DNA of 64,000 nt, taken from contig CACWOH010000005.1 of the NCBI GenBank assembly GCA_902762435.1, positions 51,873 to 115,872 on the forward strand, given 5' to 3'. The stretch is from an uncultured Bacteroidia bacterium. Its GTDB lineage: Bacteria > Bacteroidota > Bacteroidia > Bacteroidales > UBA932. A program made the position numbers and the translations under genes. Shown in pieces: positions 1 through 64,000 of the stretch (position 1 is its first letter; every line of letters begins with the position of its first letter). Below the pieces are notes generated by a model that saw only the letters and a list, made by a program, of their open reading frames with translations, searched no databases and was not told where the DNA came from.

Positions 1-2
1 GC

Positions 3-413
3 GCGTGGTGCTTCCTGCTGGATGCCGACATGCCCGACGAGGAATATGAAGCGCTCCCGGCGCGGGGCCGGTATGCGACGTCGTCCCGGATCCGGCGCCA
101 GCTGGAGCAGGGACTCCGGCTGGGAGAGGGTTTGTGCGGCTATTACCTGGGGCTGAATTACATCTACGGCTTGCTGGGATTCGGGATTGACCTGTCGGAG
201 GCGGAACGCGTGCTGCGTAAGGGCGCGGCGCTTGGAAACGGGGACAGCTGCCTCCTGCTGGCTCGATTGCAGGAAAACCGGGAGGACAGTACGCCCGAGA
301 TGAAGGAGGAAGCCGCCAGGATGCGCCAGAAGGCGTACAATTACGGAATAGAAGACGCCCTGGAAGAGCCGGAACAGGACGAAGATGACGGCCGATGGGA
401 CGCTTATGTATAA
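3..413 (+). CDS. Sel1-like repeat protein, 5' end outside window
   Basis: The reading frame is open to the left edge, so the N-terminus is missing; an ATG at 30 is an internal methionine or an alternative start. The visible part has one clear Sel1/TPR-type repeat: a YLGLNYIYG helix, then DLSEAERVLRKGAALGN and a closing CLLLARL helix, the usual pattern of a solvent-exposed helical scaffold for protein contacts. The last 30 residues are acidic. Its stop lies inside the start region of the next gene (8-nt overlap with the ATG at 406), so it is translated as part of the large downstream cluster. It may serve as an adaptor in that cluster, which is inference from position. Confidence 0.72.
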   Translation, partial: AWCFLLDADMPDEEYEALPARGRYATSSRIRRQLEQGLRLGEGLCGYYLGLNYIYGLLGFGIDLSEAERVLRKGAALGNGDSCLLLARLQENREDSTPEMKEEAARMRQKAYNYGIEDALEEPEQDEDDGRWDAYV

Positions 414-1005
414 ATTCAGACGGAAAATGACGAACTTGGAAACCATTGTCGCGAATGTGGACAGCATGCGCAAAAATGCGCAGGAACAGGATTTCTATAA
501 GAATGTGCCCCTTGCGAACGACACCCTGAAGCTCCTGGAGGAGCTGGACGACCCGGACGAAGGTCCGCTGGGCAAGGCCTATGCCTGCAACGCCATACTC
601 CGCGAGTTGCCGGAGTACGACACGCCCCGCCTGGCCCTGAAACTGCTGCGCCGGGAGCTCTCCTGGCTGCAGGAATCGGACGAAAAGAGCGACTGGCTGC
701 ATGAGGATGAAGTCGAATCGGATATCGCGCGCCTTGAGGCGTATATCGATGTCGACGGGATTTCCATGGAGGAGTTCTGCAAGCAGTATGGCCGCCACCT
801 GCATTTCGACCCGGTGGAGCGGACTGCGAAGTGGGAGGAGATCTATTGCGACGTCGAAATAGCGTGCGCCAAGCGTCTGAAGGGCGTGCCGCGCGGCATG
901 GGCTATTGTTTCGGCTATTGGGCCGCCCGGAGCAACGTCCTGAAAGAATACGGGATCGACTGGAAGTCACCGGGCATCATGAACCCCAGAGTCATGTTTG
1001 ATTAG
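406..1005 (+). CDS. conserved hypothetical protein of the kinase/AAA cluster
   Basis: I do not recognise this family. The protein is about 199 residues, acidic and predicted mostly helical, with no signal peptide or membrane segment. The C-terminal third has a distinctive glycine/aromatic stretch (GVPRGMGYCFGYWAARSNVL) followed by GIDWKSPGIMNPRVMFD, which looks like a conserved core. The ATG at 406 overlaps the previous stop by 8 nt. An ATG at 427 (MTNLETIV) and one at 385 are also in frame, and 427 would give a more ordinary N-terminus, so the exact start is uncertain. Cytosolic partner of the neighbouring genes is the only role context supports. Confidence 0.7.
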   Translation: MYKFRRKMTNLETIVANVDSMRKNAQEQDFYKNVPLANDTLKLLEELDDPDEGPLGKAYACNAILRELPEYDTPRLALKLLRRELSWLQESDEKSDWLHEDEVESDIARLEAYIDVDGISMEEFCKQYGRHLHFDPVERTAKWEEIYCDVEIACAKRLKGVPRGMGYCFGYWAARSNVLKEYGIDWKSPGIMNPRVMFD

Positions 1006-1030
1006 GAGATAACCCATAATTGTATGTCAT

Positions 1031-1840
1031 ATGCAAACAAAGATTGATACTTTAGCTGCGATCTGCAAACTGGCGATAGCCTTTTGCAATACGGATGGAG
1101 AGGGAAGCGACTCGGAGACGAACATTCTCTATGATTTTCTGTCCGGATTTGAGGAAGTTACGCCGGAAATCGCTGACCAGGTTATTCAAATGGCGTTCGA
1201 AATGGAGGCCCGTGAAGCCTTTATCCGGACTTTATGTCTGGCAGAAGAAGACAAGGAGCGGGTAAGTAATTTCTTCGCCGACATCATCTGCGATGACGGG
1301 CAACTCACGCCGGAAGAGGAGGAGTACTATCATAGGGTTTGCGCGACTTGCGGGCTGCCCGATATCCTGGAGGAGCGCATCATTCGTGATGAGAGTCCGG
1401 AGGCTGCTCCGGCCGAAGTGGAAGATACAGAAATCTATCCGAGTTTCGTGGTCATCGACTTCCGGGGTAATGCGACCTATCGTTGGGTTGAACAGGAAGA
1501 TTGGGATACGCTCCGCGGCGAGATGTGTACCTGGATCCAGGCGAACCAGATTGAAGTCGTCCGCTACACCAAGCCGCTCAATGCCCTGTCGAAGAAATTG
1601 GAGCTCGTCGGGAAGCATCTGGTGTTCCTGACTTCCCGCAACGGCTTCACCGTGACGGTGGGCGACAATATGACGGCCACGCTCCTGTACGATGGGGGTT
1701 ATGAGCTCTTCGGCAATATCATCATTGCCCTGGAGACGGACGATGGATATGAGATTGAAGGCTTCAAGATGCAGTCCCACCTGGACAAGGCATTCTTTGC
1801 CGTGGATGAAGCCGTGGGCGGCCTGTTGAGTCTCAAATAA
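1031..1840 (+). CDS. TerB-like domain protein
   Basis: A 269-residue soluble protein. Residues about 5-120 have the TerB/DjlA-type helical pattern: two copies of an acidic loop after a hydrophobic helix (NTDGEGSDSE near residue 22 and DDGQLTPEEEEYY near 88). In TerB this acidic region binds metal or membrane surfaces. Residues 135-269 form a separate beta-rich domain (PSFVVIDFRGNATYRWVEQ onward) that I do not recognise. TerB-fold proteins are known in Ter-type stress clusters that also carry kinases and PP2C phosphatases, and both occur downstream here. The TerB assignment is by pattern rather than by exact motif and is moderate. Only 3 nt separate it from the next gene. Confidence 0.68.
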   Translation: MQTKIDTLAAICKLAIAFCNTDGEGSDSETNILYDFLSGFEEVTPEIADQVIQMAFEMEAREAFIRTLCLAEEDKERVSNFFADIICDDGQLTPEEEEYYHRVCATCGLPDILEERIIRDESPEAAPAEVEDTEIYPSFVVIDFRGNATYRWVEQEDWDTLRGEMCTWIQANQIEVVRYTKPLNALSKKLELVGKHLVFLTSRNGFTVTVGDNMTATLLYDGGYELFGNIIIALETDDGYEIEGFKMQSHLDKAFFAVDEAVGGLLSLK

Positions 1841-1843
1841 AGT

Positions 1844-2680
1844 ATGATGGGCGAAAACGTACGTGTCCGCGAACGTGTCGAGACCCAGACGGCGGTCGAG
1901 ACCGAGACCCGGGAAAAGGAATCCACGGGCAGGTGCCCGCATTGCAGTGCCGATGTGGGGCCGGATTATGAGATCTGCCCTGTGTGCGGGTGGAAGATGG
2001 TGGATTACTGCACCTTCTGCGGAGCGCCGATGCTCCCCGACGATGTGGACTGTCCCGAATGCGGCATGCCGGCAGACGGTGTGCTTTGTCCTACTTGCAA
2101 CATCCTCAATTTCAGGTGTTTCTGTCGACAGTGCGGACAGCCGCTCTCCCGCGCGGCCCGGCATGCTGTGGAGAAGGCCCGGCAGGATCCGAAGGTGAAG
2201 GAGTCGGCGCGGCTGTTGACGCGCATCGCCGAACTGGAAGCGGAACTGGCGGGCGACCTGCCGGGAAATGAGGGAGCGGATGAGCCCGCTGAACCCACGG
2301 AAGGGGAGTTGCGACTGCGTGAATTGATGTCCCACATGGGCTTCTCGTTCACCGAACAGCCTAAAGCGACCCGGCGAAGCATGGGACGCAGCCGGGAGGC
2401 CGTGATGGAAGAGTACCAGCGGGCGGTCGAAGAAGCGAATCAAGTGCTGGAAAGCATGCTTCCTCCTGCCGGCTCCACGCCGCAGGAGCAGCGCAATTAC
2501 TACACGGCCCGCAAGGTGGCCGTGACGGAATTGATGGAGGTGACGGGCCTGGTGGGCTGGATTTGCAACTGGTGCCATTGTTTCCATGAGCATCCCTCTC
2601 AGTGCTACCGGCCGTGGCTGGGCGGTACCTGGCAATACGGCACGACCCAGAAAGTAGTTACCACGTACAAAAAAGTATAA
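1844..2680 (+). CDS. multi-zinc-ribbon protein
   Basis: A 278-residue protein whose N-terminal part (about residues 30-100) has six CxxC knuckles in tandem (CPHC, CPVC, CTFC, CPEC, CPTC, CRQC), enough for three double-knuckle zinc ribbons. A charged helical middle follows (ARLLTRIAELEAELAG and flanking residues), then a C-terminal Cys/His patch (CNWCHCFHEH with a later Cys) that may bind another metal. There is no membrane segment. Zinc ribbons of this type usually mediate protein contacts or nucleic-acid binding. The two proteins encoded further along (AAA+ and FHA) also begin with short zinc ribbons, so a shared docking mode is plausible. Two ATGs in a row (1844, 1847) make the start uncertain by one codon. 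Confidence 0.8.
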   Translation: MMGENVRVRERVETQTAVETETREKESTGRCPHCSADVGPDYEICPVCGWKMVDYCTFCGAPMLPDDVDCPECGMPADGVLCPTCNILNFRCFCRQCGQPLSRAARHAVEKARQDPKVKESARLLTRIAELEAELAGDLPGNEGADEPAEPTEGELRLRELMSHMGFSFTEQPKATRRSMGRSREAVMEEYQRAVEEANQVLESMLPPAGSTPQEQRNYYTARKVAVTELMEVTGLVGWICNWCHCFHEHPSQCYRPWLGGTWQYGTTQKVVTTYKKV

Positions 2681-2683
2681 AAC

Positions 2684-5600
2684 ATGGCTGAACAGGACAA
2701 CAACTTGACGCCTCAGAAAACGGCTGTAGCCCCTCAGAAAACAGCGACCGCTCCTCAAAAGACCGCTGTCTTTTCCCAAAAAACAGCGGTGTTTCCCCAA
2801 AAGACTGCGGCCGCTCCGCAGAAAACGGCTGCGGCACCGCAGTCGACTGCTGCAGCGCCGCATGTGCCCGGCATGGCCGCTACCTCCGGTGGCGGCACCT
2901 ATGCTTCGGGAGAAACTGTAAAAGTCGGCGGCAACAGCTATACCGTAGAGAAACTGATGGGCAGCGGGTCGGAAGGCGACATTTATATCGTTTCCGCTCA
3001 CAAGCGGAAATATGCGCTCAAGTTGTGTCACCCCGGGTTCCATACCAATGTCAAGGTCATGCCCGCCATGCAGAAGTTGAACGGGCAGGGCTACATCTCC
3101 GATATCGTGGATTACGGCGATGATTTTGAACTTCTGGAATACATCCCTGGCGGCAATGCCGCGTCAGCGGGGTTGAAGGGAAATGCCGAAGCCATCCTGA
3201 TCATTGCGGCCAAGACCGCCATGTCCTTGTCCATGATCCATCAGGCCGGCGTCCTCCATAAGGATGTGAAACCGGCCAATATCCTTATCAAGGACAGCCA
3301 GATTTGGGACTGCGTCCTGTGTGATTTCGGCATCGCCGATAAGATCGATGTGGACGGCAGTTGTGTGACCAAGCAGTTCCGAACCCCTATTTATGCGGCC
3401 CCGGAAGTCTATACGACGACCGTCACGCTCCCGGATGGCAACTATACGGAGTTGACCTCCAAGGCGGATTTCTTCTCGCTGGGCATGACCATCCTGTCCT
3501 TGTGGATGGGTGAGGAAGTGTTCGAGGCAAACGAGCCGGCCATGGCGATTGACAAGGTGAAAGGGCGGATTGCCGTCCCGGCGGACATGCCGGATCCGCT
3601 TGCCAGGATCTGCCGGGGCCTGCTCATCAAGAACCCCGCCAAGCGCTGGGACTACGATGAGATCCTGCGAACCGTTAAGGGCGAGGACGTCCCGGTGGAA
3701 GAAGATGAGATCATCGAGGACCTCGGCATTACCTTCAATGCCTCCCAGCATCTGATGGCCAATACGCCGGAGGAACTGGCTCAATGTATGGTCGAGGATC
3801 AGGACCTGGCCGTCAAGTACCTCTATCGCGGTCAGGTCGAGAAGTGGCTCAAACCCTATCCGGAACTGGCCCTCGAGATCCAGGATATTGTGGAAACACG
3901 TTATCCTCAGGATCAGCAGATGGGCCTGTATGCAGCCGTCTATCTGTTGGATCCGACCTGGCCGCTCCAGCTGGTCGGCATCAATCGCGAAACAGGGGAG
4001 GGGGAGGAGCTTTCTGCCGTTACGATTAAGGATATCAGCAATTTCTGTCATCGTGCCATTCCGGATTCAGTTACGGCCAGTATGTTGTCTTCCGATGTTT
4101 TCGTGGAGTGGGTTCGTGCCCGCAACAAGACGCTGGCTGCGTCTTTGCCGGCCGAGAACGGGCAGACATCCTGCTATATGCTGCGTGTGCAGACGATTGA
4201 TCCGCTCTCGGATATCAATCTGCGCAACGACTCCGACGACCCCGACTACGCGATGACCCAGGAAGGGATCGGGCGTTTCCTGAACAAGGTGTACACCATT
4301 TTCTGGTCCCACTGCGAAGGCGATCCATCCAAGATCGACGAGGTGTGGAATCGCCCGGAACACGCTCCGATGAACCGTATGATTCCCACAGCGGTCGTAG
4401 CGAACACCGCTGCCTGCTTCTTTATGCCGGATGAGTACCACTACCTGACGGATTTTATGGCCACCAAGGGCCAGCGCTTCCAGCAGCAACGCTCCTGGGT
4501 CATGTACTGCACCGATTGGAACAGCGACGATAATCGCCGGAAAGCCGGGCCGAAAGACGCGGACTTCCAAGCGCAGGCCAGCTGGATGAAGGTGATCAAG
4601 GGTTTCGGCGTCACGCCGGAATACGAATTGGTGGATGTCGCCGAGAAGGTAACGACGCGGGATGAGCTCTTTTCCCACAAAAAGAAGGAGCTGGCCCATG
4701 AATTCTACCATCGGGGCCTGGCCGGCTGGCTCGCCGTGCAGCATCAGGAGAATCCCGATGCGGACCTTTCGGAAGAGTACGCCTACGAAGATCTGCTCCT
4801 GGATTATTTGGATGACATTGAGGAAATCGACGACAAGGCAATGCCCGTGGAGCGCTTCTACAAGGCACAGGGCGAAGCGGACGATATTCTTTCCTCTGGC
4901 AAGGCCCGCATTCGCGGCCTCAGCGTCCGAAGTATGTTGCAGCATGTGTTAACCATCGTCTTTGCGATCCTGCCCGCCATCGTTCTGCTGGGCATGCTGA
5001 TCTTCTCCATTATTGACAACCCGGTCTTGGACACCTCCGGCATGCGGCTGGAACGCTTCTTCTGGCCGGTCGGCCTGATTGTGGCCGCCATCCTGTTCTT
5101 CGCTTTTGACAGCGAAGGATGCCTGATTCCATTAATCGGCGGAGCCATCGGTGCGGTCCTCGTCTTCCTGCTGGTCAAGTTCCTGGGTGCTTATATCCTG
5201 TATCTCTACGCTTTGATCGTGCTGGGCGCCCTGGTCTTCTTCAGCATCAAGACCATCTTTTTCCACAGCCAGTTCGCCCGGGACGCCCGGCGCTTCAACA
5301 AGCCGGGATTCGAAGAAAGGGTCCTGGAGCCGCTTTACTACGCCTTCAGTGACGAGACGAGATTCGACTCCTCCCTCAATGGTACGTTCGACGAATTCAA
5401 GATGGGCGCCTGGAAGAGCGATCTGAAGACGCGTCGCATCCACATGCTGATTTTCATCGGCGTCACCTGGGCGCTGGTTGCTTTCAGCCTGCTAATCCCC
5501 AAGAGCGAGCGCTTTGAGCGCTTCTCCGTTCCGTTCATCGAAAAGATCCTGCCGGCCCGGCAGGCGCCTGTCCAGCCGGACTTGCTGGAATTCGAAAGCC

Positions 5601-5839
5601 TGGAGCCCGGCAGCAGGGGAGAAGATGTCCTGGCGCTGCAGCGCTATCTCAAGGAGACCGGCTATCTGCGGGGGGCCGTGGACGGCGATTATGGCCGCGG
5701 AACGCAGGCGGCGGTGTCCGCGTTCCAGAAAGCCAATGGCCTGGAGGCGACGGGGCATGCTGACAAGGAAACGATACAAACCATCAACCGGCTGGCCGCC
5801 GAGGCTGCCCGGGAGGCTGAACAACAAAACAAGGAATAG
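2684..5839 (+). CDS. membrane Ser/Thr protein kinase with peptidoglycan-binding domain
   Basis: A 1051-residue Hanks-type kinase. After a seven-fold PQKTA repeat (residues 10-58), the kinase domain (about 80-335) has a glycine loop GSGSEGD, the ATP-anchoring lysine K113 (YALKL), the catalytic loop HKDVKPAN (D194) and DFG at D214. A long middle domain (340-750) is unknown. Five hydrophobic segments follow (about 755-777, 787-806, 812-834, 836-856, 923-942). The last 80 residues are a PG_binding_1 domain (GSRGEDVLALQRYLKETGYL). An odd number of spans puts kinase and wall-binding domain on opposite faces, so the kinase may report on peptidoglycan; that topology is inferred. AAA+, FHA and PP2C genes follow directly, with a 2-nt gap to the first. 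Confidence 0.9.
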   Translation: MAEQDNNLTPQKTAVAPQKTATAPQKTAVFSQKTAVFPQKTAAAPQKTAAAPQSTAAAPHVPGMAATSGGGTYASGETVKVGGNSYTVEKLMGSGSEGDIYIVSAHKRKYALKLCHPGFHTNVKVMPAMQKLNGQGYISDIVDYGDDFELLEYIPGGNAASAGLKGNAEAILIIAAKTAMSLSMIHQAGVLHKDVKPANILIKDSQIWDCVLCDFGIADKIDVDGSCVTKQFRTPIYAAPEVYTTTVTLPDGNYTELTSKADFFSLGMTILSLWMGEEVFEANEPAMAIDKVKGRIAVPADMPDPLARICRGLLIKNPAKRWDYDEILRTVKGEDVPVEEDEIIEDLGITFNASQHLMANTPEELAQCMVEDQDLAVKYLYRGQVEKWLKPYPELALEIQDIVETRYPQDQQMGLYAAVYLLDPTWPLQLVGINRETGEGEELSAVTIKDISNFCHRAIPDSVTASMLSSDVFVEWVRARNKTLAASLPAENGQTSCYMLRVQTIDPLSDINLRNDSDDPDYAMTQEGIGRFLNKVYTIFWSHCEGDPSKIDEVWNRPEHAPMNRMIPTAVVANTAACFFMPDEYHYLTDFMATKGQRFQQQRSWVMYCTDWNSDDNRRKAGPKDADFQAQASWMKVIKGFGVTPEYELVDVAEKVTTRDELFSHKKKELAHEFYHRGLAGWLAVQHQENPDADLSEEYAYEDLLLDYLDDIEEIDDKAMPVERFYKAQGEADDILSSGKARIRGLSVRSMLQHVLTIVFAILPAIVLLGMLIFSIIDNPVLDTSGMRLERFFWPVGLIVAAILFFAFDSEGCLIPLIGGAIGAVLVFLLVKFLGAYILYLYALIVLGALVFFSIKTIFFHSQFARDARRFNKPGFEERVLEPLYYAFSDETRFDSSLNGTFDEFKMGAWKSDLKTRRIHMLIFIGVTWALVAFSLLIPKSERFERFSVPFIEKILPARQAPVQPDLLEFESLEPGSRGEDVLALQRYLKETGYLRGAVDGDYGRGTQAAVSAFQKANGLEATGHADKETIQTINRLAAEAAREAEQQNKE
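2711..2857 (+). repeat. heptad repeat PQKTAxx coding for seven evenly spaced threonines
   Basis: Seven consecutive 21-bp units encode PQKTAVA-like heptads. Threonines fall at residues 13, 20, 27, 34, 41, 48 and 55 of the kinase. Codon use varies among copies, so the repeat is not a recent slippage product. The segment is proline-rich, lies on the kinase side of the membrane and precedes the catalytic domain. It is a candidate phospho-acceptor tail for the FHA protein encoded downstream. Confidence 0.85.
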
Positions 5840-5841
5840 TC

Positions 5842-8800
5842 ATGGTCTGTAAACAATGCGGGAAAGATAACCGTCCGGAAGCGAAATACTGTCGCTTCTG
5901 CGGCGAGCGGTTGGAGGTAAAAGCGTCCTCCCAGAAGGGCCTGATCGGCAAGGACAACATCGTCCCTTTGCTGGAGGAACTCGACCGGAAACTCATCGTG
6001 GCCCAGCGCTTTGCCAGCAATGGCACGAAGATCGGCATGGACTGCCTCGTCCTGGGAGACAGTGGAACCGGCAAGACTTTCGTCGCGGACATCATCACCC
6101 GCAAGATGATGGATGCCGGAATCGTGAAGGTGCCGCCGAAGAAGGTTGACGCCGCTGACTGGGGCGATTTCTGCAAGGAGTTTGACAAGAATGTCGCGGC
6201 GCTCAAGGATGGTATCCTGCTGATTACCAACGCACAGAAGCTCCTGCCTACGGACAAGGCTTCGAATGTAAATCAGTTGGACAAGCTCTTCACGCGCATG
6301 CGTGGAACGGAAGGCGCTCCAATAGTGGTCCTGTGCGGCCTGCTGAACGAGATGAGCAGATTCCTGGAGAATAACAAGGATGTTGCTCGCCTTTTCGAGC
6401 TGGAGTTCAACCTGACGGCCTTCTGCACGCCGGAGCTGACGGAGCTCACTTTGTCTATCCTTAAGGAAACATATAAATTGGACGCCTCGGAGGGGCTTCC
6501 TGACATCCTTGCGAGCCATTTCCAGTGGTTTATGCGTCAGCCGGATCTGAGTCATCTCAACGGCCACCTGGCCGAGAAGGTCGCGGAGAACCTCTCCGTC
6601 AAGGCGGCCCTGCGCGGCAGGAATACCGTGACGGAAGAAGATGTCCCTGCCGGTGAGCGTTTTACGCCCAAGTCAGAAGAGGAAATCCTGGCTGAACTGA
6701 ACAACTACATCGGTCTGCAAAGCGTCAAGGATAAGATTCTCGAAATTGTCCGGAATGTGAAGACCCGCAAGAAAAATGGTGTGAAGGCCAATAGCCTGCT
6801 CACGGACCACTATCTCTTCACCGGCAATCCGGGGACCGGCAAGACCACTTTCGCCCGCAAGTTCGGCGAAGTGCTCGGCACGATCGGCGCCCTGCCCACG
6901 GGACAGTTCGTGGAAGTGTCCGCCAAGGATTTCATCGGGCAGGTGGTCGGGGACACGGAGGCGAACGTGAAGCGTTATGTCAACAAGGCCATCGGCGGCG
7001 TGCTTTTCATCGATGAGGCCTATGCACTCACCCAGGGTACCTCGGCCGGCGACGGCGGCAGTTTCGGCATGGACGCCATCAATACGCTGCTTACCCTGCT
7101 GGAAAACCGGCGTGGCGAATTCGTTTGCATCATGGCGGGTTATACCAAGGAGATGAACGAGTTCGTGCGCAAGAATCCCGGCATCCCGTCCCGCTGCAAC
7201 GTGACCATCGAATTCCCGGACTACAACGCTCGCGAGCTGGAGCAGGTCTTCCGTATGCAGCTCCTCCGAAACGATGAGAAAGTGGAATATACCTTGGACG
7301 CTACGGCGGAAGAGATGCTCCCCAAGGTCTTCGACCGCATGTATGCCAGACGCATTGACACCTTCGGTAACGCCCGCGCGGTGCGAAACCTGTTCTCTGA
7401 GGCCGTAGGACGCCACAATGCCCGCGGCTGCGGAGACAATATTCTCAGCTATTCCGATATCGTGGGCGAGGAAATGACCGGCGAGATCTCCGTTGAGGAC
7501 ATCATGAAGGAGCTGGACGGCCTGGTGGGTATGAAGTCCGTCAAGGACGCGATCCGCCGCATCGCCAACGAAATGGCCGTCCAGAAACGACTCATTGAGC
7601 TGGGCGAAAGCGCAGAGGGCCTCACCAAGTTCAATTTCGTGCTGACCGGCAATCCCGGCACCGGCAAGACCACGGTGGCTCGCCTGCTGGGCAAGATCTT
7701 TAAGGCGATGGGGATTCTCTCTACCGACCGGGTCACTGAAAAGACCCCCAAGTCCATCCTCTCCCAGTACCAGAACCAGAGTGCGCAGAACATGAACGAC
7801 GCCATCACGGAAGCCATGGGCGGCGTGCTCTTCCTGGATGAAGCCTACGACATCGATCCGAAGGATGCTGCCGGCCAGAGTGTCAGCAGGGAGGGCAATG
7901 AAGCCATCCAGGCCTTGCTGACCCGCATGGAGAACGAGGCTGGCAAGTTTGTTGTGGTTTGCGCCGGTTACCCCAAGGAGATGGAAGACTTCATGAATTC
8001 CAACCCCGGCCTGCGAAGCCGTTTCTCGCATTTCATCCACATTGACGACTACTCGGCCGACGAACTGCTGGAAATCTTCGAGCGCGCCGCCAAGGGCAAG
8101 AGTTACAACTTTACGCTTGCCAACGATGAAGTGCGCGCACGCGTGCTCCGCATGTTCCAGAACATGGTGGCCATGAAGGACGCGAAATTCGGCAATGCCC
8201 GGGAGGCCATGAAAAAGCTGGCGGAGACCAAAACGAATATCTACAACCGTATCAAGGCGCTCCCGCAGGACCAGTGGACGCCGGAGAACATCCATTCGGT
8301 GTTCCTGGAGGATGTCCCTTACGAGGAGCCCAAGAAGATCTCCGTGGACGAGTGCCTGGAGGAACTCAACAAACTTATCGGCCTGGAGGGCGTGAAGTCC
8401 TCGCTCACCAAGCTGGCGCACACCATCAACAACGAGATCGAGAGCGCCCGGCTGGAGAACCGCCGTCCGGAGATCCCGCTGGGACATTATCTGTTCCTAG
8501 GCAATCCCGGCACCGGCAAAACCACGGTGGCGCGTCTGATGGGCAAGATCCTGTATTCCATGGGCGCCCTGCCGAGCCCTTATGTCAAGGAAGTGGGGAA
8601 GGCCGACCTGGTCGGCCGTTTCGTCGGCGACACGGAGGCAATCACTTCGCATGTGATCGACTCGGCCATGGGCGGCATTCTGTTCATCGACGAGGCCTAC
8701 CAACTGATGACCGACCAGTTCGGGCAGGCGGCGCTGGAGACGCTCCTGACCCGCTTGGAGAACGACCGGGGCAAGTTCGTCTGCATCGCCGCGGGCTATT

Positions 8801-9144
8801 CTCACGAGATGCAGGCCTTCATCAACGGCAACAGCGGTATTCCGTCGCGCTTCCCTCAGCGGAACTGGATCACCTTCGAAGATTACGATCCGGAAGAGCT
8901 CTTCCAGATTTTCATGATCTATGCCTGCAAGGGCGGATACACCCTCGATCCGATGGCGGAAACCGCCGTGCAGGCCAAATTCACGATGATGTACAAGGAC
9001 CGCGGACGGACTTTCGGCAACGGACGCGAAGCCCGCAACCTCTTCGACGAGGTCAAGAGCAATCTGGCGGCCCGTTTGGCCGACGATGGGCAGACGCATA
9101 CCCCGGAAGAACGTAAAACCATAATGATGGAGGACGTGATATGA
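5842..9144 (+). CDS. four-module AAA+ ATPase of the CbxX/CfqX type with N-terminal zinc ribbon
   Basis: An 1100-residue protein. Residues 1-25 are a zinc ribbon (C3, C6, C17, C20). Four AAA+ modules follow. Module 1 has a P-loop near residue 73 (GDSGTGKT) but a poor Walker B (ILLITNAQK), so it may be inactive. Modules 2, 3 and 4 have P-loops at about 328, 603 and 887 (GNPGTGKTT) and good Walker B motifs (GGVLFIDEAY, GGVLFLDEAY, GGILFIDEAY). This is the CbxX/CfqX family, which includes the rubisco activase CbbX and the ATPase module of type VII secretion EccA. Such proteins remodel or thread other proteins. Four modules in one chain could form most of a ring. Its final ATGA overlaps the FHA gene. 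Confidence 0.9.
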   Translation: MVCKQCGKDNRPEAKYCRFCGERLEVKASSQKGLIGKDNIVPLLEELDRKLIVAQRFASNGTKIGMDCLVLGDSGTGKTFVADIITRKMMDAGIVKVPPKKVDAADWGDFCKEFDKNVAALKDGILLITNAQKLLPTDKASNVNQLDKLFTRMRGTEGAPIVVLCGLLNEMSRFLENNKDVARLFELEFNLTAFCTPELTELTLSILKETYKLDASEGLPDILASHFQWFMRQPDLSHLNGHLAEKVAENLSVKAALRGRNTVTEEDVPAGERFTPKSEEEILAELNNYIGLQSVKDKILEIVRNVKTRKKNGVKANSLLTDHYLFTGNPGTGKTTFARKFGEVLGTIGALPTGQFVEVSAKDFIGQVVGDTEANVKRYVNKAIGGVLFIDEAYALTQGTSAGDGGSFGMDAINTLLTLLENRRGEFVCIMAGYTKEMNEFVRKNPGIPSRCNVTIEFPDYNARELEQVFRMQLLRNDEKVEYTLDATAEEMLPKVFDRMYARRIDTFGNARAVRNLFSEAVGRHNARGCGDNILSYSDIVGEEMTGEISVEDIMKELDGLVGMKSVKDAIRRIANEMAVQKRLIELGESAEGLTKFNFVLTGNPGTGKTTVARLLGKIFKAMGILSTDRVTEKTPKSILSQYQNQSAQNMNDAITEAMGGVLFLDEAYDIDPKDAAGQSVSREGNEAIQALLTRMENEAGKFVVVCAGYPKEMEDFMNSNPGLRSRFSHFIHIDDYSADELLEIFERAAKGKSYNFTLANDEVRARVLRMFQNMVAMKDAKFGNAREAMKKLAETKTNIYNRIKALPQDQWTPENIHSVFLEDVPYEEPKKISVDECLEELNKLIGLEGVKSSLTKLAHTINNEIESARLENRRPEIPLGHYLFLGNPGTGKTTVARLMGKILYSMGALPSPYVKEVGKADLVGRFVGDTEAITSHVIDSAMGGILFIDEAYQLMTDQFGQAALETLLTRLENDRGKFVCIAAGYSHEMQAFINGNSGIPSRFPQRNWITFEDYDPEELFQIFMIYACKGGYTLDPMAETAVQAKFTMMYKDRGRTFGNGREARNLFDEVKSNLAARLADDGQTHTPEERKTIMMEDVI

Positions 9145-9698
9145 TCCAGTGCCCCGAATGCAGAAGCATGATTCCCGACGACAGCGCCTTCTGCGACCAG
9201 TGCGGGAAAGAATTGAAATGGTGCCCGACCTGCAAGCGGCCCAAGCGCGGCACGGAGTGTCCCGTCTGCGGCAGCGACTTGATTCCCGGGCGGAAATACC
9301 TGGCCGGGGGGGCCACCGTGGAGCAGAAGCCTGCTGCGGCGTCGTCCACCATCCAGGAGAAGCCGGCCCCGGAGACGCCCGCCGGCCCCAGGTCCCAGGC
9401 GACGGCGGTCCAGGCATCCGGCGGACCGACCCGTCTGGTCGGGAACGGCTGGTCGCTCCTGCTCCAACCCGGCGGCTTCGGCCGGCGGGGCGGCATCTGG
9501 CCGGAACTGGCCAGCTGCCAGTATGTATCCGGCAGCCACGGAGCAATCAGCCGCGGCTCGGATGGCTGGATCCTTGTCGACATCGGCTCTACCAACGGCA
9601 CTTTCGTGAACGGTCAGCGCCTGGAATCCGGCCGAGGATTTCCTCTGAAGAAAGGAGACCGTGTCCGCATTGCAACCCTTGATTTCACTGTAGAATGA
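9141..9698 (+). CDS. FHA-domain protein with N-terminal zinc ribbon
   Basis: A 185-residue soluble protein. The N-terminus has four CxxC-type knuckles (CPEC, CDQC, CPTC, CPVC), making two zinc ribbons. A Pro/Ala-rich linker runs from about 55 to 95. The C-terminal half is an FHA domain with the hallmark SGSHGAI and DIGSTNGTFVNG motifs, which read phospho-threonine. The domain ends at the stop codon with no other module. Start and stop codons overlap both neighbours by 4 nt (ATGA), implying coupled translation with the AAA+ and phosphatase genes. It probably recruits phosphorylated partners, with the kinase's threonine repeat the obvious candidate. Confidence 0.93.
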   Translation: MIQCPECRSMIPDDSAFCDQCGKELKWCPTCKRPKRGTECPVCGSDLIPGRKYLAGGATVEQKPAAASSTIQEKPAPETPAGPRSQATAVQASGGPTRLVGNGWSLLLQPGGFGRRGGIWPELASCQYVSGSHGAISRGSDGWILVDIGSTNGTFVNGQRLESGRGFPLKKGDRVRIATLDFTVE

Positions 9699-10429
9699 AA
9701 CTCGATATCCAGGCCATCTGCCACAAAGGTCTTGTGCGGGATAACAACGAGGATGCGCTGTCCGTCGGCGGCGTGATCCTGCGCGATGACGCCACCAACC
9801 TGGTGGTCACCATATCTCCCGAAGGCTTCTTCTACCTGCTGGTCGCCGATGGCATGGGCGGCCATGAGCACGGGGAAGTGGCCAGCCGCTTCGCCCTGGA
9901 GGAGATGGAAGAGCAACTGTCGCTGCACCAGATCCAGCCGGACAGTTTCGAAGACGATGCACGCGAAGCGGCGCACTACATCGCCGTGAAGCTCAACCGT
10001 ACCGCCGCCGATCAGGGCCAGGCGCTTCCGATGGGCTGCACGCTCACGGGCGTGGTCTGGCACTACGGCCGAACCTGGCTGCTGAACGCGGGCGACAGCC
10101 GGACCTACCGCTTCCGGGGCGGCATGCTCCGCCAGCTGACGACCGACGAAACGGAGCGCGGCTACACCGGTGATCCGACGGCGAGCAAACTGCTGCTGAA
10201 TTGCTTGGGCGGTGGCACTGAAGGCCACCTGGCCGTAAACTCCCTGGACGGGAAACTGCTCGAAGGAGACGTGCTGCTGGTCTGCTCCGACGGACTCTGC
10301 GACATGGTTCCGGACGAGACGATCGAAACGGCGCTTGCGGACGGGGCCGGTGCGGAGGATCTTCTCCGGATGGCCTGCGATGCGGGCGGTGTCGACAACA
10401 TCTCCATTATCTTGGCCAAGATTCTGTAA
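9695..10429 (+). CDS. PP2C-family Ser/Thr phosphatase
   Basis: A 244-residue cytosolic PPM/PP2C phosphatase of the short bacterial PrpC/Stp type. Metal-ligand motifs are all present: VRDNNEDAL near residue 15, VADGMGGHEHGE near 50, LLVCSDGLCDMV near 198 and GVDNISIIL at the C-terminus. It would remove phosphate from Ser/Thr residues placed by the kinase encoded 4 kb upstream. The kinase, FHA reader and PP2C eraser together form a closed reversible circuit, as in type VI secretion threonine-phosphorylation control and in Ter-linked kinase-phosphatase modules. The start overlaps the FHA stop by 4 nt. Confidence 0.94.
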   Translation: MKLDIQAICHKGLVRDNNEDALSVGGVILRDDATNLVVTISPEGFFYLLVADGMGGHEHGEVASRFALEEMEEQLSLHQIQPDSFEDDAREAAHYIAVKLNRTAADQGQALPMGCTLTGVVWHYGRTWLLNAGDSRTYRFRGGMLRQLTTDETERGYTGDPTASKLLLNCLGGGTEGHLAVNSLDGKLLEGDVLLVCSDGLCDMVPDETIETALADGAGAEDLLRMACDAGGVDNISIILAKIL

Positions 10430-10432
10430 ACG

Positions 10433-13400
10433 ATGAGTACATCAAGTCCCTCTGGCTGGCGCCGATACAACATTTTCATTTCGTCCACGTTCAAGGACAT
10501 GGACTTCGAGCGGGACATCATCAAGTTCCGCATCATCCCGGCCCTGAACCGTCGTTTCCGCGACCGGCGGGTCGAGCTCCAGGCCATCGATCTCCGCTTG
10601 GGCGTGAACACCTCGGACATGTCCGAGGCGGAGAGCGAGCGCAAGGTGCTTTCCGTGTGCACCTCCTGTATCGACAGCGCGCGCCCTTTCTTCATCGGAC
10701 TGATCGGAAAACGCTACGGCTGGATCCCGCCCATGGAGCGCTGGCAGGAGTTTACCGCCAAACTCTCGGACGAGGAGCAGGCGCTGCTGGCCGGTACGGC
10801 TGGGTGCAGCGTGACGGAGATGGAAATCGTCTACGGCGCCCTCTCGCAAGAGAGTTTCGATACATCCCACGTCCTGTTCTACCTGCGTGATGACAGTTCC
10901 TACGAGGGACTGCCGGAAGATTTGCTGCCGGCCTTCTGCGACAGCGATCCGGAACTCCTCCGGAAACTGGATGCGCTCAAGGACAAGGTCCGCCGGCTCT
11001 TCGGTGCGTTGGGTGGAGAGGACGACCGCTGCACGCCGTATCGACTGGCCTGGCGCGACGGCCACTTCGAGGGGGAAGACTTCGAACGGATCGTGACGGA
11101 GCAGCTGGCCCGGCAGATTGAGCAGGAGACTGCCCGGGAAGAGGAAGCCGGCGCTGCAAGCTGGTGGGCCCAGGAGAAGGAACTCGAAGAATCCACGCTG
11201 CAGCGCCTGCTGCCCGGCTCGGTGGAAACCTATCTGGCCCCGGACCCGGACGAGAAAAAACGTAAACAAGAGGAGGATCCGTCCGACCGGGTGGTCTGGT
11301 ATGTGCCGGGCATGGGCGCCAGCACATACATGGCACAGGAATATGCCAGCTGGGACGAAGATGCGGATGTGGTGCGGCTGCTGGCCGTGTTCGGCCTGTC
11401 GGAATACAGCAATGCCATGCGTCCGGTACTGGCTCGCTGGATCCATGAGCTCGCGCTGGTCACGGGCCGGGAGGAGATCCCGGACGACGACCAGTTGCTG
11501 GGCAAATTGCCTGAGACGGAGTTGAATGCCCTGTTCGCTTCGCTCGTACAGGAAGTTCGCGACGCAGACAAATATATCTACATTTTCCTCGACGACGTCG
11601 AGGCCCTCGAGACAACGGCAGCCAAGGACCTGTACATGCCCTGGCTGGACCGGGTGGCGGATCAGGTGAACATCCTGGTGAACCTGCAGGATGAGAGCGA
11701 GGCCCGCACGAAATTCCTCTCGGCGCACGCATACCCGGCCCGGTTGATGGTGCCCGGCATCGTGGATTCGGAGGATGCGGAAGCGCTGATTTCCCGCTAT
11801 GAGAAGACGTATTTCCTGGAATTGCCCGCGGCTGTCCGGAAGGCCATGCTGGATATGGCGGACGATGACAAAGATTGCTTGTTGCCGATCAAGGTACACA
11901 ACGTCTTCCGTCTTTTCGAATCCCTCACCCAGGAGGATTTCAAGCGGATCCGCGCCAGCGAGGGCAGCCAGATTGACGCCATCAACGGCTATCTCGAAGA
12001 GATCTGGGGTGAGATGCCGGATACCCCTTACGACCTGATGACCCATATGGTCAACAATATTCTCTACAACCTCGGGCTGGGGGAGCAGATGCGCCAGGCT
12101 TTCTGGTACATTGCTGCAGCCCCGGGAGGTCTCCGGGAGAGCGATATCGCCCATTTTGCCGGGGAGGACTGGGATGTGGTCCAGTTCTACCGGGCGATGA
12201 ATTTCCTGCAGGATTTCTTCTACGAGGACCGGACCCGCCATCTATGGCGCGCAAAATTCATCACGCAGGCTGAAGACGGCCTGCAGAAGCGCCAGAAGGA
12301 GATTTCGTCCTATCTGCTGACGCTGGATTCCGCAGACTCCCTGCGGGAGACGATGGGACTGTATTACGCGCTCAAGAGCGGCGACCCCTCGCATTATGCT
12401 CCCTACCTGATGGAAGGCGACTACGCCCACGGACCGAAGATGAAGGAGCTGGTCCGTATCCACGGCCCGCAGATCCGCCAGCTGTACCGGGAAGGCTGGC
12501 TCGGCAGCCGTGAATTTGAGAAGTACTGCAAGGCCCTGGATGCTCCGCAGCGCCTGCAGTTGATGATGGTCGCCCTCACTGCGCTTGCCGACCTGCAGGA
12601 GGAAAGGATGGCGTTGGGCGACCGGATGGCGACGTGGCTGGACGACATCGACGTGGCCGGGCTGTCGGCGCCGGACGCCTTTTCCTATGCCGGCCTTGTC
12701 GGCCACAGGCCGAAATCCATTCCGTATCTGGAGCGGGGGCTCCAGGCGGCCCGGCTTTGTGTCGGATTGGATTATCCGGATTCGCAGCACTTGTTCTCCG
12801 GTATCGCCGGCCTGCTGGTTATGGCTTACCGTAAAATGGGCCTGAAAGCCAAGGCCGCCGCGCTTGCGGAGGAAGTGGCCGGGCTGACTGCCCTGAGCGC
12901 GAAGGACCGCTTTACTGCCCTGCAGCCCCTGCTGATGAAGGCGTACGGGCGTGGACTGTTTGTCTCAAGGAAACAAACCGCAGCTGCGCTTGACCAGTTC
13001 CTGACGGAGTACTACGCCATCGTGGATTCGCTGGAGCTCAACGATGAGAATTTCACCGCCCGTTTCTGGTCCGGGGGCCAGATGAATCTCGCCTTCCAGG
13101 TGATTCTCGGAATGAAGGATTATGACCGGCTCCTGGAGGAGCTTGTCCGCTTCCTGCCTTCTATGCAGCTTTTTTGCTGTGCGCCCAACTTCTTCAGCAA
13201 CTCGAAGGCACTGGAGATGTATGTGCAATACCATTCTTTTTTCGTGGGTGTAGAAATGTCCCTGGAGGATCGGGACGACGAGGCCGTCCGACGTATCGGT
13301 ATGCTCGGCCAACTCGCTATGTTTGAAGCCGGGGAGCGCCTCAAGGAAATAGACCCGGACAACGTGTTTATCAAGACCTGCCGCTCTTCCTTCGCTTCCT

Positions 13401-13516
13401 CACGGGACGTCATCTCCGCGCTCCGGGAACAATTGGGCGTGGAGGACGTGGAACTCAAGGACTTGGACGAATTAATCAAAGAACAATACGAATCCTATGT
13501 TTCGACGCATAATTGA
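10433..13516 (+). CDS. DUF4062 domain protein with degenerate STAND-like NTPase
   Basis: A 1027-residue protein. Residues 8-115 are a DUF4062 domain (YNIFISSTFKDMDFERD, then GLIGKRYGW), the N-terminal domain also seen in NPHP3-type proteins. From about residue 285 there is an NTPase-like region. The P-loop position reads PGMGASTY, lacking the GK[ST] signature, while a Walker B-like IFLDDVEAL remains near 383. From about 560 to the end the sequence is helical and looks TPR-like. Large DUF4062-NTPase-repeat proteins are candidate sensors or scaffolds; loss of the lysine argues against ordinary ATP hydrolysis. The 3' end overlaps the next gene by 20 nt. The STAND assignment is inferred. Confidence 0.82.
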   Translation: MSTSSPSGWRRYNIFISSTFKDMDFERDIIKFRIIPALNRRFRDRRVELQAIDLRLGVNTSDMSEAESERKVLSVCTSCIDSARPFFIGLIGKRYGWIPPMERWQEFTAKLSDEEQALLAGTAGCSVTEMEIVYGALSQESFDTSHVLFYLRDDSSYEGLPEDLLPAFCDSDPELLRKLDALKDKVRRLFGALGGEDDRCTPYRLAWRDGHFEGEDFERIVTEQLARQIEQETAREEEAGAASWWAQEKELEESTLQRLLPGSVETYLAPDPDEKKRKQEEDPSDRVVWYVPGMGASTYMAQEYASWDEDADVVRLLAVFGLSEYSNAMRPVLARWIHELALVTGREEIPDDDQLLGKLPETELNALFASLVQEVRDADKYIYIFLDDVEALETTAAKDLYMPWLDRVADQVNILVNLQDESEARTKFLSAHAYPARLMVPGIVDSEDAEALISRYEKTYFLELPAAVRKAMLDMADDDKDCLLPIKVHNVFRLFESLTQEDFKRIRASEGSQIDAINGYLEEIWGEMPDTPYDLMTHMVNNILYNLGLGEQMRQAFWYIAAAPGGLRESDIAHFAGEDWDVVQFYRAMNFLQDFFYEDRTRHLWRAKFITQAEDGLQKRQKEISSYLLTLDSADSLRETMGLYYALKSGDPSHYAPYLMEGDYAHGPKMKELVRIHGPQIRQLYREGWLGSREFEKYCKALDAPQRLQLMMVALTALADLQEERMALGDRMATWLDDIDVAGLSAPDAFSYAGLVGHRPKSIPYLERGLQAARLCVGLDYPDSQHLFSGIAGLLVMAYRKMGLKAKAAALAEEVAGLTALSAKDRFTALQPLLMKAYGRGLFVSRKQTAAALDQFLTEYYAIVDSLELNDENFTARFWSGGQMNLAFQVILGMKDYDRLLEELVRFLPSMQLFCCAPNFFSNSKALEMYVQYHSFFVGVEMSLEDRDDEAVRRIGMLGQLAMFEAGERLKEIDPDNVFIKTCRSSFASSRDVISALREQLGVEDVELKDLDELIKEQYESYVSTHN

Positions 13517-15335
13517 CCGCCTGCTCTCCGTCGGGGAGGGAAAGCAGCTGGCCTGGCTGGTGGGCATCGTGCTGGTGCTGTATGGCATCTTCTGTCTCGT
13601 TGGCCGGATCTGGGGGCTGGACTGGACCGATATCCTTACCCTTTATCTTGATCCGGGCAATTTCCCGATCGACCACCAGGCGAACGACATCTTCAGCTTG
13701 ATCGTCACGCTGAGCGGCATCCTGATCCTGAGCGCCCTGATGATTTCGGTGTTCTCTAATGTGTTTTCGAACATAGCCGAGGCTTACCGCAAGGGCGAAC
13801 GGCGCTACCGCTTCCGGGACCATGTGCTGATCTTGGGTGGCGGCCATCCGCTTGCCGACATGCTGAGGGCCTTGCAGAAGCATCCCGATTTCGCCGGCAA
13901 GGACATTCTGGTCATGACTTCTTCTGACGTGGAGGCCCTCCGGGCCACGATGGAGACGGCCCTTGACGATGCCGCCTTCTGCCGCCGGATCACCTGGTAC
14001 CGGGGCAAGCGGGACAACCGGGAAGACCTCCTCGGCGCCCGGGCGTCCCTGGCACGCTGCATTTATCTGATCGGGGAGGACGATGAAGCGGCGCATGACT
14101 CGCTGAATGTCGGGGCCATGGACCTTCTCCGGGACATCTGCGGCGGGGAGGGCTCGGCCATCCCGTGCTACATCACCCTGGAGATGCGCTCCAGCCAGGA
14201 TGTGTTCCAGTATCTTCCGAAGGAGGGAGAATCCCGCCTGCGCGTCGAGATCGTCAATACCAGTGATTACTTGGCGGAGCAGCTCCTCGTGGATACGCCT
14301 TTCCTGCCGGTTCCCGGCGCAGGGCAGCACCTGCACATCGTGATTGCGGGCAGCGGCCGGACGGCCCGGTCGTTTGCCGCCGTGGCGGCGCAGGTCTGCC
14401 ATTTCCCGGATTTCGCGCAGAGCGGGTGCAGGACGCTGATCTCATTTATTGACAGTGACATCCGAAAGGAGATGGATGATTTCGTGGCGAACCGCCAGGG
14501 CCTGTTTGACCTCTCGCACTATGCCTATGTGTCCCCGGCGGGGCGCGAAGACCATGCGCCGAAGGAGGCCTTCGGCGATTTCCTGGACCTCGAATGGGAG
14601 TTCATTGACAGCCATCTCTCCTCGCCTTTTGTCCGGGAACAACTGGAGACCTGGGCCGCTGACCCGGCGCAGAAGCTCGTGGTGGCAATCTGCCCCGAGG
14701 ACGCTGCGACGGCGCTATCCGCCGCCTTGCACCTGCCGAAGGCGGTTCTCAAGGCGGATATCCCCGTTGCGGTCTATCAGAAAGGCCATGCGGAATTGCT
14801 GGACAAGGCCGTCTCCACGGGCATGTTCGGGCAGATCCGCTGCTATGGCGAGGCGATGCCCGAGACCGATGCGCTGCTCCTGCGCCGCTCCGAGCGCGGC
14901 CAGCGGGTCAACTACCTCTATGATTTGGAATATGGCAACCCGCCCGCCGCCTCGGCTGCCGAGGCCTGGGCGGGCCTTTCCTTCGCCCACCAGCTTTCCA
15001 GCATCGCGAGCGCCAATTCCATCCCCATAAAGCTTCGTGCCTTTGGTCTGGAGGCGACGCGCAGCGCGGTCGATGCTCTGGATGCCGACACGCTGGAGGC
15101 GCTGTCGGAAGTGGAGCATCGCCGCTGGATGGTGTCCGTGCTGCTGATGGGCTACCGTGCGGCACCCAAACGCGAGCGGTCGGACCGAAGCCGATTCAAG
15201 GAGTTGAAAAACAAGGAGTTCATCCATCTGGACATCGCGCCCTATGATGAACTCGCCCACGAAGCCGACAAGGATCGGCTGATCGTTCAGAATATTCCGT
15301 ATATCATGAATGGAGAGGAGATTGTTCGCCTATGA
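13497..15335 (+). CDS. membrane RCK/TrkA-N-like protein with C-terminal RyR domain
   Basis: A 612-residue protein with two N-terminal hydrophobic spans (about 18-40 and 63-85) and two Rossmann folds of the TrkA-N/RCK type. The first begins HVLILGGGHPLAD near 108, the second HIVIAGSGRTARSF near 280. The last 75 residues match the RyR domain seen in bacterial proteins (EHRRWMVSVLLMGYRAA, then APYDELAHEADKDRL and a NIPYI end). The layout recalls CASTOR/POLLUX-like ion channels, but no TVGYG-type selectivity filter is visible between the spans, so it may be a nucleotide-sensing membrane protein rather than a potassium channel. Translationally coupled to both neighbours (20-nt and 4-nt overlaps). 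Confidence 0.85.
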   Translation: MFRRIIDRLLSVGEGKQLAWLVGIVLVLYGIFCLVGRIWGLDWTDILTLYLDPGNFPIDHQANDIFSLIVTLSGILILSALMISVFSNVFSNIAEAYRKGERRYRFRDHVLILGGGHPLADMLRALQKHPDFAGKDILVMTSSDVEALRATMETALDDAAFCRRITWYRGKRDNREDLLGARASLARCIYLIGEDDEAAHDSLNVGAMDLLRDICGGEGSAIPCYITLEMRSSQDVFQYLPKEGESRLRVEIVNTSDYLAEQLLVDTPFLPVPGAGQHLHIVIAGSGRTARSFAAVAAQVCHFPDFAQSGCRTLISFIDSDIRKEMDDFVANRQGLFDLSHYAYVSPAGREDHAPKEAFGDFLDLEWEFIDSHLSSPFVREQLETWAADPAQKLVVAICPEDAATALSAALHLPKAVLKADIPVAVYQKGHAELLDKAVSTGMFGQIRCYGEAMPETDALLLRRSERGQRVNYLYDLEYGNPPAASAAEAWAGLSFAHQLSSIASANSIPIKLRAFGLEATRSAVDALDADTLEALSEVEHRRWMVSVLLMGYRAAPKRERSDRSRFKELKNKEFIHLDIAPYDELAHEADKDRLIVQNIPYIMNGEEIVRL

Positions 15336-15961
15336 TCGCTATTAAAACGCAGCCCGCCGAAGGGGATCTCTTCGGCCAGAGCAAGTGGTGGGGCTTCCCG
15401 GACCTTCCGGAGGAGCTGGACTGGCCGTCCGTGCCGGTCAATGACGAGGGGGACGTGTACGACGACACGCTGACCTTCATCTGCCAGATCCGTTGCGAGG
15501 AGCTGGCGCCGTTCGATCCGGAAGGACTGCTGCCGCATACCGGCATGCTGTGGTTCTTCGCCTCGCTGGATTATTTCCTCGGCAACCTGGACGCCGTCTG
15601 CCCGGGGATGGGGGAGTGGGAGTACCCGTATTTCCGGGTGCTCTATTCGAACGACCTGGATTCGCTGCATGAGCACACGCTGCTCTACGATGACGGCACG
15701 CCTGCCGTCCTGCCGGCCGAAGCCATCCGTTTCTCGCGCGTGTCGCGCGACGAGGACAGCTATACGCGTTTGCTGGGGCAACCCTTCTTCGAGGAAGTGT
15801 CCGGCGAACTGCCCGGCCTGATCTCCCTGCTGCAGCTGGACGAAGACGACCGCTGGGGCCTGCGCTTCTTCGACAGCGGCATGCTCAATTTCATGATTTC
15901 ACCCGAAGATCTCGCCGCCCGCCGCTTCGGCGCCGTGCGCGCCTGGCTCCATTCCGCCTGA
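15332..15961 (+). CDS. DUF1963 (YwqG-like) protein
   Basis: A 209-residue soluble protein matching DUF1963: GQSKWWGFPDLPEELDWP near the N-terminus, ICQIRCEEL, a LISLLQLDEDD...WGLRFFDSGMLNFMISPEDLAARRF block near the C-terminus. The biochemical role of the family is unknown; it is common beside contact-dependent and polymorphic toxin genes and in signalling islands. The ATGA overlap with the RCK-RyR gene ties it to the same mRNA. It is the last gene of the cluster; the next reading frame is a remnant 58 nt downstream. Confidence 0.85.
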   Translation: MIAIKTQPAEGDLFGQSKWWGFPDLPEELDWPSVPVNDEGDVYDDTLTFICQIRCEELAPFDPEGLLPHTGMLWFFASLDYFLGNLDAVCPGMGEWEYPYFRVLYSNDLDSLHEHTLLYDDGTPAVLPAEAIRFSRVSRDEDSYTRLLGQPFFEEVSGELPGLISLLQLDEDDRWGLRFFDSGMLNFMISPEDLAARRFGAVRAWLHSA

Positions 15962-16019
15962 CACCAGGATTGAGCACGAATTCAAACTATATAAGATTCC
16001 TAAATGATAGCGGATACTG

Positions 16020-16373
16020 ATGTTGAAGAAACTAAGTGATTTTCTGAGTTCCAAAGCCAGCCTGTTTATCATTCTGACCGCGATGGCCATCGGCATCATC
16101 CTCGTCGGCTGCTGCCCGGGCGGGGTGTCGAGCAATATCATGTCTTTCCTCTGCAAAGGCGATGTGGCCTACTCCGTGGGCATGACCTGCGCCTCGACGC
16201 TGCTCGCGCCCGTGCTTACGCCGCTGCTGGTGCTCGCCCTGGCGGGAGAGCGGGTGGACGTCGACGCCTGGGGCATGTTCCGCCAGATCCTCATCGTGAC
16301 AATCATTCCCGTCGCCACCGGCGCCCTGGCCGGCGCCAGCGCCGCCAAATCCATGCTTGTGTCCTCTAAATAA
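16020..16373 (+). pseudogene. remnant of a bile acid:sodium symporter (BASS family) gene
   Basis: The 117-residue frame begins like a full-length symporter (LKKLSDFLSSKASLFIILTA), then jumps straight into the conserved middle (ILVGCCPGGVSSNIMSFLCKG, SVGMTCASTLLAPVLTPLL) and stops shortly after. Family members are about 310-330 residues, so about 80 residues are missing internally and the C-terminal third is gone. The junction is at about residue 22. The internal deletion keeps the frame open, so a small membrane peptide could still be made, but it could not form the ten-helix transporter. It sits between the signalling cluster and a DUF3237 gene with only 6 nt to the latter. Confidence 0.78.
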
Positions 16374-16379
16374 TCGATA

Positions 16380-16898
16380 ATGAAGAAGTTTGTATTTCTG
16401 TTTGCTGCACTTTTGTGTGGGACTTGCCTTCTTGCCCAGAATCCGGCCGATGAGTATCCGGTGGGGCCCGGCCTGGAATTCGTCGTCAAACTGAATGTGG
16501 ACTGTGCCGGTGCCTATACGGTGGGGGAGACCTCCAAGGGCACGCGGACGGTCATTCCCATCGTAGGCGGCACCTTCGAGGGGCCCGGGATGAAGGGTGA
16601 GGTCCTTTCCGGCGGAGCCGACTACCAGCTGAACGACCGCGAGCACGGCCGCACGGAGATCGAGGCGATCTATTCCATCAGGACCGATGACGGCGTGTAC
16701 ATCCACATCCGCAACTGCGGGCTCATCACGATGGGCCGGGGGGCCGACGGAACGCCGAGTTTCTATTTCCGCACGACCCCGAAGTTCGAGGCCCCGCGTG
16801 ACAGCAAGTATGCCTGGCTGAACGACGCAATCTTCGTCTGTATGCCGGGCCATGGCAAGCCCGGCGCAATCTGCCTGGACGTCTGGAAGGTGCTCTGA
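16380..16898 (+). CDS. secreted DUF3237 family protein
   Basis: A 172-residue protein with a signal peptide (MKKFVFLFAALLCGTCLLAQ, cleavage after LLAQ likely), so periplasmic or secreted. The mature part matches DUF3237, a small beta-barrel family: VIPIVGGTFEGPGMKGEVLSGGADYQL, then AIYSIRTDDGVYIHIRNCG. No enzymatic role is established for the family. Upstream is the BASS remnant with 6 nt spacing; a lipoprotein gene follows 21 nt downstream in the same direction, so the two may be co-transcribed. Confidence 0.85.
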   Translation: MKKFVFLFAALLCGTCLLAQNPADEYPVGPGLEFVVKLNVDCAGAYTVGETSKGTRTVIPIVGGTFEGPGMKGEVLSGGADYQLNDREHGRTEIEAIYSIRTDDGVYIHIRNCGLITMGRGADGTPSFYFRTTPKFEAPRDSKYAWLNDAIFVCMPGHGKPGAICLDVWKVL

Positions 16899-16919
16899 TA
16901 CAAAGATTTCCGCCTCGTG

Positions 16920-18488
16920 ATGAAGAAACAGATTCTGCTGCTCTTTCCCGTCTTGCTGTTGTGCCTTGGCGCCTGCAACAAACAGGCGATTGCCGACTTG
17001 CAGGCCCGGTTGGATGCGCTTGAGAAGACCACGCTGGTCTCCATCAACGCCCAGATCGCTTCCGTCCGGAATGCGGTCGGTTCCCTGGAGACAGCCCAGA
17101 CGCAGCTTCGCGAATACATCGTTGCGCTGGAGGCGCAAGGGGATTCGTTTTCCGATATCATCGAGTCCTTGCAGGAGAAGGAGGCACGGTTCTCCCGAGA
17201 CCTGAAGGCCCTGCAGGAGCTGGTCCGCCAGAATGCTGCCGATGCCCGAAAGTGGATGGAACAGGCCGACATCACCCTGGCGAAGGTGGCCGCCCTGGAA
17301 GCGCAGCTGAACACGTTGCAGGCGTACCTGGACTCCGTCGAGTCCCGCCTGGGCGGTCTGGAAAGCCGGACGAAGGCGCTGGAAACCGCTCTAGGGAAAT
17401 CCCGCTCCGAGATGCAGGAAATCCGGGCCTCCCTCGAGGCGATGCAGGAGGATATGGAGAGTATCCGCGAGCAGATGGACGCCCTGGTGAACGCCGTCCA
17501 GTCCGTCGTGGTGGTGCCGGACGACCGGGACGGTTCCGTGGGCTTCTCCACCGCGCCGTCCAACCGCGTCTTTTTCGAGATCCAGCCGCTCTCCGCTGCC
17601 GGCTTGCTGGCGAAACTGGGTGCGTCCGCCGTTTCCTTGAATGCCGTGGAGACGGACTCCGGCAGCAAGGAAAGCTTCAGCCTGCCCGTGTCCGCCACGG
17701 AATTTGACGGCCGCTATTTCATCGTGACCGCCAGCGGCAGCCGGCTGCCGAACACCTTCTCGCTGGAAAAACTGCACCTGAGCGCGCGGCTGCTCATTTC
17801 CGACGGCGCCGTCACCCGGTCTTCCGAATACTTCCCCCTGTCGTACCGGATGGACTTTTCCGATGATGCCTACACTTATGTGGCGGAGCCCGTGGATCTT
17901 GGCCTCAGCGTAAAATGGTCTGCGTTCAACCTGGGCGCCGACTCTCCGGAGGGATACGGCGCCATCTATGCCTGGGGTGAGACCTTGATGAAATCCGTTT
18001 ACCGGTGGGAGAGCTACAAGTGGTGCGAAGGCGTCGAAAACACCTTGAACAAGTACTGCACGGAGGCGCAGTACGGCACTCCGGACGGAAAGACCACCCT
18101 GGAGCCGGAGGACGACGTGGCTCACGTGAAACTGGGCAGCGACTGGCGCATGCCCACGCGGGCTGAGATGGAAGAGCTGATGAACCTCTGCAAGTGGACC
18201 TGGACGGCGGATTATGAGAATACCGGTGTGACGGGATTCGTCGTCAGCAGCCTGGTTGAGGGGTTTGAAGATGCATCTATCTTCCTGCCGACTGCCGGAT
18301 ACTGCGGCAATGTCGGACCACAATATGCCGGAACGAACGGAAGTTACTGGACTTCGGACCTCTATAACCCGGTGAATCCTGTTTTCGTCTATTGTCTCGG
18401 GTTTGACTTCCTGGGCCCGGTAGAGGGGAGCGGCTACCGTTTCCATGGACGCTCCGTGCGTCCGGTCCTGGCGCAGAAGCAACCTTGA
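16920..18488 (+). CDS. coiled-coil lipoprotein with FISUMP-like C-terminal domain
   Basis: About 522 residues. A lipoprotein signal ends in the lipobox LGAC at residues 16-19, so the protein is membrane-anchored. Residues 25-200 form a long coiled coil of heptads rich in Leu, Glu and Lys. A beta-rich linker follows, then a domain (from about 325) with VDLGLSVKWSAFNLGA, YAWGE, GSDWRMPTRAEMEEL, and the terminal HGRSVRPVL typical of Fibrobacter-succinogenes-major-paralogous-like surface domains common in gut Bacteroidota. The role is probably surface display or binding. I chose the ATG at 16920; a GTG one codon upstream is also possible. It ends just before a terminator shared with the convergent gene. 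Confidence 0.85.
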   Translation: MKKQILLLFPVLLLCLGACNKQAIADLQARLDALEKTTLVSINAQIASVRNAVGSLETAQTQLREYIVALEAQGDSFSDIIESLQEKEARFSRDLKALQELVRQNAADARKWMEQADITLAKVAALEAQLNTLQAYLDSVESRLGGLESRTKALETALGKSRSEMQEIRASLEAMQEDMESIREQMDALVNAVQSVVVVPDDRDGSVGFSTAPSNRVFFEIQPLSAAGLLAKLGASAVSLNAVETDSGSKESFSLPVSATEFDGRYFIVTASGSRLPNTFSLEKLHLSARLLISDGAVTRSSEYFPLSYRMDFSDDAYTYVAEPVDLGLSVKWSAFNLGADSPEGYGAIYAWGETLMKSVYRWESYKWCEGVENTLNKYCTEAQYGTPDGKTTLEPEDDVAHVKLGSDWRMPTRAEMEELMNLCKWTWTADYENTGVTGFVVSSLVEGFEDASIFLPTAGYCGNVGPQYAGTNGSYWTSDLYNPVNPVFVYCLGFDFLGPVEGSGYRFHGRSVRPVLAQKQP

Positions 18489-18508
18489 CGCTGCCAGTGG
18501 CTGAAAAA

Positions 18509-18540
18509 AACGCCCGGGAGGACAAAGCCTTCCGGGCGTT
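18509..18540. terminator. bidirectional intrinsic terminator
   Basis: A 13-bp GC-rich stem (18509-18521 with 18528-18540, one G-T wobble) with a 6-nt loop has A-rich sequence on its left and TTCTT on its right. It lies between the converging lipoprotein and zinc-peptidase genes and can serve both. Confidence 0.85.
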
Positions 18541-18557
18541 CTTCGTAATGGATTAAC

Positions 18558-19424
18558 TTACAGTTGGTTGTAGCGCGGGGAGAAGGTGTCGCCCTGGGCG
18601 GGATTGCCGGTGTTGAAACCCTTCATCAGCCAGCGGGAACGCTGCTCGGAAGTGCCGTGGTTGAAGGTCTCGGGCTGGGCGTAGCCACGTGCCTTCTTCT
18701 GCAGGTAGTCGTCACCGATCTTGGATGCCACCGCCATCCCTTCTTCGATGTCGCCGGGCTCCAGGGAGTGGTACATCCTGTTGTCGTGGTGGGCCCAGAC
18801 GCCGGCGTAGAAGTCGGCCTGGAGCTCGAGCCGCACGCTGATCTGGTTGCTCTCCGCCTGGCTCACGCGCGACATCTGCTGGTGGGCCTGCTGGAGGGTG
18901 CCCAGCAGGTACTGCACGTGGTGTCCGACCTCGTGGGCGATGACGTAGGCATAGGCGAAGTCGCCGTCCGCGCCGATCTGCTGCTTCATCGTGGAGAAGA
19001 AAGACAGGTCGATGTAGACCGTCTGGTCCGCGCTGTTGTAGAACGGGCCCATCTGGGCGGAGGCGGTGCCGCTGGCCGTCTGCACGTAGTCATTGTAGAG
19101 TACGAGCTTCGGGGGGACGTAAGTGCGGCCGTTCTGGGCGAAAATCTGCGTCCAGACGTCCTCGGTGCCCGCGAGGATCTGCTTGGAGAACACGGCGAGC
19201 TCTTCTTCTTCGGCGGTCGGGGTGCGGCCGCTGCCGCTGACGATCTCCGTGCCTCCCATCTGGGTGGCCACGTCGATGACGTCTCCGATGTTACCGCCCA
19301 TCAGGAGCGTGATGAGACCATAGATGAGGAGGCCTCCGAGGCCGATTCCGCCGGCTACCTTGCCTGCGGACATACCACGCCGGTCGTCGACGTTGGTACT
19401 TTGTCTTCTTCCTTCAAGTTGCAT
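18558..19424 (-). CDS. YpfJ-type neutral zinc metallopeptidase
   Basis: A 288-residue protein of the putative neutral zinc metallopeptidase family (PF04228, E. coli YpfJ). A short basic N-terminus with RRQSTNVDDRRG precedes one membrane span (about residues 25-50). The HEXXH-type zinc site is HEVGHH (AYVIAHEVGHHVQYLLG), with a downstream ELQADFYAGVWAHH motif that supplies the third ligand. Length and motif order match the family. The substrate is unknown. The start lies 12 nt after the stop of the esterase gene, so the two form an operon read from the 20.35-kb promoter. Confidence 0.92.
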   Translation of the reverse strand: MQLEGRRQSTNVDDRRGMSAGKVAGGIGLGGLLIYGLITLLMGGNIGDVIDVATQMGGTEIVSGSGRTPTAEEEELAVFSKQILAGTEDVWTQIFAQNGRTYVPPKLVLYNDYVQTASGTASAQMGPFYNSADQTVYIDLSFFSTMKQQIGADGDFAYAYVIAHEVGHHVQYLLGTLQQAHQQMSRVSQAESNQISVRLELQADFYAGVWAHHDNRMYHSLEPGDIEEGMAVASKIGDDYLQKKARGYAQPETFNHGTSEQRSRWLMKGFNTGNPAQGDTFSPRYNQL

Positions 19425-19436
19425 ATTGTCAAGGTT

Positions 19437-20336
<900 letters not shown>

Positions 20337-20348
20337 TTATCAATCATG

Positions 20349-20356
20349 CAAATATA
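20349..20356 (-). promoter_or_regulatory. -7 box (TATATTTG) for the esterase-peptidase operon
   Basis: Perfect TAnnTTTG match on the minus strand, 27 nt before the esterase ATG. It is divergent from the cyuA box 22 nt away. Confidence 0.7.
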
Positions 20357-20378
20357 CATTTTTCCGCATAAAAATCAG

Positions 20379-20386
20379 TATATTTG
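20379..20386 (+). promoter_or_regulatory. -7 box (TATATTTG) for the cysteine desulfidase gene
   Basis: Perfect TAnnTTTG match ending only 5 nt before the ATG at 20392, so the transcript probably starts at or next to the start codon. Confidence 0.72.
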
Positions 20387-20391
20387 TGCAT

Positions 20392-21672
20392 ATGGAAAAC
20401 GAGCAGATCATCGCCCTCATCAAGCGGGAGGTCGTTCCCGCGATCGGATGCACCGAGCCTGCCGCCGTGGCCCTGTGCACCGCCTACGCCACCGAAGCGC
20501 TCGGGGAGCGCCCGGAACGCATTGAAGTGGAACTCAGCGGAAACATGCTCAAGAACGCGATGGGCGTGGGCATTCCCGGCACGGGAATGACCGGCCTGCC
20601 CGTCGCCGTGGCCCTGGGCGCGCTGATCGGCAAGAGCGACTATCAGCTGGAGGTGCTCAGGGATGTGTGCCCGAAGGCCGTCGCCGAAGCCCGGGCGTAC
20701 CTCGCGGAAAACAGGATAACCATCGGCCTGACGAAGGACAGCGACGAAACCCTTTACATCGAAATCCGCTGCAAGGCGGGGGAGCGGGCCTCCCGTTCCG
20801 TGATCGCCCGGGACCACACGCGCCTGGTGTACCTGGAAGGCCCCTGCACCCCCACGGTGGACCGTCGCTCGGAGCTTGGCCGTCGGGAAGAAGAAGCGGC
20901 GGAGAATGACCTTACCCTGCGCCGGGTGTTCGAATTCGCGACCACCGCACCGCTGGAAGACATCGAGTTCATCAATGAGTCCCGCCGGCTCAACGAAGCT
21001 GCCGCGGAAGAGGCCCTGAAAGGGAATTACGGCCACGAACTGGGCAAGACGCTCTCCCGTCCGCTGGGCAAGGGCATCATGGGCGACAGCATCTTCAGTC
21101 ACATCATCAGCGCCACTTCCTGCGCGTGCGATGCGAGGATGGCCGGCGCGATGATTCCCGTGATGAGCAATTCCGGCAGCGGCAACCAGGGCATCGCCGC
21201 CACGCTGCCCGTGGTGGTGTTCGCCCGCGAGAACCACAATACGGACGAGGAACTCACGCGGGCGCTGGTCCTGAGCCACCTTACGGCCATCTACATCAAG
21301 CAGAGCCTGGGCAAGCTGAGCTGCCTGTGCGGCTGCGTGGTGGCCTCCACCGGCAGCAGTTGCGGGATGACCTGGCTGATGGGCGGCGGCTACGAACAGG
21401 TGGCCTACAGCGTCAAGAACATGATTGCGAACCTGGCCGGGATGGTGTGTGACGGCGCCAAACCCAGTTGCGCGCTGAAGGTGAGCAGCGGCGTGTCAAC
21501 GGCCGTGCTGAGCGCGATGCTCGCCGTGCAGAACCACAGCGTGAGCAGCTATGAGGGCCTGATCGAGGACGACGTGGACCGCTGCATCCACAACCTGACG
21601 CGCCTGGGCTCCGTGGGTATGCAGGAAACCGACAAGATGGTGCTCGACATCATGACGCACAAAAAATCGTAG
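20392..21672 (+). CDS. cyuA: L-cysteine desulfidase family protein (UPF0597/CyuA)
   Basis: A 426-residue protein of the UPF0597 (YhaM/CyuA) family, which breaks L-cysteine into pyruvate, ammonia and sulfide using an iron-sulfur cluster. The N-terminal signature PAIGCTEPAAVALCTAYA and the GIPGTGMTGLPVAVALGAL motif are clear. Conserved cysteines occur in SATSCACDARM and KLSCLCGCVVASTGSSCGM, likely cluster ligands, and the C-terminal CDGAKPSCALKVSSG is typical. Reading upstream of 20392 would add a non-homologous stretch that includes the promoter, so the ATG right after the TATATTTG box was chosen. It is a single-gene unit followed by tRNA-Thr. Confidence 0.9.
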   Translation: MENEQIIALIKREVVPAIGCTEPAAVALCTAYATEALGERPERIEVELSGNMLKNAMGVGIPGTGMTGLPVAVALGALIGKSDYQLEVLRDVCPKAVAEARAYLAENRITIGLTKDSDETLYIEIRCKAGERASRSVIARDHTRLVYLEGPCTPTVDRRSELGRREEEAAENDLTLRRVFEFATTAPLEDIEFINESRRLNEAAAEEALKGNYGHELGKTLSRPLGKGIMGDSIFSHIISATSCACDARMAGAMIPVMSNSGSGNQGIAATLPVVVFARENHNTDEELTRALVLSHLTAIYIKQSLGKLSCLCGCVVASTGSSCGMTWLMGGGYEQVAYSVKNMIANLAGMVCDGAKPSCALKVSSGVSTAVLSAMLAVQNHSVSSYEGLIEDDVDRCIHNLTRLGSVGMQETDKMVLDIMTHKKS

Positions 21673-21691
21673 GTATTTTCAAAATTATTGC

Positions 21692-21699
21692 TACCTTTG
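21692..21699 (+). promoter_or_regulatory. -7 box (TACCTTTG) for tRNA-Thr
   Basis: TAnnTTTG match ending 10 nt before the tRNA's first base, preceded by TTATTG-rich sequence. Confidence 0.7.
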
Positions 21700-21709
21700 C
21701 AATCCCATT

Positions 21710-21782
21710 GCCACTTTAGCTCAGTCGGTAGAGCAGCGCATTCGTAACGCGCAGGTCAACAGTTCAAGTCTGTTAAGTGGCT
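21710..21782 (+). tRNA. tRNA-Thr (anticodon CGT)
   Basis: A 73-nt cloverleaf: acceptor GCCACTT/AAGTGGC, D arm GCTC/GAGC, anticodon loop TTCGTAA, T arm AACAG-TTCAAGT-CTGTT. CCA is not encoded. The base pair next to the anticodon loop is an A-C mismatch (21740 with 21748). Confidence 0.95.
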
Positions 21783-21784
21783 CG

Positions 21785-21818
21785 AAAAAAGGCTTGGCGA
21801 TTTCGCCAAGCCTTTTTT
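21785..21818 (+). terminator. intrinsic terminator after tRNA-Thr
   Basis: A 15-bp inverted repeat with a 4-nt loop (AAGGCTTGGCG-type stem) flanked by A6 and T6. It also faces the convergent exonuclease gene and may stop both. Confidence 0.88.
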
Positions 21819-21827
21819 CGTACCGTA

Positions 21828-22688
21828 TCAGAATAATCTTCCGTTCCATTTAGCGGCCAGCCGCTCCCGCTTGAACTGCTCTTCGAGCTTGGCGAACTGC
21901 GCCTTCGTGTCCAGGGTGAAACTGCCTTGCTGGATCCAGGCGTAATAGGACGGGTCGGTCTCGAACACCTTGCGGGCGGTCTTGCCCTTGTGCTTGCCGA
22001 AATTGATCACGATCTCGCCGCTGTCGTCCAGGATGAGGTGGCCGGAGAAGTCCACGTATTTCTTGCCCACGAAGGCGGAGAGCGACTTGACGTCGTTCTT
22101 GAGCACCTGCTCGCGGTATTTGTCGGGCTCCTGGTAACGGTCCAGCTGGGCCTGGAGCACACGGTAGGTGGCGAGGGTGTCGGCTTCGGCGCTGTGTGCG
22201 TTCTCGAAGTCCTCGCCGCCGCAGTAGAAGCGGTAGGCGGCGCGCAGGTTGCGCGGCTCCATCGCGTGGTAGATGTTCTGCACGTCCACCATCAGGGGCG
22301 CATGCAGGTCCACGCCGAGGTCCTTGCCGGCCAGCTTGACGCGCTCGAACTCCTCGGCCAGCATCGGCAGGTCGAACTTGGCGGAGTTGAAGCCCGCCAG
22401 GTCGCTGTCCCGCAGCCAGTCCGCCACTTCGTCCGCCACCTCGTAGAAGGTGGGGCAGCCGGTGAGCATGTCGTCGGTGATGCCGTTGACCTTGGTGGCG
22501 TCCGGATTCATCGGGCGCTGGCGGCGGAGCTCATAGTCCCAGGGCTTGACGCGCCAGGTCTTGATACGCTCCTCCCCGCCGGGGAAGACCTTCACGAAAC
22601 TCAGTTCGACGATGGAATCGGCCGGAATGTTGAGGCCGGTGCTCTCGATGTCGAAGAAGAGCAGCGGCCGGGTCAGGTTGAGCTGCAT
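21828..22688 (-). CDS. DEDD-type 3'-5' exonuclease
   Basis: A 286-residue exonuclease of the DnaQ-like RNase T superfamily. Exo I is FFDIESTG (D12, E14), Exo II GFNSAKFDLPML, Exo III NAHSAEADTLAT with the catalytic His and Asp of the DEDDh class. A C-terminal extension (about 195-286) carries INFGKHKGK, a motif found in several Bacteroidota exonucleases. Likely roles are 3' end trimming of DNA or RNA or proofreading. It lies 4 nt downstream of dnaN on the same strand, so it is probably made with the sliding clamp, supporting a DNA replication or repair role. Confidence 0.9.
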   Translation of the reverse strand: MQLNLTRPLLFFDIESTGLNIPADSIVELSFVKVFPGGEERIKTWRVKPWDYELRRQRPMNPDATKVNGITDDMLTGCPTFYEVADEVADWLRDSDLAGFNSAKFDLPMLAEEFERVKLAGKDLGVDLHAPLMVDVQNIYHAMEPRNLRAAYRFYCGGEDFENAHSAEADTLATYRVLQAQLDRYQEPDKYREQVLKNDVKSLSAFVGKKYVDFSGHLILDDSGEIVINFGKHKGKTARKVFETDPSYYAWIQQGSFTLDTKAQFAKLEEQFKRERLAAKWNGRLF

Positions 22689-22692
22689 AGGC

Positions 22693-23814
22693 CTAGGAAA
22701 CCATGATCGGCATCAGGATGCCGCAGATCTTGCCGCTTTCGTCCTCTTCCTCGGACGGGACGATGAGGGCGGCGCGGCGCGCGTCCGCGAACTTCATCAC
22801 CACGGTGCCGCAGGTCATGTTGCCGAGGATCTCGATCAGGAAGGAGGACTTGAAGCCGATGCCGAGTTCGTCGCCGTTGTAGTCGCACGGGAGCTTCTCG
22901 TAGGCGGCGAGGGCGAAGCCCAGGTCCTGGGCCGTGATCTCGATCTGGCCGGCCTTGAGGTCGAACTTGATGTGGTTGGAGGCCTTGTTGGCGCACACCG
23001 CCACGCGGCGGACGGTGTTCAGCAGCTGGGCGCGGTCGATGCGGAGGATGTTGGCGTTGTTCTGCGGGATGACCTTGCGGTACTCCGGGAACTTGCCGAC
23101 GATCAGGCGGCAGACCATCATCGTCTCGCCGAGGGTGAATACGACGGTGGAGGAGTCGAAGGCGATGCCCACGTTCTCGTCGTCCTTGTCGATGATGGAC
23201 TTGAGCACGCCGGCCGGTTTCTTGTGCAGGATGAAGGAGGACTTCTCCGTGCACTGGAAATCGCGGGTGGTATAGCAGATGAGCTTGTGCGAGTCGGATG
23301 CGACAAGCGTGGTGCTCTCCGGTTCCATGTCGAAGAAGATGCCGTTCATGGCCGGGCGCATCTCGTCGTCCGCCGTGGCGTAGATGGTGCTGGCGATGCC
23401 CTCCGCGAGCACGCTGGCCGGGACGGTGGCGTTCAGGGCGCTGTCGCCCGCGCCCTTGATCTCCGGATAGTCGGCGGCGGGGAAATAGGGCAGGGAGGAG
23501 TTGCCGTTGCTCCAGATGCACTCGAAGGAGCCTTCTCCGGCGGTCTTGACCGTGATCGGCTGGTCGGGCAGGGCCTTCAGCAGGTCGATCATCTGGCGGG
23601 CCGGAACGGCGATGCTGCCGTCTTCGGAGGAGCTGTCCACGGCGATCCGGGTGCGGAGCGTGAGTTCCTGGTCGGAGGCGGTGATCTCCAACTGTCCGTC
23701 CTTGAGGACGAAGAGGAAGTTTTCCAGAATCGGGAGGGCGGTTTTGGCGGGAATGGCCTTGGAGACATCGAGGATGCCCTTGAGCAGTCCGGCGCTAGAA
23801 ACGTTGAAATCCAT
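22693..23814 (-). CDS. dnaN: DNA polymerase III sliding clamp (beta subunit)
   Basis: A 373-residue beta clamp, normal family length, with three repeated clamp domains: MDFNVSSAGLLKGILDVSKAI start, LPILENFLF, the PAMNGIFFDMEPESTTLVASDSHKL second domain and the typical C-terminal end KICGILMPIMVS. The ring tethers polymerases to DNA. I chose the ATG that begins MDFNVSS; an upstream GTG/ATG would extend into the promoter leader. Two clamp-binding motifs (QMSLF, QLDLF) occur in the Y-family polymerases encoded near 61 kb. The exonuclease gene follows in the same operon. Confidence 0.96.
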   Translation of the reverse strand: MDFNVSSAGLLKGILDVSKAIPAKTALPILENFLFVLKDGQLEITASDQELTLRTRIAVDSSSEDGSIAVPARQMIDLLKALPDQPITVKTAGEGSFECIWSNGNSSLPYFPAADYPEIKGAGDSALNATVPASVLAEGIASTIYATADDEMRPAMNGIFFDMEPESTTLVASDSHKLICYTTRDFQCTEKSSFILHKKPAGVLKSIIDKDDENVGIAFDSSTVVFTLGETMMVCRLIVGKFPEYRKVIPQNNANILRIDRAQLLNTVRRVAVCANKASNHIKFDLKAGQIEITAQDLGFALAAYEKLPCDYNGDELGIGFKSSFLIEILGNMTCGTVVMKFADARRAALIVPSEEEDESGKICGILMPIMVS

Positions 23815-23850
23815 ATCAGTCTTTTTAATAGTTACATATAATGCTTCTCG

Positions 23851-23858
23851 CAAAAATA
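23851..23858 (-). promoter_or_regulatory. -7 box (TATTTTTG) for dnaN
   Basis: TAnnTTTG match on the minus strand, leaving a leader of roughly 30 nt before the dnaN ATG. Confidence 0.6.
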
Positions 23859-23932
23859 CGAATTAATTCTTGGATTTTGGCATGTATTTTGACCTTTTTC
23901 AGTCCCGGACAATAATTTTAAAAAACATCGAT

Positions 23933-25363
23933 ATGAAAAAAGGTTTTCTCATCGTCCTGGCATCCGTGCTCCTGAGCGGATTGACCGCTTACGCGATCGT
24001 CAAGACCGCTGCTCCGGCTCCCGCCGGCGAGCAGCAGGGCGTCACTTATTCATCCGACGGACAGGCAGTCCGTACTGTCAATTTGTCACTCTCCGATTAT
24101 CCGGACTTCACCTATGCCGCGGAGACCGCGGTGAACGCCGTCGTTTACGTCAAGGTGACCATCCAGGCCCGGCAGCAACAGCAGCAATACATCGACCCGT
24201 TCTTCCGGTTCTTCTTCGGTGACGAAGGGTACGGCGGAGGCAACCGCGAACGCCAGGGCAGCGGTTCCGGTGTGATCATCCGCCCCGACGGCTACATCGT
24301 GACGAACAACCACGTGGTCTCCGGCGCCACCAAGATCGAAGTGACACTCAACAACAACAAGACCTACGAGGCCACCGTGATCGGCACCGACCCGGCCACC
24401 GACGTCGCCCTGATCAAGATCGACGAGACCGGCCTGCAGACCGTCCAGTTCGCCGACTCCGACAAGCTCCGCCTGGGCGAGTGGGTGCTGGCCATCGGCA
24501 GCCCGCTGGGCGAGGAGCTCCGCTCCACCATCACCGCCGGCATCGTGAGCGCCAAGGGCCGCTCTATGCCGAACTACGACGGTGAGTTCAAGATCGAGTC
24601 CTTCATCCAGACCGATGCGGCCGTCAACCCGGGCAACTCCGGCGGCGCCCTGGTCAACAAGGAGGGCGAGCTGGTGGGCATCAACACCGCCATCGTCTCC
24701 ACGACCGGCTCCTATACCGGCTATTCCTTCGCGGTTCCGTCCAACATCGTCAAGAAGATCGTCTCCGACCTGATCGACTTCGGCTCCGTCAAGCGCGCGA
24801 TGCTCGGCATCACCGGCGGCACCCTCACCGAGGACCTGGCCAAGAAGCTGAAGGTCTCCACCCCCGAGGGCGTGTACGTGAGCGAGGTGGTCAAGGGCGG
24901 TGCGGCCGACAAGGCCGGCATCAAGTCCGAAGACGTGATCCTGGCCATCGACGGCACCCGCATCGCCTCGATGCCCGAGCTCCAGGCCAAGGTCAACAGC
25001 TACCATCCGGGCGACCGGGCCACGGTCCGCGTCTTCCGGGGCGGCAATACCCAGGACCTGTCGGTCGAGTTCACCGACGGCACCGTGGCGAACGGCACGG
25101 TGGGCAGCGACGGTACCGTGAGCTTCTACGGCGCGCAGCTGCGTGCGGCCAGGGACGGCGTGGAGATCGTCTCCGCCGGCAACGGCGCACTGGCCCGCGC
25201 AGGCGGCCAGGACGGCTTCATCATCCGCTTCGTCAACGACCAGAAGGTCTCCAAGCCGCAGGATGTGATCGACATCGCGAAGCGGAGCCGCCGCTCCATC
25301 TTCATCGAAGGCGTGGACGCCAGCGGTCGACCGGGCTACTTCGGCTTCGGCAAAGAAGACTGA
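23933..25363 (+). CDS. Deg/HtrA-family periplasmic serine protease
   Basis: About 476 residues. An N-terminal hydrophobic segment (KKGFLIVLASVLLSGLTAYA) exports or anchors it in the periplasm. The trypsin-like domain has the full triad: H127 in NNHVVSG, D157 in TDVALIKID and S236 in NPGNSGGAL. A Gln-rich loop (QARQQQQQY) sits before the domain. One clear PDZ domain (about 280-380, AMLGITGG through VEF) is followed by a weaker second one. It degrades or refolds damaged envelope proteins. The ATG at 23933 was chosen because the next upstream start would put non-conserved residues ahead of the signal sequence. It is a monocistronic unit before the rpoD terminator. Confidence 0.93.
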   Translation: MKKGFLIVLASVLLSGLTAYAIVKTAAPAPAGEQQGVTYSSDGQAVRTVNLSLSDYPDFTYAAETAVNAVVYVKVTIQARQQQQQYIDPFFRFFFGDEGYGGGNRERQGSGSGVIIRPDGYIVTNNHVVSGATKIEVTLNNNKTYEATVIGTDPATDVALIKIDETGLQTVQFADSDKLRLGEWVLAIGSPLGEELRSTITAGIVSAKGRSMPNYDGEFKIESFIQTDAAVNPGNSGGALVNKEGELVGINTAIVSTTGSYTGYSFAVPSNIVKKIVSDLIDFGSVKRAMLGITGGTLTEDLAKKLKVSTPEGVYVSEVVKGGAADKAGIKSEDVILAIDGTRIASMPELQAKVNSYHPGDRATVRVFRGGNTQDLSVEFTDGTVANGTVGSDGTVSFYGAQLRAARDGVEIVSAGNGALARAGGQDGFIIRFVNDQKVSKPQDVIDIAKRSRRSIFIEGVDASGRPGYFGFGKED

Positions 25364-25395
25364 TGCATCCGTTTGTCATCCTTGGCCATCCTGCC

Positions 25396-25423
25396 TGTCA
25401 TTCTGAGCGAAGCGAAGAATCTC
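25396..25423. repeat. dispersed intergenic repeat containing GAGCGAAGCGAAG
   Basis: A 28-bp stretch with a core TTCTGAGCGAAGCGAAGAA that is nearly self-complementary. I recall closely similar motifs as dispersed intergenic repeats in many bacterial genomes. The same GAGCGAAGCG core recurs at 28814-28823 inside ygiQ and at 53284-53293, and in reverse near 44746. It lies between the Deg protease and rpoD. Confidence 0.55.
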
Positions 25424-25444
25424 TGTTAAAAAACTGACTGAAAA

Positions 25445-25480
25445 AATCCCGCGCGAGTGTGAAACTTACGCGGGATTGTT
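25445..25480 (+). terminator. intrinsic terminator upstream of rpoD
   Basis: AATCCCGCG (25445-25453) pairs with CGCGGGATT (25469-25477), preceded by A6 and followed by GTTT. It probably ends the Deg protease transcript. Confidence 0.72.
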
Positions 25481-25522
25481 TCGTATATCAATATGCCGGA
25501 AAGTATATTGTTATCCAGACAT

Positions 25523-26383
25523 ATGAGACAACTAAAGATCACGAAATCCATCACCAACCGCGAAAGCGCGTCCCTGGACAAGTATCTCCAGGAGATCGGC
25601 CGCGAGGAGTTGGTGTCCCCGGAAGAGGAAGTCGAGCTCGCCCAGCGCATCCGCAAGGGCGACCAGGAGGCGCTCGAGAAGCTGACCCGCGCCAACCTGC
25701 GCTTCGTCGTGTCCGTGGCCAAGCAATACCAGAACCAGGGCCTCAGCCTGCCCGACCTGATCAACGAGGGCAACCTCGGCCTGATCAAGGCCGCCGAGAA
25801 ATTCGACGAGACCCGCGGCTTCAAATTCATTTCCTACGCCGTGTGGTGGATCCGCCAGTCCATCCTGCAGGCCCTCGCCGAGCAGAGCCGCATCGTGCGC
25901 CTGCCGCTCAACCAGGTGGGCTCCCTGAACAAGATCAACAAGGCCCTCGGCAAGTTCGAGCAGGAGAACGAGCGCCAGCCGTCCACCGACGAACTGGCCG
26001 AGATGATAGACATCCCCAAGGACAAGATCGCCGACACCCTGCGCGTCTCCGGCCGCCACGTCAGTGTGGACGCCCCCTTCGTGGAGGGCGAGGACAACAG
26101 CCTGCTGGACGTGCTGCCCAACGACGATTCCCCGAGCGCCGACCGCGGCCTGACCAACGAATCCCTCAGCACCGAGATCGAGCGTGCGCTGCAGATCCTC
26201 ACTCCGCGCGAGCGCGAGATCATCAAGAGTTTCTTCGGCATCGGCTGCCAGGAGATGACGCTCGAGGAGATCGGCGAGCGGCTCGACCTCACGCGTGAGC
26301 GCGTCCGCCAGATCAAGGAGAAAGCCATCCGCAAGCTCAAGAAGCCTTCCGCCAGCAAACTCCTCAAGACGTACCTCGGCTGA
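25523..26383 (+). CDS. rpoD: primary sigma factor RpoD
   Basis: A 286-residue sigma-70 of the short Bacteroidota type, which lacks the long region 1.1 of E. coli RpoD. The start [20 protein letters not shown] is the conserved family N-terminus and decides the ATG at 25523. Region 2 shows [20 protein letters not shown] and [19 protein letters not shown]; region 3 [16 protein letters not shown]; region 4 [15 protein letters not shown] and the helix-turn-helix [18 protein letters not shown]. This subunit recognises the TAnnTTTG/-33 TTG promoters seen through this window. The stop overlaps the argS start by 1 nt. Confidence 0.97.
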
Positions 26384-28113
26384 TGACTCCCGAAGCATTC
26401 CTCGCCGCGAAGGCCTCAGAGGCCATCAAAGCCGTTTACGGCGCCGAGGTCGATCCCGCGACCCTGCAGGTCCAGGTGACCCGCAAGGAGTTCGAGGGCG
26501 ACTTTACCCTGGTCGTGTTCCCGCTGCTCCGGATGACGCGGCAGAGCCCGGACGCCACCGGCACCGCCCTGGGCGACTGGCTGGTCGCCAACTGCCCGGA
26601 AGTCGCCTCCTACAATTCCGTCAAGGGTTTCCTCAATCTCAGCCTGTCCAACCTTTACTGGCGCGAGGCCCTCGCCGCCATCGTGGAAGACGGCTCCTAC
26701 GGGCAGCTGCCCGCCACGGGCCGCCGTGTGATGGTGGAGTTCTCTTCGCCCAACACCAACAAGCCGCTGCACCTCGGTCACATCCGCAACAACCTGCTGG
26801 GCGCCTCGGTTTCCGACCTGCTCAAGGCCGCCGGCGACGAGGTCATCAAGGCCACGCTGGTAAACGACCGCGGCGTGCACATCTGCAAGTCGATGTACGC
26901 CTGGCAGCAGCGCTTCCACGGCGCCACGCCCGAGAGCACCGGCAAGAAGGGCGACCACCTGGTGGGCGACTGCTACGTCGAGTTCGCCAAGATGGAGAAG
27001 GAGGACCCGTCCGTGATGGACAAGGTCCACGAGATGCTGGTGAAGTGGGAAGAGGGCGATCCGGCCGTGCGCAAGCTCTGGGAGACGATGAACGGCTGGG
27101 TGTTCGACGGCTTCGAGCAGACCTACAAGGCCCTCGGCATCACGTTCGACCGCACTTACTATGAGCACGATACCTACCTGCTCGGCAAGGAACTGGTGAA
27201 CCGCGGCCTCGAGATGGGCGTGTTCGTGAAGGATCCCGACGGCTCCGTTTGGTGCGACCTCACCGCCGACGGGCTGGACCGCAAGCTCCTGCTCCGTTCC
27301 GACGGCACTTCCGTGTACATCACGCAGGACCTCGGCACCGCCGAGCGCCGCTTCAGCGAATACAAGCTCGACTCGCACATCTACGTGGTGGGCGACGAGC
27401 AGAACTACCATTTCCAGGTGCTCAAGCTCATCCTGAAGAAGCTGGGCTTCGACTGGGCGGACCAGATCTTCCACCTGTCGTACGGCATGGTGGAGCTGCC
27501 GGAAGGCAAGATGAAGTCCCGCGAGGGCACCGTGGTGGACGCCGACGACCTCATCGAGAAGATGTACCAGGAGGCGAAGGCCACCTCTGAGGAGAGCGGC
27601 AAGCTCGAGGGCATCAGCGACGAGGAGAAGGAGCGGCTTTACCGGATGATCGGCCTGGGCGCGCTCAAGTACTTCATCCTCAAGGTGGATCCCAAGAAGA
27701 AGATGCTCTTCAATCCCAAGGAGTCTATCGACTTCAACGGCAACACCGGCCCCTTCATCCAGTACACCCACGCCCGCATCTGCTCCATCCTGCGCAAGGC
27801 GGCGGAGCAGGACCTGGCGGCCGCGCTGGACCCGAAGGTGGAGCTGAGCCCGAAGGAGGTCCGCCTCGTGAAGATCCTCGGCGCCTATCCGCAGAAGGTA
27901 GGGGAGGCCGCCGCAGCCTTCTCTCCCGCGCTTATCGCGAATTACTGCTACGACCTGGCGAAGGAGTTCAACCAGTACTACCACGATACCCCGATCCTCA
28001 AGGAACCGGACCGTGAAGTCCTTCAGATGCGTCTGGAGCTGATCTCCACGCTCGCTTCCGTGCTGCGCCGGGGCATGAAGATCCTGGGCATTGACTTACC
28101 GGACAGAATGTAA
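26383..28113 (+). CDS. argS: arginyl-tRNA synthetase
   Basis: A 576-residue class I synthetase that charges tRNA-Arg. The HIGH motif is HLGH at 130-133 within SSPNTNKPLHLGHIRNN, and the KMSK-equivalent is KMKSR at 376-380 within GKMKSREGTVVDADDL. The N-terminal Arg-specific domain (1-90) and the C-terminal DALR anticodon domain ending RRGMKILGIDLPDRM are present. The protein is slightly shorter than the roughly 595 residues of relatives. The ATG overlaps the last base of the rpoD stop (TGATG), so the two are probably co-translated. The 3' end overlaps the next gene. Confidence 0.96.
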   Translation: MTPEAFLAAKASEAIKAVYGAEVDPATLQVQVTRKEFEGDFTLVVFPLLRMTRQSPDATGTALGDWLVANCPEVASYNSVKGFLNLSLSNLYWREALAAIVEDGSYGQLPATGRRVMVEFSSPNTNKPLHLGHIRNNLLGASVSDLLKAAGDEVIKATLVNDRGVHICKSMYAWQQRFHGATPESTGKKGDHLVGDCYVEFAKMEKEDPSVMDKVHEMLVKWEEGDPAVRKLWETMNGWVFDGFEQTYKALGITFDRTYYEHDTYLLGKELVNRGLEMGVFVKDPDGSVWCDLTADGLDRKLLLRSDGTSVYITQDLGTAERRFSEYKLDSHIYVVGDEQNYHFQVLKLILKKLGFDWADQIFHLSYGMVELPEGKMKSREGTVVDADDLIEKMYQEAKATSEESGKLEGISDEEKERLYRMIGLGALKYFILKVDPKKKMLFNPKESIDFNGNTGPFIQYTHARICSILRKAAEQDLAAALDPKVELSPKEVRLVKILGAYPQKVGEAAAAFSPALIANYCYDLAKEFNQYYHDTPILKEPDREVLQMRLELISTLASVLRRGMKILGIDLPDRM

Positions 28114-29938
28114 TATCCCCACTTCCGTCAAGGAGGTGCAGCAACTGGGCTGGGACTGGATCGACGTCATCCTTTTCACCGGAGACGCTTTCGTGGACCA
28201 TCCCAGTTTCGGAACGGCCTGCATCGCGCGGTACCTGGAGAAAGCCGGGTACCGCGTGGCGGTCGTACCCCAGCCGAACTGGCGCGACGACCTGCGGGAT
28301 TTCCGCAAGCTGGGCGCGCCGCGGCTGTATTTCGCGGTGAACGCCGGGGCGATGGATTCGATGGTCAACCACTACACGGCCGCGAAGCGCCTGCGCCACG
28401 ACGACGCCTATACCCCCGAGGGCCGGGCTGGCCAGCGGCCGGACCGCGCCGTGACGGTGTACACGAAGATCCTGAAGCAGCTGTGGCCCGACGTGCCGGT
28501 GGTGATCGGCGGCGTGGAGGCCTCGCTGCGGCGCCTGACGCATTACGACTACTGGGAGGACCGGCTGATGCCGTCCATCCTCGTGGACAGCGGTGCCGAC
28601 TGGCTCTGTTACGGGATGGGGGAGCGCCCGATGCTCGAACTCACCCGCGCCATCGAATCCGGCCGCAACCGCCGCCAGATTGAACATATTCCCCAGATCG
28701 CTTTTTACCGTACCGGCAGTATCGGCGTAGTGAAGACCGGGAGAGCCCCGGAAAACCGTAGCCGCCCGTGGCTCGTGAACGGGGGGGACCCGCTGCAAAG
28801 CAGTGGGGGGGATGAGCGAAGCGAAGTTTTCAGGGGCTCTTCCGGCGGAACGGAGCCGATACTGCTGAATTCATTCGAGCAGTGCCTAAAGGACAAGCGG
28901 GCGTTTGCGGAAAACTTCCATCATATTGAGATCCAGGCGAATGTGCTCCACGCGCAGACGCTGGTCGAGCCCGTCGGCGACGGCTACGTGCAGGTGAACC
29001 CGCCGTACCCGCCCGCAACGACGGAAGAGATGGACGCCTGCTGGGACCTCCCGTTTACCAAGCTCCCGCACCCCCGCTACAAAGGCAAGCGCATCCCGGC
29101 CTATGACATGATCAAGGACTCGATCATCACCCACCGGGGCTGCTTCGGCGGCTGCAACTTCTGCACGATCGCTGCCCACCAGGGCAAGTTCATCCAGTCC
29201 CGCAGCGAAGCCTCCATCCTGGACGAGGTGCGCAAACTGGCCGCCATGCCGGAATTCCACGGCAACATCTCCGACCTGGGCGCCCCCACGGCCAACATGT
29301 ACGGGATGCACGGCAGGAACCTGGACCTCTGCGCGAAATGCCGACGGCAGTCCTGCCTCTTCCCGGGGCCCTGCCCGAACCTGGACCGCTCGCACAAGCG
29401 CGTGCTGGAACTCTACCGGCAGGTGGATGCCGTGAAGGGCGTGCGCCACTCCTACATCGGCAGCGGCGTGCGCTACGACCTCTTCCTGGACGAGAAGGGA
29501 TTCATCGACGAGACCGGCAAGCCGTACCTGCGCGAGCTGATGCTCAAACATACCTCCGGCCGCCTCAAGGTCGCCCCCGAACACACGGAAGACAAGGTGC
29601 TGCACTATATGGGCAAACCGTCCTTCCGCCTGTTCGAGCGGCTGCGCACCGAGTTCGACAGGATCAACCGCGAGAACGGCACGCACACCGAACTGGTGCC
29701 CTATTTCATCTCCTCGCATCCCGGCTGCACGCTTGACGATATGCGGCGCCTCGCCGCAAACCCCTGTCTGAAAGGGATTTGGATGGAGCAGGTGCAGGAC
29801 TTTATGCCCACGCCCATGACCACCTCGTCGGTGATGTTCTGGTCCGGACTGGACCCCCGCACGATGAAGCCGGTCTGGACGGAGCGGGATATGTTGAAAA
29901 AAAAGCAGCAGAAAGCACTTTTTTTTAAGAAAAAGTAA
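28091..29938 (+). CDS. YgiQ family radical SAM protein carrying an in-frame repeat insertion
   Basis: A 615-residue UPF0313/YgiQ protein. The N-terminal B12-like domain (LGWDWIDVILFTGDAFVDHP, PQPNWRDDLRDFRKLG) is followed by the radical SAM core with the cluster motif CFGGCNFC in HRGCFGGCNFCTIAAHQG, and a second Cys set CAKCRRQSC...CPNLDRSHKR. No ATG fits the conserved N-terminus, so the TTG at 28091, 23 nt inside argS, is the likely start. Between QIAFYRT and the conserved SFEQCLKDKRAFAENF, residues about 216-251 are Gly/Ser/Arg-rich and are encoded by a palindromic element; relatives have a much shorter link. The enzymatic reaction of the family is unknown. Whether the enlarged loop is tolerated is untested. 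Confidence 0.9.
   Translation: MTYRTECNIPTSVKEVQQLGWDWIDVILFTGDAFVDHPSFGTACIARYLEKAGYRVAVVPQPNWRDDLRDFRKLGAPRLYFAVNAGAMDSMVNHYTAAKRLRHDDAYTPEGRAGQRPDRAVTVYTKILKQLWPDVPVVIGGVEASLRRLTHYDYWEDRLMPSILVDSGADWLCYGMGERPMLELTRAIESGRNRRQIEHIPQIAFYRTGSIGVVKTGRAPENRSRPWLVNGGDPLQSSGGDERSEVFRGSSGGTEPILLNSFEQCLKDKRAFAENFHHIEIQANVLHAQTLVEPVGDGYVQVNPPYPPATTEEMDACWDLPFTKLPHPRYKGKRIPAYDMIKDSIITHRGCFGGCNFCTIAAHQGKFIQSRSEASILDEVRKLAAMPEFHGNISDLGAPTANMYGMHGRNLDLCAKCRRQSCLFPGPCPNLDRSHKRVLELYRQVDAVKGVRHSYIGSGVRYDLFLDEKGFIDETGKPYLRELMLKHTSGRLKVAPEHTEDKVLHYMGKPSFRLFERLRTEFDRINRENGTHTELVPYFISSHPGCTLDDMRRLAANPCLKGIWMEQVQDFMPTPMTTSSVMFWSGLDPRTMKPVWTERDMLKKKQQKALFFKKK
28737..28845. repeat. structured palindromic element (copy A) inside ygiQ
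   Basis: Outer arms 28742-28756 and 28826-28840 pair over 14 of 15 positions and extend with CCGG at both ends. Inside are two further hairpins, CCCGT/ACGGG and CCCGCTGC/GCAGTGGG, then GAGCGAAGCGAAG. The inner 69 nt align at about three quarters identity with 53227-53296, with compensatory changes in all three stems. The element is read in frame with no stop codon. Confidence 0.85.
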
Positions 29939-29980
29939 TTATACTTGCACCACATAATTAAACGAACTAACCCTATTCCT

Positions 29981-30349
29981 ATGGCACAGGACAACAGAAA
30001 ACGTCACATTGTCAGCTACGAAAACATGTCACCTGAACTGGCTGCGGCATTTGCAGCAAAGTACCCGAAAGGCTTCAACGACTATCTGCCCGACCTTACC
30101 CGCTATACCAAACCCGATGGTACGCCCTTCTATGCCGTGCTGATCGAGTTGCCGGAGGATATCTATCTCGTCAAGATCAAGGTCCAGATCGACAATCCTG
30201 ACGATATCGAGCGCTGGCTCGAAGGCGAAGAGGAGGCGGAGACCGAGTCCATGGCCGGTACCTCCGGGGCTTCCGACTCCGAAGGCGAGACCCTTCCTGA
30301 CGACAACATCTCCCAGTATGGCGGAGATGACGACGCTTCGGACGCCTAG
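29981..30349 (+). CDS. conserved Bacteroidales hypothetical protein
   Basis: A 122-residue soluble protein beginning MAQDNRKRHIVSYENMSPEL, a start I associate with a small conserved protein of this order. The N-terminal 85 residues form an alpha/beta domain (ELAAAFAAKYPKGFNDYLPD, then a beta hairpin GTPFYAVLIELPEDIYLVKIKV). The last 35 residues are an acidic, Ser/Gly-rich disordered tail. No function is known. A weak -7 box (TATACTTG) lies at 29940-29947. The stop codon overlaps the GTG start of the chloride channel by 1 nt, so the two are co-expressed. Confidence 0.8.
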   Translation: MAQDNRKRHIVSYENMSPELAAAFAAKYPKGFNDYLPDLTRYTKPDGTPFYAVLIELPEDIYLVKIKVQIDNPDDIERWLEGEEEAETESMAGTSGASDSEGETLPDDNISQYGGDDDASDA

Positions 30350-32091
30350 TGAAGTTCCCGTTCAGACATATTCCTGAACGCAGCAAACTCCTGCTGCTCA
30401 GCCTGATGGTCGGCGTGCTCTCCGGGTGCGCCGCCGTCTTTTTGGATTGGTCGATCCATCAGATCAAGCGGCTGCTCAACCAGGGATTCCACGCCAGTTA
30501 CGATTGGCAGTACCTGGTCCTGCCGGGCATCGGCATGCTGATCTCCCTGCTGCTGGTCCGCTACCTGATCCGCGACAATATCGGCCACGGCGTGACCAAG
30601 GCCCTGCTGGCCGTGTCCCGCAACGACTCCAAGATCAAGGCGCACAACACCTGGTCTTCGATCCTGACTTCCAGCATCACCATCGGTTTCGGCGGTTCCG
30701 TGGGTGCCGAGGCGCCCATTGTCTATACAGGCGCCGCCATCGGTTCTAACCTGGGCCGCGCCGCCGGCCTGTCCTACCGGAACGTTACGCTCCTGTTGGG
30801 GTGCGGCGCCGCCGGTGCCGTGGCGGGCATCTTCAAGGCCCCGCTTGCGGGTGTGCTCTTCACGCTGGAGATCCTGCTCTTCAACGTGTCGATGAAGTCG
30901 TTGCTGCCGCTGCTCATCTCCACCATCTCCGCGACGGTGGTTTCCTATGTGTTCCGGGGCCAGACGCCGGTCTTCGCCTGCACGCTCACGCCGTTCTCGA
31001 TGGGGAACATCCCGTTCTACCTCGTCCTGGGCATCTTCGGCGGCCTGGGTTCGCTGTATTTCATGCGTACGACCCTCTTCCTGGAAGACCGCATCGGCAA
31101 AATCGGCAACCCGTACCTTCGCTGGGGCATCTGCGCCCTGGCGCTGGGTCTGCTCATCTTCTTGTTCCCGCCGTTGTACGGCGAGGGCTACGATTCCCTG
31201 GGAGCGCTGCTGAACGGACAGGAACTGGACCTGGAAGGGCGCTCGCTGCTTTCGTTCCTGCTGGACTGGAAGTGGGGCGTGCCGCTGTTCTTCCTGCTGA
31301 TCTTCCTGTTGAAGGTGGTGGCGATGACCGCGACCAACGCCGGCGGGGGCGTGGGCGGCACGTTCGGTCCGACGCTGTTCGCCGGGGCCATCCTGGGCTT
31401 CTTCTTCGCGCGCTTCTGTAACCTGCTGGGTTTCAGCGTGCCGGAGCAGAATTTCGCCCTCGTGGGCATGGCTGCGCTGATGGCCGGCGTGATGCAGGCG
31501 CCGATGACGGCGATCTTCCTCATCGCCGAGATTTCCGGCGGCTATGAACTGCTGATCCCGCTCATCCTGACTTCCACCGTGGCGTTCGGAACGCTGCGCA
31601 TCTTCGAGAAGTATTCCATTTATACCAAGCGCATTGCGCAGAGCGGCGACCTCCTCACGCACGACAGCGACCAGGCGGTGCTGACGCTTATGCACCTGGA
31701 TTCGCTGATCCGCGACAAGTACCCGCGCGTGCAGATCGACGCCACGCTGCGCGAGGTGGCTTCCGTGGTTGCCGGGACCGACGCCGCCGTGCTGGCGGTG
31801 CTCGACCGGCAGGGGCGTTTCCAGGGCATGGTCGACCTGGCCACCGCCCGCAAGCCCCTGCTGGACCCGTCGAAGTACGACAGCTGGCATGTCTATAACA
31901 TCATGGAGTCCGCACCGGATTATATCTATGCCGGAGAGAAGATGGAGTCCGTGATGGCGAAGTTCGACCGCACCGGCGCCTGGCGCCTTCCGGTCGTGGA
32001 CGCCGACCGCAAGTACCTGGGTTTCATCTCCAAGTCCCGCCTCCTGATGGCTTACCGCGCCGAGCTGAAGGAAATTGCTTCTGAAGACTGA
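30349..32091 (+). CDS. ClC-type chloride channel/transporter with CBS domains
   Basis: A 580-residue ClC protein with about 10-12 membrane helices in residues 15-440. The selectivity sequences are recognisable: GFGGSVGAEAPIVYTGAA and GGVGGTFGPTLFAGAILGFF, with a later MQAPMTAIFLIAEISGGYELL. Two CBS domains occupy about 445-575 and may sense adenine nucleotides. The GXXXP-type anion site is SVGAEAP, where an Ala replaces the usual Arg of GREGP. It probably moves chloride or fluoride, coupled or not to protons. The start is the GTG overlapping the previous TAG. Confidence 0.92.
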   Translation: MKFPFRHIPERSKLLLLSLMVGVLSGCAAVFLDWSIHQIKRLLNQGFHASYDWQYLVLPGIGMLISLLLVRYLIRDNIGHGVTKALLAVSRNDSKIKAHNTWSSILTSSITIGFGGSVGAEAPIVYTGAAIGSNLGRAAGLSYRNVTLLLGCGAAGAVAGIFKAPLAGVLFTLEILLFNVSMKSLLPLLISTISATVVSYVFRGQTPVFACTLTPFSMGNIPFYLVLGIFGGLGSLYFMRTTLFLEDRIGKIGNPYLRWGICALALGLLIFLFPPLYGEGYDSLGALLNGQELDLEGRSLLSFLLDWKWGVPLFFLLIFLLKVVAMTATNAGGGVGGTFGPTLFAGAILGFFFARFCNLLGFSVPEQNFALVGMAALMAGVMQAPMTAIFLIAEISGGYELLIPLILTSTVAFGTLRIFEKYSIYTKRIAQSGDLLTHDSDQAVLTLMHLDSLIRDKYPRVQIDATLREVASVVAGTDAAVLAVLDRQGRFQGMVDLATARKPLLDPSKYDSWHVYNIMESAPDYIYAGEKMESVMAKFDRTGAWRLPVVDADRKYLGFISKSRLLMAYRAELKEIASED

Positions 32092-32201
32092 TTCCTGCCG
32101 ACAGCGGATAGCGGAGCGGAAAATGTTTTTTCGGCAAACCTGCCCGAAAAATAATTTCCGTCCGCCCCGTCTGGAAGACTCCGTCTGCCGGCGTTTTTGT
32201 G

Positions 32202-32209
32202 TATATTTG
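32202..32209 (+). promoter_or_regulatory. -7 box (TATATTTG) for dtd
   Basis: Perfect match ending 4 nt before the dtd ATG, implying a leaderless mRNA. The 120 bp before it (32092-32201) hold a short AT-rich inverted repeat and no gene. Confidence 0.72.
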
Positions 32210-32213
32210 CAAT

Positions 32214-32666
32214 ATGCGTGTAGTAATTCAAAGGGTGAGCGGGGCGTCCGTGTCGATCGGCGGGCGGGTGCGGGCTTCCATCGGGCCGGGCCTGCTGGTC
32301 CTGCTGGGCATCGGCCCGGAAGACGGGCCGGAGGATATCGACTGGCTGGTGCGGAAAGTCGCCGGCCTGCGGATCTTCGACGACGAGGCCGGGGTAATGA
32401 ACCGGAGCGTCGTGGAGATGGGGGGCGAGGCGCTGGTCGTGAGCCAGTTTACCCTGATGGCTTCCACCAAAAAAGGCAACCGGCCGTCCTATATCGGAGC
32501 GGCCGGTCACGAACTGGCAATTCCCTTGTATAAGTCTTTCTGTCAGGCGCTTGCCGCCGCCATCGGGCGTCCGGTAGGGACCGGTGAATTCGGCGCCGAC
32601 ATGCAGGTGGCCCTCGTCAACGACGGTCCCGTCACCATCTGCATTGACTCCAAGAACCGGGTCTGA
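32214..32666 (+). CDS. dtd: D-aminoacyl-tRNA deacylase
   Basis: A 150-residue DTD, full family length, that hydrolyses D-amino acids (and glycine from tRNA-Ala) from mischarged tRNAs. The N-terminus MRVVIQRVSGASVSIGG, the catalytic SQFTLMAST motif and the cross-subunit NDGPVTICID Gly-Pro motif are all present. The start is set by the conserved N-terminus and the adjacent promoter box. It ends back to back with the TPR gene: both stops share the TGATCA at 32664-32669. Confidence 0.95.
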   Translation: MRVVIQRVSGASVSIGGRVRASIGPGLLVLLGIGPEDGPEDIDWLVRKVAGLRIFDDEAGVMNRSVVEMGGEALVVSQFTLMASTKKGNRPSYIGAAGHELAIPLYKSFCQALAAAIGRPVGTGEFGADMQVALVNDGPVTICIDSKNRV

Positions 32667-33818
32667 TCACTCTTGCATAAACAGTTCTGCGGTCATCCGT
32701 TCGACGCCGGAGTCGGCGATCTCGCGGCCGCGGGAACCGGGGGCGAAGGCTGTCTGGGCCTTTTTGTACCAGGAGAGGGCGTTCTTGTAGTCCTTCTTGT
32801 ATTCGTAGCACTGTGCGATCATGTAATAGGCGGAATAGTGCTTCGGGCTGTATTCCAGCATCTGCCGGTATTCCTGGATGCAAAGGTCGTATTTCCCGTA
32901 TTTGTAGGCCGTCAGCGCATAGTTCTGGTGGGCGGCGGAGGTGGTCGCGATCAGTTTGGCGTCCGGTTTCAGCCTTTTGAGGGCTTTGTCGTACCACGCT
33001 TCCCAGCCCGGCTTGAACAGGTCTCCCAGCAACTTGGCGATCGTAATGGCCAGGCCGACGTCCGAGGAGTCCCGCTGCCAGGCCAGTTCGAATTCCTGTT
33101 CTGCCGCCCAGGTCCTGCCGAATTGCTGGGCGCATTGGCCAAGATAATAATGGACGGCATAGCCGTCGTCGCCGAGCTTGTGCATCCGGTTGAAATCGGC
33201 CTCGGCGGCCTCATACTGTCCTTTGGCGAAATGTGCCACGCCGCTGACCGGCAGGATGGTCAGGTTGTCCGGCTCTTCGGCGAGGAAAGCTGCCGTGAGG
33301 GAGAGGACTTCGTCATATTGCTCCCGGCCCAGCAGGATGCCGGATAATTTGTTGAGTACGGATTCGTTGTGCGGACGCCGTGCCAGCGCCCGGCGGTAAT
33401 ACCACTCGGCGGAATCCCGCCGCTCCAGCTGGTTGAAAGCATCTCCGACCAGCGAGAGTACCTGCGTGATGGAATCGCGCTGCAGGACTTCGCGTCCGAA
33501 TCCGATGGCCGGTTCATACTGCCTGCCGCGGTAGAGCAGGTTCATCAGTCGGAGTTTGTAGAGGAGTTTCTCCGGCTGCATTTCCGCCAGCAGGGCATAT
33601 TGGGCCAGGGCTTCGGCGGCGTTGCCGCTCTGGTAGTGGCAGTCCGCCAACTCCTCCAGCAGGACCGGCTGCGGCCCCTGTTCCGCCATCATCTGCGTCA
33701 GGGCGGCGACCGCCTCGTCGTATTTCCAGAGCTGCTTGAGCTCCCGTACGGCACCGATCTCCTGCGCGGAAAGGGCGCAGGAGATCAGGAGTGCCGGGAC
33801 GAGGAGCCGCACGTTCAT
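32667..33818 (-). CDS. secreted TPR protein
   Basis: A 383-residue protein with a signal peptide (cleavage after about CALSAQ) and at least eight TPR-like helix pairs covering nearly the whole chain (for example EAVAALTQMMAEQGPQPVLLEELADCHYQSG and GQYEAAEADFNRMHKLGDD). TPR arrays bind other proteins; the location would be the periplasm. It is the third gene of the BlaI-BlaR1-TPR operon, starting 1 nt after the BlaR1 stop, so it is probably an accessory of that signalling pair. Confidence 0.85.
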   Translation of the reverse strand: MNVRLLVPALLISCALSAQEIGAVRELKQLWKYDEAVAALTQMMAEQGPQPVLLEELADCHYQSGNAAEALAQYALLAEMQPEKLLYKLRLMNLLYRGRQYEPAIGFGREVLQRDSITQVLSLVGDAFNQLERRDSAEWYYRRALARRPHNESVLNKLSGILLGREQYDEVLSLTAAFLAEEPDNLTILPVSGVAHFAKGQYEAAEADFNRMHKLGDDGYAVHYYLGQCAQQFGRTWAAEQEFELAWQRDSSDVGLAITIAKLLGDLFKPGWEAWYDKALKRLKPDAKLIATTSAAHQNYALTAYKYGKYDLCIQEYRQMLEYSPKHYSAYYMIAQCYEYKKDYKNALSWYKKAQTAFAPGSRGREIADSGVERMTAELFMQE

Positions 33819-33819
33819 C

Positions 33820-35157
33820 TTATTTTTTCGTCTTGATCAGGATGACGCCGTTCTTGGCCTCCTCGCCATACTTCCGGACAGCAGCTTCGTCTTTGAGGAC
33901 CTCCATGGACTCGATGGTGGAAGGGTCGATGCTGCTGATTTCTCCGATGAACTTCTCGCCGTCCAGGTAGATGAGCGGGGGCTTGCCGTCCTGATAACCG
34001 GGCTCCCATTTCGGGGAGGCGGAGAGCACGCGTACCGCTTCGGCATCTAACGCCGGATGGACGCCGCGCAGGACTTTGGCATTGCGGACGGATCCGTCTT
34101 CGCAGATTTCGAAGCCGACCATCACGCGGCCCTGGAGGCCGGCTTCCTTAGCTTCGGCGGGGTAGGTAAGATGCTCGGCGACCCAGAGGGAGAACGCACC
34201 GGCGTCTTTACCCTGGAAGGTAGGGTGTTTTTCCAGCATACTGAAGGGGACGGCGGCCGTGTCCGTGCTGTCGGGTGCGGCAATCTCGGACGTGCCGGGG
34301 GAAGCGGGGCGGATTTCCGCCCGTGCGGGGTTGCACAGGAACATCGTCCCTGCGAGGAAGGGGAGGAGCGCGGCATAGGCGAGGCGCATCCAGCCGGAAG
34401 TGGGTTTGTGCTGCATCATGGCGATTCTTTGTTTGAGTTTGGCGTGGTTGAAGCCGTTGGCCAGGGAGAAACGCTGCTCTCCCACGGCTTTCCGTACCAG
34501 AAGTAATTGATATGAGGTAACATCGATGCCTTTCCGGAGGAGGCCTTCATCGGCCTCGTATTCGTGCAGGAGCCTGAGCTCCGCGCGGGCGATCCACACC
34601 AGCGGATTGAACCAGTGCAGGGCGCAGGCGGCGCTCATCAGCAGGACGTCCAGCGAGTGGCGGCAGCGGATGTGCTGCAGTTCGTGGGCGAGGATCGTGG
34701 GGTATTTCTCATAATCGCCGCGGCTCATCACCACGCGGCGGCCCCAGCTGAAGGAGGGAACGTCCCGTTCCAGGAGGGTCAGGCGGCAGCCTTCGCACGG
34801 CTGCTGCGTTCCGCTGCGGATGATGCGGCTTGTCCGGACGACGGACACCAGACAGAGCGCCAGGATGGCCGCCACGCCCGCCGCATAGAGCATGCTGAGC
34901 CAGGGGAAGGGGGCTGCGGAGCCGCCGGCGGGCTCGCCGGCCATCACCAGGGTTTCTGCGGAGACGGGGAGGGACTCCGGCAGTATGACGGTGCGCAGGC
35001 GCAGGAGCGGAAGCAGGTGGCAGATGACCGTGCCGGCCAGCAGGGCGATGCGGTTGAAACGGAACAGGGATGTCCGCCGCATCACCAGCAGGAAGAAGGC
35101 GTAGAAGAGGGCCAGGTACAGGCTCGCCCGCGCGATGTAAAGAAGGAACGGTGTCAT
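33820..35157 (-). CDS. BlaR1-type (M56) membrane metallopeptidase with TonB-like C-terminus
   Basis: A 445-residue protein. Membrane spans occur at about 5-26, 36-58 and 85-107, before the M56 zinc site HELQH at 158-162 (ILAHELQHIRCRHSLD). A fourth span (about 255-275) precedes a TonB C-terminal domain (LTYPAEAKEAGLQGRVMVGFEICEDGSV) and a final segment like a TonB-receptor plug (KYGEEAKNGVILIKTK). BlaR1 proteins cleave the partner repressor on sensing a signal. Here the sensor side is TonB/plug-like rather than a penicillin-binding domain, so the trigger is unlikely to be a beta-lactam. The start overlaps the BlaI stop by 4 nt. Confidence 0.9.
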   Translation of the reverse strand: MTPFLLYIARASLYLALFYAFFLLVMRRTSLFRFNRIALLAGTVICHLLPLLRLRTVILPESLPVSAETLVMAGEPAGGSAAPFPWLSMLYAAGVAAILALCLVSVVRTSRIIRSGTQQPCEGCRLTLLERDVPSFSWGRRVVMSRGDYEKYPTILAHELQHIRCRHSLDVLLMSAACALHWFNPLVWIARAELRLLHEYEADEGLLRKGIDVTSYQLLLVRKAVGEQRFSLANGFNHAKLKQRIAMMQHKPTSGWMRLAYAALLPFLAGTMFLCNPARAEIRPASPGTSEIAAPDSTDTAAVPFSMLEKHPTFQGKDAGAFSLWVAEHLTYPAEAKEAGLQGRVMVGFEICEDGSVRNAKVLRGVHPALDAEAVRVLSASPKWEPGYQDGKPPLIYLDGEKFIGEISSIDPSTIESMEVLKDEAAVRKYGEEAKNGVILIKTKK

Positions 35158-35519
35158 TTGCGCTTGCTTTCGATGGTGGCGATCAGTTGCTTGAGTTCCT
35201 CGAGGTCCATCTTGTCGTCTTCGACGAACTGGGATACGAGCAGGGAATAGGAGTTTCCGTAGTAGCGTTCGACGAGGTCGCCGACGGTGCTCCCGCGATA
35301 CTCCTTCTCGCTGATGGCAGGGGAGTAGCAGAAGCTGTTGGCCATCGGCTTGCGCGTCAGAAAGCCTTTGTCTTCCAGGAACTTGACCTGGGTGGCTACG
35401 GTATTGTACGAGGGTTTCGGGTCCGGGATTCGGGCCACGATGTCGCGGATGAACAGATCGCCGCTTCGCCAGACGATCTGCATGATTTCTTCTTCTTTTG
35501 CGGTAAGTTTCTGTTTCAT
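35154..35519 (-). CDS. BlaI/MecI-family repressor
   Basis: A 121-residue winged-helix repressor of the BlaI/MecI/CopY family: LTAKEEEIMQIVWRSGDLFIRDIV, the recognition helix region KPSYNTVATQVKFLEDKGFL and a dimerisation C-terminus. The cleavage region between the two domains is near ANSFCYSP. It should repress its own operon until BlaR1 inactivates it. The start MKQKLTAKEE matches the family; longer in-frame extensions run into the divergent promoter. ATGA overlap with BlaR1. Confidence 0.94.
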   Translation of the reverse strand: MKQKLTAKEEEIMQIVWRSGDLFIRDIVARIPDPKPSYNTVATQVKFLEDKGFLTRKPMANSFCYSPAISEKEYRGSTVGDLVERYYGNSYSLLVSQFVEDDKMDLEELKQLIATIESKRK

Positions 35520-35538
35520 TTTCCGAAGGTTTCCACAG

Positions 35539-35546
35539 CAAATATA
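35539..35546 (-). promoter_or_regulatory. -7 box (TATATTTG) for the blaI operon
   Basis: Perfect match on the minus strand, 19 nt before the BlaI ATG. Confidence 0.7.
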
Positions 35547-35558
35547 CAAACAAAAATC

Positions 35559-35585
35559 AAAACTCCTAATATTTTTCGGAGTTTT
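35559..35585. promoter_or_regulatory. inverted repeat, candidate BlaI operator
   Basis: AAAACTCC (35559-35566) and GGAGTTTT (35578-35585) are perfect inverted arms with an AT-rich 11-nt spacer, placed about 12 nt upstream of the blaI -7 box. Position suits an autoregulatory operator; a hairpin is the alternative. The classic MecI TACA/TGTA halves are not evident. Confidence 0.45.
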
Positions 35586-35625
35586 CTTAACTTTTTTAGG
35601 ACTGTGCCCTTTCCAGGAAAAAACG

Positions 35626-35633
35626 TATCTTTG
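35626..35633 (+). promoter_or_regulatory. -7 box (TATCTTTG) for the glycosyltransferase gene
   Basis: Perfect TAnnTTTG match 20 nt before the ATG at 35654. Confidence 0.68.
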
Positions 35634-35653
35634 CAATCCATTAAAGATTTGAG

Positions 35654-36667
35654 ATGAAGGTACTCTTTGTATGTAACAACGCATACAATCCCGGAAACGG
35701 CCTGAGCGTTTCCATCCACAATACCCTGCGGACGCTTCGGGAACACGGCGTGGACGCCCGCCTGATGGCGGTCCGCAACCCCGCCCCCGACGGTCCCCAG
35801 CCTGATTTCCCGCTGGGGCATTTCAAGTTCCCGGTCTTCGAGCCCATCATCTATGCAAACGGCTTCGCTTACGCCAAGATCGAGCGGAACAAGATCTCCG
35901 AAGCCCTCCGGTGGGCTGACATCGTCCACGTCCAGGAGGCGATGCCGCTGGAAAACGTTGTCGTCCGGATGGCCCGGAAGATGGGGAAGCCCCTCACGGG
36001 CACCTTCCACCTGTATCCCCAGAACGTCCTCGCCAACCTCGGTTTCCCCAAGAAGAACTTGTATTCAATCCCTGTTCCGATATCCAGTGTCCCACGGACG
36101 TCGTCCGGGATTATCTGATGAAAAAGCGCTTCAAGGCGCGCCTGCACGTGATCCACAACGGAATCGAACTTCCGGCGGAGCCCGTGAAGGCCACGGCCGT
36201 CGATCCGTCCGGGACGGTGGATCTGCTATGCGTCGGCCGCCTCGCTTCCGAAAAATCACAGGACACGCTCCTGCAGGCGATGCGTTATAGCCGCTACGCC
36301 AGCCGCATCCACCTGATCTTCGCCGGCAACGGCCCCAAGGAACGGCATTACAGGAAGATGGCCGACAGACTGTTCGCCGAAGGCATTCTGAAAACCCCCG
36401 CGACGTTCAGTTTCTACACGCACGAGGAGCTGCAGGACCTTGCCCGAAAATCCTACCTCTATATCCATTGCGCCTGGGTGGAAGTAGAGGGCCTGTCCTG
36501 CCTGGAAGCCACCCGAGAGGGGCTCGTGCCCGTCATTGCCCAGGGCGATATGATCGGTACGGCCGGTTTCGCCCTCTGTCCGGAGCGCCCGGAATTACGA
36601 TATAAACCAAAGCGCGGAGGCGCTGATCGCCATGTTCCGCGGCGCGCTTGAAACGGGCGGCCGATGA
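35654..36667 (+). pseudogene. glycosyltransferase (GT4-like) with two frameshifts
   Basis: A retaining glycosyltransferase of GT-B fold, split over three frames. Frame 1 (35654 to about 36060) encodes MKVLFVCNNAYNPGNGLS through TFHLYPQNVLANLGFPKKN. The second frame resumes with CSDIQCPTDVVRDYL and runs through the GRLASEKSQDTLLQAM and IHCAWVEVEGLSCLEA donor-site motifs. Compared with relatives, about 15-20 residues are missing at the first junction. A second +1 shift near 36591-36595 moves the end to the frame encoding YDINQSAEALIAMFRGALETGGR, whose TGA at 36665 overlaps the next ATG. Intact, it would be about 350 residues. Either a decaying gene or assembly error; two separate lesions favour decay modestly. 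Confidence 0.8.
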
Positions 36668-37539
36668 GACGCTTCCTGTTCTTCCTCCTGCTTGCGGCCG
36701 GGCTTTGTTCCTGTGCCACGGGGCGTTACGGACGTGGCCCGGAGAGCCGTGACATCGAACGCCTGCCGGGTTTCGAGGGTATCATCGAAGCGGTCAATTA
36801 CCCCAGCAGCGAGCCGCAGCTGACCGAGCGGCGCATGGTCGTGTATCTGCCTGCGGATTACTATCGGGATACGCTCCGGCGCTATCCCGTGTTCTATCTT
36901 TTCCACGGGGCCCGGGGCAACGAGAAGACCTGGATCGACAGCGCCGACGTTTTCCACCGACTGGATTCCCTGAGGCACGGCGGCCTGGCGGAGGATTTCA
37001 TCCTCGTGATGCCGAACATGAACCGCTACTACAGCGACCGGGAGTACAACAACGGGCACTGCCTGCCGGCCCTGCGCGCCTTCTGGCTGCAGGACGGGGA
37101 ACCGGAGCGGTACTTCCTGCACGACGTGGTCTCCTTCACGGACCGGCGCTACCGGACCGTTGCGTCGAAGTCCGGCCGTGCGGTCGCCGGGATGTCCAAC
37201 GGAGCGCTGCAGGCCCTCTATCTGTCTGCGGACCATCCGGATACCTTCGATTATGTGGGGCTGTTCTCGCCCTATACCTATGCGACTTTCGCCGCCAAGT
37301 ATCACCGGGACGTTTACGGCGGGCTCGCCTGGAAACTGGAAGATCAGTTCTCCGACCCGCCGGCCTATTACGGCGTCTATATCGGCAAGACGGACTTTTT
37401 CTATCCGCATATCCTCTTGTACGACAAGAAGTTGACCCGAAAGGGTTACCCGCACCGGCTCGTGCTGGCCGAGGGCGGCCACGAGTGGTACAACTGGATC
37501 GATTTCTACACGGACTTCTGCCAGCGGATTTTCCGCTAG
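36664..37539 (+). CDS. esterase family lipoprotein (CE1-like)
   Basis: A 291-residue alpha/beta hydrolase with a lipoprotein signal (lipobox LCSC near residue 16), so anchored to the cell envelope. Oxyanion strand YPVFYLFHGARGNEKTW, nucleophile GMSNGALQ, and catalytic His in EGGHEWYNW are visible. It is related to the secreted esterase at 19.4 kb but clearly divergent. Substrate unknown; enterochelin-esterase-like or carbohydrate esterase are the options. The ATG overlaps the end of the broken glycosyltransferase by 4 nt, indicating a former two-gene operon. It is followed by convergent tex with a 1-nt gap. Confidence 0.87.
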   Translation: MRRFLFFLLLAAGLCSCATGRYGRGPESRDIERLPGFEGIIEAVNYPSSEPQLTERRMVVYLPADYYRDTLRRYPVFYLFHGARGNEKTWIDSADVFHRLDSLRHGGLAEDFILVMPNMNRYYSDREYNNGHCLPALRAFWLQDGEPERYFLHDVVSFTDRRYRTVASKSGRAVAGMSNGALQALYLSADHPDTFDYVGLFSPYTYATFAAKYHRDVYGGLAWKLEDQFSDPPAYYGVYIGKTDFFYPHILLYDKKLTRKGYPHRLVLAEGGHEWYNWIDFYTDFCQRIFR

Positions 37540-37540
37540 G

Positions 37541-39676
37541 CTACTTCAGCAGACGGAGCGAGATGCGGCCGCGGTCGAGGTCGACGGCGGTCACGGACAC
37601 GCGCACCTGCTGGTGCAGTTTCACGACCTTCGTGGGGTCGGTGCCCCGGGGGCCCATCTGCGACACGTGCACCAGGCCGTCGTCGTGGATGCCGATGTCC
37701 ACGAAAGCGCCGAAGTTGGTGATGTTCGTCACGATCCCCGGCAGCTCCATCCCGACCTTCAGGTCGTCGATGCCGTGGATATCCTCCGCGAAGGAGAATT
37801 CGGACGCCTGCTCGCGCGGGTCCAGCCCGGGCTTGGCCAGTTCCTTCAGGATATCGTTGACGGTGGGCAGGCCGGCGGTCTCCGTGACGAAGTCCTTCGC
37901 CTGGATCTTCGCGCACAGTTCGGCATTCCCGACCAGCTCTTTCGTGCTGACGCCCAGCGATTTCGCCATCCGGTCCACGATGCCGTAGGACTCGGGATGC
38001 ACGGCGGAGTCGTCCAGCGGATTGACGGCCCCGCGGATGCGTAGGAAGCCCGCGCACTGCTCGAAGGCCTTCGGCCCCAGGCGGGGGACTCTCTTCAATT
38101 CCGCCCGGCTGCGGAAGCCGCCGTTTTCGGTGCGGTACGCCACGATGTTCTCCGCCAGGGCCGGTCCGATGCCGGCGACGTAGGCGAGCAGATAGGGCGA
38201 GGCGGTGTTCAGCCCCACGCCCACGGCGTTCACGCAACTCTCCACGGTATTGTCCAGTTGTTCCTTCAGCAGCCCCTGGTCCACGTCGTGCTGGTACTGC
38301 CCGATGCCCAGGTTCTTGGGGTCGATCTTCACGAGCTCGGCGAGCGGATCCATCAGGCGCCGGCCGATGGACACGGCGCCGCGCACGGTCACGTCCTGGT
38401 CCGGGAACTCCCGGCGGGCAATCTCGGAGGCGCTGTAGATGGAGGCGCCGTCCTCGCTCACCGTCCAGACCTTGCATCCCTCCGGCAAGCGGATCCGGCG
38501 CATGAATTCCTCCGTCTCGCGCGAGGCGGTGCCGTCGCCGATGGCCACGGCCTGGATGCCGTAGCGTTCCAGCATCTGCTGCACGGCCATGATGGACTTG
38601 ACCTTCTCGTTCTGCGGCGGATGCGGATAGATGATGGTGTGGTACAGGAGGTTGCCCTGTTCGTCCAGGCAGGCGATCTTGCAGCCGTTGCGGTAACCCG
38701 GGTCGATGGCCATCGTCCGCTTCTGCCCCACGGGGGCGCCCAGCAGCAGCTGGCGGAGGTTCTCGCCGAACACGCGGATGCTCTCGCGGTCCGCCTTCTC
38801 CTTCGCTTCGCGCAGCACTTCGCCGCTGATAGACGGCTCCAGCAGGCGCTTGAAAGCGTCGGCGACGGCCTCCTTCATCTGTTCCGCCAGCGGAGCGGCG
38901 GGATAGCCGTGCTCCTGGCAGAAATCGTAGTAGATCTTGGCACCGCACTTCTCGGGGTCGGCGTCGATGCCCACGCTCAGGAAACCCTCGTTCTGCGCCC
39001 GCAGGATGGCGAGCAGGTTGTGCGAGGGAATGCGGTCCAGCGGCATCTTGAAGTCGAAGTAACTGCGGTATTTGGCGGCGTCCGGGTTGTCCCGGCCGGC
39101 CTTGGTGACGGAGGCCGAGATGCGCCGGCGCCGGAAGATGCCGCGCAGGTTCTCGCGGATGGGCGCCGTTTCGCTGAGCCGCTCCGCGACGATGTCACGC
39201 GCTCCCGCGAGCGCTGCCGCGGCGTCGGGCACCTTGTCGCCCACGTATTTGCGCGCGTCGGTTTCGGGATCGCGCGTCCTGACGTTCCACATCAGGTCCG
39301 CCAGCGGTTCCAGACCCAGTTCGCGGGCTACGGTGGCGCGGGTGCGCCGCTTGGGCCGCCAGGGGAGGTACAGATCCTCCAGTTCGGTGGCGGACACGCA
39401 GCCCTCGATCTTCGCGCGGAGTTCGTCCGTCAGGGCGCCGGCTTCGCCGATGACCTTCAGGATGGTCTCCTTGCGCTTTTCCATTTCGGCGAACACGTCC
39501 ACCCAGTGGCGCACTTCGGCCACGGTGGCGTCGTCCATGCCGCCCGTCTTCTCCTTGCGGTAGCGGCTGATGAAGGGGATGGTGTCGCCGTCCGCGAAGA
39601 GGTCGGCGCAGTTCTCCACCTGCCAGTCCTTCAGGTCCAGCAGGCCGGCGATGTGCCGGATATAGATGTCTTTCAT
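37541..39676 (-). CDS. tex: Tex-family RNA-binding transcription accessory protein
   Basis: A 711-residue Tex (YhgF) protein, standard length. The N-terminal helical domain has the signature PFISRYRKEKTGGMDD and ATELEDLYLPWRPKRRTRA; the YqgF/RNase H-like core has MAIDPGYRNGCKIACLD; a helix-hairpin-helix region follows (NTASPYLLAYVAGIGPALAE); and the C-terminal S1 domain reads LPGIVTNITNFGAFVDIGIH. It binds RNA and influences transcription and ribosome-related processes. It overlaps the GT2 gene upstream by 4 nt, so the pair is co-transcribed from the box at 40405. Confidence 0.95.
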   Translation of the reverse strand: MKDIYIRHIAGLLDLKDWQVENCADLFADGDTIPFISRYRKEKTGGMDDATVAEVRHWVDVFAEMEKRKETILKVIGEAGALTDELRAKIEGCVSATELEDLYLPWRPKRRTRATVARELGLEPLADLMWNVRTRDPETDARKYVGDKVPDAAAALAGARDIVAERLSETAPIRENLRGIFRRRRISASVTKAGRDNPDAAKYRSYFDFKMPLDRIPSHNLLAILRAQNEGFLSVGIDADPEKCGAKIYYDFCQEHGYPAAPLAEQMKEAVADAFKRLLEPSISGEVLREAKEKADRESIRVFGENLRQLLLGAPVGQKRTMAIDPGYRNGCKIACLDEQGNLLYHTIIYPHPPQNEKVKSIMAVQQMLERYGIQAVAIGDGTASRETEEFMRRIRLPEGCKVWTVSEDGASIYSASEIARREFPDQDVTVRGAVSIGRRLMDPLAELVKIDPKNLGIGQYQHDVDQGLLKEQLDNTVESCVNAVGVGLNTASPYLLAYVAGIGPALAENIVAYRTENGGFRSRAELKRVPRLGPKAFEQCAGFLRIRGAVNPLDDSAVHPESYGIVDRMAKSLGVSTKELVGNAELCAKIQAKDFVTETAGLPTVNDILKELAKPGLDPREQASEFSFAEDIHGIDDLKVGMELPGIVTNITNFGAFVDIGIHDDGLVHVSQMGPRGTDPTKVVKLHQQVRVSVTAVDLDRGRISLRLLK

Positions 39677-40398
39677 TTTGCGGGGTGAAGTTTGCGGAAG
39701 CGCAGGCCCAGTACGCCCCAGAACGCCTCGCCGAAGATGCTGCCGGACATTTTGGACGTGCCCTCCTTGCGGTTGACGAAGATCACGGGGACCTCGGCGA
39801 TCTTGAAGCCGAGTTTCAGTGCGGTGTACTTGAGCTCGATCTGGAAGCCGTAGCCTTTCATCCTGACATCGTCCAGGTCGATGGTTTCCAGGACTTTACG
39901 GGAATAGCACACGAATCCCGCCGTGCTGTCGTAGATCTTTGCGCCCAGCACGGTGCGCACATAAATCGAGGCGCTGTAGGACATCATGATGCGCGTCAGC
40001 GGCCAGTTGACGACGTTGATGCCGTCGCAGTAGCGTGAACCCACGGACAGGTCCGCGCCGCCCTGGGTGCAGGCGGCGAGCAGGCGCGGGAGGTCGGCGG
40101 GGTTGTGCGAGAAGTCGGCGTCCATCTCGAAGATGTAGTCGTAGTCCCGCTCCAGGGCCCACCTGAAACCCGTCACATACGCCGTCCCGAGCCCCAGCTT
40201 GCCGCTGCGCTCCACCAGGAAAAGCCGGTCCGGATAGACCTGCTGCAGGCTCTTCACGACGCCGGCCGTCCCGTCCGGGGAGCCGTCGTCGATCACGAGG
40301 ATGTGATAATCGCCCTCGATGTCGAACACCGCCTGGATGATCTTCGAGATGTTCTCGATCTCGTTGTACGTCGGAATGATGACGAGTTTCCGTTCCAT
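39673..40398 (-). CDS. polyprenol-phosphate mannosyltransferase-like GT2
   Basis: A 241-residue family 2 glycosyltransferase without membrane helices, like soluble dolichol-phosphate mannose synthases (Ppm1/DPM1). Motifs: VIIPTYNEIENI, LVIDDGSPDGTAG, FEMDADFSHNP (DxD) and the acceptor-side RKEGTSKMSG. It would transfer mannose or a similar sugar to undecaprenyl phosphate for use in envelope glycosylation. I used the ATG giving MERKLVIIPT; it lies 6 nt from a perfect -7 box. Tex follows in the same operon. Confidence 0.93.
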   Translation of the reverse strand: MERKLVIIPTYNEIENISKIIQAVFDIEGDYHILVIDDGSPDGTAGVVKSLQQVYPDRLFLVERSGKLGLGTAYVTGFRWALERDYDYIFEMDADFSHNPADLPRLLAACTQGGADLSVGSRYCDGINVVNWPLTRIMMSYSASIYVRTVLGAKIYDSTAGFVCYSRKVLETIDLDDVRMKGYGFQIELKYTALKLGFKIAEVPVIFVNRKEGTSKMSGSIFGEAFWGVLGLRFRKLHPAK

Positions 40399-40404
40399 AA
40401 TCGT

Positions 40405-40412
40405 CAAATATA
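40405..40412 (-). promoter_or_regulatory. -7 box (TATATTTG) for the GT2-tex operon
   Basis: Perfect match on the minus strand ending 6 nt before the ATG at 40398; leaderless candidate. Confidence 0.72.
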
Positions 40413-40454
40413 ACTAAAATCCCTTATATTAGCATCGATAAACAATTCGGAGTT

Positions 40455-40892
40455 ATGAAAAAAAGCGGACTGTTGCCTTTTTTTGCCCTGGTTTTGGCAT
40501 TTTCATTTTCATCTTGTTGCATCTTGAGCAAGAATCCCGTCCTGAAAGGCACCCGCTGGACGGCTGTCCAGGAGATGTTCGTCGCCGATGCCGGCACGAT
40601 GACCATCCATCACACGCTGGACTTCCTCTCCGACAAGGAAGTGCTGGTCCTCTGGGAGAGTTATCTGCCCGCGCATCCCGCCATGCGGATGAGTCCCGAC
40701 GGGACGGTGGACACGATTCCCGCATCTTCCTCCGAGTCGGAAAATACCTGCACGTATACGTTCAAGGACGGAATACTTACCGTCACGACCCAGAAGGGCC
40801 TGTCGGAGTCGTACATCTATCAGAAGGACGGCACCTTCACCCGGCAGGAATCCTGGGGAGAGACGATCGTTTTCTCCCGCGTCAAGAAATAG
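40455..40892 (+). CDS. small hypothetical lipoprotein
   Basis: A 145-residue protein with a lipoprotein-type signal (FSFSSCC, modified Cys near residue 21). The mature part looks like a small beta-barrel of the lipocalin-like kind: LKGTRWTAVQEMFVADAGTM opens it, with a repeated strand-turn pattern and a YTFKDGILTVTT hairpin, as in many Bacteroidota lipocalin-like lipoproteins. Function unknown. It stands alone between divergent GT2 and convergent AlkZ-like genes and stops 1 nt before the latter's stop. Confidence 0.78.
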   Translation: MKKSGLLPFFALVLAFSFSSCCILSKNPVLKGTRWTAVQEMFVADAGTMTIHHTLDFLSDKEVLVLWESYLPAHPAMRMSPDGTVDTIPASSSESENTCTYTFKDGILTVTTQKGLSESYIYQKDGTFTRQESWGETIVFSRVKK

Positions 40893-40893
40893 T

Positions 40894-41937
40894 TCATCGC
40901 TTCAGGAAAGCGAGATACCGCCCGATTTCGGCTTCGAGGCTTGCATGCCCGGGGCCGGAATCTTCGTTGAATGGGGAGACGGCGACCCGCTCAGCTGCGG
41001 CGGACCAGTTGCCGGCCACCTTGCCGTCCAGGAGACAGACGGGCCAGAACGTCCCGCTCTGGTCGTGCGCACGGTGCCGGTGCTCCGGCGGAAGCACGAC
41101 ATCGCGGCTCTTGTAACTGATGAGGTATTCGTCGAAGGGCGGCAGCAGGATGCAGCGGTCTTTCCGGAATCCCCGCGTGCGGGCGTCGTCCGTGAGGAAG
41201 AATTCCCGTCCGCGCCAACTCTCTGAATGGAGCCAGTCGCCCAGCAGGGCGATGCCCCGCCGGCAGTCGTTGAGGCCCAGGCCGCTCCACCACGCAAAGT
41301 CCTCCAGCGTCGCCGGCTGGCTGTGGCGGAAGTATTTGCGGGTGAATCGCGTCAGGGCATCGTCGCGCTCGAACGGCTCCCGGGCGGGCATCTTGTCGTC
41401 TGCGAGGGCGTAGGTGGCCTTCCGGGGCAGCAGGTCGCCGCTGCAGAGAACGCCGGACAGCTCCGCCATGCGGATATGGTACGACAGCCGATGGTCGTCC
41501 ATCCGGATGTCGCGCTCCGCCAGGCCGCGGACGATCTCTTCTTTCGTGGCGCTTCCCAGGTCCGCGACGATCCGGCAAAGGATGTCCCGGACGCGGAAGA
41601 GTTCTTCGTTCGGAATGCTGATTCCGTTGGTGGCCATCCAGCCCCGGGTGACGGCGATGGCCTTCCGGCTGCAGAGTTCGATCCAAGGCCGGTAGTCTTC
41701 GGCCGACACCAGCTGCCAGGTGCCCCGCATCAGGTGGAAGCGCACGATGGCGCCGCTGTCATAGGCCCGCTTGAAGGCCTTCGCGGAGGGACGGCGGGTC
41801 CGCATCGCCACCGCCCATCGCATCCCCTTGTAATCTTGCGCCTGCACCGCTCCCATCCAGTTCACAGCCTCTTCGGGCGTCGTGAACTGCGGGCAGATGA
41901 GCTGCTGGCTCAACAGGCGTTGGGAAACGGGATTCAT
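40894..41937 (-). CDS. AlkZ-like winged-helix DNA glycosylase (HTH_42)
   Basis: A 347-residue protein of the winged-helix HTH_42 family that includes the interstrand-crosslink glycosylase AlkZ. The catalytic QxQ motif is Q32-A33-Q34 in VQAQDYKGMRWAVA. Other family signatures are RGTWQLVSAEDYRPW, ARTRGFRKDRCILLPPFDEYLISYKSRD and a C-terminal PVCLLDGKVAGNW. It is likely to unhook alkylated or crosslinked purines. A TTG one codon upstream is possible; the ATG is 7 nt from a TAACTTTG box. It is divergent from an unknown gene whose promoter box is 31 nt away. Confidence 0.9.
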   Translation of the reverse strand: MNPVSQRLLSQQLICPQFTTPEEAVNWMGAVQAQDYKGMRWAVAMRTRRPSAKAFKRAYDSGAIVRFHLMRGTWQLVSAEDYRPWIELCSRKAIAVTRGWMATNGISIPNEELFRVRDILCRIVADLGSATKEEIVRGLAERDIRMDDHRLSYHIRMAELSGVLCSGDLLPRKATYALADDKMPAREPFERDDALTRFTRKYFRHSQPATLEDFAWWSGLGLNDCRRGIALLGDWLHSESWRGREFFLTDDARTRGFRKDRCILLPPFDEYLISYKSRDVVLPPEHRHRAHDQSGTFWPVCLLDGKVAGNWSAAAERVAVSPFNEDSGPGHASLEAEIGRYLAFLKR

Positions 41938-41944
41938 CAAGACA

Positions 41945-41952
41945 CAAAGTTA
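41945..41952 (-). promoter_or_regulatory. -7 box (TAACTTTG) for the AlkZ-like gene
   Basis: TAnnTTTG match on the minus strand, 7 nt before the ATG at 41937. Confidence 0.68.
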
Positions 41953-41982
41953 CTTTTTTTCCGGCGCATCCCGAAAAAATAG

Positions 41983-41990
41983 TATATTTG
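41983..41990 (+). promoter_or_regulatory. -7 box (TATATTTG) for the unknown gene at 41996
   Basis: Perfect match ending 5 nt before a GTG start codon; leaderless candidate. Confidence 0.68.
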
Positions 41991-41995
41991 CTTTT

Positions 41996-42850
41996 GTGGA
42001 AAAGGTACAGTTCACAGGTACGAACTACGACGAGGTAAAGCGGCTGTGCGGCGAAAAACTCCTGGCTCCGTATTTCTGTATGGGCTTCTCGATGCTCTCG
42101 CTGGATACGGGAGAGGGCTTTGTGTCGGTGTATGAGGGCGATTTCATCGTCCGGGAGGACGACGGCACCCTGCACATCGAGCGGGAGGATTCCGGGCGGA
42201 AAACAAATGTCCGCGAGCACGGAACCTGTTTTTTCGAGTTGTATGCCCAGATCGTGCTCTCGACCTTTCTGGGACGCGAGTACGACGATCTGGTGAACCG
42301 GGACCGGCCGGACCTGCAGTCGCCGGACGGCCGGAGCGTGGGCATTGAAGTCACGCGGGCGATGGAAGAGAGCAAATCAGCCGGGCTGGCAATGTTGATG
42401 GATGTTGCCGGAATGACCCGCGGAGAGGACGCTGATGACCTTGCGCAGGTCCTTGAGAACGGTTACTCTTTCGGTTTGTGGGAAGGCAGGTATGTGGGCG
42501 CCAATGAGTTGCCGTACTGGAGTATGGCCCTGCCGATGCGCCGCATCCTGGAGAGCAAGGTAGGCAAGGTCAGCGACGGCTTTTACGGCCGTTTCGACCG
42601 GATGGGACTGTTCGTATTCAGCAAGGACGACCTGGGCGCCGCTGACGCCCTGAAGGCGATGAACTATACCCTCAGCCTGCAAAAATATCTCGACAATCGC
42701 TATGACCGCCTGTATCTGGCCGACGTGAACGACCTCTTTGCCTGCAACCTGGATGACGGCATCTCGGCCGGTTCGCGGATGGTCCGCTACAAGATCTCCC
42801 AGGAGCAGCGGAAAATATTCTACCTGGAGGCTATAAGAAGACAGTTTTAA
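41996..42850 (+). CDS. unknown protein, possible nuclease-like fold
   Basis: About 284 residues, no signal peptide or membrane segment. I do not recognise the family. The central region has RPDLQSPDGRSVGIEVTRAME, an Asp followed after about 12 residues by a strand ending in GIEVT. This resembles the core of some PD-(D/E)xK-like nucleases, although the usual Lys is replaced by Thr. The C-terminus is mixed alpha/beta. The GTG at 41996 is chosen because it follows a perfect promoter box by 5 nt; no ATG fits. It is divergent from the AlkZ-like glycosylase and overlaps the 3' end of the convergent nnrD remnant by 20 nt. The nuclease suggestion is speculative. Confidence 0.72.
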   Translation: MEKVQFTGTNYDEVKRLCGEKLLAPYFCMGFSMLSLDTGEGFVSVYEGDFIVREDDGTLHIEREDSGRKTNVREHGTCFFELYAQIVLSTFLGREYDDLVNRDRPDLQSPDGRSVGIEVTRAMEESKSAGLAMLMDVAGMTRGEDADDLAQVLENGYSFGLWEGRYVGANELPYWSMALPMRRILESKVGKVSDGFYGRFDRMGLFVFSKDDLGAADALKAMNYTLSLQKYLDNRYDRLYLADVNDLFACNLDDGISAGSRMVRYKISQEQRKIFYLEAIRRQF

Positions 42851-43670
42851 AGCCCTGCCAGAGGGCGTCGACCAGGTCCCGGCTGCTGTAGGCTTCGGCC
42901 GTTCGGGCCTGCGTCAGCGCGTCGCCGGCGTATCCGTGGATCCAGACCCCCAGGGCCGCGGCGTCCAGCGGACGGAGGCCCGGGCGAGCAGTCCGCCGAT
43001 GAGCCCGGTGAGCACGTCGCCGCTGCCGCCTTTCGCCATGCCGGGATTGCCGGTGGTGTTTTCCAGGCAAGTGCCGTCGGGGGAGTAAATGCGGCTGTGC
43101 CAGCCTTTTACGACGACAGCGCATCCCGTCCGGCGGCAGAGCTCCAGCACGGCATCCTCCTTTTCCTGCTCCGTGTTCCAGCTGACCAGCCGGCGGAGTT
43201 CGCCCGGATGCGGTGTCATTACGGAACCGGCGGGAATGGCGTCGAGCAGTTCTGTCCGGAGCGCGAGGATGTTGAGCGCGTCCGCATCCAGGACCATCGG
43301 GATATCCAGTTCCCGGGCGGTCCGGATCAGTCCGCCGAGCATTTCCTGCGTTCCGGGGGCCGTTCCCAGGCCGGGCCCGGCAGCGATGGCGCTGAAGCGT
43401 TCCGGCCGCTCGGGGAGGGTGTCGACGAACTCGCCCGGGCTTTCGGAAAGCATGGCGGAAGGGAAGTTCCCCACGGCCGCCGTCCACGGAATGGAGCGTA
43501 ACGAGGCCGCAGCCGGACTGGAGCGCGGCGCCCGTTGCGAGGAGTGCCGCACCGGGCATCCGTCGGCATCCCGCTACGATCAGCAGGTGTCCGTAATCGC
43601 CCTTGTGCGAGTCGTCTGCGCGCGTGGGGAGCAGCGGGCGGAGGTATTCCGGCGTGATGAATTTGAACAC
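42831..43670 (-). pseudogene. nnrD: ADP-dependent NAD(P)H-hydrate dehydratase with two frameshifts
   Basis: NnrD repairs hydrated NAD(P)H. The chain begins ITPEYLRPLLPTRADDSHKGDYGHLLIVAG in one frame, shifts at 43477-43482 (an extra base) into the frame encoding NFPSAMLSESPGEF through the catalytic KGGSGDVLTGLIGGLLAR, and shifts back at 42979-42981 (a missing base in a C run) to GLRPLDAAALGVWIHGYAGDAL. All family motifs survive if both bases are corrected. The separate epimerase domain often fused to it is absent. The GTG at 43670 sits 5 nt from a TAACTTTG box. Both lesions are single bases in short G/C runs, so sequencing error is a real alternative to gene decay. Confidence 0.8.
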
Positions 43671-43675
43671 GGTTA

Positions 43676-43683
43676 CAAAGTTA
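43676..43683 (-). promoter_or_regulatory. -7 box (TAACTTTG) for nnrD
   Basis: TAnnTTTG match on the minus strand, 5 nt before the GTG start. Confidence 0.65.
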
Positions 43684-43717
43684 CGAAAAGTTGTTTTCAA
43701 TTAAGGCTCAAGCTTGT

Positions 43718-43725
43718 TATATTTG
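43718..43725 (+). promoter_or_regulatory. -7 box (TATATTTG) for the GT92 gene
   Basis: Perfect match 23 nt before the ATG at 43749; a TTGTTTTC sequence lies about 20 nt upstream in the -33 region. Confidence 0.7.
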
Positions 43726-43748
43726 CAGTGGAATAATACAATACTGCC

Positions 43749-44729
43749 ATGGTGCGTCTGTTGAGAAGCAAGACAGTGAAAGGAAATGACACCTTCACTT
43801 TTTTTCGCCCTATAACGAGGAACCTTAGGGACAGTTTATTTGTTTTTAAGGATAATGTGTACTATTCCTGGCTTGTCAGAAAGAACAAGCCGAAAAGAAA
43901 TGAGAAGAGAAAGCATCATATCTCTCTCTGTATCATGTTCAAGGACGAGGCGGTCTATCTGAGGGAATGGCTTGAATACCACCTGATGGTCGGCGTGGAC
44001 CATTTTTACCTGTATGACAATAATTCTTCCGATGATTATGAAAAGGTCATCGGGAAGTATCTGGACGAAGGCGTGGTCACGCTGATCCATTGGACGAAAG
44101 AGCATGCCCAGGTGGAGGGGTATGAAGACTGCATCAGACGCTTCCAAAGCGAGAGCGACTGGATTGGTTTCATCGATGTGGACGAGTTCCTGGTCCCGGT
44201 GGAGGAAGAGTCCCTGGTTTCTTTCCTGAACCGTTTTTCCAACAGAGCCTCCGTTTTAGTTTATTGGAGATTATTCGGTTCGGGGGGTATGCTCGACAGG
44301 GATACGAAGCGCCTGGTTACGGAAGACTTCGTGGTCGCGTCGGAGAAACTGTATTCAAAAGGGAAATGCTTTTTCAATTCCAACTTCGATTATCTTTTTG
44401 GTTCCGAAAGGAACAAGTCCATGTTCCACTATCTTTGGACGGTTTCCGAGGGCAAGGCGATTCCGCCCGTGGATGTTTTCGACCATGTGACTTATATCGA
44501 TTGGTTTCCTAAGCGGAAAAAAGAGAAGATTCCTGTACAGTTGAATCATTATGTCCTCAAATCGCTGGAGGAGCACCGGGAGAAGGATAAAAAGGGAGAT
44601 GTATATTATGACCATCCTACCCATGACGACGGAATGTTTTTCTTAAGGGATAAACGGTGCACCGTGCCGGATTATCAGATCTTCAAGTATATTGCGGAAC
44701 TGAAAGTCAGGTTAAAGAACCGGGATTAG
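43749..44729 (+). CDS. family 92 glycosyltransferase
   Basis: A 326-residue GT92 (DUF23-type) enzyme, a GT-A fold glycosyltransferase related to galactan synthases. Family motifs are strong: CIMFKDEAVYLREWLEYHLM, VDHFYLYDNNSSDDYEKV, WIGFIDVDEFLVP (DxD) and VYWRLFGSGGML. The C-terminus has HYVLKSLEEHREKDKKG. No membrane span. It likely adds a hexose to a surface or capsular glycan. The coding sequence is visibly more AT-rich than its neighbours, with more A/T third positions, suggesting a more recent arrival. A -7 box precedes it and a terminator follows. Confidence 0.92.
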   Translation: MVRLLRSKTVKGNDTFTFFRPITRNLRDSLFVFKDNVYYSWLVRKNKPKRNEKRKHHISLCIMFKDEAVYLREWLEYHLMVGVDHFYLYDNNSSDDYEKVIGKYLDEGVVTLIHWTKEHAQVEGYEDCIRRFQSESDWIGFIDVDEFLVPVEEESLVSFLNRFSNRASVLVYWRLFGSGGMLDRDTKRLVTEDFVVASEKLYSKGKCFFNSNFDYLFGSERNKSMFHYLWTVSEGKAIPPVDVFDHVTYIDWFPKRKKEKIPVQLNHYVLKSLEEHREKDKKGDVYYDHPTHDDGMFFLRDKRCTVPDYQIFKYIAELKVRLKNRD

Positions 44730-44799
44730 AAGGGGATTTGCGCAGTCGCTTCGCTCCTTTGCATTTCCCAGGCTCTCCGGGAGCAAACCGACGGCAGGC

Positions 44800-44818
44800 G
44801 GACCCGAAGGGTCCTTTT
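44800..44818 (+). terminator. terminator after the GT92 gene
   Basis: GGACCC-GAA-GGGTCC hairpin followed by TTTT, 70 nt after the stop codon. Confidence 0.65.
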
Positions 44819-44819
44819 C

Positions 44820-44873
44820 GTGTATGGGCGGACCGGCCGGAAAACTCGCTTTCCGGCCGGTCCGCCCATACAC
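44820..44873. repeat. 24-bp perfect hairpin
   Basis: Left arm 44820-44843 and right arm 44850-44873 are perfect reverse complements, with the 6-nt loop ACTCGC. Neither side has the U-tract expected of a terminator, and separate terminators for the two flanking transcripts lie on each side. The GC-rich arms contain GGACCGGCCGG. Confidence 0.9.
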
Positions 44874-44899
44874 AAAAAACGCCGCACATCCGTGCGGCG
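44874..44899 (-). terminator. terminator of tRNA-Ser
   Basis: On the minus strand an 8-bp stem (44880-44887 with 44892-44899, CGCCGCAC type) is followed by T6, 23 nt after the tRNA. Confidence 0.82.
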
Positions 44900-44921
44900 C
44901 CTGCCTATGGTCTGCATTGCG

Positions 44922-45009
44922 CGGAGAGACTGGGATTCGAACCCAGGAACCGTTTTTGACGGTCACACGCTTTCCAGACGTGCCTCTTCAGCCACTCGAG
45001 CATCTCTCC
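44922..45009 (-). tRNA. tRNA-Ser (anticodon GGA)
   Basis: An 88-nt class II tRNA with a long variable arm. Acceptor GGAGAGA/TCTCTCC, anticodon loop CTGGAAA, T loop GGTTCGAATCC region, discriminator G. CCA is not encoded. Confidence 0.96.
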
Positions 45010-45020
45010 AAAAGGGACTG

Positions 45021-45028
45021 CAAATATA
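45021..45028 (-). promoter_or_regulatory. -7 box (TATATTTG) for tRNA-Ser
   Basis: Perfect match on the minus strand ending 11 nt before the tRNA 5' end. Confidence 0.72.
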
Positions 45029-45062
45029 GGATATTTTTTTCAATATCATCAATTTTTCAAGA

Positions 45063-46073
45063 TTATTTCGCAGAAAAAGGAATGACATCCAGTCTCCAGG
45101 TTATTCCGATGTCGAAATTGTCCACGCCGATGGAGCTGCTCTTGAAATAGACGGCGTGCAGGCGGAGACGGTCCCGGTTGGGCAGCGGGAAGAACTCCAC
45201 GCCGCAGCCGGCATAGACGTTCTTCGTCCCGGGCGCCACGGCCACGTCGAGCGGCCGACCGAAGGCATCCACGTTGCCGATGTCGTTGCTCTCGTAGCCG
45301 CCCTTGGCGCAGAGGTTCCATTTGCCGACGGTCCAGATGATCTTGGAGATGACGGTATAGTCCGAGAAGAAACGCTTCTGGCCGCGTCCGGCGCGGTTCA
45401 TCCACTCCACGTCCACCGCCAGGTTGCCGAAGATGAAGCGGTTGCCCGCGGCGAGGTAATTGATGGTGCGGTGGAACTCGTCCTCCACGAAGTTGACGCT
45501 CCAGAGCGTATTCCACCAGGGGGCGAAACTGCCGATCCACTCGAGGTTGTAGGCGTAGAGGTTCTGGAAGCCCAGCGAGAGGGGTGAGTTGCAGAACTGG
45601 AAGGCGAGCGTCTGCCCCGGCAGGAATTCGTACTCGGCGTTGACGCCGAAGGAGAAGCCCTGATAGAGGTTGTTGCAGAAGTTGCTGTAGTAATAGACGT
45701 CGATCGGCACCGCGTCGAATTCGTACCCGCCGATGAAGAGGGCGTTCTTGCCGACGGTGAAAGCCAGTTTGGGTGTGGCTTGCCAGCGGAGATACAGGAA
45801 GTCCGTGGCGTTGAACATGTTGCGCTCGTCGAAAACTTTTTTGTTAAGCCGCTGGCGGATGCGGAAATTCAGCTTTTCCCCCAGTTGCCCCCGGATGTTG
45901 AGGTTGAAATGGTCGCCGGTGAACTGGCTGTGATACTGGCCGTCCGCCACTTCCTGGTGGAAGGAGGCGCGGGTGTCGAAGTAAAGCTGGCTGATCTGCA
46001 CCTGGGCCCGGGCCGCAAGCGGCAGAAGCAGGGCCGCACCCGAGACAAGGCAGGAGAGAATCGTTTTATTCAT
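45063..46073 (-). CDS. outer-membrane porin, O/P-like beta-barrel
   Basis: A 336-residue protein with a Sec signal peptide (cleavage near AARAQ). The mature chain alternates short amphipathic strands and turns throughout ([54 protein letters not shown]), typical of a 14-18-strand porin of the phosphate-selective porin O/P group as annotated in Bacteroidota. It would form a diffusion channel or bind a substrate at the outer membrane. It is a single gene divergent from the GH95 enzyme; shared regulation with it is possible but not shown. The substrate is unknown. Confidence 0.82.
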
Positions 46074-46122
46074 CAGAGTTCGGTTTGGATGGTAAAAATA
46101 GCAAATAATGGCTGGATTTCCT

Positions 46123-46130
46123 TATATTTG
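46123..46130 (+). promoter_or_regulatory. -7 box (TATATTTG) for the GH95 gene
   Basis: Perfect match 18 nt before the ATG at 46149. Confidence 0.7.
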
Positions 46131-46148
46131 GACAGATATTTCAAGACA

Positions 46149-48476
46149 ATGAGGCATCCGCATTTCCCCCTGTTCCTGCTCTTTTCCCTGTGCGCCTGCT
46201 CCGCTCCGGCCGGTCAGGATCTTGTACTGCATTACGACCGTCCGGCGGAGTCGCTGGAAGAGGCGCTGCCCATCGGCAACGGCCGCCTGGGCGCGCTGCT
46301 GTACGGAGGTGTGGACGATGAGCGTATCTCGCTGAACGACATCACCTTGTGGACGGGTGAGCCGGACCGGGGCGCGGCGCATCCCGATCTGCTGGACGGG
46401 GTCGGCGCCCACGCTGCGGAGACCATTCCCCTGATCCGCGAGGCACTGGACCGTGAGGACTACCGCACGGCGGAGCGCCTGCAGCGACAGGTGCAGGGGC
46501 ATTTCAGCGAGGCCTACCAGCCGTTGGGAACCCTCTGGATCCGGCATACCGGAGAAGGGGAGATCACCGGCTATCGCCGGGAGCTGGACCTGGCCGCCGC
46601 CCTTGCGCGGACCAGCTACAAACGGGACGGAAAGGCATACGAGGCGGAGTACTTCGCCTCTGCCCCCGATTCTGTAATCGTGGTACATCTCGCTGCGGAA
46701 AGTGGCCTGCACGCTCGTCTGCGGCTGGATTCGCCCCTTCCGCATGCGGTCGAGGTCCGCGGAGAGTCCCTGGTTTCGGACGGGTATGCCGCCTGGCATG
46801 CCTATCCTGGCTATTATCAGTACGAGGGCGAGCAATTGCGCTACGATCCGCAGCGGGGCATCCATTTCCGCACGGTGCTGTCTGTCCGACATGCCGGCGG
46901 CGAGGTGCGTGCTGAAGGGGAGGAAATCGTGCTGGACGGCTGCCGGGAGGCGACCTTGCTGCTGGTCAACGCTACCAGTTTCAACGGCTTCGACAAGGAT
47001 CCCGTGCGGGAAGGGAAAGCGTACCGGGAACTGGCGGATGCGCAGGCCGGCCGGGTGCTGGCGCTTTCCGACGAGGCGCTCCGTGAGCGCCACGAGCAGG
47101 ATTACCGGGCGCTTTTCGACCGGGTGAGCCTGGACCTGGGCCGGACGGACCCGGAACTGGCCGCCCTGCCGACGGACGCCCAGTTGAAAAAGTATGCCGA
47201 GGGCGGCGCGAACCCCGGGCTGGAGGCCTTGTATTTCCAGTACGGGCGCTACCTGCTCATCTCGTCTTCCCGTACGGCAAGTGTCCCGGCGAACCTGCAG
47301 GGGCTCTGGAACGAGAGCGTGGATCCGCCGTGGAGCTGCAACTATACGATCAACATCAACCTGGAGGAGAACTACTGGCCGGCGGAAGTGACGGGTCTGG
47401 GCGACCTCGCCGGGCCGCTGCTGGATTTCACGCATGCGCTCTCCCGAAACGGGCGGGACGCCGCTTCGTACTTCTACGGTGTGCAGCGGGGCTGGAACGC
47501 CGGGCACAACAGCGACATCTGGGCGATGGCCTGTCCGGTGGGCCTGGGAACGGGCAGCCCGAGCTGGGCGAACTGGACGATGGGCGGCGCCTGGCTGTCC
47601 ACGCACCTCTGGGAGCATTGGCTGTTCAGCCGCGACCGTGCCCGGCTTGAGCGGGACTATCCGGTCCTGAAGGGCGCGGCGGAGTTCTGCCTGGACTGGC
47701 TGGTGGAGAAGGACGGGGAACTGCTGACTTCGCCCGGCACCTCACCGGAGAACCTCTTCATCACGGATCAAGGCGCCCGGGGCGCGACGCTTTACGGCGC
47801 GACGGCCGACCTGGCCATCGTCCGGGAGTGCCTCACGGATGCCGTTGCGGCGGCGCGCGAATTGGGCGTGGATGATGCGTTCGCAGCCGAGGCCGAAGCG
47901 GCGCTGGCGCGGCTGCATCCTTATCAGGTCGGAGCAGCCGGCAACCTGCAGGAGTGGTACCACGACTGGGCGGACATGGAGCCGCAGCACCGCCACCAGT
48001 CGCATCTGATCGGCGTGTATCCGGGACACCAGATTGCGGACGGACCGCTTGCGGACGCTGCCCGGAAGACGCTTGAAATCAAAGGTTTCGAGACGACGGG
48101 CTGGAGCTGCGGCTGGCGGATCAACCTGTATGCCCGCCTGGGTGACGGGGAGAACGCCTACCGGATGTACCGCCGCATCCTGCGTTATGTGAGTCCTTCG
48201 TCCGACAGCGACGAGCCGGATTATCAGGGCGGGGGAGGCACGTACCCGAACCTGCTGGACGCGCATCCGCCGTTCCAGATCGACGGCAATTTCGGGGCCT
48301 GCGCCGGCGTGGCGGAAATGCTGCTCCGCTCCGATGCGGACGGCAGCGTGACGCCGCTTCCGGCACTGCCCGACGCCTGGCCTTCCGGCCGGGTCACCGG
48401 CCTGCGCACCCGCGGCGGAAAGACGGTCGATATCGTCTGGCGCAACGGCAAGGTCCGCCGTTTCCGGGTGTACTGA
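46149..48476 (+). CDS. GH95 alpha-L-fucosidase lipoprotein
   Basis: A 775-residue glycoside hydrolase family 95 enzyme (alpha-1,2-L-fucosidase; some members act on alpha-galactosides). The lipobox LCAC near residue 15 anchors it to the envelope. Family signatures: [31 protein letters not shown], the (alpha/alpha)6 barrel entry [21 protein letters not shown], and [44 protein letters not shown]-type and [15 protein letters not shown] stretches. Length is normal. It would trim fucose from host mucin or plant glycans. It is monocistronic and not inside a visible susC/susD locus. Confidence 0.94.
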
Positions 48477-48555
48477 TTGTCTGGCAGGTCCGCCTGCCAG
48501 ACAAGAATCTTGAATATCCCGAACTGGACCCTCAACGTCAAATAAGGCCAAAAAT

Positions 48556-48591
48556 GCAGTTAAGGGTCCAACTTAGTGGACCCTTAACTGC
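48556..48591 (-). terminator. terminator of tRNA-Val
   Basis: A perfect 15-bp stem (48556-48570 with 48577-48591) and 6-nt loop, followed on the minus strand by ATTTTTGG. It directly abuts the tRNA 3' end. Confidence 0.88.
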
Positions 48592-48592
48592 G

Positions 48593-48667
48593 TGGGAGAT
48601 GGCGGATTCGAACCGTCGACCCCTTGCTTGTAAGGCAAGTGCTCTAAACCAACTGAGCTAATCTCCC
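48593..48667 (-). tRNA. tRNA-Val (anticodon TAC)
   Basis: A 75-nt cloverleaf: acceptor GGGAGAT/ATCTCCC, D arm GCTC/GAGC, anticodon stem CTTGC/GCAAG with loop CTTACAA, T loop GGTTCGAATCC region, discriminator A, no encoded CCA. Confidence 0.96.
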
Positions 48668-48692
48668 GTATTTGCTGTTCTGCAAGGGGATG

Positions 48693-48700
48693 CAAAGATA
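48693..48700 (-). promoter_or_regulatory. -7 box (TATCTTTG) for tRNA-Val
   Basis: TAnnTTTG match on the minus strand, 25 nt before the tRNA. Confidence 0.65.
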
Positions 48701-48785
48701 GACTTTTTTCGCTTTACAGCCAAATTATTCGATTTTTTAAAAAAATAATGCAATCTTTGCTGCCCGTTTTGCATCTATGCGGTGT

Positions 48786-49337
48786 ATGAAAAGTATCTTA
48801 GGAAGGTTGATGGTGGCCCTGGCCGCACTGCTAGCCGTGTCGGCGTGCTCGAAAGACGCGCTCGTCACGCGTGCGGAGTATGACGCCGAATGGGCTGCCG
48901 CCTACTTCCTGGGAACGGACGGACCCGGTTCGGTGGGCTACTATCGGTTGTCGCTGGCGCAGGGACGGACGGACGAAGACCTCGCCCTCGTATCCTCCGG
49001 CGCCGTGCTCAACCTGCAGCTGACCGCCCCCGTCGCGGAAGGCCTCGGCCTGCCGGACGGAACCTACCGGGGAAGTACGGAGCGGGAAACCGCCTTTACA
49101 TACAACTACGGCCAGGTGCAGCCGGACAACAGCGTCGCCGGTTCGTATGTCGGGATCCGTCCCGGCACGTCGAAGCCGATGCAGTACTATCCGGTGGGCG
49201 AAGGCGAAGCGAGCATCGTTTTCGGCCGGGACGGCGGATACGAAATCAGCGTCCGGGTGAAAGCCGAGAGCCGCACCTTCGTATTTACTTACGGAGGGCC
49301 CGTCGAGACCTACGACTGCGCCGAGCCGGGACTTTGA
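48786..49337 (+). CDS. hypothetical lipoprotein
   Basis: About 183 residues. A lipoprotein signal with lipobox VSAC near residue 18 is clear when starting at 48786; an ATG at 48777 adds three residues. The mature part is predicted beta-rich with several short strand-turn units (GYYRLSLAQGRTDEDLALVSSGAVLNLQL) and no Cys or recognised motif. Similar anonymous lipoproteins are common in the phylum. A near-match -7 box (AATCTTTG) lies at 48752-48759. It precedes the tmRNA gene by 19 nt. Confidence 0.78.
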   Translation: MKSILGRLMVALAALLAVSACSKDALVTRAEYDAEWAAAYFLGTDGPGSVGYYRLSLAQGRTDEDLALVSSGAVLNLQLTAPVAEGLGLPDGTYRGSTERETAFTYNYGQVQPDNSVAGSYVGIRPGTSKPMQYYPVGEGEASIVFGRDGGYEISVRVKAESRTFVFTYGGPVETYDCAEPGL

Positions 49338-49356
49338 AATACTTCACAAATCATTC

Positions 49357-49724
49357 GGGGATGTTCTGGTTTTGACAGCACTGATTTCGGATGGTAAGCA
49401 CGTCGGGCGTAGGAGGCTGGCCCGTTAATCCCAGTCTTCAAGCCATAACTCTAATCTCTCAGAGATTGAGCATTAATCGATGCCGCCAAGGCTGCGGCAC
49501 GACGTATATCCCTCCAGCTTTAGGCCGGTTCAGTCTGGATCCAGGGGTATCATCAAAACCGGATGCTCGGGGAAGACGCCTCTAGGCCCCGCTAAGATTT
49601 CAGAGGATAAGCCCCCGGTGGCCTGCCTTCCGGCAGCCGCGGGCCGACAATCAAAGAAAGGATAAGCGTGTAGAAAGCTACCTGGGACTTTGTTTGGACG
49701 GCGGTTCGACTCCGCCCATCTCCA
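49357..49724 (+). ncRNA. ssrA: transfer-messenger RNA
   Basis: A 368-nt tmRNA that rescues stalled ribosomes. The tRNA-like ends pair as GGGGATG with CATCTCC and include the G3-U70 wobble that marks alanine charging. The 5' GTTTTGACAGC and the 3' GTAGAAAGCTACCTGG, TTGTTTGGACG and GGTTCGACTCC are standard. CCA is not encoded. Internal GC-rich repeats fit pseudoknots. I could not find a tag frame ending in the usual ALAA-like residues in any of the three frames. Possible stops at the expected place include the TAA at 49473, but the resume codon is unresolved. A terminator follows directly. Confidence 0.93.
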
Positions 49725-49725
49725 C

Positions 49726-49756
49726 AAAAATGCCGACCAGACTGGTCGGCATTTTT
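49726..49756. terminator. bidirectional terminator between ssrA and mutT
   Basis: A perfect palindrome: 15-bp arms (AAAAATGCCGACCAG type) around one base, with A5/T5 at the ends, stopping both converging transcripts. Confidence 0.9.
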
Positions 49757-49757
49757 G

Positions 49758-50156
49758 TCATTTCAAGGCTTCTTCGATCAGCGGCAGGAGCTGCTCGTCG
49801 GCGGGAAGCCAGCGTACGGAGGCGAGGTCCGCGGCGGACAGCCAGCGGGCGGCTTCGTGCTCGAGCAGATGCAGTTCCTCCGAGGCGGGGGAGCACCAGA
49901 AGCAATGCAGCGTGAGGTGGAAATCGGGGTAGTCCCATTCGATGGTTTTCAGCAGGTCGCCGACCCGGATCTCCGAATCCAGTTCTTCGCGGATCTCGCG
50001 CTCCAGGGCCGCCTGCGGCGTCTCGCCGGGCTCCATCTTGCCGCCCGGGAACTCCCACCAGTCCTTCCAGGGGCCGTAGCCTCGCTGCGTCGCGAAAATA
50101 CGGTCCCCGCGCCGGATCACGGCGGCCACCACTTCGATGCATTTCCTGCCTTCCAT
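49758..50156 (-). CDS. Nudix hydrolase, MutT-like (8-oxo-dGTP diphosphatase)
   Basis: A 132-residue Nudix protein. The Nudix box is GGKMEPGETPQAALEREIREEL, complete with the REUXEE metal-binding glutamates (given here as a short core EREIREEL). Upstream VAAVIRRGDRIFATQRGYG and WWEFPGGK match the MutT branch that cleans 8-oxo-dGTP from the nucleotide pool. Length is usual for MutT. A TATCTTTG box lies 4 nt before the ATG. It is a single-gene unit. Confidence 0.9.
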   Translation of the reverse strand: MEGRKCIEVVAAVIRRGDRIFATQRGYGPWKDWWEFPGGKMEPGETPQAALEREIREELDSEIRVGDLLKTIEWDYPDFHLTLHCFWCSPASEELHLLEHEAARWLSAADLASVRWLPADEQLLPLIEEALK

Positions 50157-50160
50157 ACTG

Positions 50161-50168
50161 CAAAGATA
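50161..50168 (-). promoter_or_regulatory. -7 box (TATCTTTG) for the MutT-like gene
   Basis: Perfect match on the minus strand ending 4 nt before the ATG at 50156; leaderless candidate. A divergent box lies 13 nt away. Confidence 0.7.
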
Positions 50169-50181
50169 GCATGAAAATGAT

Positions 50182-50189
50182 TACCTTTG
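50182..50189 (+). promoter_or_regulatory. -7 box (TACCTTTG) for the CobW-like gene
   Basis: TAnnTTTG match 22 nt before the ATG at 50212. Confidence 0.68.
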
Positions 50190-50211
50190 CATCCGCTAAA
50201 ACGACTTTGAA

Positions 50212-51426
50212 ATGAACCTGAATCTGGAAAACAAGGACCTGCCGGTCCTGTTGCTCACCGGCTATCTCGGAAGCGGGAAAACCACCCTTCTGAACCGGAT
50301 ACTCACCAACCGCCGCGGCATCAAGTTCGCGGTGATCGTCAATGACCTGGGCGAGGTCAACATCGACGCGGACCTGATCGAGAAAGGCGGCGTCGTGGGC
50401 CAGACCGACGACAGCCTCGTCGCCCTGCAGAACGGATGCATCTGCTGCACCCTCAAGATGGACCTCATCGCCCAGCTGGAGGAGATTTCGCGGATGAACC
50501 GCTTTGATTACATCGCCATCGAGGCGAGCGGCATCTGCGAGCCCGCGCCCATCGCCCAGACCATCAACTCTTATCCGCAGCTGTCCCGCCCGTCCTATCC
50601 GGGCGTGGCCGTACCGAAGCTGGACTGCATCGTCACGGTGGTGGACGCCCTCCGGATGAAGGACGAGTTCGCCTGCGGGGAGGCCCTGCAGCGCGAGGAC
50701 ATCGACGAAGAAGATTTGGAGAACCTGGTGATAGAGCAGATCGAGTTCTGCAACATCGTGCTGCTGAACAAGGCCTCGGAAGTGACGCCCGAAGAGCTGG
50801 GCCGCGTGCGGAGCATCGTCCGCGCCCTGCAGCCGAAGGCGGAGATCCTGACCTGCGACTACGGCGACATCGAACTTGACAAGATCCTTCACACCGGCCT
50901 GTTCGACTTCGACAAGGTGGCCACTTCCGCCGCCTGGATCGCCGAAATCGAAGGCGACGACGACGATGATGACGATGACCACGACCACGATCACGATCAC
51001 GACGAGCACGGGCATCATCACCACCATCATCATGATGAAGATGAAGGAGAAGCCGAGGAATACGGCATCGGGACCTATGTGTACTACGCCCGTCCCGCTT
51101 TGGATATCAACAAGTTCGACTATATGGTGGCGCGGAAGTGGCCCAAGGAGATCATCCGGGCGAAGGGCCTTTGCTACTTCAGTGCGGACCCGGACAAGTG
51201 CTTCCTCTTCGAGACCTCCGGCAAGCAGAAGAACCTCAAGGATGCCGGGCTCTGGTTCGCCGCCATGCCCCGGGAGCAGCTGCGCGATCTGATGGAGCGC
51301 GACGCGAAGCTCCGCCGCGACTGGGATCCCGAATTCGGCGACCGGATGAACAAGATCGTCTTCATCGGCCAGCACCTGGACAAGGAGCTGATCGAGTCCC
51401 TGATGGACGGCTGCCTGGAAGCGTAA
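50212..51426 (+). CDS. CobW/ZNG1-family G3E GTPase with His/Asp-rich metal loop
   Basis: A 404-residue COG0523 GTPase. P-loop GYLGSGKTT at 17-25, Walker B-like VNDLGEVNIDADL, the metal-binding CICC at 76-79 and guanine-specificity NKAS are visible. An unusual linker at about 248-275 consists of runs of Asp and His and would bind several zinc ions. The C-terminal CobW domain (VYYARPALDINKFDYMVARKWPKEIIRAKGLCYF) is complete. These chaperones hand zinc or another metal to client enzymes, often under zinc limitation. The stop overlaps the next ATG by 1 nt. No Zur-box-like palindrome was evident at the promoter. Confidence 0.92.
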   Translation: MNLNLENKDLPVLLLTGYLGSGKTTLLNRILTNRRGIKFAVIVNDLGEVNIDADLIEKGGVVGQTDDSLVALQNGCICCTLKMDLIAQLEEISRMNRFDYIAIEASGICEPAPIAQTINSYPQLSRPSYPGVAVPKLDCIVTVVDALRMKDEFACGEALQREDIDEEDLENLVIEQIEFCNIVLLNKASEVTPEELGRVRSIVRALQPKAEILTCDYGDIELDKILHTGLFDFDKVATSAAWIAEIEGDDDDDDDDHDHDHDHDEHGHHHHHHHDEDEGEAEEYGIGTYVYYARPALDINKFDYMVARKWPKEIIRAKGLCYFSADPDKCFLFETSGKQKNLKDAGLWFAAMPREQLRDLMERDAKLRRDWDPEFGDRMNKIVFIGQHLDKELIESLMDGCLEA

Positions 51427-52412
51427 TGTATACCGAAGGCGTTTCCGTCCTGGCCATCCTGCTGGTTGCGACCCTGGTCCTGCTGGTGCTGAACGCCGTT
51501 GTGGCCGGGCTGCTCGCCCTGTTGTGCCGCCTGACTTTCTGGCGCTGCTTCCGCTGGGGCCTGCTGTCGCTGATCCTCCCGCCGGTGCTGCTGCTTTACG
51601 GCGTGCTGGTTGAGCGCAACTGCTACCGGGTCCGGACGGTGGAAATCGCTTCCGAGACGCTTCCTGCGGCCTTTGACGGCTACACGCTCGTGCAACTGTC
51701 CGACATTCACGCCCGCTCGTTCCGCTATCGCGTCCGCTCGCTGGAGCGCGCCGTGGACAAGGTCAACGCCCTGGGGGCGGACCTAATTGTTTTCACCGGC
51801 GACCTCGTGACGATCGGCCCCGTGGAGCTGTTGAAGACGGCTCCCGCGCTGTCACGCCTGCACGCGCCGGACGGGGTGCTCTCCGTACTGGGCAACCATG
51901 ACTACTGCCCCTATATGCCCGGGGCCCGGCGGCGGGCGAACCTCGACTCCCTCGCGCTGGTGGAAGACCGCGAACGCGCGATGGGCTGGGACCTGCTGCT
52001 CAATGAGAACCGGATCATCGCCCGGAGCGGCGACACACTGGCCGTCGTGGGCGTGGAGAACATCTCCGCTTCGCCGGCCTTCCCCTCGACGGGCGACCTG
52101 GCCAAGGCGATGGCGGGGACGGAAGGCGCCTGGCGCATCCTGCTGAGCCACGATCCCACGCACTGGGAGCGCGACGTGGTGGGGAAGGAGGACATCCCGC
52201 TCACGCTCAGCGGCCACACCCACGCCGCCCAGGTGTCCCTCTTCGGCCTGTGGACGCCGAGCAGCCTCATTTACCTGCACAACCACGGCCTGTACAAAGA
52301 GCAGGGGCAGTATCTCTACGTGAACATCGGCCTGGGCGAGACCATCTTCCCGGCCCGCTTCTGCGCCGTCCCGGAGATTACCCGGATTGTTTTGCGGCGC
52401 AAAATGGAATAG
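51426..52412 (+). CDS. membrane metallophosphoesterase (YkuE/YaeI-like)
   Basis: A 328-residue protein with two N-terminal membrane spans (about 6-33 and 38-60) and a calcineurin-type phosphoesterase domain. All five motifs are present: LSDIH, FTGDLV, LGNHDY, LLSHDPTH and SGHTHAAQ, which hold two metal ions. Relatives act on lipid or nucleotide phosphodiesters at the membrane, for instance as LpxH-like enzymes. The start overlaps the CobW stop (TAATG), so the metallochaperone may supply this di-metal enzyme; that link is inferred. Confidence 0.9.
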   Translation: MYTEGVSVLAILLVATLVLLVLNAVVAGLLALLCRLTFWRCFRWGLLSLILPPVLLLYGVLVERNCYRVRTVEIASETLPAAFDGYTLVQLSDIHARSFRYRVRSLERAVDKVNALGADLIVFTGDLVTIGPVELLKTAPALSRLHAPDGVLSVLGNHDYCPYMPGARRRANLDSLALVEDRERAMGWDLLLNENRIIARSGDTLAVVGVENISASPAFPSTGDLAKAMAGTEGAWRILLSHDPTHWERDVVGKEDIPLTLSGHTHAAQVSLFGLWTPSSLIYLHNHGLYKEQGQYLYVNIGLGETIFPARFCAVPEITRIVLRRKME

Positions 52413-52418
52413 CGCAGC

Positions 52419-52736
52419 TTAGGCGCTTAGTTGCGAGTATTTCTTCTTTAGCACCAGAACAGTCGCGGAATCTTCGCTGAGCCACAAACCGAGATCGGAG
52501 ATGATGGCGCGAAGACCATCAACGTATACATCTTTCTTACAAATACTTGAAGGATGGTCGGCGTCGATGAATAGGTACTTATTTCCAGGGTAAACGCCGA
52601 AGTCAATGTCGTTTATCTGGATGGCATGGCATCTTCTGATGTCAATCTTATCCCCAAAGATTGGGGCATAGTCAATCCCCGTCAGATACTTCGGTCCATT
52701 ACCTTGGCCGGGCGGCGACTCATAGAAACGTGCCAA
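52419..52736 (-). pseudogene. N-terminally truncated gene remnant of unknown family
   Basis: The frame encodes an ordinary-looking alpha/beta segment (LARFYESPPGQGNGPKYL, then GNKYLFIDADHPSSICKKD and a LVLKKKYSQ end), but its only start is a TTG, and the frame is closed a few codons upstream by a TAG with no promoter box. Base composition is more AT-rich than the surroundings. It is probably the C-terminal piece of a longer gene, the rest lost at the edge of the repeat block. Function unknown. Confidence 0.55.
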
Positions 52737-52765
52737 GAAACTAGTTGAATACTAGTGTTTTACAA

Positions 52766-52798
52766 AAACATGGGTGCCTAAAAACTGTACCCATGTTT
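52766..52798. repeat. hairpin AAACATGGGT/ACCCATGTTT
   Basis: Perfect 10-bp arms (52766-52775 and 52789-52798) with a 13-nt loop. It could end transcripts reading rightward (TTT at the end), but no gene upstream on the plus strand needs it since the phosphoesterase stop is about 350 nt away. Confidence 0.7.
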
Positions 52799-52931
52799 CG
52801 GTAAATTGTTAAAATTCAATCACTTACTTGTCACGTCTGGCGGCGCTGCGCCGTCTTTCTTTCCCCAAAAAGAAAAACTGATTCAGTGGGGAACAGGATA
52901 GCCCTTTCTTCGACCTCCGGTACTGGCTCGT

Positions 52932-53181
52932 TGTTTCCCACCCGGCCAAAATGGGCTGTTTGGAAACACCTTGACGTATTAAAGAAGTCCCAGTGCCACC
53001 CCGATGTTTCCCAATCCCTTTCCCCATAGCTTTTTTGGCAACTTTCCAGGAGCAAAATGGCTGTTTCCCGCTCCCGGCAGAAGGAAAAACCGCTTACTGG
53101 GAGCAGAACGACCAGTATTTGCTCCCGGCGATAGGGAAAAAGTTGCCAGGGGCAAAAGTGCCGGTATTTGCCCCTGGCAAC
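52932..53181. repeat. array of four related hairpins with shared loop motif
   Basis: Arms pair at 52932-52938/52962-52968, 53049-53053/53070-53074, 53097-53105/53120-53128 and 53142-53156/53167-53181. The stems differ in sequence yet each stays complementary. The loops share a pattern: CAAAATGGGCTGTTT, CAAAATGGCTGTTT, CAGAACGACCAGTATTTG and CAAAAGTGCCGGTATTTG. The third and fourth are the clearest pair. Confidence 0.65.
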
Positions 53182-53190
53182 TCTGGGGGG

Positions 53191-53361
53191 CGGGCGCAGT
53201 GAGGCGGGCGGTTGCCCCGACAAGCCGTAGCCGCCCGCGGCTTATGAGCGGGAGGGGCCCGCCGCGGAGCGGTGGGAGGGACGGAGCGAAGCGGAGGGCT
53301 TGTGGGGCAAGCCGCCCGCGAACGCGCAGGGACAGGCGGCGGGAAAAACGGGCGCAGTGAG
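53191..53361. repeat. 13-bp direct repeats flanking element B
   Basis: CGGGCGCAGTGAG occurs at 53191-53203 and again at 53349-53361, bracketing copy B. They resemble a target-site duplication, though 28 bp separate the right copy from the palindrome's end. Confidence 0.6.
53204..53320. repeat. structured palindromic element (copy B), intergenic
   Basis: Outer arms 53212-53226 and 53297-53310 pair except for one bulged G and extend with GCGGGCGG/CCGCCCGC. Inner hairpins CCCGC/GCGGG and CCCGCCGC/GCGGTGGG are followed by GAGCGAAGCGGAG. It is the counterpart of the copy inside ygiQ at 28737-28845, with paired base changes that keep all stems. Confidence 0.85.
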
Positions 53362-53387
53362 ACAGACCATCACCCGCACGAGCTGGC

Positions 53388-54326
53388 CTACAGCAAAAAG
53401 AACAGCGCCACGCCGGTCATCGAGATGCAGACGCCGAGTATTTCCTTCGGCGTGACTTTCTGCTTGTAAATCAGCGCGTAGGGGAGGATGATGAGCACCG
53501 GGGTGAGGGCCATCAGGGTGGAGGCGATGCCGGCGCGGGCGTACTGGACGGCCATCAGCGACAGCGACACGCCGATAAACGGTCCGAACAGGGTGGTGAG
53601 GCCCGTGAACTTCATGCCGGCACGGTCGTGCACCGCGGCGCGCAGTTGCGGCAACTGGCCAAGCAGCGCCATCCAGACGGCGAAGCCGACGAGCCCCGTC
53701 AGCGAGCGGATCATCGTGGCGGCGAAGGGCATCGCCCAGTCGAAGGCGGCGGGAGCGTCCGCAGGGAGCGCTTCGGCATAATGCTGCAGGCCGATCTTGC
53801 TGAGAACCAGGCCCACGCCCTGTCCCATGCCGGCGCCGACGCCCAGCAGCACGCCCTTCAGGGGCAGCTTCAGCGCGAGCTTGTGCCCCTCGCCCGAGCG
53901 GCTGAGGATGGAGATGGCGATGCCGGACAGGGTGACGGCCATCGCCAGCCAGGAGCGCCAGGAGAGGGTTTCGCCGAGCAGCGCCCAGCCGGCGAACGCG
54001 GCGAAAACGGGCGCCAGGGTCATGAAGAGCTGCCCGAAGCGGGCGCCGATCACCACATAGGAGTTGAAAAGGCAGAAGTCGCCGAAAACGTAGCCCACCA
54101 GTGCGGAAAGGGCCATCCATAGCCAGGTCTTGCCGTCGGCGAAGGCGGGATAGGGGTGCCCGATGGTGACCCACAGCAGGCCGGCGAGCAGGATGCCGGA
54201 GAAGGCCATTCGGAAAAAGTTGGCGCTCATCGCGCCGATCCGCCGGCTCGCCTCGTTGGCGAACAGGGCGGTTGCCGTCCACAGGACGGCGACGACAAGC
54301 GAGATGATTTCTCCCAGGTACTGCAT
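53388..54326 (-). CDS. EamA/DMT-superfamily transporter
   Basis: A 312-residue inner-membrane protein with ten predicted helices arranged as two EamA repeats (first around 5-140, ending AVTLSGIAISIL; second 165-312, ending ILGVCISMTGVALFFLL). The AGWALLGETLSW motif at the end of repeat 1 is typical. Such carriers export metabolites or amino acids; the substrate cannot be predicted. The ATG giving MQYLGEIISLVVAVLW was chosen, as upstream codons fall in the promoter region. Single gene, divergent from the Dcu carrier. Confidence 0.9.
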   Translation of the reverse strand: MQYLGEIISLVVAVLWTATALFANEASRRIGAMSANFFRMAFSGILLAGLLWVTIGHPYPAFADGKTWLWMALSALVGYVFGDFCLFNSYVVIGARFGQLFMTLAPVFAAFAGWALLGETLSWRSWLAMAVTLSGIAISILSRSGEGHKLALKLPLKGVLLGVGAGMGQGVGLVLSKIGLQHYAEALPADAPAAFDWAMPFAATMIRSLTGLVGFAVWMALLGQLPQLRAAVHDRAGMKFTGLTTLFGPFIGVSLSLMAVQYARAGIASTLMALTPVLIILPYALIYKQKVTPKEILGVCISMTGVALFFLL

Positions 54327-54348
54327 GAAGATACTTCCGGTCGGGCGG

Positions 54349-54356
54349 CAAAAATA
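54349..54356 (-). promoter_or_regulatory. -7 box (TATTTTTG) for the DMT transporter gene
   Basis: TAnnTTTG match on the minus strand, 22 nt before the ATG at 54326. Confidence 0.62.
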
Positions 54357-54369
54357 CGAAGAAAAACAG

Positions 54370-54377
54370 TATATTTG
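54370..54377 (+). promoter_or_regulatory. -7 box (TATATTTG) for the Dcu carrier gene
   Basis: Perfect match, giving a leader of roughly 35 nt before the ATG at 54417. Confidence 0.7.
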
Positions 54378-54416
54378 CATACGAACACGAATTAATAACC
54401 ATAACTGCGTTCCAAT

Positions 54417-55793
54417 ATGTCATTTGTGATGATCATTGAACTGCTGATCGTGCTGGCCGCCCTGTATGTCGGCTCGCGCTACGGCAGCCTGGCGCTCGGC
54501 GCCATCTCGGGAATCGGCCTCGCCATCCTGGTCTTCGGCTTCGGCCTCAAGCCCGGCACGCCCCCTACGGATGTCATCTACATCATCATCGCCGCCGTGA
54601 CCTGCGCGGGCACGCTCCAGGCTTCCGGCGGTATGGACTGGATGATCCAGGTGGCGGAAAGGATGCTCCGCAAGCATCCGGATCATATCACCTTCCTGGG
54701 CCCCCTGGTGACTTTCTTCCTGACGGTCCTGGTGGGTACCGGCCACGTGGTCTATACGATCATGCCGATCATCTGCGACATCGCGCTGAAGAAGAACATC
54801 CGGCCCGAGCGGCCCTGCGGCGTGGCCTCGATCGCCTCGCAGGTGGGTATCACCTGTTCGCCGATCGCCGCCGCGGTGGTGGCCTTCGTGACCATCTCCA
54901 ACGCCAACGGCTTCATGGTGTCCATCCCGCAGGTGCTGATGGTCACGATCCCGGCCTGCCTGTGCGGCCTGATGTGCGCCGCCGCCGCTTCCTACAAGCG
55001 GGGCAAGGACCTGGACAACGATCCCGAGTTCCAGAAGCGCAAGGCGGATCCCGAACTGTACAACTATATGTACGGCAACAGCGCCACCACGCTGGACAAG
55101 CAGATTACGAAGGAAGCCAAGGCTTCGGTGTTCATCTTCCTGTCCGCGCTGCTCGTCATCGTGCTGTTCGCGTTCTGCCAGATGATCCACGTGCAGGACG
55201 GCAGCACCCTCGCGGAGGCCATCAACCTGCCGAAGATGAACATCATCATCCAGATCATCATGCTCACGGCCGCCGCTTGCAATATCATGTTCTGCAAGGC
55301 GCAGCCCAAGAAGGCCGTCGCCGGCGCCGTCTGGCAGTCCGGCATGGTGGCCGTCGTGGCCATCTACGGCATCGCGTGGCTGGCCGATACGTACTTCGGC
55401 AACTACATGGACGAGATGAAGGTGATGCTGGCGGACCTCGTGACGAACTATCCCTGGTCCATCGCCTTCGTGTTCTTCCTGGTGTCCGTGCTGATCAACA
55501 GCCAAGGCGCCGTGGTCGTTGCGATGCTGCCGCTGGCCTATGAACTGGGCATCGCAGGCCCGGTGCTGCTGGGCGTGCTGCCGAGCGTGTACGGCTACTT
55601 CTTCATCCCGAATTATCCGTCCGACATCGCCACGGTCAACTTCGACCGTTCCGGCACGACCAAGATCGGCAAGTACCTGCTGAACCACAGTTTCATGATG
55701 CCGGGCCTGATCAGCGTGACGGTGTCCACGGTAATCGGCTACCTCATCACGAACGTGCTGTTCTCCGGCTACTTCGCTTCGTTCATTCAGTAA
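54417..55793 (+). CDS. anaerobic C4-dicarboxylate carrier (Dcu family)
   Basis: A 458-residue DcuA/DcuB-type antiporter with about 11-12 membrane helices. Family stretches include AAVTCAGTLQASGGMDWMIQVAERMLRKHP, VGTGHVVYTIMPIICDIALKKNIRPERP and SVYGYFFIPNYPSDIATVNFDRSGTT. It exchanges fumarate, malate or aspartate for succinate, which fits succinate-producing fumarate respiration in gut Bacteroidota. The A/B subtype is not decided. Its last 11 nt overlap the end of the convergent glycerate kinase gene. Confidence 0.95.
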   Translation: MSFVMIIELLIVLAALYVGSRYGSLALGAISGIGLAILVFGFGLKPGTPPTDVIYIIIAAVTCAGTLQASGGMDWMIQVAERMLRKHPDHITFLGPLVTFFLTVLVGTGHVVYTIMPIICDIALKKNIRPERPCGVASIASQVGITCSPIAAAVVAFVTISNANGFMVSIPQVLMVTIPACLCGLMCAAAASYKRGKDLDNDPEFQKRKADPELYNYMYGNSATTLDKQITKEAKASVFIFLSALLVIVLFAFCQMIHVQDGSTLAEAINLPKMNIIIQIIMLTAAACNIMFCKAQPKKAVAGAVWQSGMVAVVAIYGIAWLADTYFGNYMDEMKVMLADLVTNYPWSIAFVFFLVSVLINSQGAVVVAMLPLAYELGIAGPVLLGVLPSVYGYFFIPNYPSDIATVNFDRSGTTKIGKYLLNHSFMMPGLISVTVSTVIGYLITNVLFSGYFASFIQ

Positions 55794-56925
55794 ACCTTCC
55801 TGACAGCAGGATTTCTCCGACCAGGTCGGTGATGCGCTTCCGGGCCCAGTCCGGCTGCATCGCGACCTGGTCGGAGACGTTTTCGTCCGCAAGGGCGAAG
55901 CAGCCCGAGAAGGGGAGCGCGGCGGCTTCCGGGGCGACGCGGCCTCCGATGGCGATAACGGGGACGCCCGCCCGCCGCGCCCGCTGCAGGACGCCCCAGA
56001 CGGCCTTTCCGGCGCCGGACTGGGCGTCGATGCGCCCTTCGCCCGTGATGACCAGGTCGGCATCCTGCAGGAGCGTATCGAAGCCGGCGGCGTCCAGCAC
56101 CAGGTCGATGCCGCTCCGGAGGCGTGCGCCGAGCAGGGCGGCCAGCGCCCCGCCGAGTCCGCCGGCGGCACCCGACCCCGGTAGGGCCTGCAGGTCGATG
56201 CCGGTCTGCTCCCGGATGAGGCTGCCGAAGCTGGCTGACCCGCGTTCCAGCAAGTCTACCATCGCGGCGTCGGCGCCTTTCTGCGGAGCGAAGGTCGCCG
56301 CCGCACCGTCCGGTCCGCAGAAGAGGGTCCGTACGTCGCAGGCGGCGGTGAACCGGATGTCCTGAAGGTCGGGGAGGACGGCGCTCCGGTCGATCGCGCG
56401 GATGCGTTCCAGGCTCTCGCCGCAAGGATCGAGGAGCTGTCCGGCAGCATCCCGGAAACGGAAACCCAGCGCGGAAAGCAGGCCCGTCCCGGCATCGTGG
56501 GTGGCGCTTCCGCCCAGGCCCACGAGCACGTTCCGGCAGCCTTGCCCGATGGCGTCGCGGATCAGCTCTCCTGTGCCGGATGTGCTGGTACGCAGCGGGT
56601 TGCGCTCCGCTTGCGTTAACAAGGGGAGTCCGCTGGCGGCGGCCGTTTCGATGACGGCCGTCCCGTCCGGCAGCAGGCCGTAGGATGCTTCCACCGGGCG
56701 GCCGAGCGGATCGGAAACGGTCAGCGTGCGGCGAGTTCCTCCCCGGGCGGCAAGCAGCGCCTCCGTAAACCCTTCGCCGCCGTCGGCGACGGGAATCTCC
56801 ACCGCTTCACAGTGCGGAAGCGCCCGGCGGACGCCCTCTGCGGCTGCTCGGGCGACGTCGGCGGAAGCCAGCGACCCTTTGAAGGAATCGGCGGCAATGA
56901 GGATTTTACGGGGAGGGAGGCACAT
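55783..56925 (-). CDS. glycerate kinase
   Basis: A 380-residue glycerate kinase of the GlxK/GarK family, full length. Signatures: KILIAADSFKGSLAS, PVADGGEGFTEALL, the glycine-rich LVGLGGSATHDAGTGLL and AGGLGGALAALLGARLRSGIDLVLD, and TGEGRIDAQSGAGKAV near the C-terminus. It phosphorylates D-glycerate to 2-phosphoglycerate, feeding glycolysis. Single gene with a TATCTTTG box 19 nt upstream. Confidence 0.95.
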   Translation of the reverse strand: MCLPPRKILIAADSFKGSLASADVARAAAEGVRRALPHCEAVEIPVADGGEGFTEALLAARGGTRRTLTVSDPLGRPVEASYGLLPDGTAVIETAAASGLPLLTQAERNPLRTSTSGTGELIRDAIGQGCRNVLVGLGGSATHDAGTGLLSALGFRFRDAAGQLLDPCGESLERIRAIDRSAVLPDLQDIRFTAACDVRTLFCGPDGAAATFAPQKGADAAMVDLLERGSASFGSLIREQTGIDLQALPGSGAAGGLGGALAALLGARLRSGIDLVLDAAGFDTLLQDADLVITGEGRIDAQSGAGKAVWGVLQRARRAGVPVIAIGGRVAPEAAALPFSGCFALADENVSDQVAMQPDWARKRITDLVGEILLSGRFTE

Positions 56926-56944
56926 TTATCGCGCTTTTTTCTTA

Positions 56945-56952
56945 CAAAGATA
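56945..56952 (-). promoter_or_regulatory. -7 box (TATCTTTG) for glycerate kinase
   Basis: Perfect match on the minus strand, 19 nt before the ATG at 56925. Confidence 0.68.
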
Positions 56953-57001
56953 GGGATTATCTTTTTTTTGATTAACTTTCGTGAGTTAAACTGATATTGC
57001 C

Positions 57002-58228
57002 GTGAAGTCCATAATTCGTTTTATCGAAGTCCTGCTGCTCCTGATCGGCCCTGCCGCCTTTGCCCAGACCGATACCCTGCGCTTTTCCGTCCGCGGAACG
57101 GTGCGGGATGCCGCCAACGGAAGGGTCCTTCCGTACGTCTCCGTAACGCTGCCCGGCACCAACTACGCCACCGTCACCAACCAGGACGGCACCTTCGTCA
57201 TCAAGTCTGCCGTGGTGCCCCGTTTCGTCGCCTTTTCCCTGCTGGGTTACAAGGTGTTGACCGTCCCGGCTGACCGGGAGCGCGACATGCGGGTGTCCCT
57301 GACGCGCGGGGAATACACCCTGGACCCCGCCCAGGTCATTTCGGGCGACCCGCTGACCATCCTGCGGGAAGCGATGTACAAGATTACGGACAACTGTCCC
57401 TCCGAACCGGAGCTGTTCGAATGCTTCTACCGGGAGACGGCCCAGAAACGCAACCGCTTCATCTATATTTCCGAGGCGGTCACGAAGATGTACAAGTCTT
57501 CGTTCAAGAACATCTTCGGACGGGACCGGATGGCCGTGGAGAAGAGCCGCCTGCTAACCAGTCCGCGCAAGTCGGACACCCTGGCTGTGAAGGTGATCGG
57601 CGGCCCCACGCAGGCCGTGGATCTGGACATCGTGAAGAACCGCATCCTCGTCCTGAACGAGCGGGACCTGGAAGACTATCGCTTGGAGATGGACGACCCG
57701 GTGATGCTGGACGACCGCCGGCAGTTCGTGATCCGGCTCATCCCGGACAAGACACGGGAGAACGCCCTGCATAACGGCTTGATCTACATCGACCAGGAAA
57801 CGCTGTCCTTCTCGCGCATCGAGCTGTCCCTGGATATGTCCGATCCTGACAAGGCCACGCATGCGATGCTGGTCAAGAAACCCAACGACATCCGCTTCCG
57901 CCCCAAGGAAATGTCGCTGCTGCTCAACTACAAGCGGGAAGGGGACCTGTCCCGCCTGAGTTACGTGCGCACCGTGTTCCGCTTCGACTGCGACGCCCGC
58001 CGCCGGCTGCTGCACACCGAATTCACCGCCATCTCGGAGATGGTGGTGACGAACCGTTTCGACCGGGCGGACGTGGCACCTATCGACCGGGCGGAAAGCT
58101 TCCGCAGCAGCGAGTCCCTGGCCGACAAGACGCAGGCCTATGCCGATCCCGACTTCTGGAAAGACTACAATATCATCGAACCGACCGAGAGCCTGGAAAA
58201 TGCCATCGGCCGGTTGAAGAAACAATAA
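57002..58228 (+). CDS. secreted CarboxypepD_reg-like domain protein
   Basis: A 408-residue protein with a signal peptide (cleavage after AAFAQ). Residues 28-105 are a carboxypeptidase regulatory-like beta-sandwich (RGTVRDAANGRVLPYVSVTLPGT, NQDGTFVIKS, FSLLGYK), the module that usually precedes TonB receptor plugs. The rest (about 115-408) is a beta-rich domain seen in Bacteroidota envelope proteins (ISGDPLTILREAMYKITDNCP, then CFYRETAQKRNRFIYISEAVTKMYKSSF). No function is established. The start is GTG at 57002. It ends 2 nt before paaK and may be co-transcribed with it. Confidence 0.84.
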   Translation: MKSIIRFIEVLLLLIGPAAFAQTDTLRFSVRGTVRDAANGRVLPYVSVTLPGTNYATVTNQDGTFVIKSAVVPRFVAFSLLGYKVLTVPADRERDMRVSLTRGEYTLDPAQVISGDPLTILREAMYKITDNCPSEPELFECFYRETAQKRNRFIYISEAVTKMYKSSFKNIFGRDRMAVEKSRLLTSPRKSDTLAVKVIGGPTQAVDLDIVKNRILVLNERDLEDYRLEMDDPVMLDDRRQFVIRLIPDKTRENALHNGLIYIDQETLSFSRIELSLDMSDPDKATHAMLVKKPNDIRFRPKEMSLLLNYKREGDLSRLSYVRTVFRFDCDARRRLLHTEFTAISEMVVTNRFDRADVAPIDRAESFRSSESLADKTQAYADPDFWKDYNIIEPTESLENAIGRLKKQ

Positions 58229-58230
58229 AA

Positions 58231-59559
58231 ATGTATACCCCCGATCCTTCCTCTCCTTACTTCAATCCTGAACTGGAAACTCTTTCCGCTGAAGGGCTGC
58301 GCGCCCTCCAGTCCGAGCGCCTGCAGCAGACGGTCCGCCGCTGCATGAATGCTCCTTTCTATCAGAAAAAATTCGCCGAGCTGGGCATCACGCCCGAGGA
58401 CATCACCTCGGTGGACGATGTCAGCAAGCTTCCCTTCACCACGAAGGACGACCTTCGTGAATATTACCCCTTCGGCTTTTCGTGCGTCCCCCTGCGGGAC
58501 TGCGTGCGGCTGCATTCCTCTTCCGGCACCACGGGCAATCCGACGGTGGTCCTGCACACGCAGGCCGACCTGGACGCCTGGGCGGAAGCCGTGGCCAGGT
58601 GCCTCTGGATGGTGGGCGCGCGCCCGGACGACGTGTTCCAGAATTCCGCCGGATACGGCATGTTCACCGCCGGACTGGGCTTCCAGTACGGGGCGGAGCG
58701 TGTCGGCATGCTGACGGTTCCGGCCGCTGCCGGCAATACCCTCCGGCAGATCAAATTCATCCGGGACTTCGGTACGAGCGTGCTCCACGCGATTCCCAGC
58801 TATGCTTCCCGCATCTATGAAGTGATGAACGAGCAGGGGGTGGACCCGCGCCGCGACACGAAGCTGCGGGTGCTGTGCATCGGAGCGGAGCCGCACAGCG
58901 AGGAGCAGCGCCGCCGCATCGAGGAGAACCTGGGCGTCAAGGCTTACAATTCCTACGGCATCTCCGAGATGATGGGTCCGGGCGTCGCTTTCGAGTGCCA
59001 GGAGCAGAACGGCCTCCACATCTGGGAGGATTATTTCATCGTGGAGATCGTGGACCCGGTCACGCTGAAGCCGGTGCCGGACGGGCAGCTGGGCGAACTG
59101 GTCCTGACGACACTGCGCCGCGAGGCGATGCCCCTGCTGCGCTACCGCACGCGTGACCTGACCCGGATCCTGCCGGGTGAGTGCCCCTGCGGCCGCCACC
59201 ACGTGCGGCTGGCCCGCCTGCAGGGCCGCAGCGACGACATGATCATCCTGAAGGGCGTGAACATCTTCCCCATCCAGATCGAGAAGATCCTGCTTCAGTT
59301 CAAGGAGATCGGCACCGACTACCTCATCACCCTCGAGACCCGCGAGGGCGAAGGCGACGTGATGAACGTCGACGTGGAGGTCAACAATGTCTTTACCGAC
59401 GACTACGCCACCCTGCAGCGCCTGGAGCGTGAGATCACGCGCCAGCTCCGGGACGAGATCCTGATCACGCCGAGGGTCCGTCTCGTTCCCAAGGGCACCC
59501 TGCCCGTCAGCGACGAGAAGAAGGCCGTCCGGGTACGGGACCTGCGCAAACTGTTTTGA
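58231..59559 (+). CDS. paaK: phenylacetate-CoA ligase
   Basis: A 442-residue adenylate-forming ligase, standard PaaK length. AMP-binding signature HSSSGTTGNPTVVLHT, NSAGYGMFTAGLGFQYGAERVG, then YNSYGISEMMGPGVAFEC and YRTRDLTRIL, with the C-terminal lysine region IILKGVNIFPIQIEKILL typical of PaaK. It converts aryl acetates such as phenylacetate to CoA esters. In anaerobic Bacteroidota paaK is usually paired with an ACT protein and indolepyruvate oxidoreductase, linking it to aromatic amino-acid metabolism. The ACT gene follows 25 nt downstream; iorAB genes are not in the window. Confidence 0.95.
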   Translation: MYTPDPSSPYFNPELETLSAEGLRALQSERLQQTVRRCMNAPFYQKKFAELGITPEDITSVDDVSKLPFTTKDDLREYYPFGFSCVPLRDCVRLHSSSGTTGNPTVVLHTQADLDAWAEAVARCLWMVGARPDDVFQNSAGYGMFTAGLGFQYGAERVGMLTVPAAAGNTLRQIKFIRDFGTSVLHAIPSYASRIYEVMNEQGVDPRRDTKLRVLCIGAEPHSEEQRRRIEENLGVKAYNSYGISEMMGPGVAFECQEQNGLHIWEDYFIVEIVDPVTLKPVPDGQLGELVLTTLRREAMPLLRYRTRDLTRILPGECPCGRHHVRLARLQGRSDDMIILKGVNIFPIQIEKILLQFKEIGTDYLITLETREGEGDVMNVDVEVNNVFTDDYATLQRLEREITRQLRDEILITPRVRLVPKGTLPVSDEKKAVRVRDLRKLF

Positions 59560-59584
59560 TAACCCCGATTGTTTCCGAAGAGAT

Positions 59585-60013
59585 ATGACTATCAGACAAG
59601 TATCCATATTCATCGAGAACCAGTCCGGCACGCTGCAGAAGGTGCTGGAACTGATCAAGCGGTCGCAGATCCAGATCATCGCCAGTACCATCGCCGATAC
59701 GGCGGACTATGGTATCTACCGCATCATCTGCAACGAGCCCGACCGTGCCTGCCTGGAACTCAAGGAGGCGGGCGTGGCCGTGACCATCTCCAACGTCTTT
59801 GCCGTCGAGCTGGACAACCGGCCCGGCGGCGCCGCCGACGTGGTGGCACGCTTCAGCGAGGCGGGGGTGGGAATCACCTACATGTACGCCTTCGTCATCG
59901 AGGGGCGGGGCATCCTCATCTTCCGCACGAACCAGGTGGAAGAGGCGGAGAAGGTCATCGCCGCCAACGGGCTGCACGCCCTGACGGAGAGCGAACTGCC
60001 CCTGCAGTACTGA
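59585..60013 (+). CDS. tandem ACT-domain protein
   Basis: A 142-residue protein made of two ACT domains: TIRQVSIFIENQSGTLQKVLELI opens the first, AVELDNRPGGAADVVARFSEAGVGITYMYAF the second. ACT domains bind amino acids. This type is the regular neighbour of paaK and indolepyruvate oxidoreductase genes, where it probably senses an aromatic amino acid. Same strand and probably same transcript as paaK. Confidence 0.93.
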   Translation: MTIRQVSIFIENQSGTLQKVLELIKRSQIQIIASTIADTADYGIYRIICNEPDRACLELKEAGVAVTISNVFAVELDNRPGGAADVVARFSEAGVGITYMYAFVIEGRGILIFRTNQVEEAEKVIAANGLHALTESELPLQY

Positions 60014-60016
60014 CCG

Positions 60017-60226
60017 TCAGAGAAGATCCTCTTCCGGGGAATACATTTCCGGCTGATCGGCCAGGTGCCGTTCGGCGGCATCCTCTATGACGCCTTCGAA
60101 GCCCGTGAGGGCGGCGAAGGGGGCGAACTGGGCCGCCCGTTCGGCGCGGGGCATCCGGGGATGCCGCTTCGGGTCGGGATGGGGGAGCGCGATGATGTCG
60201 TCGTATCGGTGGTCGAACCCGTTCAT
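60017..60226 (-). CDS. small RAAQFAPFAAL protein (YolD-like companion of Y-family polymerase)
   Basis: A 69-residue protein with the core RMPRAERAAQFAPFAALTGF, shared by small proteins encoded beside Y-family polymerase genes in many gut bacteria and resembling the YolD-like family. It starts inside the polymerase stop codon (4-nt ATGA overlap), so the two are made together. It may regulate or bind the polymerase; no function is proven. It is the last gene of a four- or five-gene minus-strand operon and ends 3 nt from the convergent ACT gene. Confidence 0.8.
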   Translation of the reverse strand: MNGFDHRYDDIIALPHPDPKRHPRMPRAERAAQFAPFAALTGFEGVIEDAAERHLADQPEMYSPEEDLL

Positions 60227-61689
60227 GCCTTGTGTCCTCCTATCTGTTCGTTGCGTTCGCGCCCGGTGGCGCCTTCGTCGAAGTTCGTCCCGGTCAGGAT
60301 GGCGTTCTTGCCGAATTTGCGGCGGATCTCCAGGATGGCCTCCTGACGGCTCCGCTCGCGCCCGTCGTCTTCGGCTCCGGGCTCTTCGAAAAGGTCCAGC
60401 TGGACGGCGCGCGCCCGGGATTCATCGACGACCCGGGCGGCCACCACATACATCCGGCGGACCAGCAGCGACGGGTCCGCGATGCGGTCGAAGAGTTCCG
60501 TCACCGCCTCGCTGAGCAGGCGGGTGGACGAGGTCTGGCGGGGCAGGTTGATGGAGCCGTGGGCGGGCTTGGGCACGTTGCGGCCGTACCAGTCTCGGGC
60601 GACGTTCCCCCGGAATTCCGGTCCGTCGAGCGACGCCGTATCGTAGCCGATGCTCAGCACGATCTGGTCCGTGAGCAGGTGCTTGTCCACGAGGTCCAGC
60701 GCCAGCTGCTGCGTCATTTCCAGCGCCACGACCCGCGCCTTGGCGAAGGTGTAGGGCTCTTTGAGCACCTGCCCGCTGGACAGGCTGCTGCTCGCCGGCC
60801 GGTAGGCCTTGATGTCCGCCATCGTGCAGCTCTCCCAGCCCCAGGCGTGGTCGATGAGCAGTTCGGCGTTGGCGCCGAAGATCTTGTACAGCACGTCTTC
60901 GTTGTAGCGTTCCCCGGGTTTGCCGACGGAGCAGCGGGCGATGTCGCCCATCGTGTACAGGCCCGCCGCTTCCAGCCGGGCGGCGATGCCGCGGCCGACC
61001 CGCCAGAAGTCCGTGAGCGGCCGGTGCGTCCAGTATTTGCGGCGGTAGCCCATCTCGTCCAGTTCTGCGATGCGTACGCCGTCGGCGTCGGCGGGACTGT
61101 GCTTCGCCTCGATGTCCATCGCGATCTTGCACAGGTACAGGTTGGAGCCGATGCCCGCGGTGGCCGTGATGCCCGTCTCGGCTAGCACTTCCCGGATGAG
61201 TTTGCGCGCGAAGTCGTGCGCGGAGAGTTTGTAGGCCTTGAGGTAGTCCGTGGCGTCGATGAACACCTCGTCGATGGAATATACGTGGATGTCTTCCGGG
61301 GCGATGTGGCGCAGGTAGATGCCGTAAATGCGGGCGCTGACCTCCATGTAGTGTGCCATCTGCGGCGGAGCGACGATGTAATCCAACTCGAGCGAAGGGT
61401 CGGCCCGGAGCGCCCGGCTGTCGCTGGACTTGCCCCGGAAGCGCCGTCCGGGCGCATTGCGGCGGCGCTGGGCGTTGATCTTCGCCACCGCCTGCACCAC
61501 CTCGAAGAGCCGGGCCCGGCCGGGGATGCCGTAGGCTTTCAGGGAAGGGGAGACGGCCAGGCAGATGGTCTTCTCCGTGCGCGACGGGTCCGCCACCACC
61601 AGGTGGACCGACAGGGCGTCCAGGCCCCGTTCCACGCACTCCACCGAGGCGTAGAACGACTTCAGGTCGATGGCGATGTAGGTCCTCAT
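60223..61689 (-). CDS. UmuC-like Y-family DNA polymerase
   Basis: A 488-residue translesion polymerase. The palm motif MRTYIAIDLKSFYASVECVERGLD holds the first catalytic Asp, and YSIDEVFIDATDYL holds the Asp-Glu pair. The finger/thumb region includes ATAGIGSNLYLCKIAMDI; a clamp-binding QLDLF lies near the C-terminus. Compared with DinB it has an extended region after the active site with an Arg-rich block (INAQRRRNAPGRRFRG). It copies damaged DNA at low fidelity. ATGA overlaps on both sides couple it to dinB and the small RAAQF protein. No UmuD gene is seen. Confidence 0.92.
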   Translation of the reverse strand: MRTYIAIDLKSFYASVECVERGLDALSVHLVVADPSRTEKTICLAVSPSLKAYGIPGRARLFEVVQAVAKINAQRRRNAPGRRFRGKSSDSRALRADPSLELDYIVAPPQMAHYMEVSARIYGIYLRHIAPEDIHVYSIDEVFIDATDYLKAYKLSAHDFARKLIREVLAETGITATAGIGSNLYLCKIAMDIEAKHSPADADGVRIAELDEMGYRRKYWTHRPLTDFWRVGRGIAARLEAAGLYTMGDIARCSVGKPGERYNEDVLYKIFGANAELLIDHAWGWESCTMADIKAYRPASSSLSSGQVLKEPYTFAKARVVALEMTQQLALDLVDKHLLTDQIVLSIGYDTASLDGPEFRGNVARDWYGRNVPKPAHGSINLPRQTSSTRLLSEAVTELFDRIADPSLLVRRMYVVAARVVDESRARAVQLDLFEEPGAEDDGRERSRQEAILEIRRKFGKNAILTGTNFDEGATGRERNEQIGGHKA

Positions 61690-62888
61690 GGCGTTTCCGT
61701 CTTCTTGCGTTCGTACGCCAGCAGGCGGGCGTCTTCCGCCCGGGCGCGCCGCTCGTCGTACTGCCGGTCCCATTCGCGGTAGTACTCCATCTTCGGATCC
61801 TCGAACAGGGACATCTGCACGGCGGATTCGTGGGTGAGCTTGCTCACGCCCAGCCCCACCTGGCGGAGGGGCGTCACGCCGTCCCAGACCTCGGCGAGCA
61901 TGTGCCGCGCCTCGTTCAGGATGACGGCGGTCACGTCCGTGGGCTGCTCCACCTGGCGCTGCTTCTGCACCACTGAGAAGTCCTTGTATTTGATGAAAAT
62001 CGAAACCGACGAGGCCCGGAAGGCGTCGCGCCGGATGCGGTGCGCTACGATGCAGGCCACGTTGAACAGCGCCCGGTCGATGTCTTTCGGGTCCAGGAGA
62101 TCCTCCTTGAAGGTCCTTTCCGCGCTGTAGCTCTTGGCTTCGGCCACTTCCGTCTCCACCGGCGAGTCGTCCCGGCCGTTGGCGTTCTCGTGCAGCTGCT
62201 GCGCGAACTTCCCGCCCACCAGCTGCGAGAGCGTGCCCATGCCGATCCGGGCCAGCGCCCCGATGGTCTTGATGCCGTTGGCGACCAGCCGCTCCTCGGT
62301 CTTCCTGCCCACCCAGAGCAGGTCGCGCACCGGCAGCGGCCACATCTTCGCCGGCACCTCGCTTCCCCAGAGGGTGTGCACCTTGTCCGGCTTCTCGAAG
62401 TCGGAGGCCATCTTGGCGAGCAGCTTGTTGGAACCCACGCCCACGTTCACGGTGAATCCCAGGCGGTCACGGATCTCGTCCTTGAGCCGGGTGGCCGTCT
62501 GTACGGCGTCGTCCGGGCTGCAGCGCAGGGTCATGTCGATGAAGCACTCGTCGATGGAAAACTGCTGAAGGACAGGCGAATAGGACCTGCAGATGGCGAT
62601 GAATCCCTCGGAGCACTGCTTGTACCACGGCCAGTCGCCGCGCACGATGACCAGCTGCGGGCAGGTGCGTAGCGCCATGGACACCGGCGTAGCCACCTTG
62701 ATCCCGATTTTCTTGGCGGGGATGGACGCGGCCGTGACGATGCTCCGGCGGTCGGACGGGTCGCCGGAGACCACCGACGGTACCAGCCGGATGTCGGGCT
62801 GCCCCTCGCGCACCATCTTCACCGCCGACCAGCTGAGGAAGGCGGAATTCACGTCGATATGGAAGATGATGCGGGGCCGCGTGAGCAT
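61686..62888 (-). CDS. dinB: DNA polymerase IV
   Basis: A 400-residue DinB-type Y-family polymerase. Palm motif IIFHIDVNSAFLSWSAVKM (first Asp) and FSIDECFIDMTLR (Asp-Glu pair) are intact; VNVGVGSNKLLAKMASDFEKP and the little-finger domain follow. The C-terminus carries the clamp-binding pentapeptide QMSLF. It performs translesion and mismatch extension. An ATG upstream of 62888 would overlap the bcp gene, so 62888 (MLTRPRIIFHIDVN) is the start. It lies 1 nt after the bcp stop and overlaps the second polymerase gene, so two Y-family enzymes are co-expressed. A LexA-type operator was not evident. Confidence 0.94.
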   Translation of the reverse strand: MLTRPRIIFHIDVNSAFLSWSAVKMVREGQPDIRLVPSVVSGDPSDRRSIVTAASIPAKKIGIKVATPVSMALRTCPQLVIVRGDWPWYKQCSEGFIAICRSYSPVLQQFSIDECFIDMTLRCSPDDAVQTATRLKDEIRDRLGFTVNVGVGSNKLLAKMASDFEKPDKVHTLWGSEVPAKMWPLPVRDLLWVGRKTEERLVANGIKTIGALARIGMGTLSQLVGGKFAQQLHENANGRDDSPVETEVAEAKSYSAERTFKEDLLDPKDIDRALFNVACIVAHRIRRDAFRASSVSIFIKYKDFSVVQKQRQVEQPTDVTAVILNEARHMLAEVWDGVTPLRQVGLGVSKLTHESAVQMSLFEDPKMEYYREWDRQYDERRARAEDARLLAYERKKTETP

Positions 62889-62889
62889 G

Positions 62890-63345
62890 CTATCCCTCCA
62901 GGACCTGCGTGGCGGCGTTCTTGGTGTCCACCTTCTCGATGATCCGCTCCAGGATGCCGTTCTCGTCGAAGATGAAGGTGCGGCGGAGCGTGCCCATCGT
63001 GGACTTGCCGTACATCTTCTTCTCGCCCCAGGCGCCAAAGTCCTGCAGCATCTGCGTGGTTGTGTCCGCCAGCAGGCGGAAGGGGAGTCCGAACTTCGCG
63101 CGGAAGCTGGTGTGCGACTTGGCGCTGTCCTTGCTCACGCCCACCACGTTGTAGCCGGCGGCCGTCAGTTCGGCGTAGTTGTCCCGGAACGAACAGGCCT
63201 CGGCTGTGCAGCCGGAGGTGTTGTCCTTGGGGTAGAAGTAGATGATGGTCTTGCGGCCCTTGCCGATGAAGTCTTCCGACCTTACCGGATTCCCGTCCTG
63301 GTCCACGACCTCGAAGGACGGCATTCTGTCTCCTATTTTGAGCAT
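62890..63345 (-). CDS. bcp: thioredoxin-dependent thiol peroxidase (peroxiredoxin Q)
   Basis: A 151-residue peroxiredoxin of the Bcp/PrxQ group. Peroxidatic C46 and resolving C51 lie in NTSGCTAEACSFRD, with the upstream YFYPKD and the KSTMGTLRRTFIFDENG active-site arginine motif. It reduces peroxides with electrons from thioredoxin. It is the first clear gene of the polymerase operon (1 nt from dinB), joining oxidant removal with damage-tolerant replication. A yccF gene lies 4 nt upstream on the same strand. Confidence 0.94.
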   Translation of the reverse strand: MLKIGDRMPSFEVVDQDGNPVRSEDFIGKGRKTIIYFYPKDNTSGCTAEACSFRDNYAELTAAGYNVVGVSKDSAKSHTSFRAKFGLPFRLLADTTTQMLQDFGAWGEKKMYGKSTMGTLRRTFIFDENGILERIIEKVDTKNAATQVLEG

Positions 63346-63349
63346 ATTT

Positions 63350-63718
63350 CTAGCGGATTTCCTTGCCGAACGGGAAGATGGCGGAAATGGCCATCTTGAA
63401 ATGCTGCAGGCCCCACGGTATGCCGACGATGGTGACGCAGAGAAGCAGTCCGCACACCAGGTGGATGACGGCGATCTCCCACCAGCCCAGCAGGATCCAG
63501 AGCAGGTTCATCACGGTGGAGATGCAGCCCGGCTGTCCGGGGCCGTTCACCAGTTCGTGTCCGAAGGGCCACAGGGCGTAGATGCCCAGTTTGAAAAGCT
63601 GGACGCCGAAGGGGATGCCGATGATGGTGATGCACATCAGCAGCCCTACGAGCCAGTAGATGACGGCGACCAGCAGGCCGCCGAAGACGAGCCAGATAAG
63701 ATTTCCCAGGAATTTCAT
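63350..63718 (-). CDS. yccF: YccF-family small membrane protein
   Basis: A 122-residue inner-membrane protein with two copies of the YccF domain and about three or four hydrophobic spans. The repeated signature is CITIIGIPFGVQLFKLGIYALWPFG and CVTIVGIPWGLQHFKMAISAIFPFG. Function is unknown. Its TATATTTG box lies 6 nt before the ATG and probably drives the whole run yccF-bcp-dinB-umuC-like-RAAQF, since spacings are 4, 1, -4 and -4 nt. Confidence 0.92.
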   Translation of the reverse strand: MKFLGNLIWLVFGGLLVAVIYWLVGLLMCITIIGIPFGVQLFKLGIYALWPFGHELVNGPGQPGCISTVMNLLWILLGWWEIAVIHLVCGLLLCVTIVGIPWGLQHFKMAISAIFPFGKEIR

Positions 63719-63724
63719 ACTTTA

Positions 63725-63732
63725 CAAATATA
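63725..63732 (-). promoter_or_regulatory. -7 box (TATATTTG) for the yccF-bcp-dinB operon
   Basis: Perfect match on the minus strand, 6 nt before the yccF ATG; leaderless candidate. Confidence 0.72.
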
Positions 63733-63766
63733 ATGATAATCCGTGGGAAAAACGTTACCTTCGTGT

Positions 63767-64000
63767 TTGGAAATACAAGTGAATTCAACTCGGGTGGGAA
63801 AGACCTGGCATACGAAACGGGAGTTCCGGAAACTGGTCCGGGAGATGGGAATCGGCGCCGCGAAGGCAAAGGCCTCCCGGCATCCCGGCGGGACACACGC
63901 CAAGGGCCTGCGGAAGCAGGCTCCGGACAAGATCCACATCGCCGCGGACCGGAACCGCTTCGGAGATGCGTACGAAAAGAGTTCCCGGATGCGCCGGCTC
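63767..64000 (+). CDS. unknown basic protein, 3' end outside window
   Basis: A plus-strand frame open to the right edge, with most third positions G or C as in real genes here. It may start at a TTG (63767) or GTG (63779). The visible product is strongly basic and mostly Arg, Lys, His (TWHTKREFRKLVREMG, SRHPGGTHAKGLRKQAPDK), without a signal peptide or a motif I know. A weak -7 box (TACCTTCG, 63756-63763) precedes it. It is divergent from yccF. The call rests on frame and codon use only. Confidence 0.5.
   Translation, partial: MEIQVNSTRVGKTWHTKREFRKLVREMGIGAAKAKASRHPGGTHAKGLRKQAPDKIHIAADRNRFGDAYEKSSRMRRL

Follow-up and report, generated by a model that had tools for sequence, protein, structure and literature searches.

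Does a nearly gapless run of genes for phospho-signalling, an AAA+ protein, a DUF4062 protein and an RCK-RyR membrane protein form one circuit, and what might it do? The run opens a 64,000-nucleotide stretch of DNA (the window) from an uncultured Bacteroidia bacterium. A sequence-only reading had described it as a single phospho-threonine circuit and proposed that it serves either a cell-wall or ion stress response or defence, by setting off the membrane protein.

Organization of the gene run

We confirmed that the run at 424–15961 is real and compact, as first noted. Ten genes lie on the same strand, preceded by the end of an eleventh (1–413); gaps from C to K range from −20 to +3 nt and the B–C spacing is 25 nt. 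The run comprises two modules, a five-gene core (D–H) and a sensor-channel pair (I–J):

1..413, + strand: gene A, 3' end only; encodes a 451-aa protein from a start at L002:15931, 943 bases before the window
424..1005, + strand: gene B, 193-aa protein (alternative upstream ATG possible at 385)
1031..1840, + strand: gene C, TerB-like protein (Pfam E = 0.0014, under the cut-off)
1844..2680, + strand: gene D, double zinc ribbon (Pfam DZR), opens the conserved core
2684..5839, + strand: gene E, Ser/Thr kinase (Pkinase 1.7e-25, PG_binding_1 1.5e-18)
5842..9144, + strand: gene F, four AAA+ modules of CbbX/SpoVK/EccA type (Pfam AAA 9e-55, four stretches)
9141..9698, + strand: gene G, zinc ribbon and FHA domain (Pfam FHA 4e-13)
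9695..10429, + strand: gene H, PP2C phosphatase (Pfam PP2C_2 2e-12), closes the core
10433..13516, + strand: gene I, DUF4062 (TIR-like; 4.6e-10), STAND-like NOD, winged-helix region and helical tail
10808..10825, + strand: SVTEME motif of I, residues 126–131, with candidate NADase glutamates 129 and 131
12413..13513, + strand: swappable C-terminal helical tail of I, residues 661–1027
13497..15335, + strand: gene J, predicted 2-TM channel with tandem RCK and a C-terminal RyR-like domain
13650..13658, + strand: predicted selectivity filter D52-P53-G54 of J
15084..15332, + strand: RyR-like domain of J, residues 530–612, with H541, W544, H577 and D593
15332..15961, + strand: gene K, DUF1963 protein (Pfam DUF1963 9e-21)

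The gene A protein had no Pfam match at 1e-5, and relatives of the gene were present at loci L012, L086, L088 and L142. At locus L013, where the core genes are 97.0–99.6% identical to those of the window, the counterpart of gene B is 64% identical and that of gene C only 39%.

Several known identities were rejected. A type VI or other secretion arm was discarded because no secretion genes were seen in the flanks: Pfam identified no secretion structural genes among the nine nearest flanking genes, and none was seen by eye in the gene calls further upstream to 16.9 kb, in agreement with the earlier reading. The TerB-like call for C held to the extent of a Pfam match but fell under the cut-off, and a tellurite (Ter) system, for which this sub-threshold match is the only evidence, was set aside. 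Compared with known defence systems, PADLOC listed generic kinase and AAA matches plus a weak Csn2 match for C (E = 0.004), with no match for D, G, H, I, J or K. The flanking genes were ordinary (upstream to 16.9 kb), showing no phage or defence-island context.

A separable kinase, AAA+, FHA and phosphatase core

The core follows the order zinc ribbon, kinase, four-AAA protein, FHA, PP2C. Kinase E contains the HKDVKPAN and DFG motifs, several hydrophobic segments and a C-terminal peptidoglycan-binding domain; H contains the PP2C motifs; and F carries four Walker A motifs, with the Walker B pattern matched by three of its four AAA modules. The set of writer, reader, eraser and AAA+ protein read from the letters does exist, and its fixed order recurs across other family genomes and in a single genome from another class. 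No description of this recurrent kinase–AAA–FHA–PP2C core, defined here, was found in the literature searched.

The core often occurs in other genomes without the remaining genes of the run, and at eight loci that could be judged it has no adjacent DUF4062 or RCK-RyR gene. Likewise, J-type channels lacked core genes in 20 of 20 other fetched loci. The idea of a single indivisible circuit was thus not borne out: comparing neighbourhoods recovered the core order, and the full set proved separable. Among five loci fetched for AAA matches outside the family (L071–L075), the remaining core genes were present in L071 only and the AAA protein stood alone in the other four, so a core widespread across the phylum was rejected. 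The kinase is patchy (10/121 genus genomes at E = 1e-100), and F had no match in plasmids at a threshold of E = 1e-100. An upstream M48-TerB gene shared four genomes with the kinase compared to 0.83 expected (P = 0.004); this gene occurs also on its own.

We propose that D–H is an autonomous kinase/phosphatase/FHA/AAA+ device at the envelope, probably coupled to I–J in the source clade. The gene set is more than chance: 15 of the 20 related loci have core genes and I together on a contig, and the other five contigs (L015, L020, L021, L022 and L027) stop in I or J, or shortly past J. The order and strand of the core relative to I–J vary, being convergent in L017, L018 and L023.

These patterns bear on two alternatives. 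The whole run might be one envelope- or ion-stress response, in which the peptidoglycan-binding end of the kinase senses the wall, the FHA, PP2C and AAA+ proteins relay the signal, J adjusts ion flow and the DUF4062 protein is a regulator with no immune NADase involved. The near-gapless spacing of the ten genes, the peptidoglycan-binding domain and the shared contigs fit such a response, but we consider it improbable: the core and I–J separate in other genomes, patchiness like that of the kinase is unusual for a housekeeping stress response, and the sensor tail of I is swapped (see below). Alternatively, the two modules might be unrelated cargo that travels together at a common chromosomal site, consistent with their occurring apart elsewhere and with their varying mutual order and strand. 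This we regard as slightly less probable still, as the clade association survives rearrangement and, in the window, I starts 3 nt past the last core gene.

A predicted NADase sensor

Gene I is best read as a predicted NADase sensor of immune type. Its DUF4062 domain matched that of human TEP1 (E = 4.6e-33), and its SVTEME motif, kept in 15/15 clade rows and replaced by SITEIE in L067, aligned with the SVTEME of TEP1. A 2026 report describes DUF4062 as an NADase, both in the bacterial antiphage system Swarozyc and in TEP1 of humans; based on a construct end at 1113, E131 of I would correspond to TEP1 E1008.

Structure prediction, suggested earlier for this protein, yielded a STAND-like NOD, a winged-helix region and a helical tail, albeit in a weak model (pLDDT 67.5, pTM 0.43). 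Foldseek with this model found STAND-TPR (E = 1e-6), with VIA Avs3, NRC2, Apaf-1 and CED-4 among the top matches, and I shows the STAND/NLR layout of NOD, winged helix and repeat sensor at the level of the model only. Pfam detected no NTPase domain in I. The Walker A lysine is lost (GxGAST in 15/15 clade rows); we therefore call I STAND-like and no canonical STAND/NLR member, and ordinary ATP-driven STAND activation is doubtful for the same reason. Compared with L013, residues 1–660 were 95% identical and the tail (661–1027) 38%, and there was a tree conflict; judging from its sequence, the tail is swapped between alleles.

A predicted signal-gated channel with an RyR-like end

Gene J is best read as a predicted signal-gated channel. 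The RCK-RyR label that it had been given was correct, though Pfam is silent: J matched no RyR and no significant RCK even at E = 1, and the source genome contained zero Pfam RyR (PF02026) matches. We called the RCKs from profile and structure matches to DMI1/CASTOR, and the RyR from profile comparisons. The plant channels DMI1 and CASTOR were the only PDB sequence matches and also topped the structure-model search. J has two hydrophobic segments, modelled as TM, pore helix (43–51), filter and TM (TM2, 64–98) ahead of tandem RCK, with low confidence in the pore region (pLDDT about 40–60). Asp occupies filter column 52 in 25 of the 29 rows that cover it; the filter reads LDPGNF in the window and DPGNQ or DTGNQ in many relatives.

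The RyR part of J aligned with bona fide RyR genes (hhalign 95.8%, E = 7e-9) and with PDB RyR entries (best E = 3e-8, a chimera; 3nrt, 0.0015). In the alignment, this divergent domain keeps the four residues with which a phage RyR protein binds a signal of ADP-ribose type: H541 (34/35 rows), W544 (35/35), H577 (35/35) and D593 (34/34). Close to J-type channels lie small RyR genes that stand alone and strongly matched animal RyR, and many J loci are accompanied by such genes or by a second RyR membrane protein. Because the ligand residues are kept and RyR genes accompany many loci, the RyR side looks functional. Both observations count against the view that I alone is a Swarozyc-like, NAD+-depleting executioner and J a separate homeostatic or protective channel whose RCK senses NAD+/ADP like GsuK, which we find rather unlikely.

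As a single-sequence query, J matched only its own genome among 395 phylum genomes, so a profile search was needed; this recovered relatives in 23 of 199 family genomes. In viral contigs, none of 25 pattern matches was confirmed as a J relative, and L070-type J had no match in plasmids.

Pairing of sensor and channel

Of the 20 related loci, 15 have I immediately upstream of J, four lie on contigs that stop before J and one (L012) keeps I with J deleted. A TIR gene was found within 10 kb of a J-type channel in 8/23 genomes compared to 0.25 expected (uncorrected for kinship), and these eight fall into about four genus groups. Neighbours at L129 and L124 look TIR-like by eye, unconfirmed by Pfam, and were left out of this count. 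Among the 23 genomes that carry J, 13 lack TIR_2 within 15 kb of it, and 11 of these are also without DUF4062 within 10 kb. Pfam matches to RyR (in 13 of 198 phylum genomes) and to DUF4062 (in 41 of them) never fell on the same contig, and a general linkage by Pfam was rejected, in a test that is weak because J escapes Pfam RyR. L067 and L068, two of the five family genomes with found DUF4062, have no RyR neighbour, and two more strong DUF4062 matches (G481:C3 and G463:C29) are located away from J.

Proposed mechanism

In the reading that we favour, to which we give about an even chance of being right, I and J form an immune-type sensor and effector in which I produces a signal, derived from NAD, that gates J, and D–H is a separate unit. 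This is close to the earlier notion of defence by triggering of the membrane protein; I and J are better read as NADase-sensor and signal-gated channel than as ion or cell-wall stress sensors. Architecture, motifs, conserved adjacency, the sensor swap and recurrent TIR genes near J-type channels were computed; all chemical and physiological steps we infer. The tail of I would recognize a trigger, with phage the likely source because immune receptors typically show exchanged sensor tails. The trigger would activate the DUF4062 domain which, by homology to the reported NADases, would consume NAD+ and release ADP-ribose, either plain or cyclized. Either this product or the drop in NAD+ would be read by the RyR domain or the RCK ring of J, altering ion flow through the CASTOR-like pore, and growth would stop. 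Enzyme and receptor may be mismatched, because TEP1 and KpSwz make plain ADP-ribose and cyclic forms were those tested on phage RyR proteins.

More tentatively, and on balance probably not in full, the data could reflect a modular NAD-to-ion-channel immune pathway in bacteria, in which interchangeable NADases (DUF4062-STAND, TIR, SIR2-TIR) would produce an ADP-ribose-type messenger for RyR domains on interchangeable channels (CASTOR-like, apparently MscS-like), with the phospho-signalling AAA+ core as additional control at the window locus.

Discussion

The run suggests a bacterial counterpart of channel opening by NAD-derived signals. If so, it would offer a compact genetic model for asking whether an NAD-derived messenger gates an RyR-bearing channel, and signal-gated RCK channels would join NAD-based defence as an effector class. 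It would also connect ion channels with TEP1-like proteins and suggest a reason for RyR domains in bacteria. Should the modular pathway hold, the logic of enzyme, messenger, RyR and channel proposed for animal cADPR and ryanodine receptors would be contained in one compact operon; messenger gating of the animal receptors is a question left open (PMC13232231).

The core resembles GTPase-centred conflict systems, where an active kinase is tied to a zinc ribbon or TM helices and PP2C (PMC7159879). As described there, those kinase/zinc ribbon/PP2C/vWA sets are actinobacterial and contain GAP1-N2 GTPases and vWA, where D–H has tandem AAA+ and FHA.

J resembles the plant nuclear Ca2+ channels DMI1/CASTOR/POLLUX in its 2-TM pore, D-x-G filter and tandem RCK ring. 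The CASTOR filter is given as AD265SGNHA (PMC6697748); the CASTOR/DMI1-type filter ADxGNHA has an essential Asp, compared with LDPGNF in J. Unlike these channels, J is bacterial, ends in an RyR domain and adjoins NADase-type genes. GsuK is a bacterial K+ channel activated by NAD+/ADP, and the J filter differs from the K+ type TVGYG; GsuK is not known to have an RyR domain. Through its profile matches and the four ligand residues, J is related to phage RyDEP and animal RyR Repeat12, but its RyR is fused to a channel as a predicted receptor, unlike the evasion protein RyDEP. Prokaryotic RyR domains are reportedly mentioned in a survey of nucleotide-centred conflict systems from 2015. We found no NADase/RyR-channel pair among the matches listed in the literature searched, a scope with subscription papers mostly outside it.

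Like Swarozyc and TEP1, I has a DUF4062 TIR-like domain with an SVTEME-type motif, followed, as in TEP1, by an NTPase-like region. Unlike them, it has no Walker A lysine, and its partners are a channel and the kinase core; Swarozyc has a C-terminal portal-binding AUX domain where the model of I shows NOD, winged-helix region and helical-repeat tail. In Thoeris, TIR makes a cADPR signal that a separate effector reads. No PADLOC model for ThsA or ThsB matched nine window proteins (for kinase E, among the best 25 of 33 matches). The proposed likeness is one of plan, an NAD-consuming enzyme and a distinct effector carrying a domain for binding ADPR-type ligands, and unlike in Thoeris, DUF4062 would replace the ThsB TIR and an RyR-bearing ion channel would replace ThsA.

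A compact gene run composed of two modules

The window covers positions 51873–115872 of its contig, within an assembly of 2.30 Mb and 46 contigs, and begins with the following same-strand genes:

A, starting 943 bases upstream of the window and ending at 413
B, 424–1005, and C, 1031–1840
D to H (core), 1844–10429: zinc ribbon, kinase, four-AAA protein, FHA and PP2C
I, 10433–13516: DUF4062 (TIR-like, predicted NADase) on a STAND-like chassis with a helical tail (residues 661–1027)
J, 13497–15335: predicted two-TM channel with tandem RCK and a C-terminal RyR-like domain
K, ending at 15961

Genes B–K lie on one strand up to 15961, and between C and K neighbouring genes are separated by −20 to +3 nt, confirming the compact run noticed in the sequence-only reading. 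Its domain assignments were generally borne out, except that the TerB match of C fell under the cut-off and both the RCK and RyR domains of J were missed by Pfam. By eye, zinc-ribbon-like CxxC patterns begin D, F and G, with DZR called by Pfam in D and G. The proposed set of writer, reader, eraser and AAA+ protein is real, but the run consists of two separable modules, the core and the I–J pair. The earlier interpretation is thus supported in part.

Relatives of I were found at 20 loci (assemblies titled Bacteroidales, 17; Bacteroidia, 2; Clostridia, 1), with deer, goat, water buffalo or yak named in eight titles. Core genes shared a contig with I in 15 of these loci, while the other five contigs (L015, L020, L021, L022 and L027) stop within I or J or shortly after J. 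The two modules are collinear in some loci, convergent in L017, L018 and L023, and elsewhere split by genes for a lipoprotein-like protein, a DnaJ-zinc-finger-like membrane protein (sub-threshold in Pfam) or a second RyR membrane protein. In several loci (L016:5918–8130 and relatives), the genes for the first two sit either after the core or ahead of I.

Eight judgeable loci carried D-E-F-G-H without an adjoining pair (L064, L065, L066, L071, L090, L091, L094 and L096; L092 and L093, truncated by contig ends, were left out), and only L071, from another class, lay outside the family. Other core genes were absent from four further extra-family AAA loci (L072–L075). Conversely, a further 20 J-type loci, from 20 of the 23 genomes matched by the J profile (excluding the window, L070 and one more), had no called gene that matched any of E–H at E 1e-3. 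The kinase was found at E 1e-100 in 10 of 121 genus genomes.

A divergent M48 peptidase–TerB gene adjoins the cluster on the window's own contig (L002:14572–15813). It also adjoins the core in the three convergent loci and co-occurs with the kinase in 4 of the 121 genus genomes versus 0.83 expected.

J lies directly 3' of I in 15 of the 20 loci; in L010, L025, L027 and L028 the contig ends before the J position. In L012 (13041–13230), all that is left of J between intact I and K is the beginning of the gene and the end of RyR, through either natural loss or an assembly fault. The second RyR membrane protein (656–676 aa, N-terminus hydrophobic by eye; for example, L018:817–2787 and L138:5292–7322) adjoins I in nine of the 20 loci.

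Exchange of the sensor tail

Between the window and L013, I was 95% identical over residues 1–660 and 38% over 661–1027, with F, H and J at 99.1%, 99.6% and 94.9%. The opposite pattern was seen against L009 (85% and 94%), and L013 and L024 shared 82% and 91%. Phylogenies of the N and C parts disagreed: the N part rejected window+L009 (AU p 8e-4) and L013+L014+L024 (p 3e-5), and the C part rejected window+L013 (p 1e-56), all groups having been picked after the identities were known. Because of these reversals and conflicting trees, we read the tail as probably exchanged by recombination. Immune sensors typically show such tail recombination.

C and B were 39% and 64% identical to L013, compared to 97.0–99.6% for D–H. 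Their order is also altered there.

Predicted NADase genes near J-type channels

The J profile matched 23 of 199 family genomes. TIR_2 lay within 10 kb of J in eight, versus 0.25 expected (P 5e-11, not a fair probability because the eight amount to about four genus groups), and DUF4062 in two, versus 0.08. Against an association, no TIR_2 was found within 15 kb in 13 of the 23. Pfam confirmed TIR in L123, L138 and L141 and a SIR2–TIR fusion followed by nSTAND1-WD40 in L132; the match in L126 was sub-threshold. The order channel, fusion, nSTAND1-WD40 recurs in two genomes of one genus (L132:7697–15001 and L133:2753–10060; fusion scanned in L132). At G400:C142:18368–18691, a TIR stretch interrupted by three TGA stops adjoins an intact TIR and a J-type channel.

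At L070, which lacks the core, a J-type channel occurs together with a stand-alone RyR and a protein of DUF4062-NTPase-WD40 architecture, and L069 places a RyR-AAA-RyR protein close to a DUF4062-NACHT protein. Two further results speak against an association: L067 and L068 have DUF4062-STAND without RyR, and phylum-wide no contig carried Pfam matches to both RyR and DUF4062. CHAT, caspase, AIPR or kinase genes also occurred in single loci.

In L139:6154–8423, L140:6250–8417 and L141:3604–5798, the gene ahead of an RCK-RyR half-protein belongs to one family, and a TIR gene lies no more than 10 kb away. The family member in L139, which was scanned, contains an MscS beta-domain (channel; E 4e-9). 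Here the channel was apparently swapped and RyR retained.

Proposed mechanism

Anatomy, motifs, linkage and tail swap are computational observations; activity, ligand, ion, outcome and any core role are inferred. The best-supported mechanism is a chain from trigger to growth arrest via I and J. The tail of I would sense the trigger, upon which I would cleave NAD+; an ADP-ribose-type product, or the fall in NAD+, would be read by RyR/RCK of J, whose response may be an ion flux leading to growth arrest. Because the Walker A lysine is lost, switching of I by the AAA+/phospho core instead of its own ATP is an attractive, if unproven, idea. The NADase–RyR-channel pairing was not found in the open-licence papers searched, and the system would be a new variation on NAD-based defence signalling.
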